Source of the DNA: Polytrichum commune | Taxonomy: Eukaryota > Streptophyta > Polytrichopsida > Polytrichales > Polytrichaceae | Direction of reading: 5' to 3' | DNA: 64,000 nucleotides | Assembly: GCA_950295325.1 (NCBI GenBank) | Contig: OX485808.1 | Span: 21,844,527 to 21,908,526, forward strand | In this document: positions 1-64,000 of the stretch, in pieces | How positions within the stretch are numbered: the stretch's first letter is position 1 | Layout: each line of letters opens with the position of its first letter | The notes under the pieces: generated by a model | What the model was told of the DNA's origin: nothing | Database searches by the model: none | Seen by the model: only the letters and a program-made list of their open reading frames with translations | Position numbers and translations under genes: made by a program

Positions 1-573
1 AAATTGGATCACAATATAAAAATAATTTGTGACTTTTGTAATCATGGTAACAAATACCCAAAATAGTGTGGACTGTCGATATAAATTAGCGTGGGGCAAC
101 CTAATTGCAAATATCGGCATAGAAGTGAGTGATTCACATTGGTGACTCATCATGTGAGCAAGTTCCAATGTGCATAGGGAGTGAGGAGTGACATCCTAAG
201 TACTACTCTAAACATTGTATTTAGTGTCACCAATTCTATTTGTCTTGCTTAACATTGATTGTAACCCACCCGTGTAGTGCCACTAATACGAAATGCAAAC
301 CTAACTTTTATTTGGTAGTCCTCGTAAAAAAAACTCTGTGCCTTATAGATCTTCAATCTTGCAAATACTGTCACTTACTAAATGATTTGCTAACAAAATT
401 TCAATCATCCATGACAATATTTCATTACAAAAATATAAGGATGCTTAATATACCCAAAGAAGCTAGCAAACAAGAACATGGACGTAACCGCACATCAACA
501 ACCCCACAGAGTAGGCAAAGTTTTGGAAGTGGATGAATTGAAAGTAATTTGGGATGATAATACTTGTAAACTA

Positions 574-858
574 CTCCCTCCGTCCCAAAATGATTGTCCG
601 TGTTCCTAACTTTGGTGAGATTAAGGCCCGTTGACCATTGACCGAGTAATTGTGAGTATGACTCTTAAAATAGAAAACAACAACTACTCTGAAACACCTC
701 CCGCAGTAGCGGTGTTGAAAGACTTCTTGATGGTGAAAGTTTGGCGCAAAAATATTTGACTTTGAACTTCACATTTCTGCCCGAGCAGATAAACCAGACA
801 ATCATTTTGGGACAATAAAATCCCGGGAGGTAAGACAATCATTTTGGGACGGAGGGAG
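574..858. mobile_element. Stowaway-type MITE
   Basis: 285 bp with perfect 25-bp terminal inverted repeats (574-598 and 834-858) beginning CTCCCTCCGTCCC, the classic Stowaway terminus, flanked by TA (572-573 and 859-860), the Tc1/mariner target duplication. An inner part of the right terminal repeat is duplicated at 797-814. No transposase is encoded, so it depends on a mariner-like enzyme elsewhere. Confidence 0.93.
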
Positions 859-1627
859 TAATTCATAAGAAGTGTCATTGGAAAAGTTATCACAATGACA
901 TAAAAAACCATATGATGCTAAATACAATTTTTAGTGTAGCACTTTCGGTTGGCATGGCCTTTTTGAACACGACAACTATGTACAAAACACACACGTATCT
1001 TCAATATCTTTGAATACCTTGTTCAAAATTTGGGGTTTAAAATAAAGTGATAAGTTGTGATAATATCAAATCCTATAGTAGTATCTAAGTTAGTCATGAT
1101 AGCTCAATGCGTGCTAAATGGGTTTGGTGTGGAGCTTGGTGTAACCACTACACCCCCCACTACATTAAATATCTTATTTAGTGCGGTGCCGATGAAGATG
1201 TATTTCCCAACAAACTTAACCCCCAAATGCCGCGTAAGGCTTTTCAACAATTTTGAGATAGGTTATAAAAAGAATGTTCATCTTTTTAGAAGATAGGATT
1301 TTTCTTAGTGATCAATTCCCACATCTTTCAATATATATGTACATAGTCTCTCCAAGGACTTATCGGATTAATTCTTGTATCGTGCCAACGTTGTATTTCT
1401 CTAAGTGTTTACTCTATTTCTTTGGTGACCCTTAACTCTAGGAGGGGTTGACGATATTTATTTGGACATTTTTGAAAAGGTTGTTTGAAAATATCTCATA
1501 ACTATGAATTGGATTAATTTGGGTAATTTTTTCATAATTTTCTAATGTTTAAGTGTAACGTGCTTTAAAAACATGCAAGGAAATGTCACCTGTATTTATT
1601 TATTATTTATCTTTGCTATTTATGATT

Positions 1628-1851
1628 CAAACTAGACTCTTTTGTCTGCAAGATTAGAGGACTCCATCTTGGGAGATCTACTAGTTAGAGCACTTAACTC
1701 ACCCCAGAGGCATGGAGGGAGAGCCAATTAAGTATATGCTTGAGGACTAGTTGAAGGGGGCTTCAACTCTCAGTTCCTACAAGAGTACATAAGGCTCTAG
1801 GTTTGGTGGATCATGCCTCTTATTACTTCTCTATTTTTGAGAGATGGTACA
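1628..1851 (+). repeat. 5' LTR-like segment of the gypsy element
   Basis: Matches 7840-8259: both carry AACTAGACTC, AGAGGACTCCAYCTTGGGAG, GAGCACTTAACTCACCCC, GGCATGGAGGGAG and a TTTTGAGAR end. A PBS-like TGGTATCA at 1853-1860 follows at once, as expected just past a 5' LTR primed by initiator tRNA-Met. Confidence 0.65.
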
Positions 1852-2555
1852 TTGGTATCAACGCTCCAAGCTCTTGTACCTTGGTGTCTTGGGTGTTGTT
1901 CCTTTTCCATTGCATAACATTTGTGTTTCGAGTTGGGGAGACAAATAGAGTTATTTCACAAAGGAAGGTGACGATTTTGTTGCTTTTTGAAGTACAAAAA
2001 GAATAGCGTTTAGTTTTATTTTGGTTCAAGAGAGGCAAGAGGAGCGTTGAAGGCATGTACTACCTTGTTTAATATTCTCGCAACATGCAATGTAATTTCT
2101 TGCGGAGGGCGTGGGAGGAGCACCATGCAAGAGGGAGACTAGGAGTTGGCCCAATAAATATTTTCAGGAAGGGGTTGGTTGGTGAAAATTTTGAAGAGCG
2201 CTCAAAGTGCACAAGGTACGTTCGTGCATGGGGTTGGCTAACATTTGGTGCACGTCAACACCCATGCATGATACCCGATGGACCCCATACCCTAGATACT
2301 AGGGTTGATACCCGGTCCAAGGAGAGTACCTAAGCCGATACCCGGACTTGCCTCCATACCCGGGTCCAAAATTGATATTCAACACTACCGCAATACCCGA
2401 TTCAACTCACTGATATCCACGCCAAAGTGATGCCTTGTTTTGGTTGTATTTGGGCATTTATTGGACGAGCAAGTCACATTCATATTGTTCACATAGAAGA
2501 AATGGAATATTGTGAAGGTAAGTTGATCGATGACTATGATCTGTTTGTGATGTTA

Positions 2556-2868
2556 AGGTAGCGGGGCACATTCCCGCTCGGGTCCTTAAACCGCTCACTA
2601 GACCTATCCAAACAAGAGGTACATTATAGCTTCCAACCTCAAATTTCTATGTAATCATGGTGTACATTTTTGGGGTGAGTGGTTTTGGGTACCCCTATGA
2701 GTTCTCCATCCAAAATTCATAACTAATTCAATATTAATCCAAAATTAATTATTCCAATTGGTCCAATTTCCAATGTACTTTGCACATCTTCCAAGATTGA
2801 TTCCCCCTTAATAACTCTCCAATGAACATGCCAATCTGAAATTCAAGCGGGAATGTGCCCCGCTACCT
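2556..2868. mobile_element. 313-bp TA-flanked MITE in the gypsy leader
   Basis: Perfect terminal inverted repeats (start AGGTAGCGGGGCACATTCCC; 2556-2578 and 2846-2868), flanked by TA at 2554-2555 and 2869-2870. It is non-coding, and the TA target suggests a Tc1/mariner-type mobiliser. The ends are still identical, so it is younger than its decayed gypsy host. Its terminal AGGTAG resembles the AGGTAGACATG family found elsewhere in the window. Confidence 0.88.
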
Positions 2869-3099
2869 TAGAACCAATTATGAGAAGCTCAAAACTTTCA
2901 CAGAGAAGCTCGAAGATGGCCAAAATTCCCAAGGATTAAAAGTTTCATTTCTTGGAAATAGTGCAAGGAGCTGAAAAGGGTTAATTCGTTGATGGATCAA
3001 CGAATCCTGAAAAGATCAAAGTGCACTCTAAAATGACAATTTTGGTGTAGGTGGCCTATTCAAAAGTTTCTCATTGCAAATCTCATTCCGCGGGTTAGT

Positions 3100-4349
3100 T
3101 GGATCAACAAAGCCTCCACTTATTTGGAGACTATTGTGGCCCATCATTGGGACATGTTGGCAAAAGAGCTACATATAGTTGATGGGAAAGATCCATTGGA
3201 TTGGCCAACATTTCAAGGAAGCTCTATCCGTTCTTATAGGAGTGTTAATTCAAAGATGGTTGCACATAACAAGCTCCGCCTTTTTTTACATAAAGGATAT
3301 CTGGAAGAGTACACTAATGAGTTTCAACATTTGCGCTCCCGCATTACTAAGTTTCCTATCTCCACTACATTGTTATGGTATCTAGTGTCACGTACACTAT
3401 TTGCGAAGGGCCTAAACTAGATGCCTAGAGGTATCAAAGTGTCATGCCTCTTAATTGCAATATGATTCCAATCTTCAACATAAGTAACTTCTTTAAGTGA
3501 AAAAATATCTACATTATGACATTTAGAGTAGCACATTCGGATACTTTAGATGATAGTCTTGCATTTTAGTTTGCAAGGGGAAGATATTCTTGAGTGTACC
3601 AATGGCAAGTGTCATGTTTTACAATTTAGTATGCAAGAGGGAGATATTCTTGAGCATACTAATGGCAAGTGTCATATGTGTACATTATAGCCAACTTGTA
3701 GACCATTGTGGAACATAGACATCCACCTCATAACACTAATGAACATACTTATGCCAAGATATTAGTAAGCGCACTTGAACGCCAAGTGTCATGAGACGAC
3801 ACTTATGATGAAGTTGTTAATCATCAATGTAACCTAGCACATGCCTCAAAATAGGGTAAGTGACACTTTTACGCATGTGACACTAAATACTACAAACGGC
3901 GTAGTGATAAGGTGGAAAACTTTCTCGTGGGGCTCAAAGAAGATGTTAAAAAAAAAGTCTTGGTGGATCTAAAAGGAGATGGTGGTCCTTGGGAGGACAT
4001 CAAGCGGCTCATGTACTATGCAGTCACCATTGAAGCCACTTATGCTCAAACTACAAAAGGGAAAGAGGACACCAAATATCGATTCGACACAATGCATCCA
4101 AAGGGACATGTTAGTTGTAGACCTATGCGTGGAAAGAAGAGTTGTCAATCACACTCCCACCAATCTAGCTTTTACAAGAAGGATGAAATTTCAAAGGAGC
4201 GGTCCACAAAGAATGCAAACATGAAGGATGGACGTTATTTTTTTGCCATGAGGAAGGTCAATATTGCTTGTAAATGTCCTTATAATGAGGACTCGGCACC
4301 CAAGACTTTAGATAAAACAAAGAAGTCTTTTCCCAAGTCCAGCACTTAG
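3100..4349 (+). pseudogene. gypsy gag remnant
   Basis: The first part (3124-3380) has the retrotransposon gag pattern with LFLHKGYLEEYTNEFQHL. It resumes after an insertion at about 3909 with KVENFLVGLKEDVKKKVLVD, the 'F..GL' block that ends this domain. A damaged CCHC knuckle follows at about 4230-4280: GRYFFAMRKVNIACKCP keeps the final Cys-x-Cys-Pro but has lost the first cysteines and the histidine. Gag packages element RNA. The frame changes between the two parts, so it is non-functional. Confidence 0.75.
3380..3908. mobile_element. Insertion splitting gypsy gag, possibly CACTA-like
   Basis: Gag similarity stops near 3380 and resumes near 3909. The right edge reads GTGACACTAAATACTACAAA and ends ...GCGTAGTG, and the left edge holds TAGTGTCACGT, an imperfect inverted counterpart. 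Termini ending in TAGTG suggest a CACTA derivative, but no clean 3-bp target duplication was found. Inside, a unit of about 63 bp is duplicated in tandem (3563-3680: GGAAGATATTCTTGAGTGTA versus GGAGATATTCTTGAGCATA). Confidence 0.45.
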
Positions 4350-5599
4350 ACAATGGACTAGTGTCTGGAAGGTCAAGTTTTGGAACGATAAATTAATTCA
4401 AATGTGCTAGAAGTTATCCAAAGTAAAGTCAATAAGCAAATTGATGTAATTGTGTGTGATATTTTGAATAAAGACATCATTTTGCCAACTCCGTTTACTC
4501 CCACTAAACATTGTCTATGATGAAAACTCTAACTTATTTGGGATTTGTTTATTAATTATTCCCTCACTGGAGGATTTGCAAATTTTATTAAGAGTCAATT
4601 TCCTTGGTAAAAAAGAAGTATTGTATAATACCAAAGCATTTAAAAAAAAACATAAAGCAAAGTACCTTAAGAAAAATTTAACATAGTTGTAATTGTTGCA
4701 GGGGCCATTCACTGTTGGGGTACTACTTTTGGGCGTCTAACGGAAAATGGATTTTTTTGGATAACTTCACATGCTTGGTATGCTTAGTTTTGTATTGTGA
4801 AGCATATTTTGGATCATACCTACATTTCATACTCCATATCGAGTACACTGACAAAGTTAATTTAGAAGGAATAGGGTCATCTAAGATATCCTTTTGATTC
4901 CTTAAAGGACATTCAGGAGTGTTGTCTTAATTGTTCACCGTAGGATCAAGGAATGAAAAGGACAACAAGAATCAATCAAAACGATCCCAAATTTTTTCCT
5001 CACAATCATCATTCAAGTGTGTACCAATAGAACCAAGTATGTATTGAATACCAATTGCCCAATTTTACATGAGGCACCAAACATGGCCAAAAATACATAT
5101 AATTATGGCCACACGTAAAAGGAATGTCTAGTATTAGAATTGGACAAAAAAATTATATGAACGGACACATGACACTTATAGCAAGGTACTAAGATGCAAA
5201 ACATGAAATAATTGACCTCCAATGCACACCTAAATAGCAAAAAAATGCCATTGATGTGGCCTAGGGTTTAGGACTTAGGGTGATTATTAAATAATAATAA
5301 AAATCTTTCTTGATAAAGCTTATGAACTATCTACTTATTTATGTAAAATTTATTGATCAAATAATAGTAAATCATGATAGAAACCAAGATCAATGCGACA
5401 TAGTCCTTAAGTCCTTTGTCCCAAAAGTAGTACCTCAACCGTGAATGCCCCCTGCATCAAATCTTATTTAATTCAAAACTAAGGTGAGTATATTTGGATG
5501 AGGCTAGGCAACATATTTTGAATAATTCACTCTATCATCTCAATTGATGATGAACTTCTCATGGCAAGTAGCTCATTAAAATGAATGTTTTTAATGGAT

Positions 5600-6250
5600 A
5601 GTTTTACATCACATTATTTTGTGAGTTTTGATTTAGCTAATACCTTGGGGTTGAATGTAAAGAAGGGCAATAACACTTTAATATTAGGCAATGATGATCA
5701 AGTTCCAACAAATGGGCATATTAATGTCCATGCTAAGATACAACAATATTAGAGTCAAAACAATTGCCTTATCTCCACGGGGAGGTCACTTCATTGTCAA
5801 GTTGACACCACGTGCGGACAAAGTTTGCTACCCCTATATTACATGCCATATATAATTTTAAAATTTATGATATTTTTTCTACATATACATAACCATTGAT
5901 AGTATCTTTCATATATATTTTTTGAAATTTTTAGTCATCTTTATTTTTTGAAATAAATGTTTTAGTTCAATTCTGTGTCATTCTAGTTAGAAACGGTATG
6001 TTTTATGAAAAAAACAAATCATCAAATTTAGTTACCACTTTTACCTATGTCATAGGTACTGTGTATATCTACTCATGAAAAAAAATTGATAAAATTTTGA
6101 CCCATTTTGGTGGTGCAACTTACCAAAAGAAGATTTTTTTGGTCGCACGTGGTGTTCAACTTGATAATGGAGTGATCTACCCGTGCTTATCTCTAAGTTA
6201 AGTGACTTGATATTGGGCCACGACTGGCTAGTACAACACAAGGCACGCTT
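5600..6250 (+). pseudogene. gypsy aspartic protease remnant split by a hAT-like element
   Basis: LANTLGLNVKKGNNTLILGN at about 5634-5693 and the C-terminal SDLILGHDWLVQHKARLDFS at about 6200-6259 are the two halves of a gypsy retropepsin. The D-x-ILG-x-WL block is well preserved. Between them sits a 410-bp inverted-repeat element. The catalytic DSGA motif is not readable. Confidence 0.75.
5776..6185. mobile_element. 410-bp hAT-like non-autonomous element
   Basis: It is flanked by an exact 8-bp target duplication CTTATCTC (5768-5775 and 6186-6193). Long imperfect terminal repeats begin CACGGGGAGGTCACT and end AGTGATCTACCCGTG, extending inward through TCAAGTTG and CACGTGCGG to about 46 bp. An 8-bp duplication with CA-starting ends fits the hAT superfamily. 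It interrupts the gypsy protease and encodes no recognisable protein. Confidence 0.87.
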
Positions 6251-6449
6251 GGATTTTTCATTCTAAATGTTGCGTGTTTTATAAGGGCCATTGTAAAATG
6301 ATTGTGTGCATGGACCTAGTGTGTAAAGTTAGAATCCAAATCCCCATAAATTCACTGCCATGCAATTCAAACGGTCAATTCGGAAGGGAACAACCTTGTT
6401 CCTAGTTTAATTGACTTTGACTAAAGAGGACGTAGAGGACACAATGGCA

Positions 6450-6530
6450 CCACCTTATGTCTAAGCATTGGAGGAATTTGCTAATGCGTTTCAACCTTTA
6501 CCAAGTGGATTCCCTCTTCTTGTAAGATTT
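6450..6530 (+). pseudogene. Start of the gypsy reverse transcriptase, remainder deleted
   Basis: ALEEFANAFQPLPSGFPLL corresponds to the conserved lead-in of gypsy RT (vLeEFaDvFp-lP-glPp). The finger and palm domains and the YxDD site do not follow; integrase begins about 70 bp later. This is an internal deletion of RT and RNase H. Confidence 0.6.
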
Positions 6531-6593
6531 GCTAACGGAGTATAGCTTCTACTCTAAATCCAATAAGCATGTTACAATCATTGGAGTCTCTAA

Positions 6594-7290
6594 CATGAAT
6601 TTGGAGGTGGTCAACATGGATTTTATCTTTGGTTTGACACCTTCTACTCATGGTTAAAATGCCATCAATTTTTGTGTGAATAAGTTGTCCAAAATAGCCC
6701 ATCATCAGAGAAATAATGAACTTAGGTAGGGGCCCCAAATCTTAAAAGGCATTGGTATTCAATTTTATTTTTATTTTTTTAAAGGAACTCGGCAAGGCCT
6801 AATGTCCAATGAAACACCATGTCATAACATGAGGGTATCGCAACCAATAAGGGCTTTTGGGGGATTGCAACCCACTCTTGCCCTGCCGGTGATTTGAGTG
6901 GCGGGAGAGCTTCCCAAGAGATATGTAATCCAAGAAGAGCATGACCCAACCCATTTCTTGTGGTAGGGGTTTTACAATAATAATTGGTTTTTGAATATTT
7001 GGGCGAGGGTGAGAGAGTCTTTTCTTGACTCTGTTATTTTTCTAATGTTTATGCCAACCACAACATGCGTTACTACTAAAGCAACGGCAAGGTTACTTCG
7101 TGATCATGTGTATAAACTTCATGATCTACTCAAAGTAATCATAAGCTACAAGGACGCGAGAGTCACCAATAGGTTTTGGAAAGCATTGCATGGTCTTTTG
7201 GGGAAAAAATTGGCTATGTCCATTGCATTTCATCCTCAAACTGATGGACAAATGAAATGGATAACCTGCATCATTGAGGACACGTTGTGA
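6594..7290 (+). pseudogene. gypsy integrase core, interrupted
   Basis: Part one (6594-6702): LEVVNMDFIFGLTPSTHG, a stop, then NAINFCVNKLSKIAH, matching the first catalytic-Asp block of gypsy integrase (MDFI-GLP). Part two (7051-7290): MPTTTCVTTKATARLL, then DLLKVIISYKDARVTNRFW, where the usual SDRD reads SYKD so the second catalytic Asp is lost, then LAMSIAFHPQTDGQMKW. The AFHPQTDGQ motif is intact. The 348 bp between the parts are foreign. Confidence 0.82.
6703..7050 (-). mobile_element. SINE-like insertion in gypsy integrase
   Basis: Integrase reading stops at AH (6702) and resumes at MPTTT (7051). On the minus strand the insert has GGGTTGCAATCCCCC, close to a tRNA box B, and ends in GAGTTCCTTT then an A-rich AAAATAAAAATAAAA tail, similar to the tail of the SINE at 63456-63623. 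No exact target duplication is left, so the class is provisional. Confidence 0.4.
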
Positions 7291-7839
7291 CATTATGTAA
7301 ATCGAGAGAAGCATGATTGGGATGAATTCCTTACTAGGGTATAATGACTCCTGGCAAAAGTCTATTCATAATACTCCATAGATTAGCATCCCGTGACACC
7401 AATTAATGGGATCAGCAGGTGTCATTTCCATGTTGCAAAGAATTTTGTTGAGCATATGTCTAATGTAATTGGCCAAACATTCCAATTCCAAGTCGGAAGA
7501 CATGTTTACACGTCATGGTGATAAGCGTGACCATAAAGCCCCAGCTGTGCATAAACGTTTGAGGCGAAAGGTAGCTAAAGGGTAGGCATATTTTTGTTTT
7601 TTTTAGGCTTGCACATATGTTGTAAATGGGGCTTTATTATTTAATTGTCTTGCCCTACAAGTGACATGGAGCATGGGTACAAATACATATGCCATGGCTT
7701 GGTTTAAATTAAGTGATCATCTTGATTATTTTTTTGATGCACTACAGTTTGGGGTTTGCAGTGCACGACCACAAACATACATTTCTAAGCGGCGAGGTGT
7801 GTCAAGTGTACCTATCTATTAGTTACCTTGGATGTCTTT

Positions 7840-8259
7840 AATTCCAACTAGACTCTACTATTTGCAAGACTAGAGGACTCCACCTTGGGAGATCTAACAG
7901 TATTAAAAGGCAAAGAGGAGTTGCCCACTGGTTGGGACTATGGTGCTACATGATATTCTCACCTTATAAGTAATGACCATTAGTTAAGAGCACTTAACTC
8001 ACCCCAAAGGCATGGAGGGAGTGCCGGTTAACTATAGCACACTTTTGAACTTGTTTATAGACTTCAACCTTGTGTCATGGTTAATGGCTTGATAATCCTC
8101 ATTCAACGATATGGGTGGGAAATATACTGCTAAACCTATTACAACTGTCCAATTCGCTTTTGATCTAGCTCATCATACTTGACAACTTCTCATCTGGTGC
8201 AGTGGTAAACACTACAATAATACCTCTTATTTCCTCTCTAATTTTGAGAAACGTAACAT
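7840..8259 (+). repeat. 3' LTR-like segment of the gypsy element
   Basis: Homologous to 1628-1851 but longer. About 80 bp extra lies between GGAGATCTAAC and TTAAGAGCACTTAAC, and more sequence lies before the final CCTCTTATTTCCTCTC block. It ends in TAACA at about 8259. The divergence between the two copies implies an old insertion. Confidence 0.6.
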
Positions 8260-9754
8260 GAAAAGATGATCATATGTGTCAGATATTGTCATTTGTGTTA
8301 ATATTCTTTGATATCAATAACACTCCCACTCCTTAGTGAGTGTGGTGTACCTAACTTTGACAATCCATTACAGCTAAATAATTGGCCACATTGTGATGAG
8401 GTGTGTACTTTATTTAACACCCTTGAAAAAAAATTGAAAAAATCCAAATCGCATCGGAGCTAACCTTGTCAAGGTGAAAAAGAAACCCAAAAATAGTCAC
8501 TTAGGTGTTAGGGTTTTAAATTTATATTATTCTACCAATACATTCCATGAAGATAATAGTTTTGATTCCTACACACATACAAGGCTACTTATGCCTGCAC
8601 TTATGCATACGGAATGTGGAAGAATAGTAAGTGCATCAAATGGATTGAATGTGATAGATGGCAATTTGCAGTGGCTCCTTATCAAGTTTATGTATACTTT
8701 GCAATATGTGGTGGGGGAGTAGAAAATCATTTGGAGAAGAGAAAGAGAGATACTCATAGAACATATCATTCAGAAGCCAAAAAGGTTTCTTTAAGATAAT
8801 TGGATGGTTATTGCAAACTTCAAATGGATTGGCAACTATGGTATTATCATAATCAATTCTACGTATTCTACTGTAGGATCCTATCATACAATTCTATCAC
8901 TATGATTGAATTCAACATGTTTTACTTCAGGACTTGGACCAAGCCCAATGTTAAATATCAATTTGATGATAACTATTTACAACGTACAAAAACTCACATG
9001 AAAAAAGGAAATAAATGTAAACGCTATAATTAGGAATGTCACAAAGATATAGTAACATGATATGCTTTCATAACATACAATAATCTTTGAATGTCGCAAT
9101 ATCCCTATATACCTAAGCAAACACACATGTAGTAGAAGGCTTGTAAATCATCAATTTGTAGACTTTACATGCACATATTGTATGGTAGTAGAATGACACG
9201 GACTAGGAGTTTTAGGCATTTGTTAAAATCTAGTATAAAAGCCCTCCAACACACACTCCAACTACCCCTATTAAAGAAATCCACATTGTAAGAATTCCGA
9301 CACCTACCTTTTTAAGGCATGGTAGGACCAATTTCCCTAAACCCAAGATAAGTCCCGGTCTTTGTACCCAATAGCTAGGGAAGGTGAGATGTGAGGATAG
9401 GGGTTGATTTCAAGACCCTCATTGAATGGTGTTTAGAGTGGGTCGTTTGTTAGGAATAGGTAAACCTATCTTGCTTTGAGAATGTTCATTTACCAATGAC
9501 TCTAGTTTTGAGCTTTGAGGTGAGAGGGAATTATCACATACGAGTGTATCTCTCATCCGTCCAACACAAACACTTGACCTCCCTAGATAGGTTTGTGGCC
9601 GATTTATCTCAGATGACTTGGACTAAACTAATTCATAGTCTTCAAAATCAGTTATGGACTTCCAAGTATTGCGCTGCATGCACTTCCACTTGCCTTGAGG
9701 TAAATAAGAATCTAACATCTACTTCTAATGTAAGATGAATGTAAGGATCATACG
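8260..9754. other. Unassigned intergenic DNA
   Basis: Short frames only. No domain, repeat or signal that I can support, apart from the target duplication of the SINE that follows. Confidence 0.6.
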
Positions 9755-9765
9755 TCAATATAAAC

Positions 9766-10048
9766 AAACAAACAAATAAATAACCAACGTTGGGCAATCC
9801 GACGTGAATTTGAGTTCATTGGCCCTAACCTGCTCAAGAATCCTCTTGGTGCAGGGTGGGGTTTACTGCCTACCTTGCGGTGAGTGGGCTCTTACCTACC
9901 TACCTACCTACCTACCTTCTTCTTCTTCTTCTTCTTTTTTCTGTCAAGGAAAGAGAAGATTTCACAGCGGGAATCGAAGCACTAACCACTCCATTCGAAA
10001 ATGGGTACCTCTCCACTACCACCTGATAATTTAGGGTCGTCTCGGACC
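9766..10048 (-). mobile_element. tRNA-derived SINE, copy 1 of 3
   Basis: Flanked by an exact 11-bp duplication TCAATATAAAC (9755-9765 and 10049-10059). On the minus strand it starts GGTCCGAGACGACCCTAAA, has a box A-like GGTAGTGGAGAGGTACCC and a box B-like GCTTCGATTCCCGC, and ends in a tail of GTTATTTATTTGTTTGTTTG type. A CTAC/TTC microsatellite has expanded inside it (about 9893-9935). It relies on a LINE for movement. Confidence 0.9.
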
Positions 10049-10229
10049 TCAATATAAACTTAAGTTGAGCGCATCAACAAATTCAAATGAGGAGCATGAG
10101 CAATGACATTATGGATTTTGAAATGCAGATGAATGTCTTTTGGATCCTCAAAGTGTTTCTTGTAGATTTCCTTTCAGATTTTCACGTTTCATGCTTGCAT
10201 ATTTAGGCATGCATTGGGCACCATTTAGG

Positions 10230-11062
10230 CACGGGTAGATCACTTAGTGCATTTTAAAAACGACGTGCGGCATAATATAGAGAGGATTAAAATCATTTGA
10301 AATAAAAATTATAAAGGAATTCCAAATAATGAAGGGGCCATTAAATGTAGACAATCCCATTATAAGTAAGTTAGATGGACATAAAACGTGGGCCATTATT
10401 TTTTGTAAAATTAATATAGGGGCTGAAGATAAGGATCCTAGAAGGTAAGTTTAGTATGGTATGTAAATGGGTCAACATTTTGTAAACCGCATGTTGTGTT
10501 TGTGAACACACCAACACTTTTCCTTTGTTTCCACCCTTACCCTATTTGTGGTGTACTTGGGGTTATTTTGTACGCGTTGTAACATTGTGGACTCCACCCT
10601 AAATTGTAAATTCTAAACCCACTTTACTATGCTTTGTATTTTTGGTCACTTGCATTGCAATGACCGCTATGGTATTTGTGCTGGCATCTCCTATGTGTTT
10701 TCATCATAATAGTGTTTGCAATGATATTACTTTGCTATGGTCTCTTATGTGTTTTCTTCATAACTCTGTTTGCAATGGTATTATTGTTTGCACCCTTCTT
10801 TGTTTCCATGCTTTCCCTCAACACTCGTCAATTGCATTAGGAAGTAGATTAGCTTTCATTACTTAAAAGGAATATAGAGTACAAAAAATTGCAGTGACTT
10901 GAACAATATAAGTAATGGAAGGGTGCAAACAAATGGGCCATTTTTTAAATTTAAGTAATTATAGGGAGGCTTTAATTCAACCCTTGAAGGTAAATAGCCC
11001 CAAAACAAAAAACCCCCAGCCGCACGTGGTGCACAAAAATGCCTTAGAGTGATCTACCCATG
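10230..11062. mobile_element. 833-bp hAT-like non-autonomous element
   Basis: Flanked by an exact 8-bp duplication CATTTAGG (10222-10229 and 11063-11070). Termini CACGGGTAGATCACTTAG and, at the other end, AGTGATCTACCCATG match the 410-bp element in the gypsy protease, including the inner CGTGCGGC block. The interior is unrelated to the shorter element and includes a tandem pair of about 55 bp (10691-10795: TATGTGTTTTC...TGTTTGCAATG). No transposase is readable. Confidence 0.87.
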
Positions 11063-11070
11063 CATTTAGG

Positions 11071-11896
11071 ACTAAGGTAAAAGGGCCCTATGACGGACAC
11101 TTTGAGCACAAGATTCCTATACATTACACAAATAATGCTCAAAGATTTTTGGGGGATTAGCATTATATTATGAGCACGGTGACATTGAGATCACATGACT
11201 CATAGCATATCTCATTTATTTACAGACAATCAAATTCATAGAAATTATTTGAGCTTTATGACATTAATTATAGTGAATAATGCAGGCCACACTATTGAGC
11301 TTATTTCCACATTAAAAACATTGGCAATATTATTGTGGGTGCACATAATCTACCAACCCATGGTGTTTAACATCAACTCAAGGCTCATGTTCAAGGTTAC
11401 AGATTTTGTAATGGATACAAAAAAAAGAAGGTGCTTCCAACTTTCTAGGGAAGGCGGTGGATATATCACGGGGACATGACATGCTAAATTCACTAGGGTT
11501 GCACATTATTTTCATGTGTGATGGTGTATATTGTGGGCCACACTATAGGGCTACCCATGGTAAGTCACACTATACATTTGCCCATAGGCTTTACAATGAT
11601 CATTGTAGTTTGTTCATGGGGTGCAAGTTGGGATGTGGTTTCATGGTTGGGACCACATGTAGTTCGGTGCGATGTTGCAATTGCATGCCTTTACAAATAG
11701 TGTTGTGGGTCCTAGTTTTGCATAAAGTGATTTCCCTCACCACACTCACTTGTACTTAATGTCGTCACTCTACATCTTTCAATCTTGTAGTTGTGATAGT
11801 GTTGAGTCCACATATGAATGCAACTGCTCAAAATCTTTGATGTTGACTATATATATTGCTACAATAAAGATATTGCAAGTACAAATATTGGGCGAG
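11071..11896. other. Unassigned intergenic DNA
   Basis: Contains several short GGCCACACTAT repeats (about 11285 and 11535) but no gene or element I can delimit. Confidence 0.5.
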
Positions 11897-12056
11897 CATA
11901 ACATTATTAAGCAGTGTCTGTTCGTTATGTGGGCCCTAAGAATATAACCATGGGATGCTAGGAGCTCAATTTTAAGCTAAGACCCCTTGCATGAACATCC
12001 CATGATTATACTCTCAGGACCCACAAAATGAACACATACTACTTAATAATGTTATG
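11897..12056. mobile_element. 160-bp inverted-repeat element, copy 1
   Basis: Ends are perfect inverted repeats of 15 bp (CATAACATTATTAAG), extending imperfectly to about 60 bp on each side through GTGGGCCCTAAGAATATAA and CATGGGATG, so almost the whole element folds into one hairpin. A second copy is at about 43360-43513. The flanks do not give a certain target duplication, so no superfamily is assigned. Confidence 0.75.
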
Positions 12057-12442
12057 ACCACATATTGTGTTGTCAATAATATAACAAATTAAATGAAATT
12101 AGTTGATTCACACATTCACTATGCACTAGCCCACATGACATAATAGATTTTCATCCCACCACAAATTGGGTCTGCAACAACTAACATAAATATTATAAAA
12201 CCGCATCATGAACTCCATACCAACATGCCGCAAATTTAAATTGTAGAGAATGTGGTAGCTAATAATAGAGTCTCTTTTCACACATCACGAATCACGACAA
12301 GACTCAAATAACCCTATGGGGTTTGCTTACCACGTAAGTAATGGTAGCTATCTATACAAGAGATGGAATCAATAGGGGAATTGGGCACATCTACCTTAGC
12401 ATTTGAAGAGCCATGTACCTATACCTTTTACTATGTCATACC

Positions 12443-12818
12443 AAGGTAGATGTGTCTAACTCAGTTGCATATTTGGATCATACACCTATACTTGAGTTGT
12501 ATGTGATCAGATGTGACTCCATGAGTGGATACCAGAAAGACATGTGTTTTAAAGAGTTTGGATTACATGCCCAAAACATGATACCCATCGTAAACTCAAT
12601 GGTCAACAAAATTGAGTCACATGTGTGACCATTTAATGAGCGCAAGAATCTTCACTTTGATAACAAAGTAGATATTCATATAAGCTCCTAAATTTTTGAG
12701 GAAAGCAGCTATGGCCTCAATATGGGAGTTGCTACCTATCTCGTTACTAATCATGTATTTCATATATTCCTTGGAGAAGTGTGCTAGTTGGAAAAAGTAA
12801 CCATTTTAGACCCATTAA
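12443..12818 (-). mobile_element. AGGTAG-family MITE, copy R1
   Basis: Minus-strand copy of a family about 375-400 bp long. Shared words on its own strand: ATGGGTCT..AATGGTTAC, CACTTCTCCAAGGA, ATATGAATATC, CAAAGTGAAGATTCT, GCTCATTAAATGGTCACA, CACATGTCTTTCTGGTAT, and a terminal CACATCTACCTTGG. No coding capacity. Confidence 0.75.
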
Positions 12819-13522
12819 CCTCACAACTTGTGACGAGTTCGCAATTGCAATTCCAAGGAGAGAAGAAAACACCTGCACAAGGAATCCATGATAGGAAATC
12901 TAGATGACAAAGTGCAGTTTCAATCTTTGACAGCTTGCGAAGGTGAGTATGGAGGAATTGAAAACTTAAGAGATACAATGTCCGGGGAGATTTTTGGGCA
13001 TAATCAGTTGAGATCCTTGTGTTTCCAAGTCCTACCAGTTACATGTTTTGGTTTTTCTTTATCAATGTGAGATATATTCTCTACATTCCTCTAAAATGAT
13101 GGGTAATTTTCCTGAAGTCTTGAACTTCAACACGTTATCTCTCCAACTCAACCAGTTCATCTGTACCTAGCGGGCCGGTTCTCCCCATTCATTGAATAGG
13201 TATGTATCAAATATTGTTTCATGAGGAATGAGCATAAGGTGAAGTGTAACCAAAAGAAGTTGAGTAGGCGTGCACTGCATGTGTTAGCAAGAGACCTGTT
13301 CTCAGATCCCGATTTCCCAACACTTGTTTGACCACAATACACATATTCAACCTCCCAGAAATTCAGTGGCGTGCTGTCTGTGATTCATGAACAGCATGAA
13401 GCCTCATTATCCACACCTTTTTGACATGGCCGTGTGAATGGAATATTGCAAGCTGGTGCTGAGCTGCAAAAAAGTGGAGTGCAATTGAATGGTACTTGAG
13501 TAATCACCTCGCCAGAGACCTA

Positions 13523-13920
13523 AGATAGATGGGTCTTGAATGGTTACTGTTTCCAACTACACTAGTTCACTTCTCCAAGGATATGAAATACGCGATTAGT
13601 ACAATGTGATTTAGCAGATCCAAATCGAGGCTGTGGCCACTTTCCTCAAGATTTTTGAAGATTATATGAATATCTTATTCATTATCAAAGTGAAGATTCT
13701 CATGCTCATTGAATGGTCATATAGACCCCCTCCCCTCCCCTCCCCTCCCCAAATTATGTTGACTATTGAATCTAGAATAGTTATCATATTTTGATCATGC
13801 AATCCAATCTCTTTTAAAACATGTCTTTTTGGTATTTGTTTTTGGAGCCACCCCAAACCACATACCACTCAAATAAAGGTGACCAATTAAGATAAGTAAC
13901 CAAATTAGGCATGTCTACCT
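13523..13920 (+). mobile_element. AGGTAG-family MITE, copy R2, full length
   Basis: 398 bp flanked by TA (13521-13522 and 13921-13922). Left end AGATAGATGGGTCTTGAATG and right end ...GGCATGTCTACCT form imperfect inverted repeats of about 25 bp. A (CCCCT)n tract (13726-13750) has expanded inside it at the place where other copies read CATATAGG..CTCCCAA. Confidence 0.8.
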
Positions 13921-14039
13921 TAAGGTATGTAACCCTAATGTGGTTACTTCCAGCTCTACAGAAAATGTTGGCAGTTTGCATTGGATTGAAGATTATCATT
14001 TTAGGCTTCAAAAGCAGCGTCGATGTGCAAATGTTGCTA

Positions 14040-14262
14040 GTTGTCCAAGAAAAGATTCTCTTGCTCATTCAATGATCACATAGGCCTTCCTAATTGTGTT
14101 CATTCTTAACCTAAAATGGTGTTTAGAATAGGAGCACTTTGTCCAATCTACTGTAACACGTGTCTTTTTGGTCTCTATTCTTAATTACAACCTTGCCATA
14201 TACCATTCAAATATAGGTGTCTGCTTAAGAAGAATGACCACATAAGGCCCACATACCTCAAT
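14040..14262 (+). mobile_element. AGGTAG-family MITE, copy R3, truncated
   Basis: Starts inside the family at AAAAGATTCTCTTGCTCATT and runs to the right end ACCACATAAGGCCCACATACCTC. It lies about 120 bp beyond copy R2 in the same direction. Confidence 0.65.
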
Positions 14263-14649
14263 GCGCACCTCGATAAACTTTGCCATCTTCCTTGCAGCAC
14301 ATTCGGAACGTACCACAAAGAGCGCGAGGTATCCCTGCGACCTGAATCCACCCATTTTTTGAGTTTCAAATCAAATTCAAGTTTGCAGAGGGGGTTCTGC
14401 TTTAGCAGATACAATTTTAATCTGCACACTGTACCATGCTGAAAATAAAGTGGCAGTAAGTTAATCTGCTGCAATTCTAACTGCATCACCCCGGTCTAAA
14501 TGTGTGTGTTGGTCACGGTATCAAAAAAATTGCACTAATAACTCAACACCCAGCCATTAGTACTTGCACATGTTTGCACTTGCAGTAGTGTACATTGCAA
14601 AAACGGACAGTCACTATAATAACAGCAGCTAATCCCAAAAGCCTGTCGA

Positions 14650-15265
14650 GGGTGACAATTGCAGAACCACACACATCTCATTCAGAGCTTCACTGATTGC
14701 AAACCACAGGAAAGGAAATTGAGCAAAGTCTCCTCAGTATAGTAAATTCACTGTTTTCAAGATGACTCAAATCCAAGAAGCCAATGCTACATTCTGAAAG
14801 TCTTCCTCCTCAGATAACCTACCTTCCACCTTGAAAATATTCTAAAGTTCTGAATTTCATTATCTGGTTCGACGATGAGGCACTTGTCTGCCAAACAACG
14901 AATTCTTTATGTTCACATGCACCCTTTGTTCACAGCTAATCAAAGCCTTTTAATAACTCTGAACCTAATTGACTGAGGACGAAGAAGCATGCAGACCTCT
15001 CATTCAGAGGGTTAATTGATTGCACACCACAGGAAGGGAAATTGAGCGCAATCTTCTCAATATAGTATATTCATTAGCTTCAAGATGTGTCAGAGCCAAG
15101 TCGTCACTGCTAACTTACATTCTGAGGGCCTCACTCCTTGGACACCTAACTTCCACCTTGACAATTGGATCGTAGCTCTAATTTTCAATACCTGGTTCAA
15201 TGATGGGGCACAAATTTATTTGCCAAACCACGAAATCATCCAGATATTCACATGATGTTTAAAGA
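14650..15265. repeat. Tandem duplication downstream of the F-box gene
   Basis: Two diverged copies of about 250-300 bp, offset by about 322 bp. The matching phrase CATTCAGAG is at 14679 and 15001, followed in both by a run containing CACCACAGGAA then GGAAATTGAGC, and later by CTTCCACCTTGA and CTGGTTC. The copies lie 3' of the F-box stop on its strand, so they may fall in its 3' UTR or just beyond. No reading frame is conserved across them. Confidence 0.7.
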
Positions 15266-15563
15266 GAGGAATAATCATCATCGCAACGTCACAGCGTGCG
15301 AGAAAGCACCAATGTACAGACCTCAAAACCCTACCACCTTACTACTGTACACATCTGGAATCTGCTGGAAAATACCTTGTGCAAAGGGGAGAAGATAGGT
15401 GGGAGCCACTTGTTAACTCAATCCCCTTGAAGCTCTAAAATTTCGATTCCAGGGGCAGATGGTGGAAGCTTAAACCCTAATTTTTTAATGGAGAAGGGGA
15501 ACTGTTGAGGAATCTCTCAAAATTATAGTGCAGAATGATGATACTGATACAAATGTGTTGATG

Positions 15564-16805
15564 TTATGCACTCAACATGTCGAGCCTGGGCTCGAACGAA
15601 ACCACATGGTCAAAAAATCGCTCCAGCCGACGGGGCAACCAGTGCCAAGCATCTCCAGCCAAGTCATAAACAAGGCCACGGAAATCGTTATTCCCAACAA
15701 AGCACACCAGGTTGCCAATTGCCTGACACTTGAAGTAGGATGACACCCAAAACTCCCTCCGAAGCTCCTCGATGATGTTTTGTGGCACCACAGCGACTTT
15801 GATCCACTCCACGGATCTCTTAGACTGCTTCAGCTCCCACAAGTGTATGGCATAGGGTTGGTTGTGGCCCGGAAACGTCCTCTCCGCAAGGAACAATCTC
15901 CCAGGCTTAACCTCAAACAGCGAAGGGCTGGCGAAAGAAAGGCCAGCAGTGATAGGTAGTTTACATTTCTCCTTCCATATACCCTCTTTGAGGTCATACG
16001 AAACGAGGCATAACCTAAACGGCCCATTCTTATGTGCCGAAATCACATAGAAACATCCGTTACAGTACACTAAAGGATCGGAGTAGCATCCATACCATTC
16101 AATCAGAGAAGTTTCCATCCTCTTCCACATCCCTACATCCGAATCATAAACCTCCGTGGTCTGTGAGGAATCATGTGTCTGCCCTACCACAATAATCTTG
16201 TAACCCTTGGTGATGGTGTCCGCCACCAGACCTACACACATGCTCTTCTTTATTCCCATCCCCGGAAGCTCCTTTGCTAAATTTGTCAAGGGGTTCCATA
16301 TCACCAGAGGCTGTGTATCATCCACCGGTGCCACGCAAATCAACCCTTGTGATGATGCAAGCGAGATGCTGCTGTGCTTTGAGAAGAATGGCCTGGAAAC
16401 CGCAAGGCTATGCCATTGTTTCACATTCGAGTCATAGGCAGCCATGGTTATCCATGGCGCTGTATCCTGCTTGTGGAACAGGAGTAGCCAATGCACCGGC
16501 GAGAACAGGTTCGACCATACATTCAGAAACGACTTCGAGAGTACGAGAGAGTAGAATCGCTTGCACACCACACGCATCCGGAAGATGTGCGCTATAGGGA
16601 GTCCAGCAATTATGGTGTCTTGAAGCTCCTCTGGTAAAACGGACCATATCCTGTCGTCCATCTCCTCATCATCGTAGAAAATCTTCGCGAGCTCCTTCGT
16701 CAGAACACCCACGTGCTTCGAGGGGCTAAGATTTTGCATTGCGATCCGGTGACCCTCCCCCAAACTTGTTCCACTCCACCCTTCCTTCCTTCCCCTCCCC
16801 TCCAC
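15564..16805 (-). CDS. F-box/kelch-like protein, single exon, 413 aa
   Basis: This is the one long uninterrupted reading frame in the window. An F-box lies at about residues 54-97: it contains LPEELQDTIIAGLP, then FRMRVVCKRFYSLVLSKSFL, the usual hydrophobic helices with the VCKRF core. Such domains bind SKP1 and bring a substrate to an SCF ubiquitin ligase. The rest resembles a kelch/F-box-associated propeller, with blade-like phrases IWNPLTNLAKELP (169-181), EVYDSDVGMWKRM (218-230) and VSYDLKEGIWKE (268-279). About 400 aa is typical for plant F-box/kelch proteins. I see no signal peptide or membrane segment. Two starts are possible: the first Met (16805), or Met23 (16739), which skips a Gly/Arg/Glu-rich leader that may be 5' UTR. 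I favour neither strongly. The 5' side is C/T-rich on the plus strand, and a tandem duplication lies beyond the stop. The substrate cannot be inferred. Confidence 0.9.
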   Translation of the reverse strand: MEGRGRKEGWSGTSLGEGHRIAMQNLSPSKHVGVLTKELAKIFYDDEEMDDRIWSVLPEELQDTIIAGLPIAHIFRMRVVCKRFYSLVLSKSFLNVWSNLFSPVHWLLLFHKQDTAPWITMAAYDSNVKQWHSLAVSRPFFSKHSSISLASSQGLICVAPVDDTQPLVIWNPLTNLAKELPGMGIKKSMCVGLVADTITKGYKIIVVGQTHDSSQTTEVYDSDVGMWKRMETSLIEWYGCYSDPLVYCNGCFYVISAHKNGPFRLCLVSYDLKEGIWKEKCKLPITAGLSFASPSLFEVKPGRLFLAERTFPGHNQPYAIHLWELKQSKRSVEWIKVAVVPQNIIEELRREFWVSSYFKCQAIGNLVCFVGNNDFRGLVYDLAGDAWHWLPRRLERFFDHVVSFEPRLDMLSA

Positions 16806-16828
16806 TCCCCTCCCCTCCCCTCCCCCTT
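16791..16828. repeat. (CCCCT)n tract at the 5' end of the F-box gene
   Basis: Imperfect CCCCT pentamers cover the first codons and upstream side of the F-box gene. On the coding (minus) strand this reads as repeated GGGGA runs, at least five runs of four G, a pattern able to form a G-quadruplex. It may lie in the 5' UTR or in the first codons, depending on which start is used. A regulatory role is inference only. Confidence 0.7.
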
Positions 16829-18884
16829 CCCTACCTTAACCTAACCTTACCTACTCTTCCTCCCTCTCGCTCATCGAATCATAATAAGTATGAAACACAC
16901 ACATGAGATCCCTAACCCCGAATTCTGTGCACAGAATTCAAAATAGATAAGACTTGTATGCAGCGAGATTCTTCTCCTACCTCGCCATCACCGGATCCTT
17001 CACTCCACCGAATTCCGAGGTTGTGGCGAAACCTACGTAGGCTAGCCACCCATTGTCTCTATTTCCTTTCTCCTGCGACCGTGCCAATCCTTGACCCCGA
17101 AATCCCGAAGCACCATTCTCCTCAAAATCGGCCTCAAATGACTGTTCCTAAGAGAGATAATTTAGGAATCAATCTGGAGGAGGTGTTTTTGAGCATCCAA
17201 CCGTACAGTAACAATATGAGTACCTTTCTATGAGTTGTATAAAAACAAATATCAACTGTTCACATGGCAATATGAATGAGAATATAATACATATGTGAAG
17301 CTATGATGGACGGGGTAGATGATTGAAAACAAACTTTAACCCTGCTGACATCATCAAATGGATGACGGGGATGAGACCCAATCAAGATGAAGCTTTTTAC
17401 ATTAGGTTTCCAACTCAACTGGGAACTTTTGAAGCTTGAACGATTATTTATGTTTGCACCAAACGTGATTTTTTGAGAGCCCTTGCAATGTGTAGCACTT
17501 CGTTTTACATCTAATCTTACATATTATCTCTTAAGTAACTTCAAAAACTTCAACTACCAATCCCAACAGTAGATATCCGAAACATAAAAGAAACTAAATC
17601 CTTAAATAAGTTCATGGCTTTCCAAGTACATATGAGTGTTGCTTTCCTATCTCACACCTTTCCTAGTGTGTCACAAGGTTTAGTCCAAATCCAATGGGAT
17701 TTGGGACGCTAGATGACTTTAAAAAAAATTCCACAAGGTTGCAGTTTAGTCCAAATCCAACGAAATTTGAAGTGTTGGATGCAAAATAAAATTCATCAAT
17801 GCTGACAAAGTCTCACCTCCATCTAAAAAGTCAAAGGTCTCAATCGAAACAAAATCATCAAAAATTGGTCGTTTTGGCTCTCTCAGGGGTTTAGGGGTTA
17901 ACCAAAATCCTTTCGAAATGCTTATTCCAATCTTCCTGGCATCTGCAAGGCTTCAACTACTGGAACTTTGACATACATACAATACATACAAAGCTAGATG
18001 TATTAATGTCGGTGTATAAACCAAACCCTGATGTTACTTTCATTTTATTTATTTATACAAAGCTAGTTGTGTGTGTGTGTATGTCATGTGTCTCCGAGGT
18101 TGTGAGTGAATCTCCGGCTTTGGTGAAGGCTTGGAGAATGGATTGTGGAGTTGCTACAATGATGCTAAATAGACCCATTGTTTGAGGAATAATGGAAAGA
18201 AGAGTGTGGATGTGGGCAGGATGAGATGGCATACATTGGTGGTATGGTAGATGGAGTCTTAAATGGTTACTCACTTCAACTAGAATATGAACTTGCAATT
18301 AAGGTTGAGTCATTTATAACCAATAAAATAAGAGAGTTTGCATCTATTTAGGAAAGGTGATAGCGGAATTTTTATTTTCTTGTGAAGAGAAACATGATTT
18401 TAAGGAGAATGCAATTTATTTTTTACATAAATTTTGAAATTGTTACAAAATTTGAGCGGAAAAGTTTAGGGTAACATACTGTAACAACCAATATATAGGT
18501 TAACCTATAACCGCTCATCTAAATGCTAATTCTTGGCTACGATAGTTGTCAGAACTCTTATGAGGGTAGTCCATCACAAGCCGCCACCACATAGAGTAGA
18601 GGCACCCATAACTGATCACTTAAGAGACTTTGCGCCAGATTTGGAGAAGTATAAGGTGGTGCAAGACTTTCCCATGTAGGAAGACAGAAATTACGAGGGA
18701 TGCACATTTTTTGGTAATTTTGTCCTTCAATTGAGATTACTGTGAATTCTGGATGTCAAAATTTGGCCCGAATATCTCATGGTGGTAGTAGTTTTCACAG
18801 CGTAAAGAAATTTAATATCACTTTCATTAATTTCCCTCATGTAGTATGGCCAACCCTCACTAAATGGGGGAATCCATGTACTTA
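16829..18884. other. Intergenic DNA beyond the F-box 5' end
   Basis: Apart from the short ORF at 16958, it holds a tandem pair near 17670-17765 (TTTAGTCCAAATCCAA twice) and a perfect 16-bp palindrome TATAGGTTAACCTATA at 18494-18509. No gene recognised. Confidence 0.5.
16958..17233 (+). other. Short ORF head-to-head with the F-box gene, status uncertain
   Basis: A 91-codon frame starts about 150 bp from the F-box 5' end in the opposite direction. It is rich in Ser, Pro and Arg at its N-terminus and richer in G+C than its surroundings. I recognise no domain. It could be the first exon of a divergent transcript or chance sequence in the shared promoter region. Confidence 0.15.
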
Positions 18885-19165
18885 GATGGTTAACAAATTA
18901 AAAAATCATCAAGTTTGTAAGCCACTTTCCTCACATTTTTAGAGCTCATATGAATATTTTATTCATTATCAAAGTGAAGACTATTGTGCTCATTGAATGA
19001 TCACATAAGTCCTCCCACTTGTTCCATGTTAAGTATAGATCTCTCTTTTAAACTCATGTCTTTTGGTATCAGTTCTTGGAGACACACTAAACCACATACC
19101 ACTCAAATCAAATATAGGTTGTCCTAATAAGAAAAATAACCAAATAAGGATACTCTATATTTAGC
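18885..19165 (+). mobile_element. AGGTAG-family MITE, copy R4, left end missing
   Basis: Carries CCACTTTCCTCA, CATTATCAAAGTGAAGA, GCTCATTGAATGATCACATA, CATGTCTTTTGGTATC and ACCACATACCACTCAAAT in family order. Confidence 0.7.
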
Positions 19166-20372
19166 ATGACAAGGCATGGTTTAGGAGGATGAGATGGCAT
19201 GGAGATTGATGATGTTATTATACGGAATACGAAAATGGATACGTACATGTATATGCTACGGGTACCGTAGATACTTGGAAGGTGGGCCAGTTACCCCCGC
19301 CTTACTTTTTGGGCAGCCCGCTGAAAAAGTATGGCAATGAGAACTTCGCACAGGGAAAAACAGATATTCATCCATGCTCTGTGGGAGCCGTGAGGTAAGT
19401 GGGGCACGCGGAGCTCCCATGACGTTCCCTTGCGTTCCCTTTGCTACCGCGCGGCTCCCCTTCGCAGGTTTTGATATCTGTATGAAATTCAGGTTTGTGG
19501 AGTTGTGCACTTTTTAGCTTTCCATTTTCCGTGAGATCTTTGTTGACACGAACAGGTTAGAGCTGAAGGATTTCAAATTTCGAGATTTACCTAGGGGTTT
19601 TGAATTCTACAAACATTATTTGGATTCACCTAGGGTTTTTGAATTCTAAGAGGCATTTGAGCAGCATTTATGTTGTGTGGAATTCACTTTTCCCGCTGGA
19701 TTGTGCATGCAATGTTAGAATGCGAAATGTGAAACGCTTGTAAAATTTTGTGAAATGTTGGTGAAATTATGAAATCTTGGAGCAGGGATTTGGCTCTTGT
19801 GATTGAATGCAATCAGATATGGAGGAGCCTGTGACTATCGACAACTCAACCGGTTTGTGTTCTTGAACTTTGTAGGAAAGTTGTAATGACACTTGTGTCT
19901 GGTTTTTATTAATTTCTGGAGAGAAAACAGTCCGTATTGAAGCAATTCAAATGCAACGTGAGATGAACATGGGCTATTAATGAATTTACTGAACGAGAAT
20001 TGTAATCTAGTTAGCTTGGTGACAATTTCACTGTAAGGATGTGTAGCCAAGTCACAATGTTGCTGGACAAACTGTATTGGACAGTTTGTTCTTCTCAATG
20101 CCCTAATAAGTTTTATCTTTCTCGACACCTTAACAAGGCATTTTATAAACATCATTGTAAAGAATCTTGTTAGGGTATCTTGTTAGGACAGTTTGTTCTT
20201 CTCAATCGTCCTTGTAAGCATTCGAGCACAGTTATTATTCTTGAATCACCTTGACTTTTGTTAGGTCTTCCTGGTAACTGAAAGAGGATTTCAACACATC
20301 TTGGCATTTAGTTTTTGGACACTGTGTGAATTGACTATTAGTAGACTATGAATTTCCGACGTGTTGGTTACA
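19166..20372. other. Intergenic DNA with small duplications
   Basis: A G+C-rich patch at 19256-19460, a tandem pair of about 45 bp at 19580-19650 (CACCTAGGG..TTTTGAATTCTA) and a direct repeat GACAGTTTGTTCTTCTCAAT at about 20080 and 20187. No domain recognised. Confidence 0.5.
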
Positions 20373-20386
20373 GCTGTTGGTTATAG

Positions 20387-21201
20387 GCCACAGCATTCTG
20401 AAGTCAGTGGATGTTGATTCTGATGATGGCTACTTTGATCTTCTCATCCCAACAAGCAATTATGTGTTATCACATGCAGAGATGACAAAACAATCAAGGC
20501 GACATTTTACTTGTGAAGAACGACGTGAATGCGTAACGAGATCTGGCTACTGCTTGGGACAAATGAGTACCATGACAATCCTCTTCCCCTTCTTACGCTT
20601 ATCTTCCTTGTTAATCTTCCTGATCTCGGTCGTCGCTTTCCCATCTCCCTGAGCCATCTGAAAACCGCCTTCCTATGCATAAACTTCGAAATCCTATTAT
20701 TCTTGTATCACACTTCCTGCCCCTCTCACACATTATTCAGCTCAATTCTCCGATGGCCTCAAAAAGCGCTACCACCTTCAATCGCGAGAGGGAGAAAGGT
20801 ACTTTAACCCTAATCTCTTCCTGGTTTAAGCATTAGTAACATGCCACGGAAAAGCACCACAGAAACTGAATCACGAACTGGCTAAATGATTTTCAAAACT
20901 TTCTACTAGGATTTCGTTAGGGGATGCGTCTGCTGCCGATGTTGCTTGGGCAAACTCCCTCTCCTTCTCTCATTTGGACTCTATGTATGCTCATCGCTTC
21001 TTGTTAAGAATATCTTATTTCTGCATTGGTTGTGACAGCATGTATATGGACCACGGCCGAACGCCAAATGCCTTACCAGGGTTTTGGAATTTTTGTAGGA
21101 TCTGATGGAAAGTGTGAAGCACCTGGCTGTAGAGCGTTTGCGGAGCACAAAAGAGAGTTCACTTAGGGGCCTCCTCATTCCAACAGCGCTCCGCACAATT
21201 G
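20387..21201 (+). other. Possible exons of an unrecognised gene
   Basis: Three pieces look exon-like. From 20387, after a TTATAG acceptor, an open stretch reads HSILKSVDVDSDDGYFDLLI. At 20753-20798 an ATG in good plant context (CCGATGGCC) gives MASKSATTFNREREK and then a GT donor. At 21099-21201, between TTGTAG and GGTATG, a 34-codon open stretch reads DLMESVKHLAVERLRSTKES and onward. The area is richer in G+C than its surroundings. I match none of it to a family, and the pieces may not belong to one gene. Confidence 0.22.
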
Positions 21202-21532
21202 GTATGCATATCCAATCAATCTTCTCTATATCAGATTAGTCTACAATCAAGTTTGGAGTCTTGCATTCAGTATCCTACTCGTAATCCTCGTGAGCAGTGT
21301 GTGTGCTTTCTAGTTTTTGTAACTTGTGGCCGGGGTGGCTCTTTTGAGTTTTAATTTGTGAATTCTTGGCCTTATATTCTTTTCTTTGGACAAAATTATG
21401 TTACAACATAACTATAATAAACAAGAATGTCTAATCCTTTGTGAATTCTCCGGGCTGTGGACTCCATGGTACAAAAACCGCTCCACATTCACGTCCCATG
21501 ATAATTTGTAAAATTTTATTGGAAGTCAATAG

Positions 21533-21775
21533 GACTAGAGATCAAATTGCACAACATATACACATGCACAAAGGCATATTAATAATGTTGGGAGTGAGAT
21601 GGCCTTCTCCACACCTTGCCTTGCCTTTTATTGCTCAATTTCAACTTGGTTTATACAAACAATATGGGATAACTCCTCTCCCACTACGGACCAGCCTTGT
21701 AGGCTTATTACAACCTTATTACTTCTAATATTACATTTCTATAAATACAAGCATTCTAATGCTCCACCTTCAACA
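21533..21775 (-). repeat. copia 3' LTR-like end, copy 1
   Basis: Starts TGTTGAAGGTGGAGCATTAG after a purine-rich tract, and matches the end of copia copy 2 over about 240 bp to CAATTTGATC. The exact 3' limit is unclear. Confidence 0.7.
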
Positions 21776-22245
21776 CTCTCACTTTACGAATAGTCAAAGA
21801 CTTGTCTTGCTATTGAGTTTTTTAGTTTCTCAACCCTATATAGAAAGGTTCTAACATTGCCCATAAGTTTCCACATATTATGTCTAATTGCTTCATTTCA
21901 ACTCAAATGAGCTTCCAATATTGTCACATTGGCATGTTCCTCATCATATTGAGGTAAAATATGGCTCTTCCACCATTCTCTAAGTGGTCGCTTCTCCCTC
22001 TTTGGGTATTGTTGTTATTCGCCGAATTTTTCAAAAATAACGTTGTTATTTGCGGGTCCTTCACGTGACTCTTCAATTACAACTCCGTTACCTCCCACAT
22101 GTTCGTTGTCATCTATAAATTGTCCACCACTATCAAATAAAGGTGATTTGGAAAATTCGTCCACCACCACCATAGGGCCTTCATTTCTCCCACTTGGATG
22201 CATGTCCAAATCGTTTCTAATGCTCCCACTATCTTTCATAGACAA
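21776..22245 (-). pseudogene. copia integrase-RT linker joined to the polypurine tract, copy 1
   Basis: Reads SGRNEGPMVVVDEFSKSPLF and later REWWKSHILPQYDEEHANVT and NEAI, the segment that normally precedes RT. Instead of RT it passes within about 35 codons to VFDYS, a purine-rich GTAAAGTGAGAG, and the LTR start. Confidence 0.75.
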
Positions 22246-23424
22246 AACATCTCTATTTTAATATTTTTCTTTGTTTTAATGCACATCAACCTATACGCCT
22301 TCGTACCTTCACAATATTCAAGAAATACACATTTGATTCATTTTGCATCGAGCTTGTTCCTCTTCTCGTCCAAAATCATTACATATAAAATGTTTTCGAA
22401 ACACACGCATGTGTGTAATGCAAGGGCTCCTCTAGCTCCGCGGTTTTTTCAGATGTAATGGAGCGTAAGGGTCTCATCGGACATCGGTTTAGTGTATAAA
22501 TTACATTTGCCGCCGTTTCCATCTAAAGTGATATTTCGAGTTTTTGAGCTTTGAGCATACACTTTGTCCTTGCAAGAATGATTTAATTGGCATATTCCGT
22601 TGGTTCAAGTCTTGAGACACGTGTGCTCTTAATGTCGTGTTTTATTTTTTTAAATTTCAAATATTTTTGAAATGGAGTCCCCTCAACTCATCCACCAAAA
22701 CACCTTGATTTCATGCTCCAATTGTGTTTCTACAAATACTTAAAACTCTTTAAATCTCTCAAATTACTCTCCTTTGGATTTCATCATGTAAATACTCAAT
22801 GTCCTTTAAAATTTATCAATGAAAGTAATAAAATCTTTTTACCCCTCTCACATATATGTTCTTCATAGGACCACAAACACCCGAATGCATAATCTTCAAG
22901 GGTTTTGTTCTTGCATTTCCTCATCATTGTCTAACTTTGCCGCATATTGTTTATCCTCTGTGCATACTTCACCAACCAATGTAAAGGTGGGACGAAAGAT
23001 TTTATCTAGGTTCATATCCCTCACATGTTTTGGAGTGCATAAACACTCCTCACATTGAAATGTTCAAGTCGGTGGTGCCAAAGCTCCACTAGACCAACTA
23101 CTGCACGTGAACGTACGCAATTTGGCTACAAATTCCCTTCGCATTGAGCTTTTGCAACCACGCCACTATTCGCACTTCCTACAATGCATTTCTTTACTTG
23201 AAATTGCATTTTCAATCCATTTGACAAAAAATTGCTCACCAAGAGCAAATTGGCTTGCAACTTGGACACGTGAAGCACATCCGTGATGTGAATTCTATTT
23301 GTTTTTCTTCTCATGTCAACTCTAGCAACAATGGATCTCATTTCAATAGCTCCGGCCACATCATTATTATTTAAATTCACGTTGCATAGAGAAATTACCT
23401 TGTATATATCGAATGTCATCATAC
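22246..23424 (-). pseudogene. copia protease end and integrase remnant, copy 1
   Basis: RIHITDVLHVSKLQANLLLV and SNFLSNGLKMQF match the copia block just before GAG-pre-integrase. The text down to about 22250 parallels copy 2, where integrase motifs are readable, but here it is broken by stops. Confidence 0.7.
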
Positions 23425-23425
23425 A

Positions 23426-23802
23426 GATAGATAGATAGAAACTCCGGTCCCTTTTTAGCAAGGGGCCGGCGTGAATGAAGTGTCCGTTCGTAATGTCAAA
23501 TGACCCGATGCCCACTGGACAAGGGGAAATTGGGACAATACTACTCTTCCCTTTCGAGGATGGGCACTATAATATCACACTATACTAGTTCCTAAGCTAC
23601 TAGTCACTAGTGCCTTGAGGATACCGGACATGGAATCCCCCCAAAGGGCTTTGAGGTACCCATACAACAAGGTCTAAGGACCCCCCACCATAGTTGGGTG
23701 GACTAAGGTGGTGAGCACCACGCCGGCATGGGGAATAGAACCCACAACCTCCTCATTGGGGGCCATGAGCCCTAACCACCAAGCCAAGGCCCGTGGTGCC
23801 AA
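23426..23802 (-). mobile_element. tRNA-derived SINE of a second family, inside copia copy 1
   Basis: Flanked by an exact 11-bp duplication GTCATCATACA (23415-23425 and 23803-23813). On the minus strand there is a box A-like TGGCTTGGTGGTTAGGGC, a box B-like GGGTTCTATTCCCC about 30 bp later, a body of about 300 bp and a TCTATCTATCTATCT tail. Copia copy 2 shows the uninterrupted sequence at the same place (about 32983-33030). Confidence 0.9.
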
Positions 23803-23813
23803 GTCATCATACA

Positions 23814-24650
23814 CAAAGTTATAGGCTTTGTGGTTCCCGAATCCATGATCCTCGAATGTGTTCCGTGTTGCATTACAAATGTGAATTCATCTTCATCCTT
23901 CGTATTTTTGGCATACTCTCTTTCCTTCTTTTTTTCTTTGTAGCAAAATCGTATAATGTAGCCCGGTTTGCCACAATAAAAGCACGCCCTTACGCCTTGC
24001 TGCGAAAGTAGATCGTCCACTTTATTTTGACGCAACACCATCGATGCGTCTTCACATTGGGGCTTCTTCTTCTTGTGCTTCGATATCTTGTGCACTAAAC
24101 ATGCCATCACGTACTTCATTATCAACTCCTTTGTCGACATCGATTTCAAAGCAGTCATCAAGTATTCTTAGGGGGCTGGAAAATTCTCTAACAAAGTCAT
24201 GATGATGTCTTATTCTCTCATGGGTACCTCCAAATGTGCGAGTTGATCCACAAATGCTTTGACCTTGTTGATGTGGTTCAACAAGTCGTCGGCTTTTTAC
24301 ATCTTGCACGTGAAGACTTGTGGCGAACAAAGAAGATTTTGGATAAATTTTTCATCCCATGGATATTGCAAAGGGTATTTTATGCCTCCGCAGGTCTTTT
24401 GTAACTTTGATATGTGGAAGTTTGGTTGTCTGCCAAGTTGAGGCCGGTGATGAACATGGCATTTTTTATGCACCTTTGGTATTCCTTCAACACTTTAGAA
24501 TCCGCATTTGAAGGTGGAGCCTTTTCGAATTCATCTACAAGGTCCATGGAAGCCAATGCCATCTCCATGTTGAACTTCCAAAGGCTAAATATCTCTCCGT
24601 GGAACTTGTCCATGACTCTAGCCCCTTCGCTCTCAAGATATGTCATCTTA
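23814..24650 (-). pseudogene. copia gag remnant, copy 1
   Basis: Begins with FHGEIFSLWKFNMEMALASM, the F-G-x-F-x-WKF-ME pattern of copia gag N-termini, then MKYVMACLVHKISKHKK. A zinc knuckle CFYCGKPGYIIRFC follows: it keeps three Cys of CX2CX4HX4C but has Tyr for His. RIMDSGTTKPITL carries the protease Asp-Ser-Gly. Frameshifts separate these parts. Confidence 0.82.
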
Positions 24651-24749
24651 TGCTCGAAGAATAAGTTTGTACTTTCAAAACTTTCAAATCAGGGCCTCAA
24701 GACCTAAAATACACCTTTAATGTATTCAATGTATGCCCTTGCTTGATGA

Positions 24750-25830
24750 CGTTTTTTCCACTCTCAAATGAAACCTTTTGGTCCTTTTAAATTACTTAAG
24801 TTTTACCCTTTTTTTTCCAAAGTTTTCGTTTGCACATTAACTCACGTAAGTCCGACCCTAGTGCTCTTAAATGAGTCATATTTCTCTCAAAATGCAGTCT
24901 TGTACCTCAACACCTCAAATGAAGCACTTTTACCCTCAAACCAAGGAAGTTAGATGTATTTGAGGTCAAATGACAACCCTCGCTTTCAAAGGGCCTTTGA
25001 AACATTCAAAACACTCAATTATGTTCTTCTTGACCTCAAATGATAAGCCTTAATCCTCATATATGTTTTCCACACTCAAATCGCCCAAACACTCAAATAT
25101 GCTCTTCTTGAGCTCAAATGGCTAGCTTATCCCTCAAATGTCCTTTCCAATACTCAAATCACTAAAACATTCAAGTATGTTCCTCTTGAGCTCAAATGAC
25201 TAGCTTATCTCTCAAGTGAGTGATTCAACACTCAAATGATACAAGTCATATCCTTTCAAATTCCAAATACATTTAATGCCCTCAAAGAAGTCCTCAAACA
25301 TTCAAGTCAAATTTAAATAAACCCATGACTCTCTAAATATATCATTACAACTCAATGCATTCGAATAACACCTTTTTTTTTATCTCCAATGAACCCTCTT
25401 GCATTCAAATTTTGTTCTTCCATTCAATTCCACTAAAATAAGGTTCATTTCAATTCAAAAATGATCTCGTGATGTCAAATGGACTTTTGATCTCTCAAAT
25501 CATTCAAGTTAGATCTAGTTCACCACAAAAAGAAGTTTTTGCTCTCAAACATGCCCTAGAACTATCAAATCATTCAAGTTAGATCTCCTCACTTCAAATG
25601 AATCTACTCCCTTTCTAAAGTGCCTAAAGAAACTCTAATCACTCAACTCATATCTCTCACACCCCAAATGAGTCCACTTGCTCTCAAATGTGTGTTAGGA
25701 CTCTCTAATTACTCAAGTTATATTTTGTTTCACTCAAATGAATGCGTTTTCTCTCAAATGTGTCATTTGCACTCTCCAATCACTCAAGTCATATGTTTTT
25801 GATCTCAAATCACATTTAATGCACTCAAAG
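24750..25830. repeat. Degenerate satellite, 68-78-bp period
   Basis: The word CTCAAATG/ACTCAAATCA recurs throughout. The middle has an exact 78-bp period: TTCTTCTTGACCTCAAATGA at 25024, CTCTTCTTGAGCTCAAATGG at 25102 and TTCCTCTTGAGCTCAAATGA at 25180. The right part (25570-25810) has a period near 70 bp. No coding frame. Confidence 0.8.
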
Positions 25831-26009
25831 GGATTTTAACTGCAACAAAGGGATGCAATTTCCCCTCGTCATAGGCTTTCACCAATCACGACCATCCCCA
25901 TCCCTTGGTCACATTTCCATGCGCCATGGAACTTGGACGCCCTTCCTACATTCAAGTTTGAAAAGATAGTGCATTGCAAGCCAGCAACACTAACGGCGGA
26001 TCACTAAAA

Positions 26010-26380
26010 CAGAGAGCGCCAAACTCATGGATGGTTACTATGTGGTGGGAGTCAATGCCATTCCAATCGAAGTTTTGGAGTGATAATCAACATTGTGTCC
26101 AAGGAGGATATCGCATACCATGTCACAATTGGCAACATCCTACATTGCACATGCCCGGACTTCATGAAAATGCACTCTCATGCTTTGGGAAAGAAAGGGA
26201 AATGGGTGACAAACATCTTTATTATGTGTGTAGATTTTTGTGCAAGGTGAATTACGAGAGTGACAAGTTCATTCACACACTTATGTATACCTATAATAAG
26301 GTCATGCGAATACTTGAACTTATTGGTGTTGTAAAGTGTAAGCAGCGTTGCAAGTGTTGTGTTAAGCCGCATGTATAAGA
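26010..26380 (+). pseudogene. SWIM zinc-finger protein fragment
   Basis: Two frames together give VSKEDIAYHVTIGNILHCTC, PDFMKMHSHALGKKGKWV and, after a frameshift near 26204, KHLYYVCRFLCKVNYESDKF and YTYNKVMRILELIGVV. This is the C-x-C...C-x-H pattern of SWIM domains, found in plant FAR1/MULE-related transposases and in stand-alone plant proteins. The third Cys is lost at the frameshift and no N-terminal part is visible. It sits just past the satellite. Confidence 0.65.
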
Positions 26381-26399
26381 GTGTCAATAAATGACATAT

Positions 26400-27202
26400 A
26401 TTGGTTTGGATTATTGTAATAAAACTCAACAATAGACTGACAACATTTTTTTTAAATCCATGATTATAGGCCCCCTTCACTCTTGCTTCATTTAATTGTT
26501 TCAAGTTTATAATTGAAAACATGCAATTAATGTAGTGCCAAATTTTGATTATGAATTCTAAACATGTGCACATGTATTAAATTTGGATTCATTGCTCATA
26601 TGTTAGCACTCACTCATTGCTCACCGCTCACTACTCATTGCTCATGAAATAGCTTCCCTCTTTTGATCATGACACTATTTTGAACATTATGATTTTTGTG
26701 GCCCACACACTTTATGTTTCAATATAAGTAATTTGAAATCAAACGATAATAACAAAAAATAATAATATTGAAGATCTAATTTTGAGATTTTGCAAATGAT
26801 ATTATAATATTAGTGTTAGTGTATATTATTGAATGATAATGAATAACCATAATAAATTTACATCTAGAATACTAAGGGCCAGACCGCAATGCCAATTAAG
26901 GACTACTTATGTTAAGTTAGCCATAATTGGTTGAAGATGGCATAAATGGCTCCATCTTCTAGCTCTCTTCCTAATAGTACATGGCTAGAGGAGTTAAACT
27001 TAACTTGACCACATTGTTTATGGTATTTAGTGTGACTTACTAGTTGGAGTTGCAAAATGCTATAACATTTTTTTGATAATACATTTTTTTACAAAGTAAA
27101 GTCCTTTATGTGGCCTTATCTCCATATAACCTTTTTTATGTTCATTGATGGAAAAATGAAATATATAGTAAGAAGTTATAGTGTTGCATAATTCAAACTC
27201 TG
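26400..27202. other. AT-rich intergenic DNA
   Basis: No gene seen. GTATTTAGTGTGAC at 27023-27036 is one of several copies of a dispersed motif. Confidence 0.5.
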
Positions 27203-27653
27203 AGTGACACTAAATACATAGTTGGTGTAGTTATGCGCTTGAACTTGAGTTTTGATGAAGGTGAATATTTTGCGACCATGACTAGACTAGGTATGTGCAT
27301 GAACTAAAGATAAAAGGATTTTGGATAACTCATGCAAAGATACATAACTTAGCATTGCATTTATTATCCCAATTAGTGAGGAAGGGCTACTAGTGAGCGT
27401 GGGAAATGAGTGACGGTGGTACTAAAATTCTTTACCCTCTAAAATTAGTATCACCAAAAGATTTATGAAGCATTGTTCATCCCAATACTATTCATAGCAA
27501 TACTATTCACTAAAAGTCCCGACACTTGGCACTATTCACTAACAAGCGTGTGTTTCCATTTTGTTTTTATAACTCCACATACACCTTAGAGGACACACTA
27601 AATTTCTTGAAATTTGTGGTTAATGATCATGTATTCATGAATTTAGTGTCACT
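27203..27653. mobile_element. Possible 451-bp MITE with GTGACACTAAAT ends
   Basis: Perfect 13-bp terminal inverted repeats AGTGACACTAAAT (27203-27215) and ATTTAGTGTCACT (27641-27653). No unambiguous target duplication and no coding capacity. Confidence 0.4.
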
Positions 27654-30600
27654 TAGTAAGAAGTTCAACCCTCAATAACTTTCAGATTTGGATAAATAGT
27701 GTGTGCTTCGGAAATTAGTATCACCCTCATTAATTGGGATAAGCAATGAAGTTAACTTACCTTGAAGTGTGGTCACACAAATAGAAGTTAGCATTAGTTA
27801 AGCATAGACTTCTCCCTAGTACTCCTGAATATTGGATACCCCTGACTTGGTAGTATGCCTTGGGCCTTAGAAAATGTAGAATGAATTAATTGGTAAATTT
27901 AAGGAAAATAAGACAAATAATATTAAAAAAAACTCAATTAGAGCCAAATATTTAATTGACATGTGAGAATGAGGACCATAGTCAAGGAGATTGGAAACAT
28001 GAAAGATTTGAAGGGACTATGCTCTAATTGGAGAAGGTGTAGCCCAGAGATTAGCACATGCATTATTATGAATAAGGAAGCTATCTTCATCACAAGAGTA
28101 GGAGTATTATTATGATCTTCATCTCAAACTTCTGAGTTTTTTTGGCAATAGTCTTAGAGAATGGATTACATTAATGTAGGATTAGAGTTTTTTCTTTTGC
28201 AAATAGGTTGATCCCATATTGTGAAGATCTGAAACTTTGTGTAAGTATTGGAAGGGGAGAGATTTCTTTGTCCATAATCCGTTCAATCATCAATTTTTAA
28301 TGTGACCTTCAATTTTGAATTTATTTCGATACATTTGAGAATTAAGTTGTATGACCGTAGTCTGGAGAGTGTATATACTTCTTTTTCTTCTTAGTGATTG
28401 AAAGGAGAAGGAAAGTGTGTCTTGTTGGACTACAACTTGTTTTACTGTCCTAATTCTAACAATTACCTTTGAGATGAAAGTGGCTTAGTATTAGTTGAAA
28501 CCACTCATACATTCAAATCAAGCAATTATACTAAGCAAGAAATGGATTGAGAACATGTTGATTAAGAGTGGCTAGACTAGCAAGCCAATTTTATCATCAA
28601 TATTGTGAGGGATTAAGAACTAATCATAAATCATGACTTGGAAGATACTTATGAGTAGAAAGGAATGTTGATATGCTGAAGAATTGAATCAAGTAAGAAG
28701 GATTGAATAGGACTATGGAATGATTGAGCGAGGATAGAAATTGGGTTCCCCCTTTGTGACTAATGAGCAAGAGTTGCTCATCAGTCTGTAGACCAACAAT
28801 ACACTCTAGGAAGACTATCGCTTTCAAACCAATAAGTAGAAATTGACCCCAAAATAAACATGTTCAAGAAGCGAAGTTGTCGTTGTATTGTGTAGGAATT
28901 CTAACTAGGTATCTGCATGAAATATTGGGAGCCAGAAGTTGAAGTTAAACATATCATAGTCTCAACTGAAAGAATGAGCTTTGGTGGAATCCTTTAACCT
29001 TTGGAAGGATTGGGTGACAAAAGGTTAGGAGGGCAAAGGCCATTAATTGCCAAGGTGAAACGATTTCTAGATAGTTATTATATAGAAGAAGATAACTTGA
29101 AGGAGTGGAAAGGAATGGTATACTTGTCAAGTTAAAGTATTAAAATAATAAATAAATATAATAGTCAAAATCCACGAAGAAGAAGTCTATGGTGTTCTAA
29201 CTTTGACGGTGTGTGAGATTATAGTGAGACTTGGAACATGTGTGGATGAAGTGGTTGAACATCAACAAAAGACTATAGCCTTACAATTGTGTCACATTAA
29301 AGGGGTTATTTAAAGATTATTGTCATCTTCAGTGAGAATTGAACTATCATTTCAAGTTACATTAAAATGAATTAATTAATATGAGATAATTGACTCTACC
29401 AGAGTGCCCTTAGCTTTGGTAAAGAAACTAAAAATGAGATACTTTATGCAAGATTATTGTCAATGGATGTACCTATGATTGATCATTGCACAAGGTCCAA
29501 TTAAAACGAACCCACTACCAGGCTATTGACTGGGTAAATAGAGTGAGATGTGTGACAATCACAAATGCATGTACTAAAATCGAGATTTTTTTCCATATCT
29601 TGTGTTTGTATAAGTGAATGAATTGTCAACTTAAATCATAAACCACTTGAAATAAACCTGTAATTATTCTTATTAAACTTATCCGAGACCTCTAGAATAC
29701 GCAAGAATCACCTTTTAAGTCTTCCCTTATTTCTTCCCTGGGTTTTTATCTTATCCAAAATCTAAACCACAAAAAGTGATATGTTGCCAATAATAAAACT
29801 GACGTGGATGGAAGACACTTCACTTTCAAGCATAAAGGAAGGCTTCTGTGTGAACTCGGATTAAAACATTCAATACAAAAGTGTCATGAATTTCCATGAA
29901 ATGTCAACTTATTTAGTGAGGGTCGCTCCTTCTATGTTTAGAATGCCAATTAGGTGTACATTGAAAGTGCCAAAGAGCCAAAATAAACTCACCACTAGTT
30001 CAATAAAATTTCCGAAGCAATCATTGATACAAATTTTGAAGAGTGGGAAAATGTGTAGTAGATAAGTTAGTGCAACAATGCTGAAGTTAGTGAAATGGAA
30101 GTTGAGGGCAAGCTGAGTGCATTGGAGAAAAAGTTGGGCAGGTTATTTTTATTAAAAATTATTTAAAACCTCTTTGGGTAGGAATGGGGCTGCCCGGAAG
30201 CTGCCCGAACGTACTCACCACAGACTAGAGCAGTCGGGACAACCCAGTAACAGGGCCCCCTCCCCCTTCTCAATCTTTTGTCGGGCAGCCCATGAACAGA
30301 AATCCCAAGACACGCTTTCATCCAAATTTCTGCCCGGTCCCCCCATGATTGGCTTACGATTCATGGTGTCTATGTAAACTCATCAAATGTGGATGAAGGA
30401 GCTCTAGGGAAGAAAAAAAAGGTCCCTACAAGATTAAGGGCCGATCCATATTGACTGAAGTCTATTAGTCTCTAATGTTATTTTTGGAGTCAAATGTTCT
30501 TAAACTAGCGATTTAAAGACTATATAATAGTTCGTTGTGTTTTCATCTTCTTAATAGACGAGTTTATGTAGACACCACGAATCCCTATCCCCCATGAATG

Positions 30601-31019
30601 TCTTGAGAGTGTTAGTGTAAGAGCATCTCCAATGATTTTTCATAAGGTTTGTCAACATGCCACGCAACATGCTCATCCCACCCATGAAGTACATACCACT
30701 ATAAGATATGTAGGCCTATAACTAACACTTCAAAATTGGGTCCAACTCCACATACACTTTTTGCAAGTGAATGGGATCGCGAATTGTCTCATTCGGTTAA
30801 CAATTGTGGATCGTGAAGATTGTCATTAAGTTTGAGTGTCAAACTTGGAGTTGAGATGCAAACGTTATAAGTCTAGAACAAATTGAGGACTTTTTTTCTT
30901 TTTCTTTAAGCGATCACACAAGCTTTTCAAAGTATGTTAACTATTGAACCTAGATGGATGTCCCACCCGGGGGTGGGAGGGGTTTAACTCTTTAAGGAAG
31001 GCATTGATGCAGAATAAAA
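27654..31019. other. Gene-poor intergenic DNA
   Basis: Only short, unconvincing frames. A G+C-rich patch at 30170-30360 contains GGGCAGCCC, and 30830-30960 matches 47035-47160. No other structure that I can support. Confidence 0.5.
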
Positions 31020-31274
31020 ATAAAGATCAAATTGCATAAGCAAATACACATACATAAAGGCATGAGAACAATGCTTGGAGAGAGATGATCACCCTCACCC
31101 TTTACCTTGTCCTTTATTACATTTTCTCTCCTTGATTCCTACAATGCATATTATAGGATAATTCAACTCCCACTTCCCACAAACCATATGGATTTATTCA
31201 AGCCTTATTCATTCTTATATGTCTAACAATTACAATTCTATAACTACGAGCAACCTAATGCTCTATCTTCAACA
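31020..31274 (-). repeat. copia 3' LTR-like end, copy 2
   Basis: Starts TGTTGAAGATAGAGCATTAG and matches copy 1 to CAATTTGATC. Confidence 0.7.
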
Positions 31275-31849
31275 CTTTCATTTTGCGAGTAGTCAAAGAA
31301 TTGCAGTATCATTGCCTTTGATTGTTGCCTTCCTTTAATAATAAATGCTTCATACAACTTCAAAGAATTACCAACATATACCACATTCATGCTTTCTTCA
31401 CCATGTTTGGACAATATGTGGTTTTTTTACCATTCTCCAAGCGGTTGGCAATCCCTTGTGAATTATCTTTGCTCTTCTAAAGGTTGCCCCTCTTCATGAA
31501 CATCTAAGTTTGGTTGTGTTTCACCATTACAAGTGTGAAATGAAGGTGTTGGCGAACACCCTTTGCTTGCAGAACCTTCTCTTGCTTCTTAAATTGCAAC
31601 TTGGTTATCTCTCACTTGTTCCTCATGTTCTTCAATATCTCCACAAAGATCAATCAAAGGTGATTTTGAACATTCATCCACTCCAACCACTATAGGGACT
31701 TCATTTTTCTCACTTGGATGTATTTCCAAATCATTCCCAATACTCATCATATCCTCCACAAATGCAACATCTCTACTTTTGATAATCTTGTTGGTTTTCA
31801 AGCACATGAGTTTATATGCTTTGGAATCTTCACAATAACCAAAGAACAA
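31275..31849 (-). pseudogene. copia integrase-RT linker joined to the polypurine tract, copy 2
   Basis: FGYCEDSKAYKLMCLKTNKI and KSRDVAFVED are the usual end of integrase. Then EWxKNHILSKHGEESMNVVY and LYEAF lead, without RT, to QFFDYS, a purine-rich CGCAAAATGAAAG and the LTR start. Confidence 0.8.
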
Positions 31850-32008
31850 ACACTTGGTGTTTTTGCATTAAGCTTACTCCTCTTTTCATCGGCCACAATC
31901 ACATATGCAATGCTTCCAAATACATGATGTGTGGAATACAAGGCTTCCTCCCGCTCCACATTTCTTTGGGTGTAATTATGGATGTTAATTTTTTTTATTT
32001 GACATTGA

Positions 32009-32650
32009 TTACGTGTGTAAACCACACACCACCGCTTCTGTCCAAAATAATTTGTTGAGCTTTTGAGTATGAAACATGATCCTTGCGACCTCCATGATGG
32101 AACGATTTGTACACTTTGCCACTCCATTTTGTTGAGGCCTATACAGGTGGGATGTTTGCTTTTCAATATCATATTCTTTAAAAAAATGAAGGGAATTTCT
32201 CCGAAATGAACTCACCACTATTATCTGACAAAACTCCTTGATTTAGTCATTTGATTGCGTCTTTACAAGGATCTTGAACTCCTTGAATTTCTCCAAGTAC
32301 TCTCCTTTAGACTTCAACATGTTCACCCAAACATTCCTCGAAAATTGTGAATGAAGGTGATAAAGTACCTTGCACCCTCCATGAATGATGTCCTCATGAG
32401 GCCACAAACGTTCAAATGCACAATCTCCAAAGGCTTAGTTGCTTGCCTCCCTTCATCATTGGAAAATGTTGTCTTATGTTGGTTATTCTCAATGCATGCT
32501 TTACAAACCAACAAAGATGTGGAATAAAGAATTTGCTAAGGTTCATGCCATTCACCATGCTTTGGAGTGCATGAACACTCTTTACATTTAAATGCCCAAG
32601 TCAACTATGCCAAAACTCAATTACATCATCTTTCTTCCACGATTGTGGCA
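32009..32650 (-). pseudogene. copia integrase remnant, copy 2
   Basis: The zinc-binding end C-x2-C (CKACIENNQHKTTF) leads into PLEIVHLNVCGLMRTSF and GARYFITFIHNFRGMFG, the first catalytic block, where the usual VHSDVCGPM reads VHLNVCGLM so the Asp is lost. Downstream HLYRPQQNGVAKCTNRSIME with ARIMFHTQKL and FWTEAV is the conserved third block, with the usual Glu replaced near AKC. Confidence 0.82.
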
Positions 32651-32819
32651 AATTGACCACATCCGCTTCATGCTTCTTAATGAAGTTCATTTGGTACAAA
32701 TTGCCTTCATGTAGTGATATTACAATAATTTAATCATCGGTACCTCTCACAATGCATTTATTAGGTTGAATTGAATATTCAACCCATTCGACAAAAACTT
32801 GCTTCATAAGTGCAAATTT

Positions 32820-33058
32820 GCTTACAACTTAAGCACATAGAAGACATATTTGATGCAAATCCCTTTGATTTTTTGTATCACTAGCACCTCAATAATAATG
32901 GATCTTATTATGATAGCTTCTACGATGCTATCATCATCCAAATGGACATTGAATGAAGAAAGTACCTCGTACATGCCAAATGTCATCTTATGAAAAGTTG
33001 TGTACTTTGTTGCTTTTGAATTCATGATCCACTTACATGAGTATGTTTCGTATTGCAT
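32820..33058 (-). pseudogene. copia protease-region remnant, copy 2
   Basis: CKWIMNSKATKYTTFHKMTF and SSFNVHLDDDSIVEAIIIRS parallel copy 1. The expected DSGA is replaced by NSKA, so the catalytic Asp is lost. Confidence 0.7.
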
Positions 33059-33059
33059 T

Positions 33060-33670
33060 CTAAATGCGTAATCATCATCTTCTTTGTGTTATCTGTCTCT
33101 ATTATTTGCCTTGTAGCAAAAACGCGCAATGTGACATGGTAAGCCACAATACTAGCACATCTTGACGTTTTTGTGCCAAGATGGTTTGCCCGCTTTGCCT
33201 TTACACAACACTATTGCGACATCATCACCTAAGGATTCATTTTGTTTCTCTTAGACATCTTGTGCATCAAACTTGTTGTCACGTACGTAATCAACTCCTT
33301 GATCGGCATCGTCTCCAAAGCGGTGATCAAGTGTTCATATGAGGGTAGTAAGCTCTCTAGCAAAGTCATGACAACATCTTTGTTTTTCATGGGTACCTCC
33401 AAACAAGTGAGCTGATCTGCAAGTGCCTTGACCTTGTTAACGTGGTCCAACAAGTCATCACCTTCTTGTATCTTATCTGTGAAGAAGTTACGACGAACAA
33501 AAAGAATGTTCAACAAGTTCTTCGTCTCATGGATGTTGCAAAAAGTCTTTTACACCTCCGTTGGTCCTTTGCAACTCTTAATGTACGTAAGTTGATTGTC
33601 CTCCAAGTTGAGCGCAATAATAGACATTGCCTTGTTGACACACCTTTCATACTCTTTCTTCATTTCTCCA
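33060..33670 (-). pseudogene. copia gag remnant, copy 2
   Basis: KEYERCVNKAMSIIALNLED, then GDDLLDHVNKVKALADQLTC and LLPSYEHLITALETMPIKEL, typical copia gag. The knuckle at about 33125-33170 reads C-stop-YCGLPCHIARFC: all CCHC residues are present but a stop falls after the first Cys. Confidence 0.82.
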
Positions 33671-34231
33671 AAATTTACTGTTATTAGTAAGAATTTTTTG
33701 TCTTACTCGTAGTAACCTCACTGGATGTAATGTACTATAATTTTGCCACTCCATACAAGACAAAAACTCCTATCAAGATGGAAACTCTCCCAATAAGTCT
33801 GGACGAATCACTGGTCCTAGTCTAGGCAAGGTATCATTCCGAACATCATAACTCACAATAAAAAATAATAAGAAGCCTAACAGGGATTCCTACAAGCCAA
33901 ACTTTAAAGGCAACAAATACCTTTAGCTAGAGAAACTAGCAGTGCAACATACAGAGTCCAGACAGAAGGAGAGACTGACTGAAGGGCCAGTGAGGACAGC
34001 GCCCTCCGGACAGGCAGTGGCGACAGAGGCCGGTGTCGCAAAGGATCCAGCGGAGCTCTCTAAGTACCTGCCTTGAGAGCTCGTTGTCCTCCTTCCGTAG
34101 AAGAAAGCCCTCTTTCACCTACAAAATGTGCTAATTCAGTTCGGCGCACGCGGCAGGATCTCCTCACGCTGACCTCATCGTCAATTTCTGCACGCACGCA
34201 TGCACACAATCACTCACTCTCTCCCTCTTCT
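33671..34231. other. Intergenic DNA between copia copy 2 and the tandem units
   Basis: G+C rises from about 33950. No gene recognised. Confidence 0.4.
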
Positions 34232-35610
34232 GTGTGCTCGCGCTGCTGAATTTGCTCTCTGACTAATTCCAAGCGGCCGCAAATTCACCATCATCACTCA
34301 CGCACGGTACGACTCTCACATTCTTGCAATTCGTTTTTCCTTGAATTCGTAGTGTCGACTGGCTGTCCGACGCCATTGTCGAGAGTGGTAGTGGTGACGG
34401 ATCTGCAACCGGCAGTTTTTGTCCTGTTGTGGTGGGAAGGATTTTTCTTGATTTTGGTCGACGGGGCCGGGCTGTATGTTAGTGAGGGGAAAAATTATAT
34501 GGATTGAAATAATTGACGTCTGGAGTTTCATGGTGCTGCTGAGAGAGTTTGAGGACTTTTTTTTGAGCGCACACCAATTCCAAGCGGCCACAATTCGTCA
34601 CTCACGGTACTGTCGCAATTCTTGCGACGATTCTTTCTATTACTGAATTTGTAGTATCGGTCTGCGGCACACTGGAATGTAGGGTGAATGGCTGTCTGTC
34701 CACCGCCATTTTAGAGAAAAGTGATTGTAATGGTGATGGATCCGTAGTCGGGAGTTTATTTTGTCCTGTTAATTTTGGTTCTTTGTACGAGTAAGTTTGC
34801 CCGGGGGTGCATTTCTCCTCCTGTGTGCTGCTGCTCACTTTTCTCTCTCACCAATTCCTATTGGCCGCGAATTGATCTTCACCACGGTGTAAATAATAAC
34901 TCTCATACTCTTGCGATTATTCTTTCTTTCCGTGTCTGAATTTTTAGTAGAAGTGTGCGGCACTGGAGTGTAGAGCGGAATCATGGCTGTCCGTCGCCAT
35001 TTTAGACACGAGTAATTATAATGCTGACCGATCTGTGGCCGAGAGTTCTGTCCTGTTTTGGTGGAGATGATTTTGTTGATTTTGGTCCGGATTTCGGTTC
35101 TTTGTGTGAGTTTGCTCGGGGATGCATTTTCCATTGCGATTTGTGAAGGCGATGACGTGACAAGGGTTGGTTGTGGAGGTTGGGAGGTTATGGTGATGTT
35201 TTAGAGGTCAAACTGGCCGAGGACGCCAGGCTGTATGTTGTGAGGGGAAGAATGAAGAAAACAATTGATCCGTCGAGATGTGGTGAGGCGCGCCTGAGTT
35301 TTATGCTGCTGCTCAGTTTTCTCTCTTTTTTGCGTACACACCAATTTGCAAGTGGCCACAATTAGTCACTCACGATAATCTCGCATTTCTTGCGATTATT
35401 TTTTCCGTGTCTGAATTTGTAGTATCGTTCTGCGGCACTGGAGTTTAGAGCGTATGGCTGTCCATCGCCATCTTAGAGAAGAGTAATTATAATGGTGACA
35501 GATCCGTAGTCGAGAGTTTCGTCTTGTTGTGGTCATGAGAGGGAGAGGATTTTCTTGGTTTCGGTCCGGATTTTGGTTCTTGTGTGTTTCGGTGTGTTTC
35601 GCTTGAGATT
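34232..35610 (+). repeat. Four imperfect tandem units upstream of the PHT1 pseudogene
   Basis: Four related units lie head to tail. Anchor AATTC/AATTT, followed by a GCGGCC- or GTGGCC-like motif and the words TCACTCACG..., falls at 34265, 34576, 34853 and 35343, giving spacings of about 311, 277 and 490 bp. Each unit then carries a CTTGCGATTATTC-like segment, TGAATTTGTAGTATCG, a GCGGCACTGGAGT-like word, GGCTGTCCGTCGCCAT, a TAATTATAATGGTGA-like word and GAGAGTTT. Units one and three share a further segment (GGCTGTATGTTGTGAGGGG...) that unit two lacks; units two and three share CGGGGRTGCATTT. The last unit runs to within about 300 bp of the pseudogene start, so the array may be duplicated promoter/5' UTR sequence. 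It is richer in G+C than its surroundings. Confidence 0.8.
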
Positions 35611-35891
35611 TGCTGTATGTGAAAAGAAACCGTCGTCACTCCATCCCTTGTCAGTACGTTGTTTTTAAAATAAATAAAAACTTGATCCGTGACCGGTAGC
35701 AACGTTTTACTCGGCGATCGAGCAGTTATCAGTCTAGCCGTATCGTGTGTGATTTGTTCCGTTTCGAAGTTCTCATGAAAAGACTGCAAGACTTGCTTTC
35801 GCGACAGTGTTGCCAACGGTTTCGTTAACGAATCTCTCTGAATCCTGCATGCTACTACAGGTGAACGTTAAGTAAAAAGCAGAGCATCAAG

Positions 35892-37557
35892 ATGCCACTC
35901 GAGGTTTCAACAGCGTTGGACAAGGCGCAGACCGAGTGGTATCATTTTTTACCACTATTGTCATCGCTGGCATGGGCTTCTTCACAGGTAAAGTGTTGTC
36001 TTTTCAAGTAGGTAATTCTATTTACGGCGTTAATGATTTCCTTATGTGGTCAGTGATGATGATGACATTGGAGACATTCACTCATCTGGACCCTAAGTTA
36101 CCAGTTGCATTTTATTCTTTACAGATGCTTACGATCCTTTCTGCATCGCTACCGTCACAAAGCTCCTGGGGCGACTCTACTACTACGACCCCACCGTGGC
36201 GAAGCCAGGAAGTTTGCCTCTTATTAATGTAAATGCTGCTGTGAATGGAGTGGCGTTGTGCGGTACGCTGGCAGGGCAATTGTTCTTCGGGTGGCTAGGC
36301 GACAAGACGGGCAGGAAGAGAGCGTACGGAATGACGCTGTTGCTTATGATAATCTGCTCAATTGCGTCTGCGCTGTCGTTTGGTAATACAGCAAAGTTGG
36401 TGATTACCACACTTTGCTTCTTGCGGCTGTCCATTGTCCGCGACCATAATGTCGGAGTACGCGAACACCGAGACCAGGGGCGCCTTCATCGCTGCCGTGT
36501 TTGCTATGCAAGGTTTTGGAATCCTCTTCGGAGGAGCTTTAGCCATTATTGTCGCCGCCGGCTTCACCATACTTACTCCCGCGGGCCGTACAATTATTTT
36601 CCAACAAACCAAGCGATGGATGAATCATGCACACCGCAAGCTGATTTTGTGTGGCGAATCATTCTGGGTGTTGGAGCTTTGCCTGCGGCGGCCACGTTCT
36701 ATTACAGAATGAAAATGCCAGAAACCGCTCGCTTTACAGCCAATGCTGCTAATGCGAAGAAAGCCGCCCTTGACATGACGAGGGTGCTGGAGGTGAATTT
36801 CGATGCTGTGGATGCCACTGCCGAGCATAGGGTACAGTATGGTCTGATTTCCAAAAGATTCGTTCGTCAACATGGCAGACAATTACTGGGTACCACATCG
36901 TGTTGGTTCCTCCTGGACATAGCATTTCTACTCTTCGAATCTGTTCCGGAAGGATATCATCTCCGCAGTGGGATGGCTTTCTGGTGCAACGAAAATGTCC
37001 GCCATTCAAGAAGTTTTTAAGATTGCCAGAGCACAAGCACTCATTTTACAATTCAACTCCAAGGACTCTTTTTTCATGACTGTTTTCATGTTCGCTTTGG
37101 CCATTCCTTATGACCACTGGTAGACGGTCAACCACACAGGCTTCGTTGCATTATATGCACTCACATTCTTTTTTTCAAACTTTGGCCCAAGTGCAACAAC
37201 GTTTATTGTTCCCGCTGAGTTATTTCCAGCGAGGTTAAGGTCCACATGCCACAGTAGCTCTGCCGCTGCTGGCAACGCAGGTGCCATCGTCGGAGCTTTT
37301 GAATTCTTGTACGCTGCTCAAGATAAAGATCCAGCCAAGCGGGACTGACCTAACTACCCCGCAGGAACTGGCATGAAGTACGCTTTGATTGTGTTAGGTA
37401 TCATAAATGCCTGTGGGTTTTTCTGCACTTCTTGGACCCAGAGACCGACCAAAGGTCATTGGAAGACTTGCCTGGTGAAAAGAGGAGGCAGAGGCTGACA
37501 AGAGAGCTGCAGATGCAAGGCAGAGATTGTCTGAAGTTTCGGGTGTTTGACAGCTGA
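35892..37557 (+). pseudogene. PHT1-family high-affinity phosphate transporter pseudogene
   Basis: PHT1 proteins are plasma-membrane H+/phosphate symporters of the major facilitator superfamily with 12 membrane segments and about 520-550 residues. Recognisable blocks run in order over two exons: EVSTALDKAQTEWYHF, TTIVIAGMGFFT, an intron, [119 protein letters not shown], and a C-terminal RSLEDLPGEK. It is clearly dead: a frameshift in the T run at 35945-35950; loss of the segment before SATIMSE, including most of the GGDYPLSATIxSE signature, near 36430; frameshifts near 36565-36610 and 36925; loss of about 25 residues after ARAQALI near 37050; in-frame stops at 37121 (TAG) and 37346 (TGA); and a frameshift near 37425. 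The retained intron shows a DNA-level copy, not a retrocopy. Confidence 0.93.
35988..36124 (+). other. Intron of the PHT1 pseudogene
   Basis: 137 bp with GT donor (GGTAAAG context) and AG acceptor (TTTACAG). It is phase 1, splitting the Asp codon of the conserved FFT-DAYD junction. Removing it joins the two conserved protein blocks exactly, which supports the call. Confidence 0.88.
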
Positions 37558-39048
37558 GTTTATAAGTTTGGTCAATTCTCTCTTATGCTGCAAGATCATG
37601 AATATGTTGTGGATAACAGAATCTCCCTCTTGGAATGATCGAGCTCTGAAGCATATGTAGATGTTGGAAATCAATGCTATGCATGACAATATTGCAAGCT
37701 TTATACTCGCATGGCGCTTCAACAACTTGATTATCATGTGGACCTCGTCTCCAATCTGTACTCTGACATCAACAAATGAGTCACACGTGCTTGTGAACAA
37801 TGAATGCACACTTGGCTTGAATAGGCGATATGCTTTCTCCATTTGTGTAGTTTTGGCGGAAGATTGAATTTTTTTCGAGGCTCAGCTGAAATTACCTTGC
37901 TGCCTTGTTCCTTCGTTGTGAGACTAGGAACACAATTGTGTGCCGCAGTGAATTTGTTCATCAACGACACTTTTGACCCCTGCCATAATTCTCCTTCACC
38001 GTTTGCAAGGGTCGAGGAATGGGGTTAATTTTAACATCTCTGAAGATTATCTTGATGTTTGAAAGGAAATCAAGGACTTGGATTCAGGTGTGTGCTCAGC
38101 CCTTCTCATATCATCAATTTGGATATGTGGAAAATTGCATCACTTGATTCATTGCTTAATTTACAAACTATGTGCTTCCAGTGTTATCCAATTGGAGTAC
38201 AGATGCATTAATGGAAATACAGTGTGTGAATTAGTTTTGTGATGATGCTCCAGCAGTCTGTGGAGGTTCGACTACTTATAGATTTCGGTCCTTCTATAGT
38301 GGGTGTTTGGAAGTCGTATTTTGCCAATTTTCCATGGTCCATTTCATTTGCTACAGTTGCATTCCATCCTGGCTTCATGTTCTGTCTGGCATGCAGCATT
38401 TTAGGGATAAAGTCACTTATTTGAGAGATTTCTTAAGGGCCACTTCACACACAACACTGAAGGCCCGTGACATTGCACTTCAAGCACTCTCATTGGTGGA
38501 CAAGGTGGAGCCGGTCCAAGTTCGCTTCACAATACGCTTGAGGAACCAATGGAGTAAGCAAATGCAAGATGGATGTAAAGTCTACATGGACGCATGGATA
38601 CTTCTATAGGGACGGCCTTCAGACACTTTCTTTTGGGCTCTCACAATTTCACGGACATGGCTCTTGGCTCGTGTGTGCAGTGGCCCTAAGTGGTCTCTTG
38701 AAGCCTGCAGGGTACGTACCCAGATCAGTTCTTGTTTAGTTCAATTGCCATATTTGTAGCAATATGGCAATTCTAAGAATAGTAGCGTAAGAAAATAACA
38801 AACATTTCTCTTAGGCTGAATTTTGATCATTACCTAGTTGAAAATGCAACGGAAGTGAGAGGCTGGACCGTAGTATAGTACTGAAACTTGCAGTAAGTCA
38901 CCTTCCTTGATGAATGAGACTGAAGGAGTCAGGAGTCAGAAGTCAGGACTGAATATTTTATTGTTTAACACGAAGAATCTGGATGAAATGGAATTTGCAA
39001 ATTGAGTCTTTGGCACTTCCAAATCCTCCACGGAGGTGGGCGGTCTTG
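37558..39048. other. Intergenic DNA after the PHT1 pseudogene
   Basis: Short frames only. A small hairpin, TTGCCATAT..ATATGGCAA, lies at about 38750-38774. No domain recognised. Confidence 0.5.
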
Positions 39049-39262
39049 TAAGGTATGTGTGTCTTATGTGGTCACTATTCTTAATTGGACACCTACATTT
39101 GAGTGGTATATGGTAGGGCTTGTGGTTAAGAACAAAAACCCAAACATCATGTGTCACGATGAGAGTGAGTTGTGCTCAAAATAGAGAGACCATTCTAGGT
39201 TCAATGGTTAACACACTTGGGAGGACCTATGTGATCGTTTCAAGAGATTGGGTATCTACATG
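39049..39262 (-). mobile_element. AGGTAG-family MITE, copy R5, truncated
   Basis: Starts TAAGGTATGTGTGTCTTATG on the plus strand, then GGACACCTACATTTGAGTGG and GGTTCAATGGTTAACACA, the reverse of the family order. The far end is missing. Confidence 0.65.
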
Positions 39263-40400
39263 CTAAGCTCTTACAACTTTTGGCATGTCAACTCTGCTTC
39301 TGAAACGTGAAACCACAATCGTGGTGTTTCACAATTGCTAGTTGAATGAGACAAATTACAACCGATCCAACAACCCAAATTACATGTGGAGCTCAAAGTG
39401 CCCACAATAGGCCCACACAACTTCTCCAAAAACTGGAGTTTCATTGGAGAATATGTGTATGGTAGCATTTGGTGTAAGAGAGTGTCCAAGTGGAGTGCAA
39501 TATGGAATTTAAGGGCAGTGCCCAAAAGTCCACATTTCATTCCACAATGGGCATTCTCACAAATGGAGTATTTTGGATTTTTTGGGGGGATATGTGTGCA
39601 TTTTGCATGCCATAAATTATAATAGGCACAATGCATTCTCTGCTCCTAGCCTTCCATAACATTAGCTAGCGCCTTCATGGTGTTTTGTAGGCCATGGTTA
39701 AGATTCTAGAATAATGTGGATGGATCCAAATATTTGGTTAGTCTCAGCCTGAATTTGAGAGCATGCCTCCTCCCTTTCTTGGTACTTAACTAGTCTTTGG
39801 ATAAATCCAAACTTTTTGGACTAAAGTTGCGGAACATATATGCTTTAATATCTCAACTATGATGCCAAATGTTTGCACATGTCATCTCTATGGTCTTTTC
39901 ATATACAAGCACCTTACATAATGGTTACAATGCGAGTACAAATAACAACACTTCAAACACAAGTGTTCACGTTTCCAAAAACAACTTGCTTATTTCCGAA
40001 CTCATTAAAAGTCTAGAATTACTTAAATACTAGTTACTACCAGTCAAACTCTCAATACTTGTCAGATAATCATTGCTTCCTTATCCAGCCTATCGTTTAT
40101 CTTGACATGATATTTACTTTAGATGCTCCACCACCAACCAAGTCCTTATTAAAATGTGGTTAGTACCTTACTAGTCATTGCTTTCCTTGAAGCAAGCACC
40201 CTCAAATCGAAAGAGAACAAACTTTATGGCCTAGTAATGTTATGTCCATAGCTGCAACAATACACTTTAGATTAAATGCCTCTTTGTACACCGTACACCG
40301 TACACCTACAGCCGTGTCCTTCCAATCATGTGTATTGCAACCCAATCTTGGTTTTTTAAAATAATTATAATAACTTAAGTACATTATGGAGTTTTGGTGT
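39263..40400. other. Unassigned intergenic DNA
   Basis: No gene or element that I can delimit. Confidence 0.5.
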
Positions 40401-40412
40401 ATAAGTGAGGGA

Positions 40413-40681
40413 ATAATGATAATAATAATAATAACCAACACCAGGTAATCCGATGTGAATTTGAACCCGTTGGCTCTACCCTGCTCAAGAATCCTCTTGG
40501 TGTCAGGTGAATTTTACTGCCTACCTTGTGGTGGGTGGACTCTTGGCCTCTTACCTATCTGATTAGTTTTTTCTCCGTCAAGTAGAGAGAAGATTTCACA
40601 GCAAGAATCAAAGAGCCAACCACTTCATTCAAAAATGGGTACCTTTCCACTATCACCCATAGTTTAGGATCATCTCGGACC
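40413..40681 (-). mobile_element. tRNA-derived SINE, copy 2 of 3
   Basis: Exact 12-bp duplication ATAAGTGAGGGA (40401-40412 and 40682-40693). On the minus strand it begins GGTCCGAGATGATCCTAAAC, has box A-like GATAGTGGAAAGGTACCC and a degraded box B-like CTTTGATTCTTGC, and ends GGTTATTATTATTATTAT. The body is collinear with copy 1. Confidence 0.92.
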
Positions 40682-40839
40682 ATAAGTGAGGGACATGTTA
40701 GGTATGCAAAGAACCATGACCCAACACATCATCATGGTCCATTATCACCAAAACTCTTGCCCTCTTGTTTGTCTTCTCACTTGTTTGACTCATCATTTTG
40801 CAACCGTGTCGTGTCTCCAAGTTCCAACCTCAACAAATT

Positions 40840-42185
40840 TGGTTTCCGGACACTTGCTTATGGTTGGTACTCTCGCACATTTCCTTGCAAGCTTGCCCCC
40901 CCCCCCCCCCCATTTACCAAATTGTGTGCCGATCATGATGTCAAAAATCCTCCTTGGTTCTCCACAACCCAAATACCGGAGGTTACTACTATCCGGATCA
41001 TGATGAGCACAATGAAATAATCATTTTTGGGGCTTACTCTAAATTCGTCATGTTGATTTTGGATTTTCTCAATACTTCATCACTTTCATTGCTTATGGTC
41101 GGTACTAAGGCCCTCAAATGCATCCCCACGAGCTTGCCTCTTTCCACACTACCAAATTGCCGGTCACGATTTCATGTAAGGGAGACGTGCTTCATTCCAC
41201 CACAACTAGAATTTGGATGCCTACATTCTATCGGTGTCTGGTTAGATGTGGATCTAAGAATGGACATAAAATAAGACGTGTGTTTAAAAGAAGATTGGAT
41301 TAGGTGCTCGAAATATGCTAACCGTTCTAGGTTTGTTGGTCAATTCATGATTGAGGGACCTATATGACTTCTTGATGAGCACCAAAATCTTCACTTTGAT
41401 GATGAATAAGATATCCATACGAGCTTCAAAATATATGCAGCAAATGACGACGGACATGATTTGGTTTTGCTAATCATCTCACTCTTATTACATGTTTCAT
41501 ATCCCACGAGAAGTGGGTGCAAAGAGAAAAGTGTTCAAATAACACATGTCTACCTTAGCTCAAATCTTTTCTTGGTTCTTCGTAATCAAGATACCATAGG
41601 TTGCTATATAGTTCATCATGACAAGCATAAAGGTATTATAAGAGGTTAAGTTTTAGCTTTAATTTATGTGATTTAGGCGTACTCTAAATTCTCCATGTTG
41701 ATTTTGAAGTAGTAAGTAATTCATCATCTAACATATTTACGATTGGTACTCTCACACACATCCTTGCAAGCTTGTCCCCTTCTACACAACCAAGTAGCAT
41801 TGCCGTCCTCAAGCTCAATCTTTCCTCGATTCTTCATTGCCCAAGTACCTTGGGTTACTATACAATTCATCATGAGCATAATAGCACAATCTTGTGGGGT
41901 GGAGGTGTTACCTTAATTTGTCATGAACATTGAGTTTAGATTTCTTAACTATCCATCATCACTTTAGCTTCATATGAGTGTTCTCACAACCCCCCCCCCC
42001 CCAAGCATGCCCCTCCCACATTACTTACTAACTTGCACGGTCAAAAATCTTCCTCGGCTCTCCACGGCCCAAATACCGAAGGTTACTATCCACTCCATCA
42101 CGATTTTAATGAAGTAGCGTTCTCTTTTTGGCTCACTTCAAAATCGGTAGGTTGATTTTGAATTTATGAATAATTCGTCACTTTA
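40840..42185. repeat. Tandem array of about four units, split by a MITE
   Basis: Repeated landmarks: GGTTACTA/GGTTGCTA after AAATACCG or AGATACC (40975, 41591, 41853, 42072), CATCATGA.., TCTAAATTC..ATGTTGATTTTG, and TTGGTACTCTCRCACAT..CTTGCAAGCTTG. Without the 377-bp MITE the units are about 200-270 bp. Long C runs (40896-40911 and 41990-42002) sit in corresponding places in two units. Confidence 0.7.
41179..41555 (-). mobile_element. AGGTAG-family MITE, copy R6, inserted in a tandem array
   Basis: 377 bp flanked by TA (41177-41178 and 41556-41557). Termini AGGGAGACGTGC and ...CACATGTCTACCT. It splits one unit of the 40.8-42.2 kb array, whose text continues on both sides, so the insertion limits are independently supported. 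Confidence 0.8.
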
Positions 42186-43359
42186 AATGAAAAAAAACAA
42201 AAATAGGCTCGAATCAAACATTACGGACTTCTTTCAATCGGGTTGAATGACACAAGGTTGTCAAATTTACTTTCAAGAGATTTCAATACATAAAATTACT
42301 CAGCTCCATGGGTGCATTCCTTGGGACCATGTATCAGGCGAGTATCATTCTCCTTTTAATTCAAAAATTTCCCATTTATTTTGAGAGCACTCAAGCTATG
42401 TACTATGGAATTGTCGACAAGCAGCTATAAATTCAGAGTTTTTAATTGCAGCCTCTTTCTTTGAAAAGAAACCATCATCTAGCTACTTAGTAATGTTGTG
42501 ATTGTGGTGTTGTTTTATTTGAGTTATTCAGTGATGGATAGCTTAGTAACCTAGGGTAGCACACTTGGCCCAACCTTGGTCTCCCCTGGGGTGACCAAGG
42601 GAATCCAAGAGTTGACGCGGACACAAAGTTCTACTTACAATAAAATTTGGTGAAAAATAAACCTCCACTTTCAAATGAGTGGATGATCGATGAGAGTAAA
42701 TAAAATGAAGAAAACATATAATGCTAGTTATTTTACACGGAAGTCCTATTGTTGGTACATGTTGTCAACAATAGTCACATACACTCTATAAGCATGCCAA
42801 TTGCTTAGGCACGGTTAGTACAAATCATAATATTGTATGTGGGAAGAGCAAGGTTTCTTCTTTTTTATGACGAAAAATCTTAGTTGGTTGCGATATGAAT
42901 CGGATTTGGATCTCAAGGAAATCCTGTAGCATGCAAAATCTTGCTTCAATTTTCAATTGAGCATGAAATAGATGGAAGAGAGGGCATAGATTTTATTTGG
43001 TCTACAAAAGAGAACAAGTTTCATAGGCCTAATTAATGTTACGCTCGGTGTACGTCATCTTTCCTTCATTGCTTATCTAGGTTAATCCTAAAGGCTTGGG
43101 TTTGTGTTTATATAGGATTTGGGATAAGTGGTAAATTCTAGTACAAACCCCTACCAAGTATTGTAATAATGTTTCATTTGGTATGTAGTGCAACCTATGA
43201 GAAAGTGGAAGTGGATATGGAAATAAAAGTTGGTGAGATTGATGTATGCATTTGAGTCTAGGTTGTTTATACAAGCTCAAATTTCTTTGTAATCAAATTT
43301 ATATTTATGTATCACATATGCATGCATTCTTCAATTTAAATATTATATAAATATCATAT
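42186..43359. other. Unassigned intergenic DNA
   Basis: AT-rich; nothing recognised. Confidence 0.5.
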
Positions 43360-43513
43360 CACATATGCCGACATTATCATGTGGACCCCGGGTATATAAC
43401 AACGGGATGCCGCATCTAGTGCAAATTCAGATTGAATCTACATTAGTTGCGGCATCCCATGATTATATTCTCAGGGCCCATGTGAACCAACGCACATGCT
43501 TAATAATGTTATG
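43360..43513. mobile_element. Inverted-repeat element, copy 2
   Basis: The right end CTTAATAATGTTATG is identical to copy 1, and so are GGGATGC...GCATCCCATGATTATA and CTCAGGGCCCA. The arms CATGTGGACCCCGGGTATAT and the opposite-strand counterpart pair with a loop near 43425. The outermost left end has diverged. Confidence 0.7.
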
Positions 43514-44640
43514 TCTAGTAGAATATATGAAGAAGTAATTGTATACCTCTCCATATGACATCTTGAGGCCCATAATGGACCTCATGAACCTCTAAGTGTT
43601 AATACTTGATGGGAGAGAGGGAATTACCATATACAAGCATACCTACTGTTTTTCCAACATTAAAACCTTAAATATTATGAAACCCACATGTTAATATTTT
43701 TAGTTGATTTGACACCATAATTGTTTTTAAAAAATAACCCAAATTAATCTACTAGAAGACACTTGAGATGAATCAACCACAATCCTATAGGGCCATAGTT
43801 TATTTTTCCTTACAGAGTGGTGGTGCATACCAAGGTAATCTACACAAGGCAATGTTAGCTTCAAAATAGGGTGTCTTGTTAGGTGAAACAATGTAAAGGA
43901 GAATGTTGTGCATGTGTCATGTGCCACAACCGTTGTCATTAGTGTGAATCACACTACAGTGATTAAACCATTTGACACAAGATGTGCTCAAAATAAGGCG
44001 ATTATAAAGTCAATCAATGAAAATATCTTGTTTGTATGCCATGTGATACCACCGTCGTCATTGTGTGCATCATGCCGTACCATTTGTCATAGTTACACCA
44101 TCATTAATATACATATAATGTCAAGACTCGTACCATTGCTAATAAGCTTCATGCTCCCTTGCCTTGGGCAACAATATAATATGGTCAAGGGCCAAGAGTA
44201 AACAGGTTGTGATCGATTCTTGAAAAACAATGGCCTAATTCTTACTTGGGGGGGGTAGTCATTGGTTGGAGTAGCAATATACGTGCGAACAAATGATAGG
44301 GTATTTTAAAAATATGGGGGCTAAAAATTATAAATGGACTTAAGAGTAATATAGGGTATCAAAAATGGCATTGGACATCTTTAAAGTACTATAGGGTATG
44401 GAATAATAGGTAATTTGGAATTATAAGTAATGCAAGCCATTTTTCTATTAACCCAAAGTAGAATTTTACATAATGATAGCATGTGAAAAAAAGAAGAGAA
44501 TTGAAAGTAATACCCCCCTATAAAATAGTGGTTGTTCGCACCTATATCCTTAACTTTTTAACACACTACCCCCCCCCCCCCCCGAGAATTCTTAGTGCCA
44601 TGTCAATGCAAGGTCCTTATTGAACATGGCATTGTTTTTC
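43514..44640. other. Intergenic DNA with a loose tandem pair
   Basis: A pair about 125 bp apart near 43915 and 44038 shares CATGTG and a CCGTTGTCATT/CCGTCGTCATT core. A 15-C run lies at 44569-44583. No gene. Confidence 0.5.
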
Positions 44641-44689
44641 GTTTAAAAGAGTGAGGGAGCATGAGGCGGGAGCTTGGTAAGTTGGTAAT

Positions 44690-44920
44690 GTGGCATAACC
44701 TTTGGATTGGCAACATGGGTTCCCTCTTCACTTAGCAAATATTCTAGAATTTTGGTTGTTACTTAACAACATTACATTATGGATCATATGGGTTGAGAGG
44801 AACGACCTTGCCTTCAACAACATGAGATGGGACATCAAGAAATGCAATAAACAATATGGGGAGGTCTCTTTGAGTATGCTAGAAATGCATGAAACAAAGC
44901 CCTTAAGGGTGATGATAGGG
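44690..44920 (+). pseudogene. Tail of a non-LTR-type reverse transcriptase protein, fragment 1
   Basis: LLLNNITLWIIWVERNDLAF followed by NNMRW matches the W-x-I/L-W-x-ERN-x-x-x-FNN motif found after the zf-RVT zinc-binding domain in plant LINE-type proteins. Upstream RT domains are absent. The frame runs into a TA microsatellite at 44951-44974. Confidence 0.55.
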
Positions 44921-44950
44921 TTGCTATCTATGACAATACTATTTGTGCCA

Positions 44951-44974
44951 ATATATATATATATATATATATAT
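44951..44974. repeat. (TA)n microsatellite
   Basis: About 24 bp of alternating A and T. Confidence 0.97.
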
Positions 44975-45639
44975 GACACTGCTCTCACTCTTTGACAAAG
45001 TGTGAGGTGGCAATGAACTCATATATCATAGGGATAATACTAGAAGGATGCATTAGAATATTAGAGCGCCAATTGTTAAAATAGCTAACCATGTCAAGCA
45101 TTTTACTCTTTGTGGTGATGTTTGGTTGCATTCAACGCATCCTAGAGAGGTGCCACACTCTTAACTTTGGGTGTTTGGCGGCCTCGTATGTTTTTTGGAA
45201 ATGGAATAAATGTTTTTTTTGGTCATTGTCAAAGAAGTAATAAAAGTAAATAAAAACAACAAAATGCGGCATAAACCTTTAGGTGATGTCAGGGCCGATT
45301 TCATGCAGGTAGGATTGTAGATGCAACTAGAGGGAAGAGGAAAGAGGAAAGAGGAAGCACCATGTGGACTTCTACTATGGGAAAGTGACTACCCTACAAT
45401 GGGACCCTTGTAAATAGAGGTGGCCAGAAGACACCCATTTTCTAGACAACACCACTAAGTTTGGGAAGGATGAGATTATCACTAGTTCAACTCCTAGCCC
45501 CTCGGGGGCAATTTAAAAAAATGGGAGAATGTCTTCTAGGTCAAATGCTATTTCAAATGGTATGTGATTTGGGATCAATCATTATGGGAATGCAATTGCC
45601 TTTCTCTGGTTCATCTGGGATAAAGTTGTAGCAATGAAC

Positions 45640-46040
45640 AGTGAGCACACATTTCTCTTAATGCCATTTCCAAGCAGTGGCTTAAGCACCGGTTTTGGGA
45701 TTGCCTCCAAGCTTGTAAAGTGTGGAAGTGGACCACCCACATCATGTTCGAACTTAATGGGACCAAGACTAGTCTTGATAGGGCTTTCTTCTAAAAGCAA
45801 GACAATTTTGATGAACACATCATTAAGAAGATTAAAACTTAGAAATTCATTTGGCACCTTCTTCATGGCATCACTTTTTAAACTTTCTGGATTGAGAGAA
45901 ACAACAAGGTGTTCAACAAGGTGTTCAACAATGAACAATGGCACGAAATGAAGATTAAATTCCACATGCGGGAAAAGGACATGACAACATGCAAAGAAAC
46001 TTAGCAAACATAGCAAACTCTTGAAAAGTTTGTAGTTAAA
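45640..46040 (+). pseudogene. Tail of a non-LTR-type reverse transcriptase protein, fragment 2
   Basis: Around 45850-45950 the plus strand reads KFIWHLLHGITF, a stop, then TFWIERNNKVFNKVFNNEQW, the same motif as fragment 1. Part of it (GTGTTCAACAAG) is doubled. The open frame on the opposite strand is a shadow. Confidence 0.5.
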
Positions 46041-46049
46041 GGATTCCAA

Positions 46050-47094
46050 CTAGTCTCATTAGACTAATTTGGAATCAATGATGCTAATTCTGAAATTTGA
46101 ATTAGTTAAAAAGATTATTTAGTGTGGTGAAAGAGTTGATTGTATTGTGTAGAGTTGATTCTATCAACTAGCTCAATCCGAGACCAGCCTAAAGAGCAAG
46201 ACGTAGCCTGAATGGTCTAAACTTGAAGAAAAGAGGGACCTAGGAAAAAGAAAGTAACCAAATTCTCACTTCTAAATTGTAAGTTTGGATTAGGAGCTAC
46301 ATGTAACCAACTTTGGAGCAATGTTAACCCCTAAAGACCCAAGGCAATCGTTTTGTCGAGGTAGTCATCGCTCCTCAACAATATCAACATACACATTTAT
46401 GTTATAGTCTTATGATTTTGGCCACATGGACAGTTGAAAATTGCGTGGACAGTGCTAACTCCATCAAGTACAATCAGGTTAGTCATAAGAGATGCCGGTT
46501 TTGTGTAATTGGGTTCTAAAGTAGATTGCTTCAATTTACAAGATTTCAAAACAGATTTGCTTCGACCTTTAGGGGTTAAATTCCCAATACAACTTAAAGA
46601 TGTATGTGCCCCTTGATAAGTTAAAAGTTCCTACTAATTGCACACACATACATATGGTGAATTGCAATGGACTTCTTCACTTGTCCACGTGTAGGATGGA
46701 ATTTGAACAGCCACTATGAATAAGTAGAAACTAAATTTTATACTCCACATCCATGCCAACCCCACACCTACCTTCAAACCGCCAACCATTGGGGCCGCCC
46801 TAGGCTCTCCCACATACAAGACTCTCCGGGATTTCATGAGCATATGGACTCAAGGACGTTCTTTCTAGTTCACCTGCCCCACCCCCTAACACTATAGGTA
46901 TTATTGTTTTTGCCACTTTACGGTATGCAAAGGCATGTGGCCTCATCGTGGGCACTCTCAACTTCACATAACATTTTGGACATTAAATTGGATTGGATTG
47001 AGAAGTATGTCATCTAGTTAGTTATTGCGAATTACGTATTTTAAGTTTCATTTTGGAAGTTGTGATACAAATGTTATAGGAGGTCAAAGTAAAA
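46050..47094. other. Unassigned intergenic DNA
   Basis: No gene or delimitable repeat until the match to 30830-30960 begins at about 47035. Confidence 0.5.
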
Positions 47095-47300
47095 ATTCCC
47101 TTTTCTTTTAAGTGATTGCATAGACCCTTCTAAGTTTGTGACTATTGAACCTATAATGATGTCTATAATCTGAGCACATTATTAGTCCATTGTCCTCTTG
47201 ACACATGTCTTTCTTTGTGTCAATTATTAAATCTTGAACATTTGGCATATATCACTCAAACATAGATGTTCAATGAAGAAGACTGATTGCATTAAGGTCC
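47095..47300 (+). mobile_element. AGGTAG-family MITE, copy R7, truncated
   Basis: Carries AAGTGATTGCATAGACCC, GACTATTGAACCTA, CACATGTCTTTCTTTGTG and a CATATATCACTCAAACATAG-like right part. The preceding 47035-47095 also matches about 30830-30960, so a fragment of the same or a joined element lies there too. Confidence 0.5.
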
Positions 47301-48799
47301 AAGTTCCTTATAAGATTGTTGCATCTATTGTGATTACTTTCAAACATTCCACTTATGTAGGCTGAGGTTTGAGAACAAAGCAAACATTACATGAGCATAG
47401 TGGCAAATCAAAAGAAGGAACGTGATAGTTTGATATTTCAATTTTTGAATTTAAGAGGAACAACTTTTACACAAGTTTTCTTTGCAAACATGTTGTTTTT
47501 TTACCCATGCAAATTACCTTGGGTCAACTCATATTACAAAATTTTAGAAGTTCGTTTATGCATTGTATAAAGATTGTTAGTCAAAAGAGAAAACAAATTG
47601 TTACCATGATGATAAATACTCAAAGTAATGTGGAATGTCGACAAGTTAGCGTGGGGCAACCTAATTGCAATGTACATTCTTGAAGTGTGTCTCATAGATT
47701 ACCAAAAGTATTCTCTTCAGAACTACTATCGTGTTAATTTCAAACTTGAAATTTCCCCTTTATTTATACATTATTCTTGTTTGTATGTCAGCCTCTAATT
47801 TGGGTCCACTGACCTTATTTGAACTTGACTAAGTGAGGCCTCGACCTTGTTTACACTTGGGTTTTTGTTTTTGCCATGTTTTGTGTCCATATTGGTTGTG
47901 ACTCCCTATGAGACCTATGTGGAAATTATGATTATGTTCTCAATGTCTTGAACTAGAAACTAAAGGTATCCATAAATATTCAATCTTGAGTTCAATCATG
48001 CATAATCCCTTTTTCCACTCCAACAAAATGTGGTTAGAAGAACATGTATTTGAAATACCCATTATTCCAAATACATGACCATGACCATGGGAAATCCTAA
48101 ATTATTTTTTGTCACAACCCTTGGTCACATGTGTAAAACAACCCTTAGTTGAACCGGTTATTTCTCGAACCCAACGATTTCGTATGTAATAACTAGCGGT
48201 CGGTTCTCCCCGTTCATTGATTGCCAATAATCATGATAGCCATCTTGGATTCCGGAGATCCACTCCTTAGCCTAGCATGTTGACAAATTTATGCCTCGAA
48301 AATCATGACTATAGGCTATCTATCAATCCACGAGGTCCAAGGACATGCCCCTCCTCCATGAATGCGGGAGGCTAGGACCGACCGCTAGATACGGATGAAC
48401 CGGTTGCATTTGAGAAAGAAATCACCGGTTGAAGCTCATCAAGTCACTTCGGGAACCTTACGGCCGCTTTATACCATGGACCATGAAGTGGGACCATGGA
48501 AGATGACCAGGTTGGATAGGATTGTAATGTTGATCGTTATTGAGACAGTTGTAGAGGTCAGAATTGGGATTGTCAAAAATATACCGATCCTCTACTCGAG
48601 ACTCTTCCCATGCTTTTGCCAACGCAAATGCATCCTCTCTAGTGGATGGCGTAGGTTTCTCTCACATTTGTTGGCTCTGTCTGTAGGGCAGAGACTATGC
48701 ATCAACTTCTTCGTTTCAAGAGCAAATTTCCTAACCACTTTGCATTCACACTTGGATGTTACTTGTTCTTGTTATTTTTGGTCCACTTTATTTAATGTG

Positions 48800-48843
<44 letters not shown>

Positions 48844-49091
48844 CTCTCTCTAATTTCTCCCTAAAATGCATTGAAAGAAATCTAGTTAACTATAGTTATT
48901 TCGGTAGTTCTTGATTATTCATTTTAAAAATGTCGAGTGATAAGTGAGTAGCTTCAATCCTTGACCCGCATTTGAGAAGAAGGTGCCCAAAATCCAAGAA
49001 AGGTTTGATATAATGAATAACCATGGATTGGCATGAGCAAAGTGGACAACTATAATTAGTCTTTCATAATAAGGGACATAGCCTCACGGTT
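47301..49091. other. Intergenic DNA with repeat scraps
   Basis: 47612-47670 repeats 51-110, with 22 identical bases at 47649-47670. The segment 48190-48400 has short inverted arms (CTAGCGGTCGGTTC and GACCGACCGCTAG) and resembles 13165-13195. A (CT)n tract lies at 48802-48851. Confidence 0.5.
48802..48851. repeat. (CT)n microsatellite
   Basis: About 50 bp of CT with one interruption. Confidence 0.97.
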
Positions 49092-51020
49092 CTACTGTTT
49101 TCTTGTTCTTAACTCAAAAGGGTGTAATCCCCCTATAAAAATATTTCTTAGAAAGTTATTAGGAATATGGTGATTGCCCATTCTTAGGAAAAAATCATTC
49201 GTCATTCCCCAATAACTATCCACACTCTCATTTACACCCATCCAAGTTGTCCTCAATTTTCCCATTAAACTATTCTCAAATTCCAAGGTTCTAAAATATA
49301 GTAGGAATGCATTTTTGAGTGCATCCCAATCAACAAATGGTGCTTGATGGGAAAACCACAAAAATGCATTTTCTTGTAAAGTGGATGAAAATATTTCCAT
49401 CATTTTAACAAAAAGGACAATATTTGCAACTATGCAACCTCAGATTTCCTAACATGGACATCAAGATCTATTCCTAATCTACCTTTAGGACAACTTGAGG
49501 AGATGGGGAAGTACTAGATGTAGATGTGGACAATGACTGTGATTGTGAGGTAATATTAAGAGATTTCTTAAACAACTATGTAGGTGTAAGAAACTCTCTA
49601 TTACAATTTGGTGCAAACTGTCCTAAAACTATGTCAAATATCCATGATGTAGAGTTATTTAGATTTCCTTCAACTCCAAAAAATAGTTGTACCCAACTTC
49701 TTCTTTTGTCCCACAATTATCTTCTATATCCTTGTTATGGCTCTATCCTCTCCAGCTTTCATCATTAGTTGTCTTCTTTACGGATGCAGGTTGAGAATGA
49801 GATCTCTCACGGGCAAATTCTAATTTGATTAATCTTTCTATTATTTGATGTCCTTACAAACATAACGTTTTGAAATCTATAGTGGTTGAATATAAAGGGT
49901 TTTGATCTATGAAATCATGTAGCATTAGTATCTAGTTTCCCATACATAATCTTATATTTAGTCCTAGAAACTTCCCCTCCTTTCCAAGCACCAAATCCTT
50001 GTGGGGCTATTGATGTAGTTGTGTGTTTGAGTCTACCATATAAGGAAAACAAGAACTTAAGAGACAAGAGTATAAAATGATGATTGTTCCTTATAATTAT
50101 TCCATTATACTCTTTGCCACTATTCCAAATCCTATTTGCTATGTTTTCTTGAATATCAAGAGGTAGAGTAAAAACAACTCTTTGAAGTCTCTAGGGATAT
50201 TGACTTTGTTTGGGCTTGTGAAAAGGACATTACCCATAATAACCAACTCGAAAGAGTTGATATAAAGCAACAAATAAATAACCGTTTGTATACAAGTTCT
50301 CTTTAGTGGTCCCTGTAACTTGCTAACACCAGTGGAGTGGCTTCACTACTTTAAAACTTATCTAGAACTCTTAATTTAGACTTCTTGATCGCTCTCAAAT
50401 GTCTATTCCAAATCTAACTAGAACAATATGGACATTGGATAACGTCTATGGTACGGGACAAATATGGTGGCTTGGTTTGTACCCCTATGGTAATTTGATT
50501 TTTTTTTTATCCCTTGTTGTCATGAACAAGAGGGGATAAAGTCAAGTAATCTACGACAACACTTACACTTTCCTTCACTTAACTTAACTTGTGCAATCTT
50601 CTAACCTGGACAACGGGTTTAAGTTCCTTTTGGCTAGGATAATTAGGTCAACACATGTAACATTCAATTGATTGATTGGGGGGTCCGTGGACACAACGTT
50701 CAAGATTCCTCAATCTTGACGTAAGCCTTCTTATTATAGCATAAAATATCTAGTGTTTTCCCTTTCCACTTCACGCGGTACAAGGTATGACCTATAAGGA
50801 CTAGGATACAATGAAGCCATAGGGATAGATAATTGTGGTTGGGTAATACCTTGATTTGCACAACAATGGATCTTATCTCTATTCTTCCCCTCTCTAGCTT
50901 TCCCTCTTCCCTAACCACCCATTGTGTAGGGTTTTTCTCCTAGAAATTGATGTGTCTAATTTTGAGAAATAAGTTTTTGCCTTTAGACAACCTCTGCCAT
51001 CCCCGGCAACGACATCAAAT
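49092..51020 (-). mobile_element. gypsy-type 5' part: PBS-like site and gag fragment
   Basis: On the minus strand a GTCGTTGCCGGGGATGGCAG motif at about 50994-51013 resembles the leader/PBS sequence that follows the 5' LTR of several plant gypsy groups. At 49403-49092 lies a gag domain: STLQENAFLWFSHQAPFVDW, KNAFLLYFRTLEFENSLMGK, NESVDSYWGMTNDFFLRMG and NIFIGGLHPFELR. The intervening part has no long frame. Protease and pol were not found further on. Confidence 0.6.
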
Positions 51021-54000
51021 TATAGTTAGGTTTTTGACATAAATATCTAGAACCTAGGGTACATGACTCTCAAAGAAGGCTTAACTAGTGTATTTTACAG
51101 GCATTGTCATATTAAGATTCATTAATTAAACAAAAGGGATGCTATTTCACTCTAAAAATACAACTAACATGTCTTTCACTTCTCTTTCTCTCAAAAGTTC
51201 CTCTCAGACGCTCTCTCGGGGGGTTCACTCCCTCTTGTGTTATGTGTTATGTGTAACCACGTGCGTACAAAGGGTATTTTTACGGGGGCTATTTACCTCC
51301 TCATTTGGATTTTAGGAAACCCTTTAAGTAGAAAAAAACAACTTCATCAAATATTCAGCTACCTATAGATAATTATAAAAGAAAACCTAAACTATTTCAA
51401 ATGATGCTAAATTACTTATAAAATTTTAATTTACTCGTTCCGTAAAAACGCAAACTTAAGACTCCAATATGACATGGTGTATATCCATGTTGCTATATAT
51501 TGGTGAAAGAAAAGTGTACAAATCATAATCCAATCGTTCAATTTTCATCCATTTTGCATGTATTATATGTGAATATACTCATTCTATTTTTCAAAAAAAT
51601 CCTCTATTATTTTGTCATATTAATTTCTTTCTACCTCAAACCTAAAGTGGGGGTTTTCCCCTTATGCTAAATTATATATAATCACATATTTTGCAATTTA
51701 AGTAGGCTATGGTAGATCCAAAGCTTCTATAGTTTTTCTTGCCAATGAATAAAAAGCACCCTATAATTGTTCTCATGTGGTTTCTACTTTTTGGCCGGTC
51801 ACCCCCCCTGAGAGAACCTCTCTTCTTATTTCTCATTCAGTCTTGTCTTTTGGTTGTGGTATGTGAGTTTCCGTTCCTTCACGGTAAAGAGTAACAATAG
51901 TCTTTGGTAACCATGATCTTTTTTAGTGTAACAATTGTCTTCGTAACCATTGGCCAATGTATCTTCAAATCATAACAATTCCCTTCATTAACTGGTCAAT
52001 GCTTGTTCTTATGCAAGATTTTTTTTTCATTTGTCACTTCCAAGATTTAATTTTTTTCTTACAATTATGAAATTAATAGCTAAACCAAGGTCAAACTATA
52101 GTCTTACACAACTTGCAATAATCAGAACAACAACTAGGGTAACACACAAGACCATAATAAACCAAGCTTATCCTAACACTGCAACCCACAATTTGTCATC
52201 TCCATAATTACTTGATTGACCAGTATTGTATTCTCATCATCTTCAATTTGTAAAATGATTCACTTATCTCAACTCCTACAGACTCACAAACAAGATTGTA
52301 ATCCTTCTTTCAACTATAATCACAAACCTAATAACATGATCCTTCATGTTCTTTACCTTTCACATGCCTCAACAATAGCCAAGTAGCTTTTCTTTCACAC
52401 TAACCTTTGGCCCCCTCTCTTCCTAACTCTTCATTTGCCTTTCACATGACTTAGTTTTCTCTCAAGTGGCTCCTCTCCCATGTGACCCTCAGTAACTCTT
52501 CATTTCTATCACATGGTAACTCCCTATCCATCTCACTTCACAATGGTCTTTGCCTTCCTTATCAATTGAATTACTTTTCACACACTCTTTGTCCTAGTCA
52601 CTCAAGCCTCTCTGTCTTTAAGAGTTGGCAGGCTATGCTTACTCAACTTTATGTATTAACACCTTCCTCGCCCAATAGTTGAATTGTTCAATTTTGAGTA
52701 ATCACTCAATCGCCACCTTCAGCCAATGGTTTTATAGAAACTCTTCAATTTTTGAGGTGCATTTGCAACTCGCTAATAATTCTACTTGATTTACATATTA
52801 ACTCTATCCAATTCCTTTCTACACATAACACTACTCCTCTATATGCTTACTTGATTTTCATCCTCATACATAATCATTAGTCTCTATCAAGTTTCATTTG
52901 TTTTTGCTCAACTCTCAAACAATCAATCTTGCATACTTACATTGTCACAACTCCATCAACCTCTCTTAATCACCACTCCTCTCACACTCATAATTCAACT
53001 TACTCACAATTCTAATTCAATCAAAGGTAACTCAGTGGCAAGACAATTGTTCAACCGGACGTCGACCACTTCGAGACAAAATAAATTCAATTTCAATAAT
53101 AGGCTTTCATATGAAGCCACAATAAAAAAATCCTTGTGGTGATTGTTAAGCGTTAATTGAATATGGTGCAACTGTTGACCTCGCACAATCTATGTGACTA
53201 TGAGTTTAACAATGCACTCAATAGTGATAAAAGAAATTTCTTTCTTTCTCTCCTCCTTGTGCCTCCTCATGGCCAGAGGGAGAAGGCAATAGTCCTAACC
53301 AATGTGAGCCATCATATTGGCTCACAGTTTAGTTGTAGGTCATTTAATGACAAAAAATATTTAATTATAGTAGTTCATTGGTTTATTTTATATTTAGCCC
53401 TTTTAAATGTGATTTGTAGATATAAAGTAGGGAGTCATTAAAAAACTTAAGCAAATGTGTTGAACCGCAAAGTAGACATGAGAGTATGAAATTGATTGAG
53501 AATCTCAACTAAATTACTAGAATTTAAGAATTTAAGACATTAGGTGGTGGTGCAAGTAGATAAAATAAAAGTTGATGGTAGAAAAATTAGAAATTTTAGA
53601 GGAGAGATGATGATTTAAATCTCATTTTTTTCTCTAAAGAAAACCCTCTCTTCTTCCTCTATTTTTCCATTCTCTTATTTTTCTTCTTTCTTTTTTCTTT
53701 TTATTTTTCTTTTTATTTCTCATTCTCTTCTTTTACCTTCGTTATCTCTCTCATCCCTCTTGGGGTTTGCCTCTTCGATGGCTCACTCTCTTGTGTGGTG
53801 TGTCTCTTGAAGAATTGGAGGAAAATATGAGAAGCATGCATACTCATGAAGGGGGATTATAGAAAGTAGTAGATTTATAATATGGATAAAGGCATCTTGA
53901 AGTATGTGAGGATAAATATGTGAAGAAAGTAGGAAAAATGGAGTTTGGGGAAGATTTCACCAAGACAATGGAGGTTCTGACTTGGAGAGCCGTTGTGATT

Positions 54001-55482
54001 GATTGGAAGCAAGGCTTGAAGAGCCCATTGATGGAAATGAGCATCTTGAAATTGGCTTTCCAACAAGCCCAAACTTGTTATGAGAGGTGCAACAAGGAGG
54101 TAGTTATGGCAGATTTACCAAGATAACGTATTGATGAAGGCGATTTAGTAGCATTGACTTTGAGAAGCGATTCTAAGTGAATTCGGGTGATTCTTAAAAG
54201 AGATCTTTAGGCGAATGAGAAATTTGAAGTGGTATTTCTAGAGAACTTGATCTTGCCTTCATCTGACCAAGGATAAAGGAGTGGTGATCAAATAAGCAGA
54301 GGTATGTTTGTTGGGGTGGCGATTTTTAGAAGAATATGCAGGGTGGACTTTGACCAACCATATCACCCGATTGGAGGTGAATCAAAAGTTATCATTTTGA
54401 TCAGTTAAACTTCATCAAGTTATCTTTCCATAAAGTCCTTGTATCCTTCAATTAGAGCAAGAACAAAGGAGAAACAATCATTTTAATGGCCAATGGTCCA
54501 ATTGCCTTGGTTAAGGTTGTTTCTTCATCGCATTAATTTATTTTCTTGTAATTTTGATTACAAATTGAACATTTATGTGTACTTGCCATATTTTAGGAGT
54601 TTATTCATGTATGATTGTGTATGCATGAATGTATCTTCTTACTTTTTTTCTTAGTAAAGAGTCTATTGCTTAGAAGGGTTAGGGATCTTCACTCTTAACC
54701 AACCCATTTCTAGGGTTGTTCACCTTGCGGGGTGAATTGCTCATAACCAACTAAGGGTTCCTAAGCCCATGATTATAATTCTAACCGCCTAACTATGTCC
54801 ATAGCTTAATATTTTCAGTCCATAAAAGTACAATTTCCATCTACTTATCACTAAAATGTCTATATTAAAACTATTAGCCTAAAATTTTGGCTCACACATA
54901 TGAGTCCTAGGCAATTGCTAATTTGCCTTGTATCATTGAAACATTGTCATGCGTCAATATGAGTTTTATATATCTACCATTGTTTTAGATTTGCACATTT
55001 CTTTCACCAACGCATGACAATTATATACTAGAATTCATGTGCTAGTAGTATTAATTAACCTTGTCAATACCCAAAAAAAATTGTTGGTTTGGTGTGGTGT
55101 TCACCAAAGCCAAATCCAAATTGTGACAAGTTGTAAGTTTCATCCATGCAATTTGTGATGCATTCCTCTTCACATACTCATTGGTCTTGAAGAATTCTAT
55201 AAGAACACAAAAATGTTTGCAACAAGTGTTGAGTGACCATCTTTGGTCCATTCAAACCTCATTCAAATCAATGACCTTATTTTATTTTATTCCCCCTTGA
55301 GATAACCACTCGTTGACATTGTAAATTTGAAATTTGTATTCATGACTACATTGCCATACCAAAACATGCATCCATTATGGGTCATTCATCCACCTAACCA
55401 TCAAGTATGCTTAAGTTGTGCCAAAAATTGTGCTACAAACAAACAATTACACACCACGACATTGTACATGATGTGTAGATGG
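51021..55482. other. Intergenic DNA, possibly starting with an LTR
   Basis: If the PBS-like site is real, the minus-strand 5' LTR begins at about 51021 and runs rightward; its far end was not identified. 52300-53000 is T/C-rich. A short hairpin, GTGAGCCA..TGGCTCAC, lies at about 53303-53324. No gene recognised. Confidence 0.4.
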
Positions 55483-55560
55483 TCCATAAAATATGTGGAC
55501 CTTATGTGGTCAATCTCCTAAATCGGACACTCACATTTGAGTGGTGTATGGAAAAGGTTC
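55483..55560 (-). mobile_element. AGGTAG-family MITE, copy R8, fragment
   Basis: Only the right-end portion is visible: GTGGACCTTATGTGGTCAAT and ACACTCACATTTGAGTGGTG, as in R5. Confidence 0.5.
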
Positions 55561-55671
55561 ATTCTTGAAATGGACACCACAAAGGACACATGTTATAGTG
55601 AGATTGGACTTTATATGTGCTGATAATTCAAAAAACATGTTCTGGGTCCAATTTATATACAACGGAGTACA

Positions 55672-55695
55672 TGGTGGTGGTGGTGGTGGTGGTGG
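55672..55695. repeat. (GGT)n microsatellite
   Basis: Eight GGT/TGG triplets. Confidence 0.95.
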
Positions 55696-55699
55696 GAGT

Positions 55700-58600
55700 C
55701 TACGAAAGATGGACACATGTCCAACCAACTTTTCAAAAGGAAAATGGCCACATGCCAAAAACTTCCCCAAAACAAACATGTCACAAAAAGGAAGAGGAAA
55801 CAAATGTGGAAAGGCGGAGGAATAGAAATGGTGAATATGATGAGGAAAACTAGGGAGAGGTGGCGACATGGCATGGGCAATAGGACAAAGTAAGACAATC
55901 TAACTATAAAGAGAAGAAAATAAAATTCATGTGTTTTCTTAAAACGCTCCATGGGGACATGGTGACGAGTCATGAGGGCTTATGAACATGGGCATGAACA
56001 TACATACACGTGGCAGGTATGCATGCACACATGCATATGGGTACAAGGTTGCATGGGTGCATGTGGTTGGGTTTATCCAGGAGAGTACTTCGTATACACG
56101 GTGCCGCAACGAACCAAAACAATCTGCATCTCATGTAGTTGCCACACATTCAAGAACTTCGAATATATATGATTGTGGTATGTAGTGATGCCTTTAAGTG
56201 ATGTGTTGGTTTAGGGTATGTCCGTAACGTTTTAAGCTTATCTAATAGTTTAACCACTTAATCTAACTTTCGGGATGACTAATGCGAAAAGGGTTTGGTG
56301 GACTTGGTCACATTGTCCTTCACAAGCTACCGAAGTTTGTGTACGTGATTAGTACTAATAAGATGAGCCCTACTTCGCTTGATTATTGTCGTGCTCACCC
56401 TCTACAATAAGAGATCGGTTGAGTCTAGGGGAGGGGCCAACGTCGGTTCTAATTGTATCACAAAAACCTCGCAAATGGATCAAGTTCGGACTCGGACTCA
56501 AGTCTCGAAGTAAGCTAGGGAGGTAAAGCTGTGGCACAAATCCCACATTACATGAAGATTAGGTTAGTGGGGTTGCATAATATTAGCTCACCGAACTAAC
56601 TTCCTCCGCATGTTATTCCGTGGTCGGGAACTTGGAAGTTGTCAAAAGTTGGGTTTACTCAAAGAAGAAGCGAGTGAGAGTATCACGGTCTAATCGAATG
56701 ATGATGTACATGATACTTTCTCATCTAAAGGTATTGTACATTAAAGGGAGCTTGCCTTCACTCCTACATAAGGCATGTGAGGTTTTTGATTCTATTTAAT
56801 TTGTTTGTTGTTTCTTTCTCTCTTTAAACTTGGGAGGCAGACATGCGAAAATGATGCGTTGAAGTTGTCTATCGATTTTACATGGAATTTTAATGTAAAA
56901 TCTAAATGGAATTTTTGATTTGGAATCTTGTCAAGCACATTGTCCAATCATGTGTAACCTTTCGTGTGTAATTTTTGTTGACCTTATATCATTCCTCAGC
57001 GCTAGGGTGTTGCATCCTACGGTTAAGAGTATTGGGAACATATATGCTTATTTTGAAGATTTTGGATTACCATTACAAAATGAAAAGTACTATGCTTGAG
57101 TATTATTCATTTTATAAATTCAAACCAATAATTGATCCACCACCTGGTCTTGGGTGATTTATTTAATACTCTCACAATCGATTAATATAACATGGCACAA
57201 TGTGTGGTGCCAGTTGGGGTCCCACATGGATATGCAAATGTGGTGGGTAGGTTGTTGCTGTAGGTAGGTGGTGTTAACCCAGGAATATTGACCGGAATTA
57301 AAGCCAACTTACTAAGCCTATTGTCTACCCCTCTCCCTTCTGAATGGGTGCAGAGGGGGTAGACCTAGTAATGTCATGCTATGTCTCCGTCAACTTTAAT
57401 TTACCTTTGACCTTCTCAATGGATGCATCTCATGGAGGGTGCCACATCTTGCATGCTTGTAAAGGTTCTTGATCTTAGGCTGCAAACCCCCCCGCCCCTC
57501 CTCTTTTCGATTCTAGTGCAAAATTTGCATTTTTTTGGGGGGGGGGGGGCACAAATTGATAAATGAATTGCAACAAAGGAACCAAAATACAACTGACATG
57601 GGCGAACCAGCGCAACCCGAGTGGATTTCAAGAAATAATGCCCATTTGTGGCCTAACCTTCCAAGTGACAACTAAGTTACTCCGAGTCGCAACAAGGCCT
57701 TTGACCCCCCAAGTCAAGTCAAATTTGTCAAGAACGTCCTGGTAGGCCACATCCGGGGCCTTTTCCAAGTCCCTAAGAGTCCGTTTTCACTCAATCCTAC
57801 CATAAACCTACAAGGCGTTCCAAATGACTTGATGAGTTTTTCTCAATGGGCCATTGCAGATTGTAAAAAAATCCAAATCACTCCATTGGGGCCATATAAT
57901 TCATGGAAGACCACTCCCAAAAAGAAACCGGATGCGAATGAACCGTTTAAATGCCTTGCACAAAGGTTGGAAAATATTGCATCTCACATGCATCAACAAT
58001 TCATTTTTTGTCATGGCCAACCTTTGCCCATGGTGGTTTGGTGTTGAATGTGTCATAAAAATGACAATTGACGTTTTCCGATTTTTCCTTCTTTCTTACT
58101 AACCTACTCTATAGTGAATGGAACATCCAGTTTGTTGTCGAATGAGATAAGAGTTATGCATAGATGGGCTCCCCAATTTCAAATTCAAGAAACGTTTTGG
58201 ATTTGAAGTTCTTTGGAGATGCCAACTAAGCATCGCAAAAATTAAACTTCTAGATAGTAAGGCACATGAAATTTCCTCCTCACAACTCTTACTACCACAT
58301 AGAATTGCAACCTCACAAACCCTTGCAAAACAAATTAACTTTGCTTGACACAATATCAACTCAACATGAACAACCACTTTGCAAAGCACTAGAACACCAG
58401 CCTCAAATTTCAAATGTTACCCCAATACTTTTTCAAAGCAAATCAAGTCCAATCCTTGACCCTAGGAAAACTACAATGTACAACATGCTCACTCATCTTT
58501 TGAGAGTACATGCATTCTAACCACGCCAACAACCTCACAATCCTTCCAATTTGCATCTCCCCAAAATACTCCTAGAGTGAGAAAAAAAAAATGAAAATCA

Positions 58601-59320
58601 CTACATGATGTCAACAATCCATCCAAAACTCCAACCTTTCTCATTTTGATTTTATTCTCTCATTGCAAGCATACGAGTCTTTGACAACTATCTTGTGTCA
58701 TTTATAATTTTATTTTTTAAATGTAAATCTAGCCAAGTGGTAGATTTAGAACTAACTTTCACAGTTGTGGGATGATTGCTTAGGACTCACATGTTGGTAC
58801 AATCTAATAGTGCAAGAACTGAAAAAAAAAACACAATTTGCACTTGGATATTGAAGTTTTTCACAACACTTGTCATCGTTTTCAATACAACCTAGCCCAA
58901 GCTCACCACCAACACTTCATTACGCAACCTTTCACGACAATTCTCAACAATGCAAATTGCGTTCATAGATACAGCCACCAGAGACTTTAAGTCCTTGCTG
59001 CTCACGACTTTGTCAAAATGAACATGCGATATGCCATGTTCATTGATAAATGGGTGGCTCGAAGGCAAGCAATTACGCTATGTAGGAGTTATTCAGTTCG
59101 TCTCTCGTGTTGTCCAACTTCTACTGATTAAGTTTAAGCAATGAAACTTGTGTTGCATTAGCAAATCTTTGATGAATCATCAACAAAACATGGATTGAGA
59201 ATTGAACCTGCCCTGTTTTTCTTGTGATTCTTGGAGGTGCATGTTTGTTGATTTCTTGACTGAATACATAGGTCCCCTATGTTGTGTTCATTATTCTTTG
59301 TGGAGTAGTTTATGAGATTT
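55700..59320. other. Unassigned intergenic DNA
   Basis: 56200-56760 is somewhat richer in G+C and could be decayed element sequence, but I cannot name it. A 13-G run lies at 57537-57549. A plus-strand frame at 57829-58047 matches nothing I know. Confidence 0.4.
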
Positions 59321-59321
59321 T

Positions 59322-59418
59322 TTCATGCAATCCAACCTCTTTTGAACATGTGTCTTTATGGTGTTTGTTCTTCGATCCTCACCAAACCACACACCAATCA
59401 AGTATAGGTGTTCTCAAC
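59322..59418 (+). mobile_element. AGGTAG-family MITE, copy R9, fragment
   Basis: GCAATCCAACCTCTTTTGAA, CATGTGTCTTTATGGTGTTT and ACCAAACCACACACCAATCA match the right third of the family. Confidence 0.55.
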
Positions 59419-61226
59419 CTGCTTCCACTTTCCTTCATTGGTTTTAATTCATATATATTGTATAGTATTCTATATACGACCGTTTTTGTGTCTAGCCCAA
59501 GGCCCACCTTCTCTTAACATGGTCACAAACAACACAATGCATGCACATCTAAGTGAAACATATCTTTTGAACGACTATGAATGCATTCTTGTCTTAGATT
59601 TGTGTTCTAGAAAGAGTGGATGTGCTACATCTCAAATGATCTTGACACTTTATTATTGATGCTTGTTTAGGTTCACATACTTTAGCTCGAATCCTTATCA
59701 AATTAAGCACCTTTGAGCCGTTTTTTTTGGCGTTGAGGAAGGGCCAACCCATGTGCTCTAGGACACTTACCTTGGTCGTGCAAAGCGCTAACTTTATCTT
59801 GCTTCAAAGTGTTAGTACGAGTTCAATCTAATCCATATCACTTAACACCTATATGTTTTAATTTTTTCTCTCTTTTCACTCATAAGCGAGAATGGCACTC
59901 TAAAGATGGAGTTTGTTAAAATTGCTGCACTGGTAAGTAAGGTGCTTTATAGGAGCAACTTACATCACCTCCAATGGAGATTGACCCCACATTTGCAAGA
60001 TTGTGAATATTGAGGTTGATGGGATAAGTATCTCCAAGTTTATGATCGTATTAGAACCCATCACCAAAAAAGACAAAAGCGTATGAATGAAGAGGATCAT
60101 CTTTCTCCCCAAGACCTCAAAATGTTTATGTATTAGAGGTATCCCATAAAGTCTCTCAAAAAGGGACCAAATCATGGGGTTGATCTTTCTTTGGAAAAAC
60201 TTTCTATGAAGAGCTCGTTCACTTGTTGTGTTTCAAAGTCTATTTTAAAATTTGGACGAAACTCTTGAAACCTCCTCTTCCCACCTTTGAGAGAATTTTA
60301 GGCTTTAAAATAGGGTATGTGCATGGGACCCAATGTCCTAAAACCTGAATCGGCCTATGCAAAGCCAACTTGACTCACCCATCCTTGTAGAACAAGCTAG
60401 TAAGCCAGGTTTTAATAGCCTGATACCACTCTTTGTGTATGGTAATTTAGACATTAAGAAAGCTTGGATGATTTTATGTTAATTCTCATAAACTCAAGGT
60501 TTGGGACTAAACCCATGGTTTCATCTGCTTTAATTTACAAAACATTCTATCAAGAGAGAGGAATTTGGAAGATGCTTTCCAATATGTCCGACCCATGCCA
60601 ATGGTAATTTAAAGGGGGGGGGGGGGCGACCTTGATAACTGACAAAATTTTTTTATGAAAATTGTCAAATACTCACAAAAAAAATGACATCATGTGTGAC
60701 TGATTTTTTTGGTGAAAACTTCATCCTTCAAAAATGAAACAAAAAAATGAAATTCAAGTAATGTGGTGGCTTGAAATTACACAAAATTGTCCTATTAGTA
60801 TAATTTACCGTTTGGAGACTTTACACATTGTTATGTATATCACTACTTCCTAGTTCTTGATGTGCAAACTAACCATATTTGTTATATTTAAAAAAGAAAA
60901 AGAAATAGTGTTCTCATTGATAGTTATAGCAACATGCAACCTCAAAATTCAAATGGTAAAGCACACTCATAGGACAAATCAGAGTCCCAACATGCAGTGT
61001 CCTATGAGGAGAGCAAAGGATGATGAATTTGAAGCATTTAGAGGTCCTCATTGTAAATTTGTAAGGCTTGGACCCGGGTCGTGTCCAAGTTGTACACACA
61101 AAGAATACGTAGGAATCAAGGGTGTGGCTTTGCTTGTAAGCATTTACAATGCTTGATTAGTTAGGTACATTCTTCATCCTTACGTACCTTTTTAGCCTAG
61201 ATGTTGTGGTTGACGCAACAAGGATG
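59419..61226. other. Unassigned intergenic DNA
   Basis: Contains a minus-strand TGGTATCAGGCT (60421-60432), similar to a tRNA-Met primer-binding site but without a supported LTR or gag, and a 13-G run at 60614-60626. Confidence 0.4.
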
Positions 61227-61505
61227 TAAGCAAGGTGGATAGATCTTGAAATGGTTAACTTTTTTGGTCCCGACTAGCCCACTTCTCCTAGGATATGGAA
61301 ACACACAATGTAGTACAAGATGGTTAGCAAAAGTGAAGATTCTCGTGCTCATCAAATGGTTGTATAGATTTTTCCCAATTATGTTGATTGTTGAGTCTAA
61401 AATGGTTATGATATTTTGAGCACACAGTCCAATTTGTTAAACACGTATTTTTTTGGTATTTGTTCATAGAGTCTTAACAAGCCACATACCACTTAAATTG
61501 TGTCA
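61227..61505 (+). mobile_element. AGGTAG-family MITE, copy R10, right end missing
   Basis: Begins TAAGCAAGGTGGATAGATCT, then AAATGGTTAAC, CCCACTTCTCCTAGGATATG, GTGAAGATTCTCGTGCTCAT and CACATACCACTTAAATTG. Confidence 0.7.
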
Positions 61506-61602
61506 CCGCATGTCCACAGAGATGCTTGGTTGTTGTTGTTGTTGTATCATGGCAACATACAAAGTTTGAAATTGCTAGGGATTGATGGTATTTGCAGGCA
61601 TA

Positions 61603-61974
61603 AGGAAGTTGGACCGTCTTGAGTGGTTATGTTTTCCAGCTAGCTTACTTCTCCTACTATTTGAAACACATGACTAAGCTTAGTACAAGATGGTTAGCAG
61701 CTCCAAATCGAGGTAGAGCAACTTCCCTTATAATTTATGGAGCTCATTTGAGTCTTATTTAAGTGTCAATGTGCTCATTAAATGGTCATATAGGTTCTCC
61801 CAATCATGTTGAACACTAAACCTAGATTGATTGATATGTTTTGAGTGCACATGTCAATCTCTTCTTTCAAGCACATATCTTTTTGATGTCCATTCTTGGA
61901 CGCACACCTAACCACACACCAATTAAATATAGATGCTCAATTAAGATAAGTAAGCGAATGAGGCACATCTATCC
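61603..61974 (+). mobile_element. AGGTAG-family MITE, copy R11
   Basis: 372 bp flanked by TA (61601-61602 and 61975-61976). Left end AGGAAGTTGGACCGTCTTGA, right end GAGGCACATCTATCC. It lies about 100 bp beyond R10 in the same direction. Confidence 0.75.
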
Positions 61975-61976
61975 TA

Positions 61977-63439
61977 CAACTCTCCAAATCTTTTGTACTT
62001 TGATGTTTTTTTCAAGCAAAGGGAGTGAGATAATTTTGTTATTGTCACAACTCATTGGTGTGCATTATGGTGTTGTTTCATATTTCAATTGGTCTTGTGT
62101 AATCTTGAAACAAACATCACAAGAATTAGAGGAAACTTATTCTTGGAGGGTTTTTTTCTCAAAATTGAATGCCTTTAACGGGAATGAACAAGTTGGCAAG
62201 TGCTTATCTTGCCCAAGAGCAAATCCCTAGCAATGGACAATATTAGAGGTCAATAGAGATTGATGGTATTTGCTAGAGATACAACTCTTTGAGGTTGTTC
62301 TCTTTCTACATGTAATCCAAAACAAGCATCACGAGAACTAGAGGAAAGTAAAAAAAAAAATTGTCTTCTTTCAAATGTGGAGGCCTTGAACAGGCATGGA
62401 CAAGTTAATCTGCACTTATCTCCCTCAAGGACAAACCAAATTTGAGATTGCTAGAGATGAATATTGTTTCCGAACATACAACTCTCTAAATCTTATGTCA
62501 TCAAGTCATGCTTTAGGGCAAAGAAAGAGAAATGATTTAGATGTTGCCACCAGTATGAATGATAGTGTTCCACATCTTCAAGTTGGTCTATTTCTATATG
62601 TAATCTTGAAACAAGCATCCTAAGACTTTCAGCAAAGTAAAAGAATATTGTCTTCTCTCAAGGATGAAGATCATGAATGGGCATGAACAAGTTGGCACTC
62701 ACTTGTCTCCTTAAAGGGAAACCCCCTAGGTTTCATCATGGTTGGTGATAAAAAATAAATAAAAATAAAGCAATTTCCCTCACTAGGATGGGTGGACCAC
62801 AGTATTTATAAGCCTATAACCCTAAAATACTTATGTCATATTGTGTCTTTCTAGAAGAAAAATAGAGAGCATTTTAGCATTGCCACAATCGGGATTATGC
62901 TAAAGTTACTTTAATGTTTCTATACATTTATTATTCATATTATCAAAATTATCTATATGGTTGTCAAGTGATGGGAACTACCTCTTGAACTAAAAGTGCA
63001 TGGGGGATAAGATATAGAACTACACTAAATATGATATTTAGTGTCATATGGTTTTTAGTGTCACCATGGTAACTTTTTGCATGACACTTCTTATCAATAA
63101 GTGAACAAACATGGTCATGGATGATAGATGAGGTCATCCATTGGCCACAACCCGACCTTCTCTTGTCAACAACTTGTGATGAAATATTGTCATGGATGAT
63201 TGAAATTTGGAAGAGAATATCACTTGGTAAGTGACAGTAATTGCAACACTGTAAATCTATAATCCCCCAAAAAAATTACAAGGAATGACAAAAAAAATGT
63301 TGGGTTAACATTTATTGTAGGTGACACTACACCATGGTCTACAATTAGTATTTTACTACAATTGTTATTTTATGTTTTGCATGTTTGTGCATTGTTGCTA
63401 GAGAGCTTGTTGCTTGAGATATTGATTCTAGATTAATAT
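61977..63439. other. Intergenic DNA
   Basis: A near-palindrome ACACTAAATATGATATTTAG with its continuation lies at 63022-63044, followed by TTTAGTGTCACC at 63053-63064. No gene. Confidence 0.5.
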
Positions 63440-63455
63440 AGTTACTACATCTTTG

Positions 63456-63623
63456 TTTGTTTTATTTTTATTTTTTTTGGAACACAAGAAGCGTTTGATC
63501 ACTTGGCTAGTTTCCTGTCAAGTAGAGAGATGATTTCACGGCGAGGAATCGAACCACCAACCACTCCGTTCAGTTTGGGTACCTTTCCACTATCATCCGG
63601 TAGTTTAGGGTCATCTCGGACCC
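63456..63623 (-). mobile_element. tRNA-derived SINE, copy 3 of 3, short form
   Basis: Exact 16-bp duplication AGTTACTACATCTTTG (63440-63455 and 63624-63639). On the minus strand it starts with GGTCCGAGATGACCCTAAAC, has box A-like GATAGTGGAAAGGTACCC and a perfect box B GGTTCGATTCC, and shares the next block with copies 1 and 2. It then ends in a different 3' part (GCTTCTTGTGTTCC) and an AAAATAAAAATAAAA tail, lacking about 100 bp of the others' 3' body. Confidence 0.93.
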
Positions 63624-64000
63624 AGTTACTACATCTTTGAAGTGCTTTGCTTCTATATGTAATTATGAGACATGCATCGTGACAATTAAAGAACTCTCAA
63701 AGGAGTTTGCGTTCTTTCAAAGACAAATGCCTTGAACATGCATGAACAATCATGGCCACACCTATCTCTCCACTATAATTACATGGACCATAATGTGTAC
63801 CATACATCAAGTTCTCAAGAAGGCCATCTATCTTGAAGGCACACGTTTAAATGTTAACGAAGTCAACAAGAACCACTAAATGACCAAAAAAATTGAACAC
63901 CCTCCCCCCCCCCCAAATTTAAGTGTCATCAATTTTTTACGGGCAACAAGAATCAACAACATGCATGATTAAGGTAGGGGTGGCAATTTCCGTGCGGGTC

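Follow-up and report, generated by a model that had tools for sequence, protein, structure and literature searches.

The window analysed here, a stretch of 64,000 nucleotides, contains three short, dispersed insertions (c1, c2 and c3), which raise the question of whether a single SINE family can account for elements that begin alike and end differently. We consider it very probable that a plant SINE group inserted here three times by target-primed reverse transcription, with one head joined to two 3' ends.

The three copies lie on the minus strand exactly where the original prediction placed them, at 9766..10048 (c1, 283 bp), 40413..40681 (c2, 269 bp) and 63456..63623 (c3, 168 bp), with lengths well under 1 kb, as expected of SINEs. 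The common start that had been claimed for them is equally secure. A search with a 19-nt string, allowing up to three mismatches, returned three matches in the window, all of them exact (mean 0.01 in 100 shuffles), and the 5' end is common to all copies to the base, except for one extra G in c3. This start opens a head of ~112 nt, with pairwise identities of 94/112, 93/114 and 91/111 gap-free positions. In c1 and c2 the head is followed by a shared linker and body (9785..9935 in c1 and 40436..40573 in c2, both minus strand) that were not found in c3. The body is about 110 nt long as judged by eye, and the linker of c1 is expanded by two microsatellites. These two elements agree at 208/265 gap-free positions over head and body and at 117/157 over linker, body and tail together, and an independent repeat search likewise paired them (families D5 and D11). 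Copy c3 parts from the other two where the head stops (~112 nt) and continues in a short 3' region of its own, a point absent from the original prediction. All three close with a simple-repeat 3' tail, composed of TTTA and TTTG units in c1, of TTA repeats in c2, and of an A-rich stretch in c3 (63456..63478, minus strand). The proposed three-copy family holds as far as the shared head is concerned, but is better described as two full-length copies and one element, c3, that has only the head in common with them. At full sensitivity, a head profile found three places in the window at E 1.1e-35 or better, followed by a next-best match at E 1 (0.92 in the reversed-window control), while a body profile found two, followed by E 0.53 (2.8 in the control). 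No fourth copy was detected in the window by these two profile searches.

Each insertion is bounded by its own exact target-site duplication, as originally described and now recovered for all three copies by a scripted search around each end. The 11-bp duplication of c1, GTTTATATTGA, occupies 9755..9765 on the 3' side and 10049..10059 on the 5' side; the 12-bp duplication of c2, TCCCTCACTTAT, occupies 40401..40412 and 40682..40693; and the 16-bp duplication of c3, CAAAGATGTAGTAACT, occupies 63440..63455 and 63624..63639, again 3' side first. When 20,000 random places were examined per copy, a duplication of equal or greater length arose 16, 16 and 0 times for c1, c2 and c3 respectively. The start of the duplication coincides with the end of the tail for four nucleotides in c1 and c3, where the first 4 nt of the 3' copy are consequently ambiguous with the tail, and for a single nucleotide in c2, which leaves 7, 11 and 12 bp unambiguous (c1, c2, c3). 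The overlapping 4-mers of c1 and c3 have window frequencies of 0.0055 and 0.0096. At 11-16 bp, the duplications fall inside the range of 8-16 nt given for plant SINEs in PMC8825457.

The head also carries matches to the two promoter boxes recognised by RNA polymerase III (Pol III). Scored on the minus strand against the consensus TRGYNNARNGG for box A and GGTTCGANTCC for box B, c1 has box A at 10008..10018 (TAGTGGAGAGG, 0 mismatches) and box B at 9970..9980 (GCTTCGATTCC, 1 mismatch), c2 has box A at 40642..40652 (TAGTGGAAAGG, 0 mismatches) and a decayed box B at 40604..40614 (TCTTTGATTCT, 4 mismatches), and c3 has box A at 63582..63592 (again TAGTGGAAAGG, 0 mismatches) and box B at 63545..63555 (GGTTCGATTCC, 0 mismatches). 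The last of these had been called nearly canonical; it is indeed present, but 'nearly' is too weak for a full match to the consensus. Box A begins at nucleotide 30-31 of the head in all three copies and box B lies 26-27 nt after it, a distance that fits the 25-50 nt stated for plant SINEs in PMC8825457. Dinucleotide shuffles equalled the box pair 0, 28 and 0 times per 1000 (c1, c2, c3), and among 2000 random 112-mers of the window, 17 reached four or fewer mismatches for the pair and none reached one or fewer. Judged from these motifs, the two boxes indicate a putative internal Pol III promoter in the head, strong in c1 and c3 and with a decayed box B in c2. Runs of four or five T could end Pol III transcription early; a T4 run in c1 and a T5 run in c2 lie between the boxes and, given these, the two copies may themselves be poor templates.

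The description of the boxes as tRNA-like fares less evenly. The box motifs bear it out, but descent from a tRNA does not follow from the searches made for it: Rfam covariance models run against each of the three copies at E up to 10 gave no tRNA, 5S or 7SL match in any of them, the same search of the whole window at the gathering score gave nothing for these three classes, and an ARAGORN scan of the window was likewise negative for tRNAs. At nucleotide 30-31, box A also starts later than is usual in tRNA genes. Folding gives the heads no advantage over their shuffled counterparts (z +0.31, +0.82 and +2.17 for c1, c2 and c3), and in the case of c3 the native fold is equalled or bettered by 199 of 200 shuffles. 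The head could be a much-decayed tRNA. Twelve weak Rfam matches to other families (two, four and six per copy) have E values of 2.1 to 9.9, all below the gathering score, and were set aside as chance. The bodies of c1 and c2 fold slightly better than shuffles (z -1.30 and -0.87); a two-sequence consensus in which 1/29 pairs is changed on both sides was too little for RNA structure to be taken as support for them.

Three other origins for this arrangement must be weighed against separate SINE insertions with two 3' ends. That the copies are products of segmental duplication, or pieces of a larger LTR, LINE or DNA element, would agree with their lying on the same strand, which chance alone would produce one time in four. 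The original prediction had set its reading against just these observations, flanks shared between copies and a larger element with the same head, and within the window neither is seen. Between-copy matches of the flanks (700 nt compared on each side, and 377 nt on the 5' side of c3, where the window ends) are short, at E 0.17 or worse, and head and body occur nowhere else by profile. Together with a separate duplication for each copy and a 5' end shared to the base at GGTCCGAG (with the one extra G in c3), this makes such an origin highly improbable.

The remaining two alternatives accept the insertions as SINEs and concern the relationship between c3 and the longer copies. If c3 carried at its 3' end a degenerate, deleted or truncated version of the c1/c2 sequence, there would be one SINE family and one partner LINE, and it is true that the c3 type is known from a single 168-bp copy. 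A short stretch of it, GCCAAGTGATCAAA, can moreover be aligned to both bodies, initially at shuffle P values of 0.12 and 0.09. With a wider stretch and other scoring, however, the values became 0.42 and 0.80 for c1 and 0.16 and 0.15 for c2, and the joint local score of the c3 3' part against the bodies was equalled by 1383 of 3000 random 37-mers from the window. The tail of c3 is also of another type. As far as these alignments can tell, the c3 3' part is without detectable relation to the c1/c2 body, and we regard its derivation from that body as unlikely. Conversely, c1 and c2 might be dimeric, consisting of a c3-like monomer whose A-rich tail was retained as the linker, followed by a second module. 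An A-rich linker does directly follow the head in both (AAAAAAGAAG in c1, GAGAAAAAAC in c2), and boxes A and B can be recognised weakly in the c2 body, at 1 and 2 mismatches respectively. Those c2 boxes are nonetheless ~79 nt apart, the best boxes in the c1 body are 2 and 3 mismatches off, and the body has no Rfam match above chance level, all of which leads us to rate a dimeric origin as rather improbable.

Under the preferred reading of separate SINE insertions, the internal Pol III promoter formed by boxes A and B of the head would drive transcription of the retroposon, the enzyme of a partner LINE would reverse transcribe the RNA at a nicked target, and the insertion would be sealed with a target-site duplication. 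One head would have acquired two 3' ends unrelated to each other, the ~110-nt body with T-rich repeats of c1 and c2 and the short A-tailed end of c3, and the source lineages would have separated before the present insertions took place. The divergences bear on this last step. The heads differ by 16-18% (K2P 0.19-0.22), and c1 and c2 overall by 21.5% (K2P 0.265). Since the heads are this far apart while the duplications are exact, the insertions most probably postdate the separation of the lineages from which they came. Were they as old as the splits, the probability that all three duplications would be exact is ~0.00015, or 0.0011 with the unambiguous parts only, an estimate that uses all three window copies, assumes equal rates for flanks and elements, and is biased toward exactness by the definition of the duplications as exact matches.

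The two kinds of 3' end may also bear on which LINE enzymes were involved. The L1 nick consensus is TTTT/AA, the slash marking the nick. The inferred bottom-strand nick of c3, TTTG/AA, matches it at 5/6 positions (background 0.012), compared with 0/6 for c1 and 1/6 for c2. Two of the three tails (c1 and c3) end in the first four nucleotides of the target, the pattern predicted by pairing of the tail RNA with the primer; c2 shares only one. According to PMC3747384, nearly all L1 LINEs of flowering plants have a poly(A) end and the RTE LINEs a (TTG)n or (TTGATG)n end; the tobacco TS SINE has ~100 nt and TTG repeats in common with an RTE LINE. Taken with the nick sites, these tail types would be in keeping with an L1-type partner for c3 and, for c1 and c2, with some other LINE, for instance one of the RTE clade. 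Neither T-rich tail (TTTA and TTTG in c1, TTA in c2) is the TTG repeat that marks TS-like, RTE-mobilised SINEs, and the TTA of c2 comes nearer to the (ATT)n of Chlamydomonas SINEs with RandI partners. It is possible that the shared head was served by two LINE partners; the contrast is suggestive and sets one insertion against two, and the arguments from nick sites, from microhomology and for two partners were all made post hoc, on one to three insertions. The full proposal, that one Pol III head with two unrelated 3' ends was mobilised in one genome by two LINE enzymes (L1-type for the A-tailed form and a second kind, perhaps RTE-type, for the T-rich one), both forms inserting after their lineages had diverged, is advanced as a tentative reading that is less likely than not.

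Comparison with known elements can be made by description, using the SINE listings in PMC3747384. The tobacco TS SINE, partner of RTE-1_STu, resembles c1 and c2 in its A and B boxes, in the length of its 3' part (~100 nt) and in the T-rich simple repeats of its tail, and differs in ending in TTG repeats where c1 ends in TTTA and TTTG and c2 in TTA. The A-tailed plant SINEs listed there with (A)n, for example SB1-15 of Brassicaceae, combine a box A/B head with an A-rich tail as c3 does, but the head of c3 also occurs in two elements, c1 and c2, that lack an A tail. The SINEX elements of Chlamydomonas, with RandI LINE partners, carry (ATT)n tails (PMC3747384); the TTA of c2 is the same repeat in another register, although the host is a green alga and the likeness lies in the tail description only. 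Au-like SINEs, also of plants, are listed in PMC3747384 as ending in T2-5, whereas c1, c2 and c3 all end otherwise.

The group to which c1-c3 belong is apparently unnamed, and it may well be catalogued already. No paper on it was recognised among the listings of a literature search, which returned papers on SINEs in general and on other subjects, and six element strings of 14-15 nt, taken on one strand, were absent from the main texts of the literature searched. Plant families among the Salicaceae SINEs, reportedly treated in the Plant Journal in 2020, are said to share 5' parts and to differ at their 3' ends. The sharing of a 5' part between SINE families with differing 3' ends is already known in any case, as in HaSE1 and HaSE2 of the insect Helicoverpa armigera, which, according to PMC3272025, are alike in their 5' parts but not in their 3' ends, one 3' end resembling an RTE LINE and the other a mariner-like element.

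The partner LINE is known for few plant SINEs, and PMC3747384 (2013), in the part consulted, lists three SINE/LINE pairs for flowering plants. One head with two tails in one genome offers a natural comparison for the role of the tail in the choice of partner and target site; apart from this, the elements are an ordinary addition to the plant SINE catalogue. Beyond this genome, an exact-pattern scan of viral contigs with one 22-mer from the head and one from the body gave 0 and 0 matches. A 19-nt match among genome contigs, in a Pseudaminobacter record, was rejected, as only 19-20 nt of the head align and, by calculation, chance alone should yield several matches of this kind in 257 billion bases. 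The attribution to a plant is based on the names of families matched in the window, namely an F-box protein with an At3g26010-like propeller and a broken frame that has phosphate transporter 1-11 as its best relative of solved structure. Among the listed reading frames of at least 110 aa, a length beyond what any of the three copies could contain, one overlaps c2 and has no Pfam match.

Two adjoining microsatellites, (TACC)6.2 and (CTT)7, occupy 9893-9936, at the junction of head and body in the SINE copy at 9766-10048 (minus strand). When this copy is aligned with that at 40413-40681 (minus strand), the latter contains no microsatellite arrays at the corresponding place. A dispersed repeat around CCACATACCACTCAAAT, which an independent repeat search of the window recovered as families D1 and D3 (13809-13884, 19061-19111, 59338-59413, 61433-61508 and 61863-61938), is distinct from the SINE. 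Further dispersed families (D4, D7 and D14) lie close to it, partly in inverted orientation.

Direct repeat pairs at 1584-1736 and 7800-8036, spaced 6216 and 6300 bases apart, enclose a single, weakly gag-like frame (3037-3417) whose match to Retrotrans_gag (E 0.039) falls under the family cut-off; this arrangement is possibly a decayed LTR element. Similar stretches at 23024-24316 and 32556-33485, 9169 and 9532 bases apart, are accompanied by fragments of retrotransposon Pol, with matches to Pol_BBD in 23126-23563 and SH3_retrovirus in 31798-32208, each slightly under its cut-off. These are perhaps two decayed copia-type elements. An inverted repeat, with arms at 554-598 and 834-878 that are 87% complementary, carries TACTCCCTCCGTCCC within its arms, which resemble the ends of a Stowaway-type MITE.

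A broken phosphate-transporter-like frame lies at 35876-37020, with phosphate transporter 1-11 as its best solved relative (E 1.5e-63, over two stretches). Directly upstream of this remnant are three related repeat units (34578-35533; families D6 and D10), spaced 291-475 bases apart. Finally, a long open frame at 15564-16835 encodes an F-box protein whose propeller is of the At3g26010-like kind.
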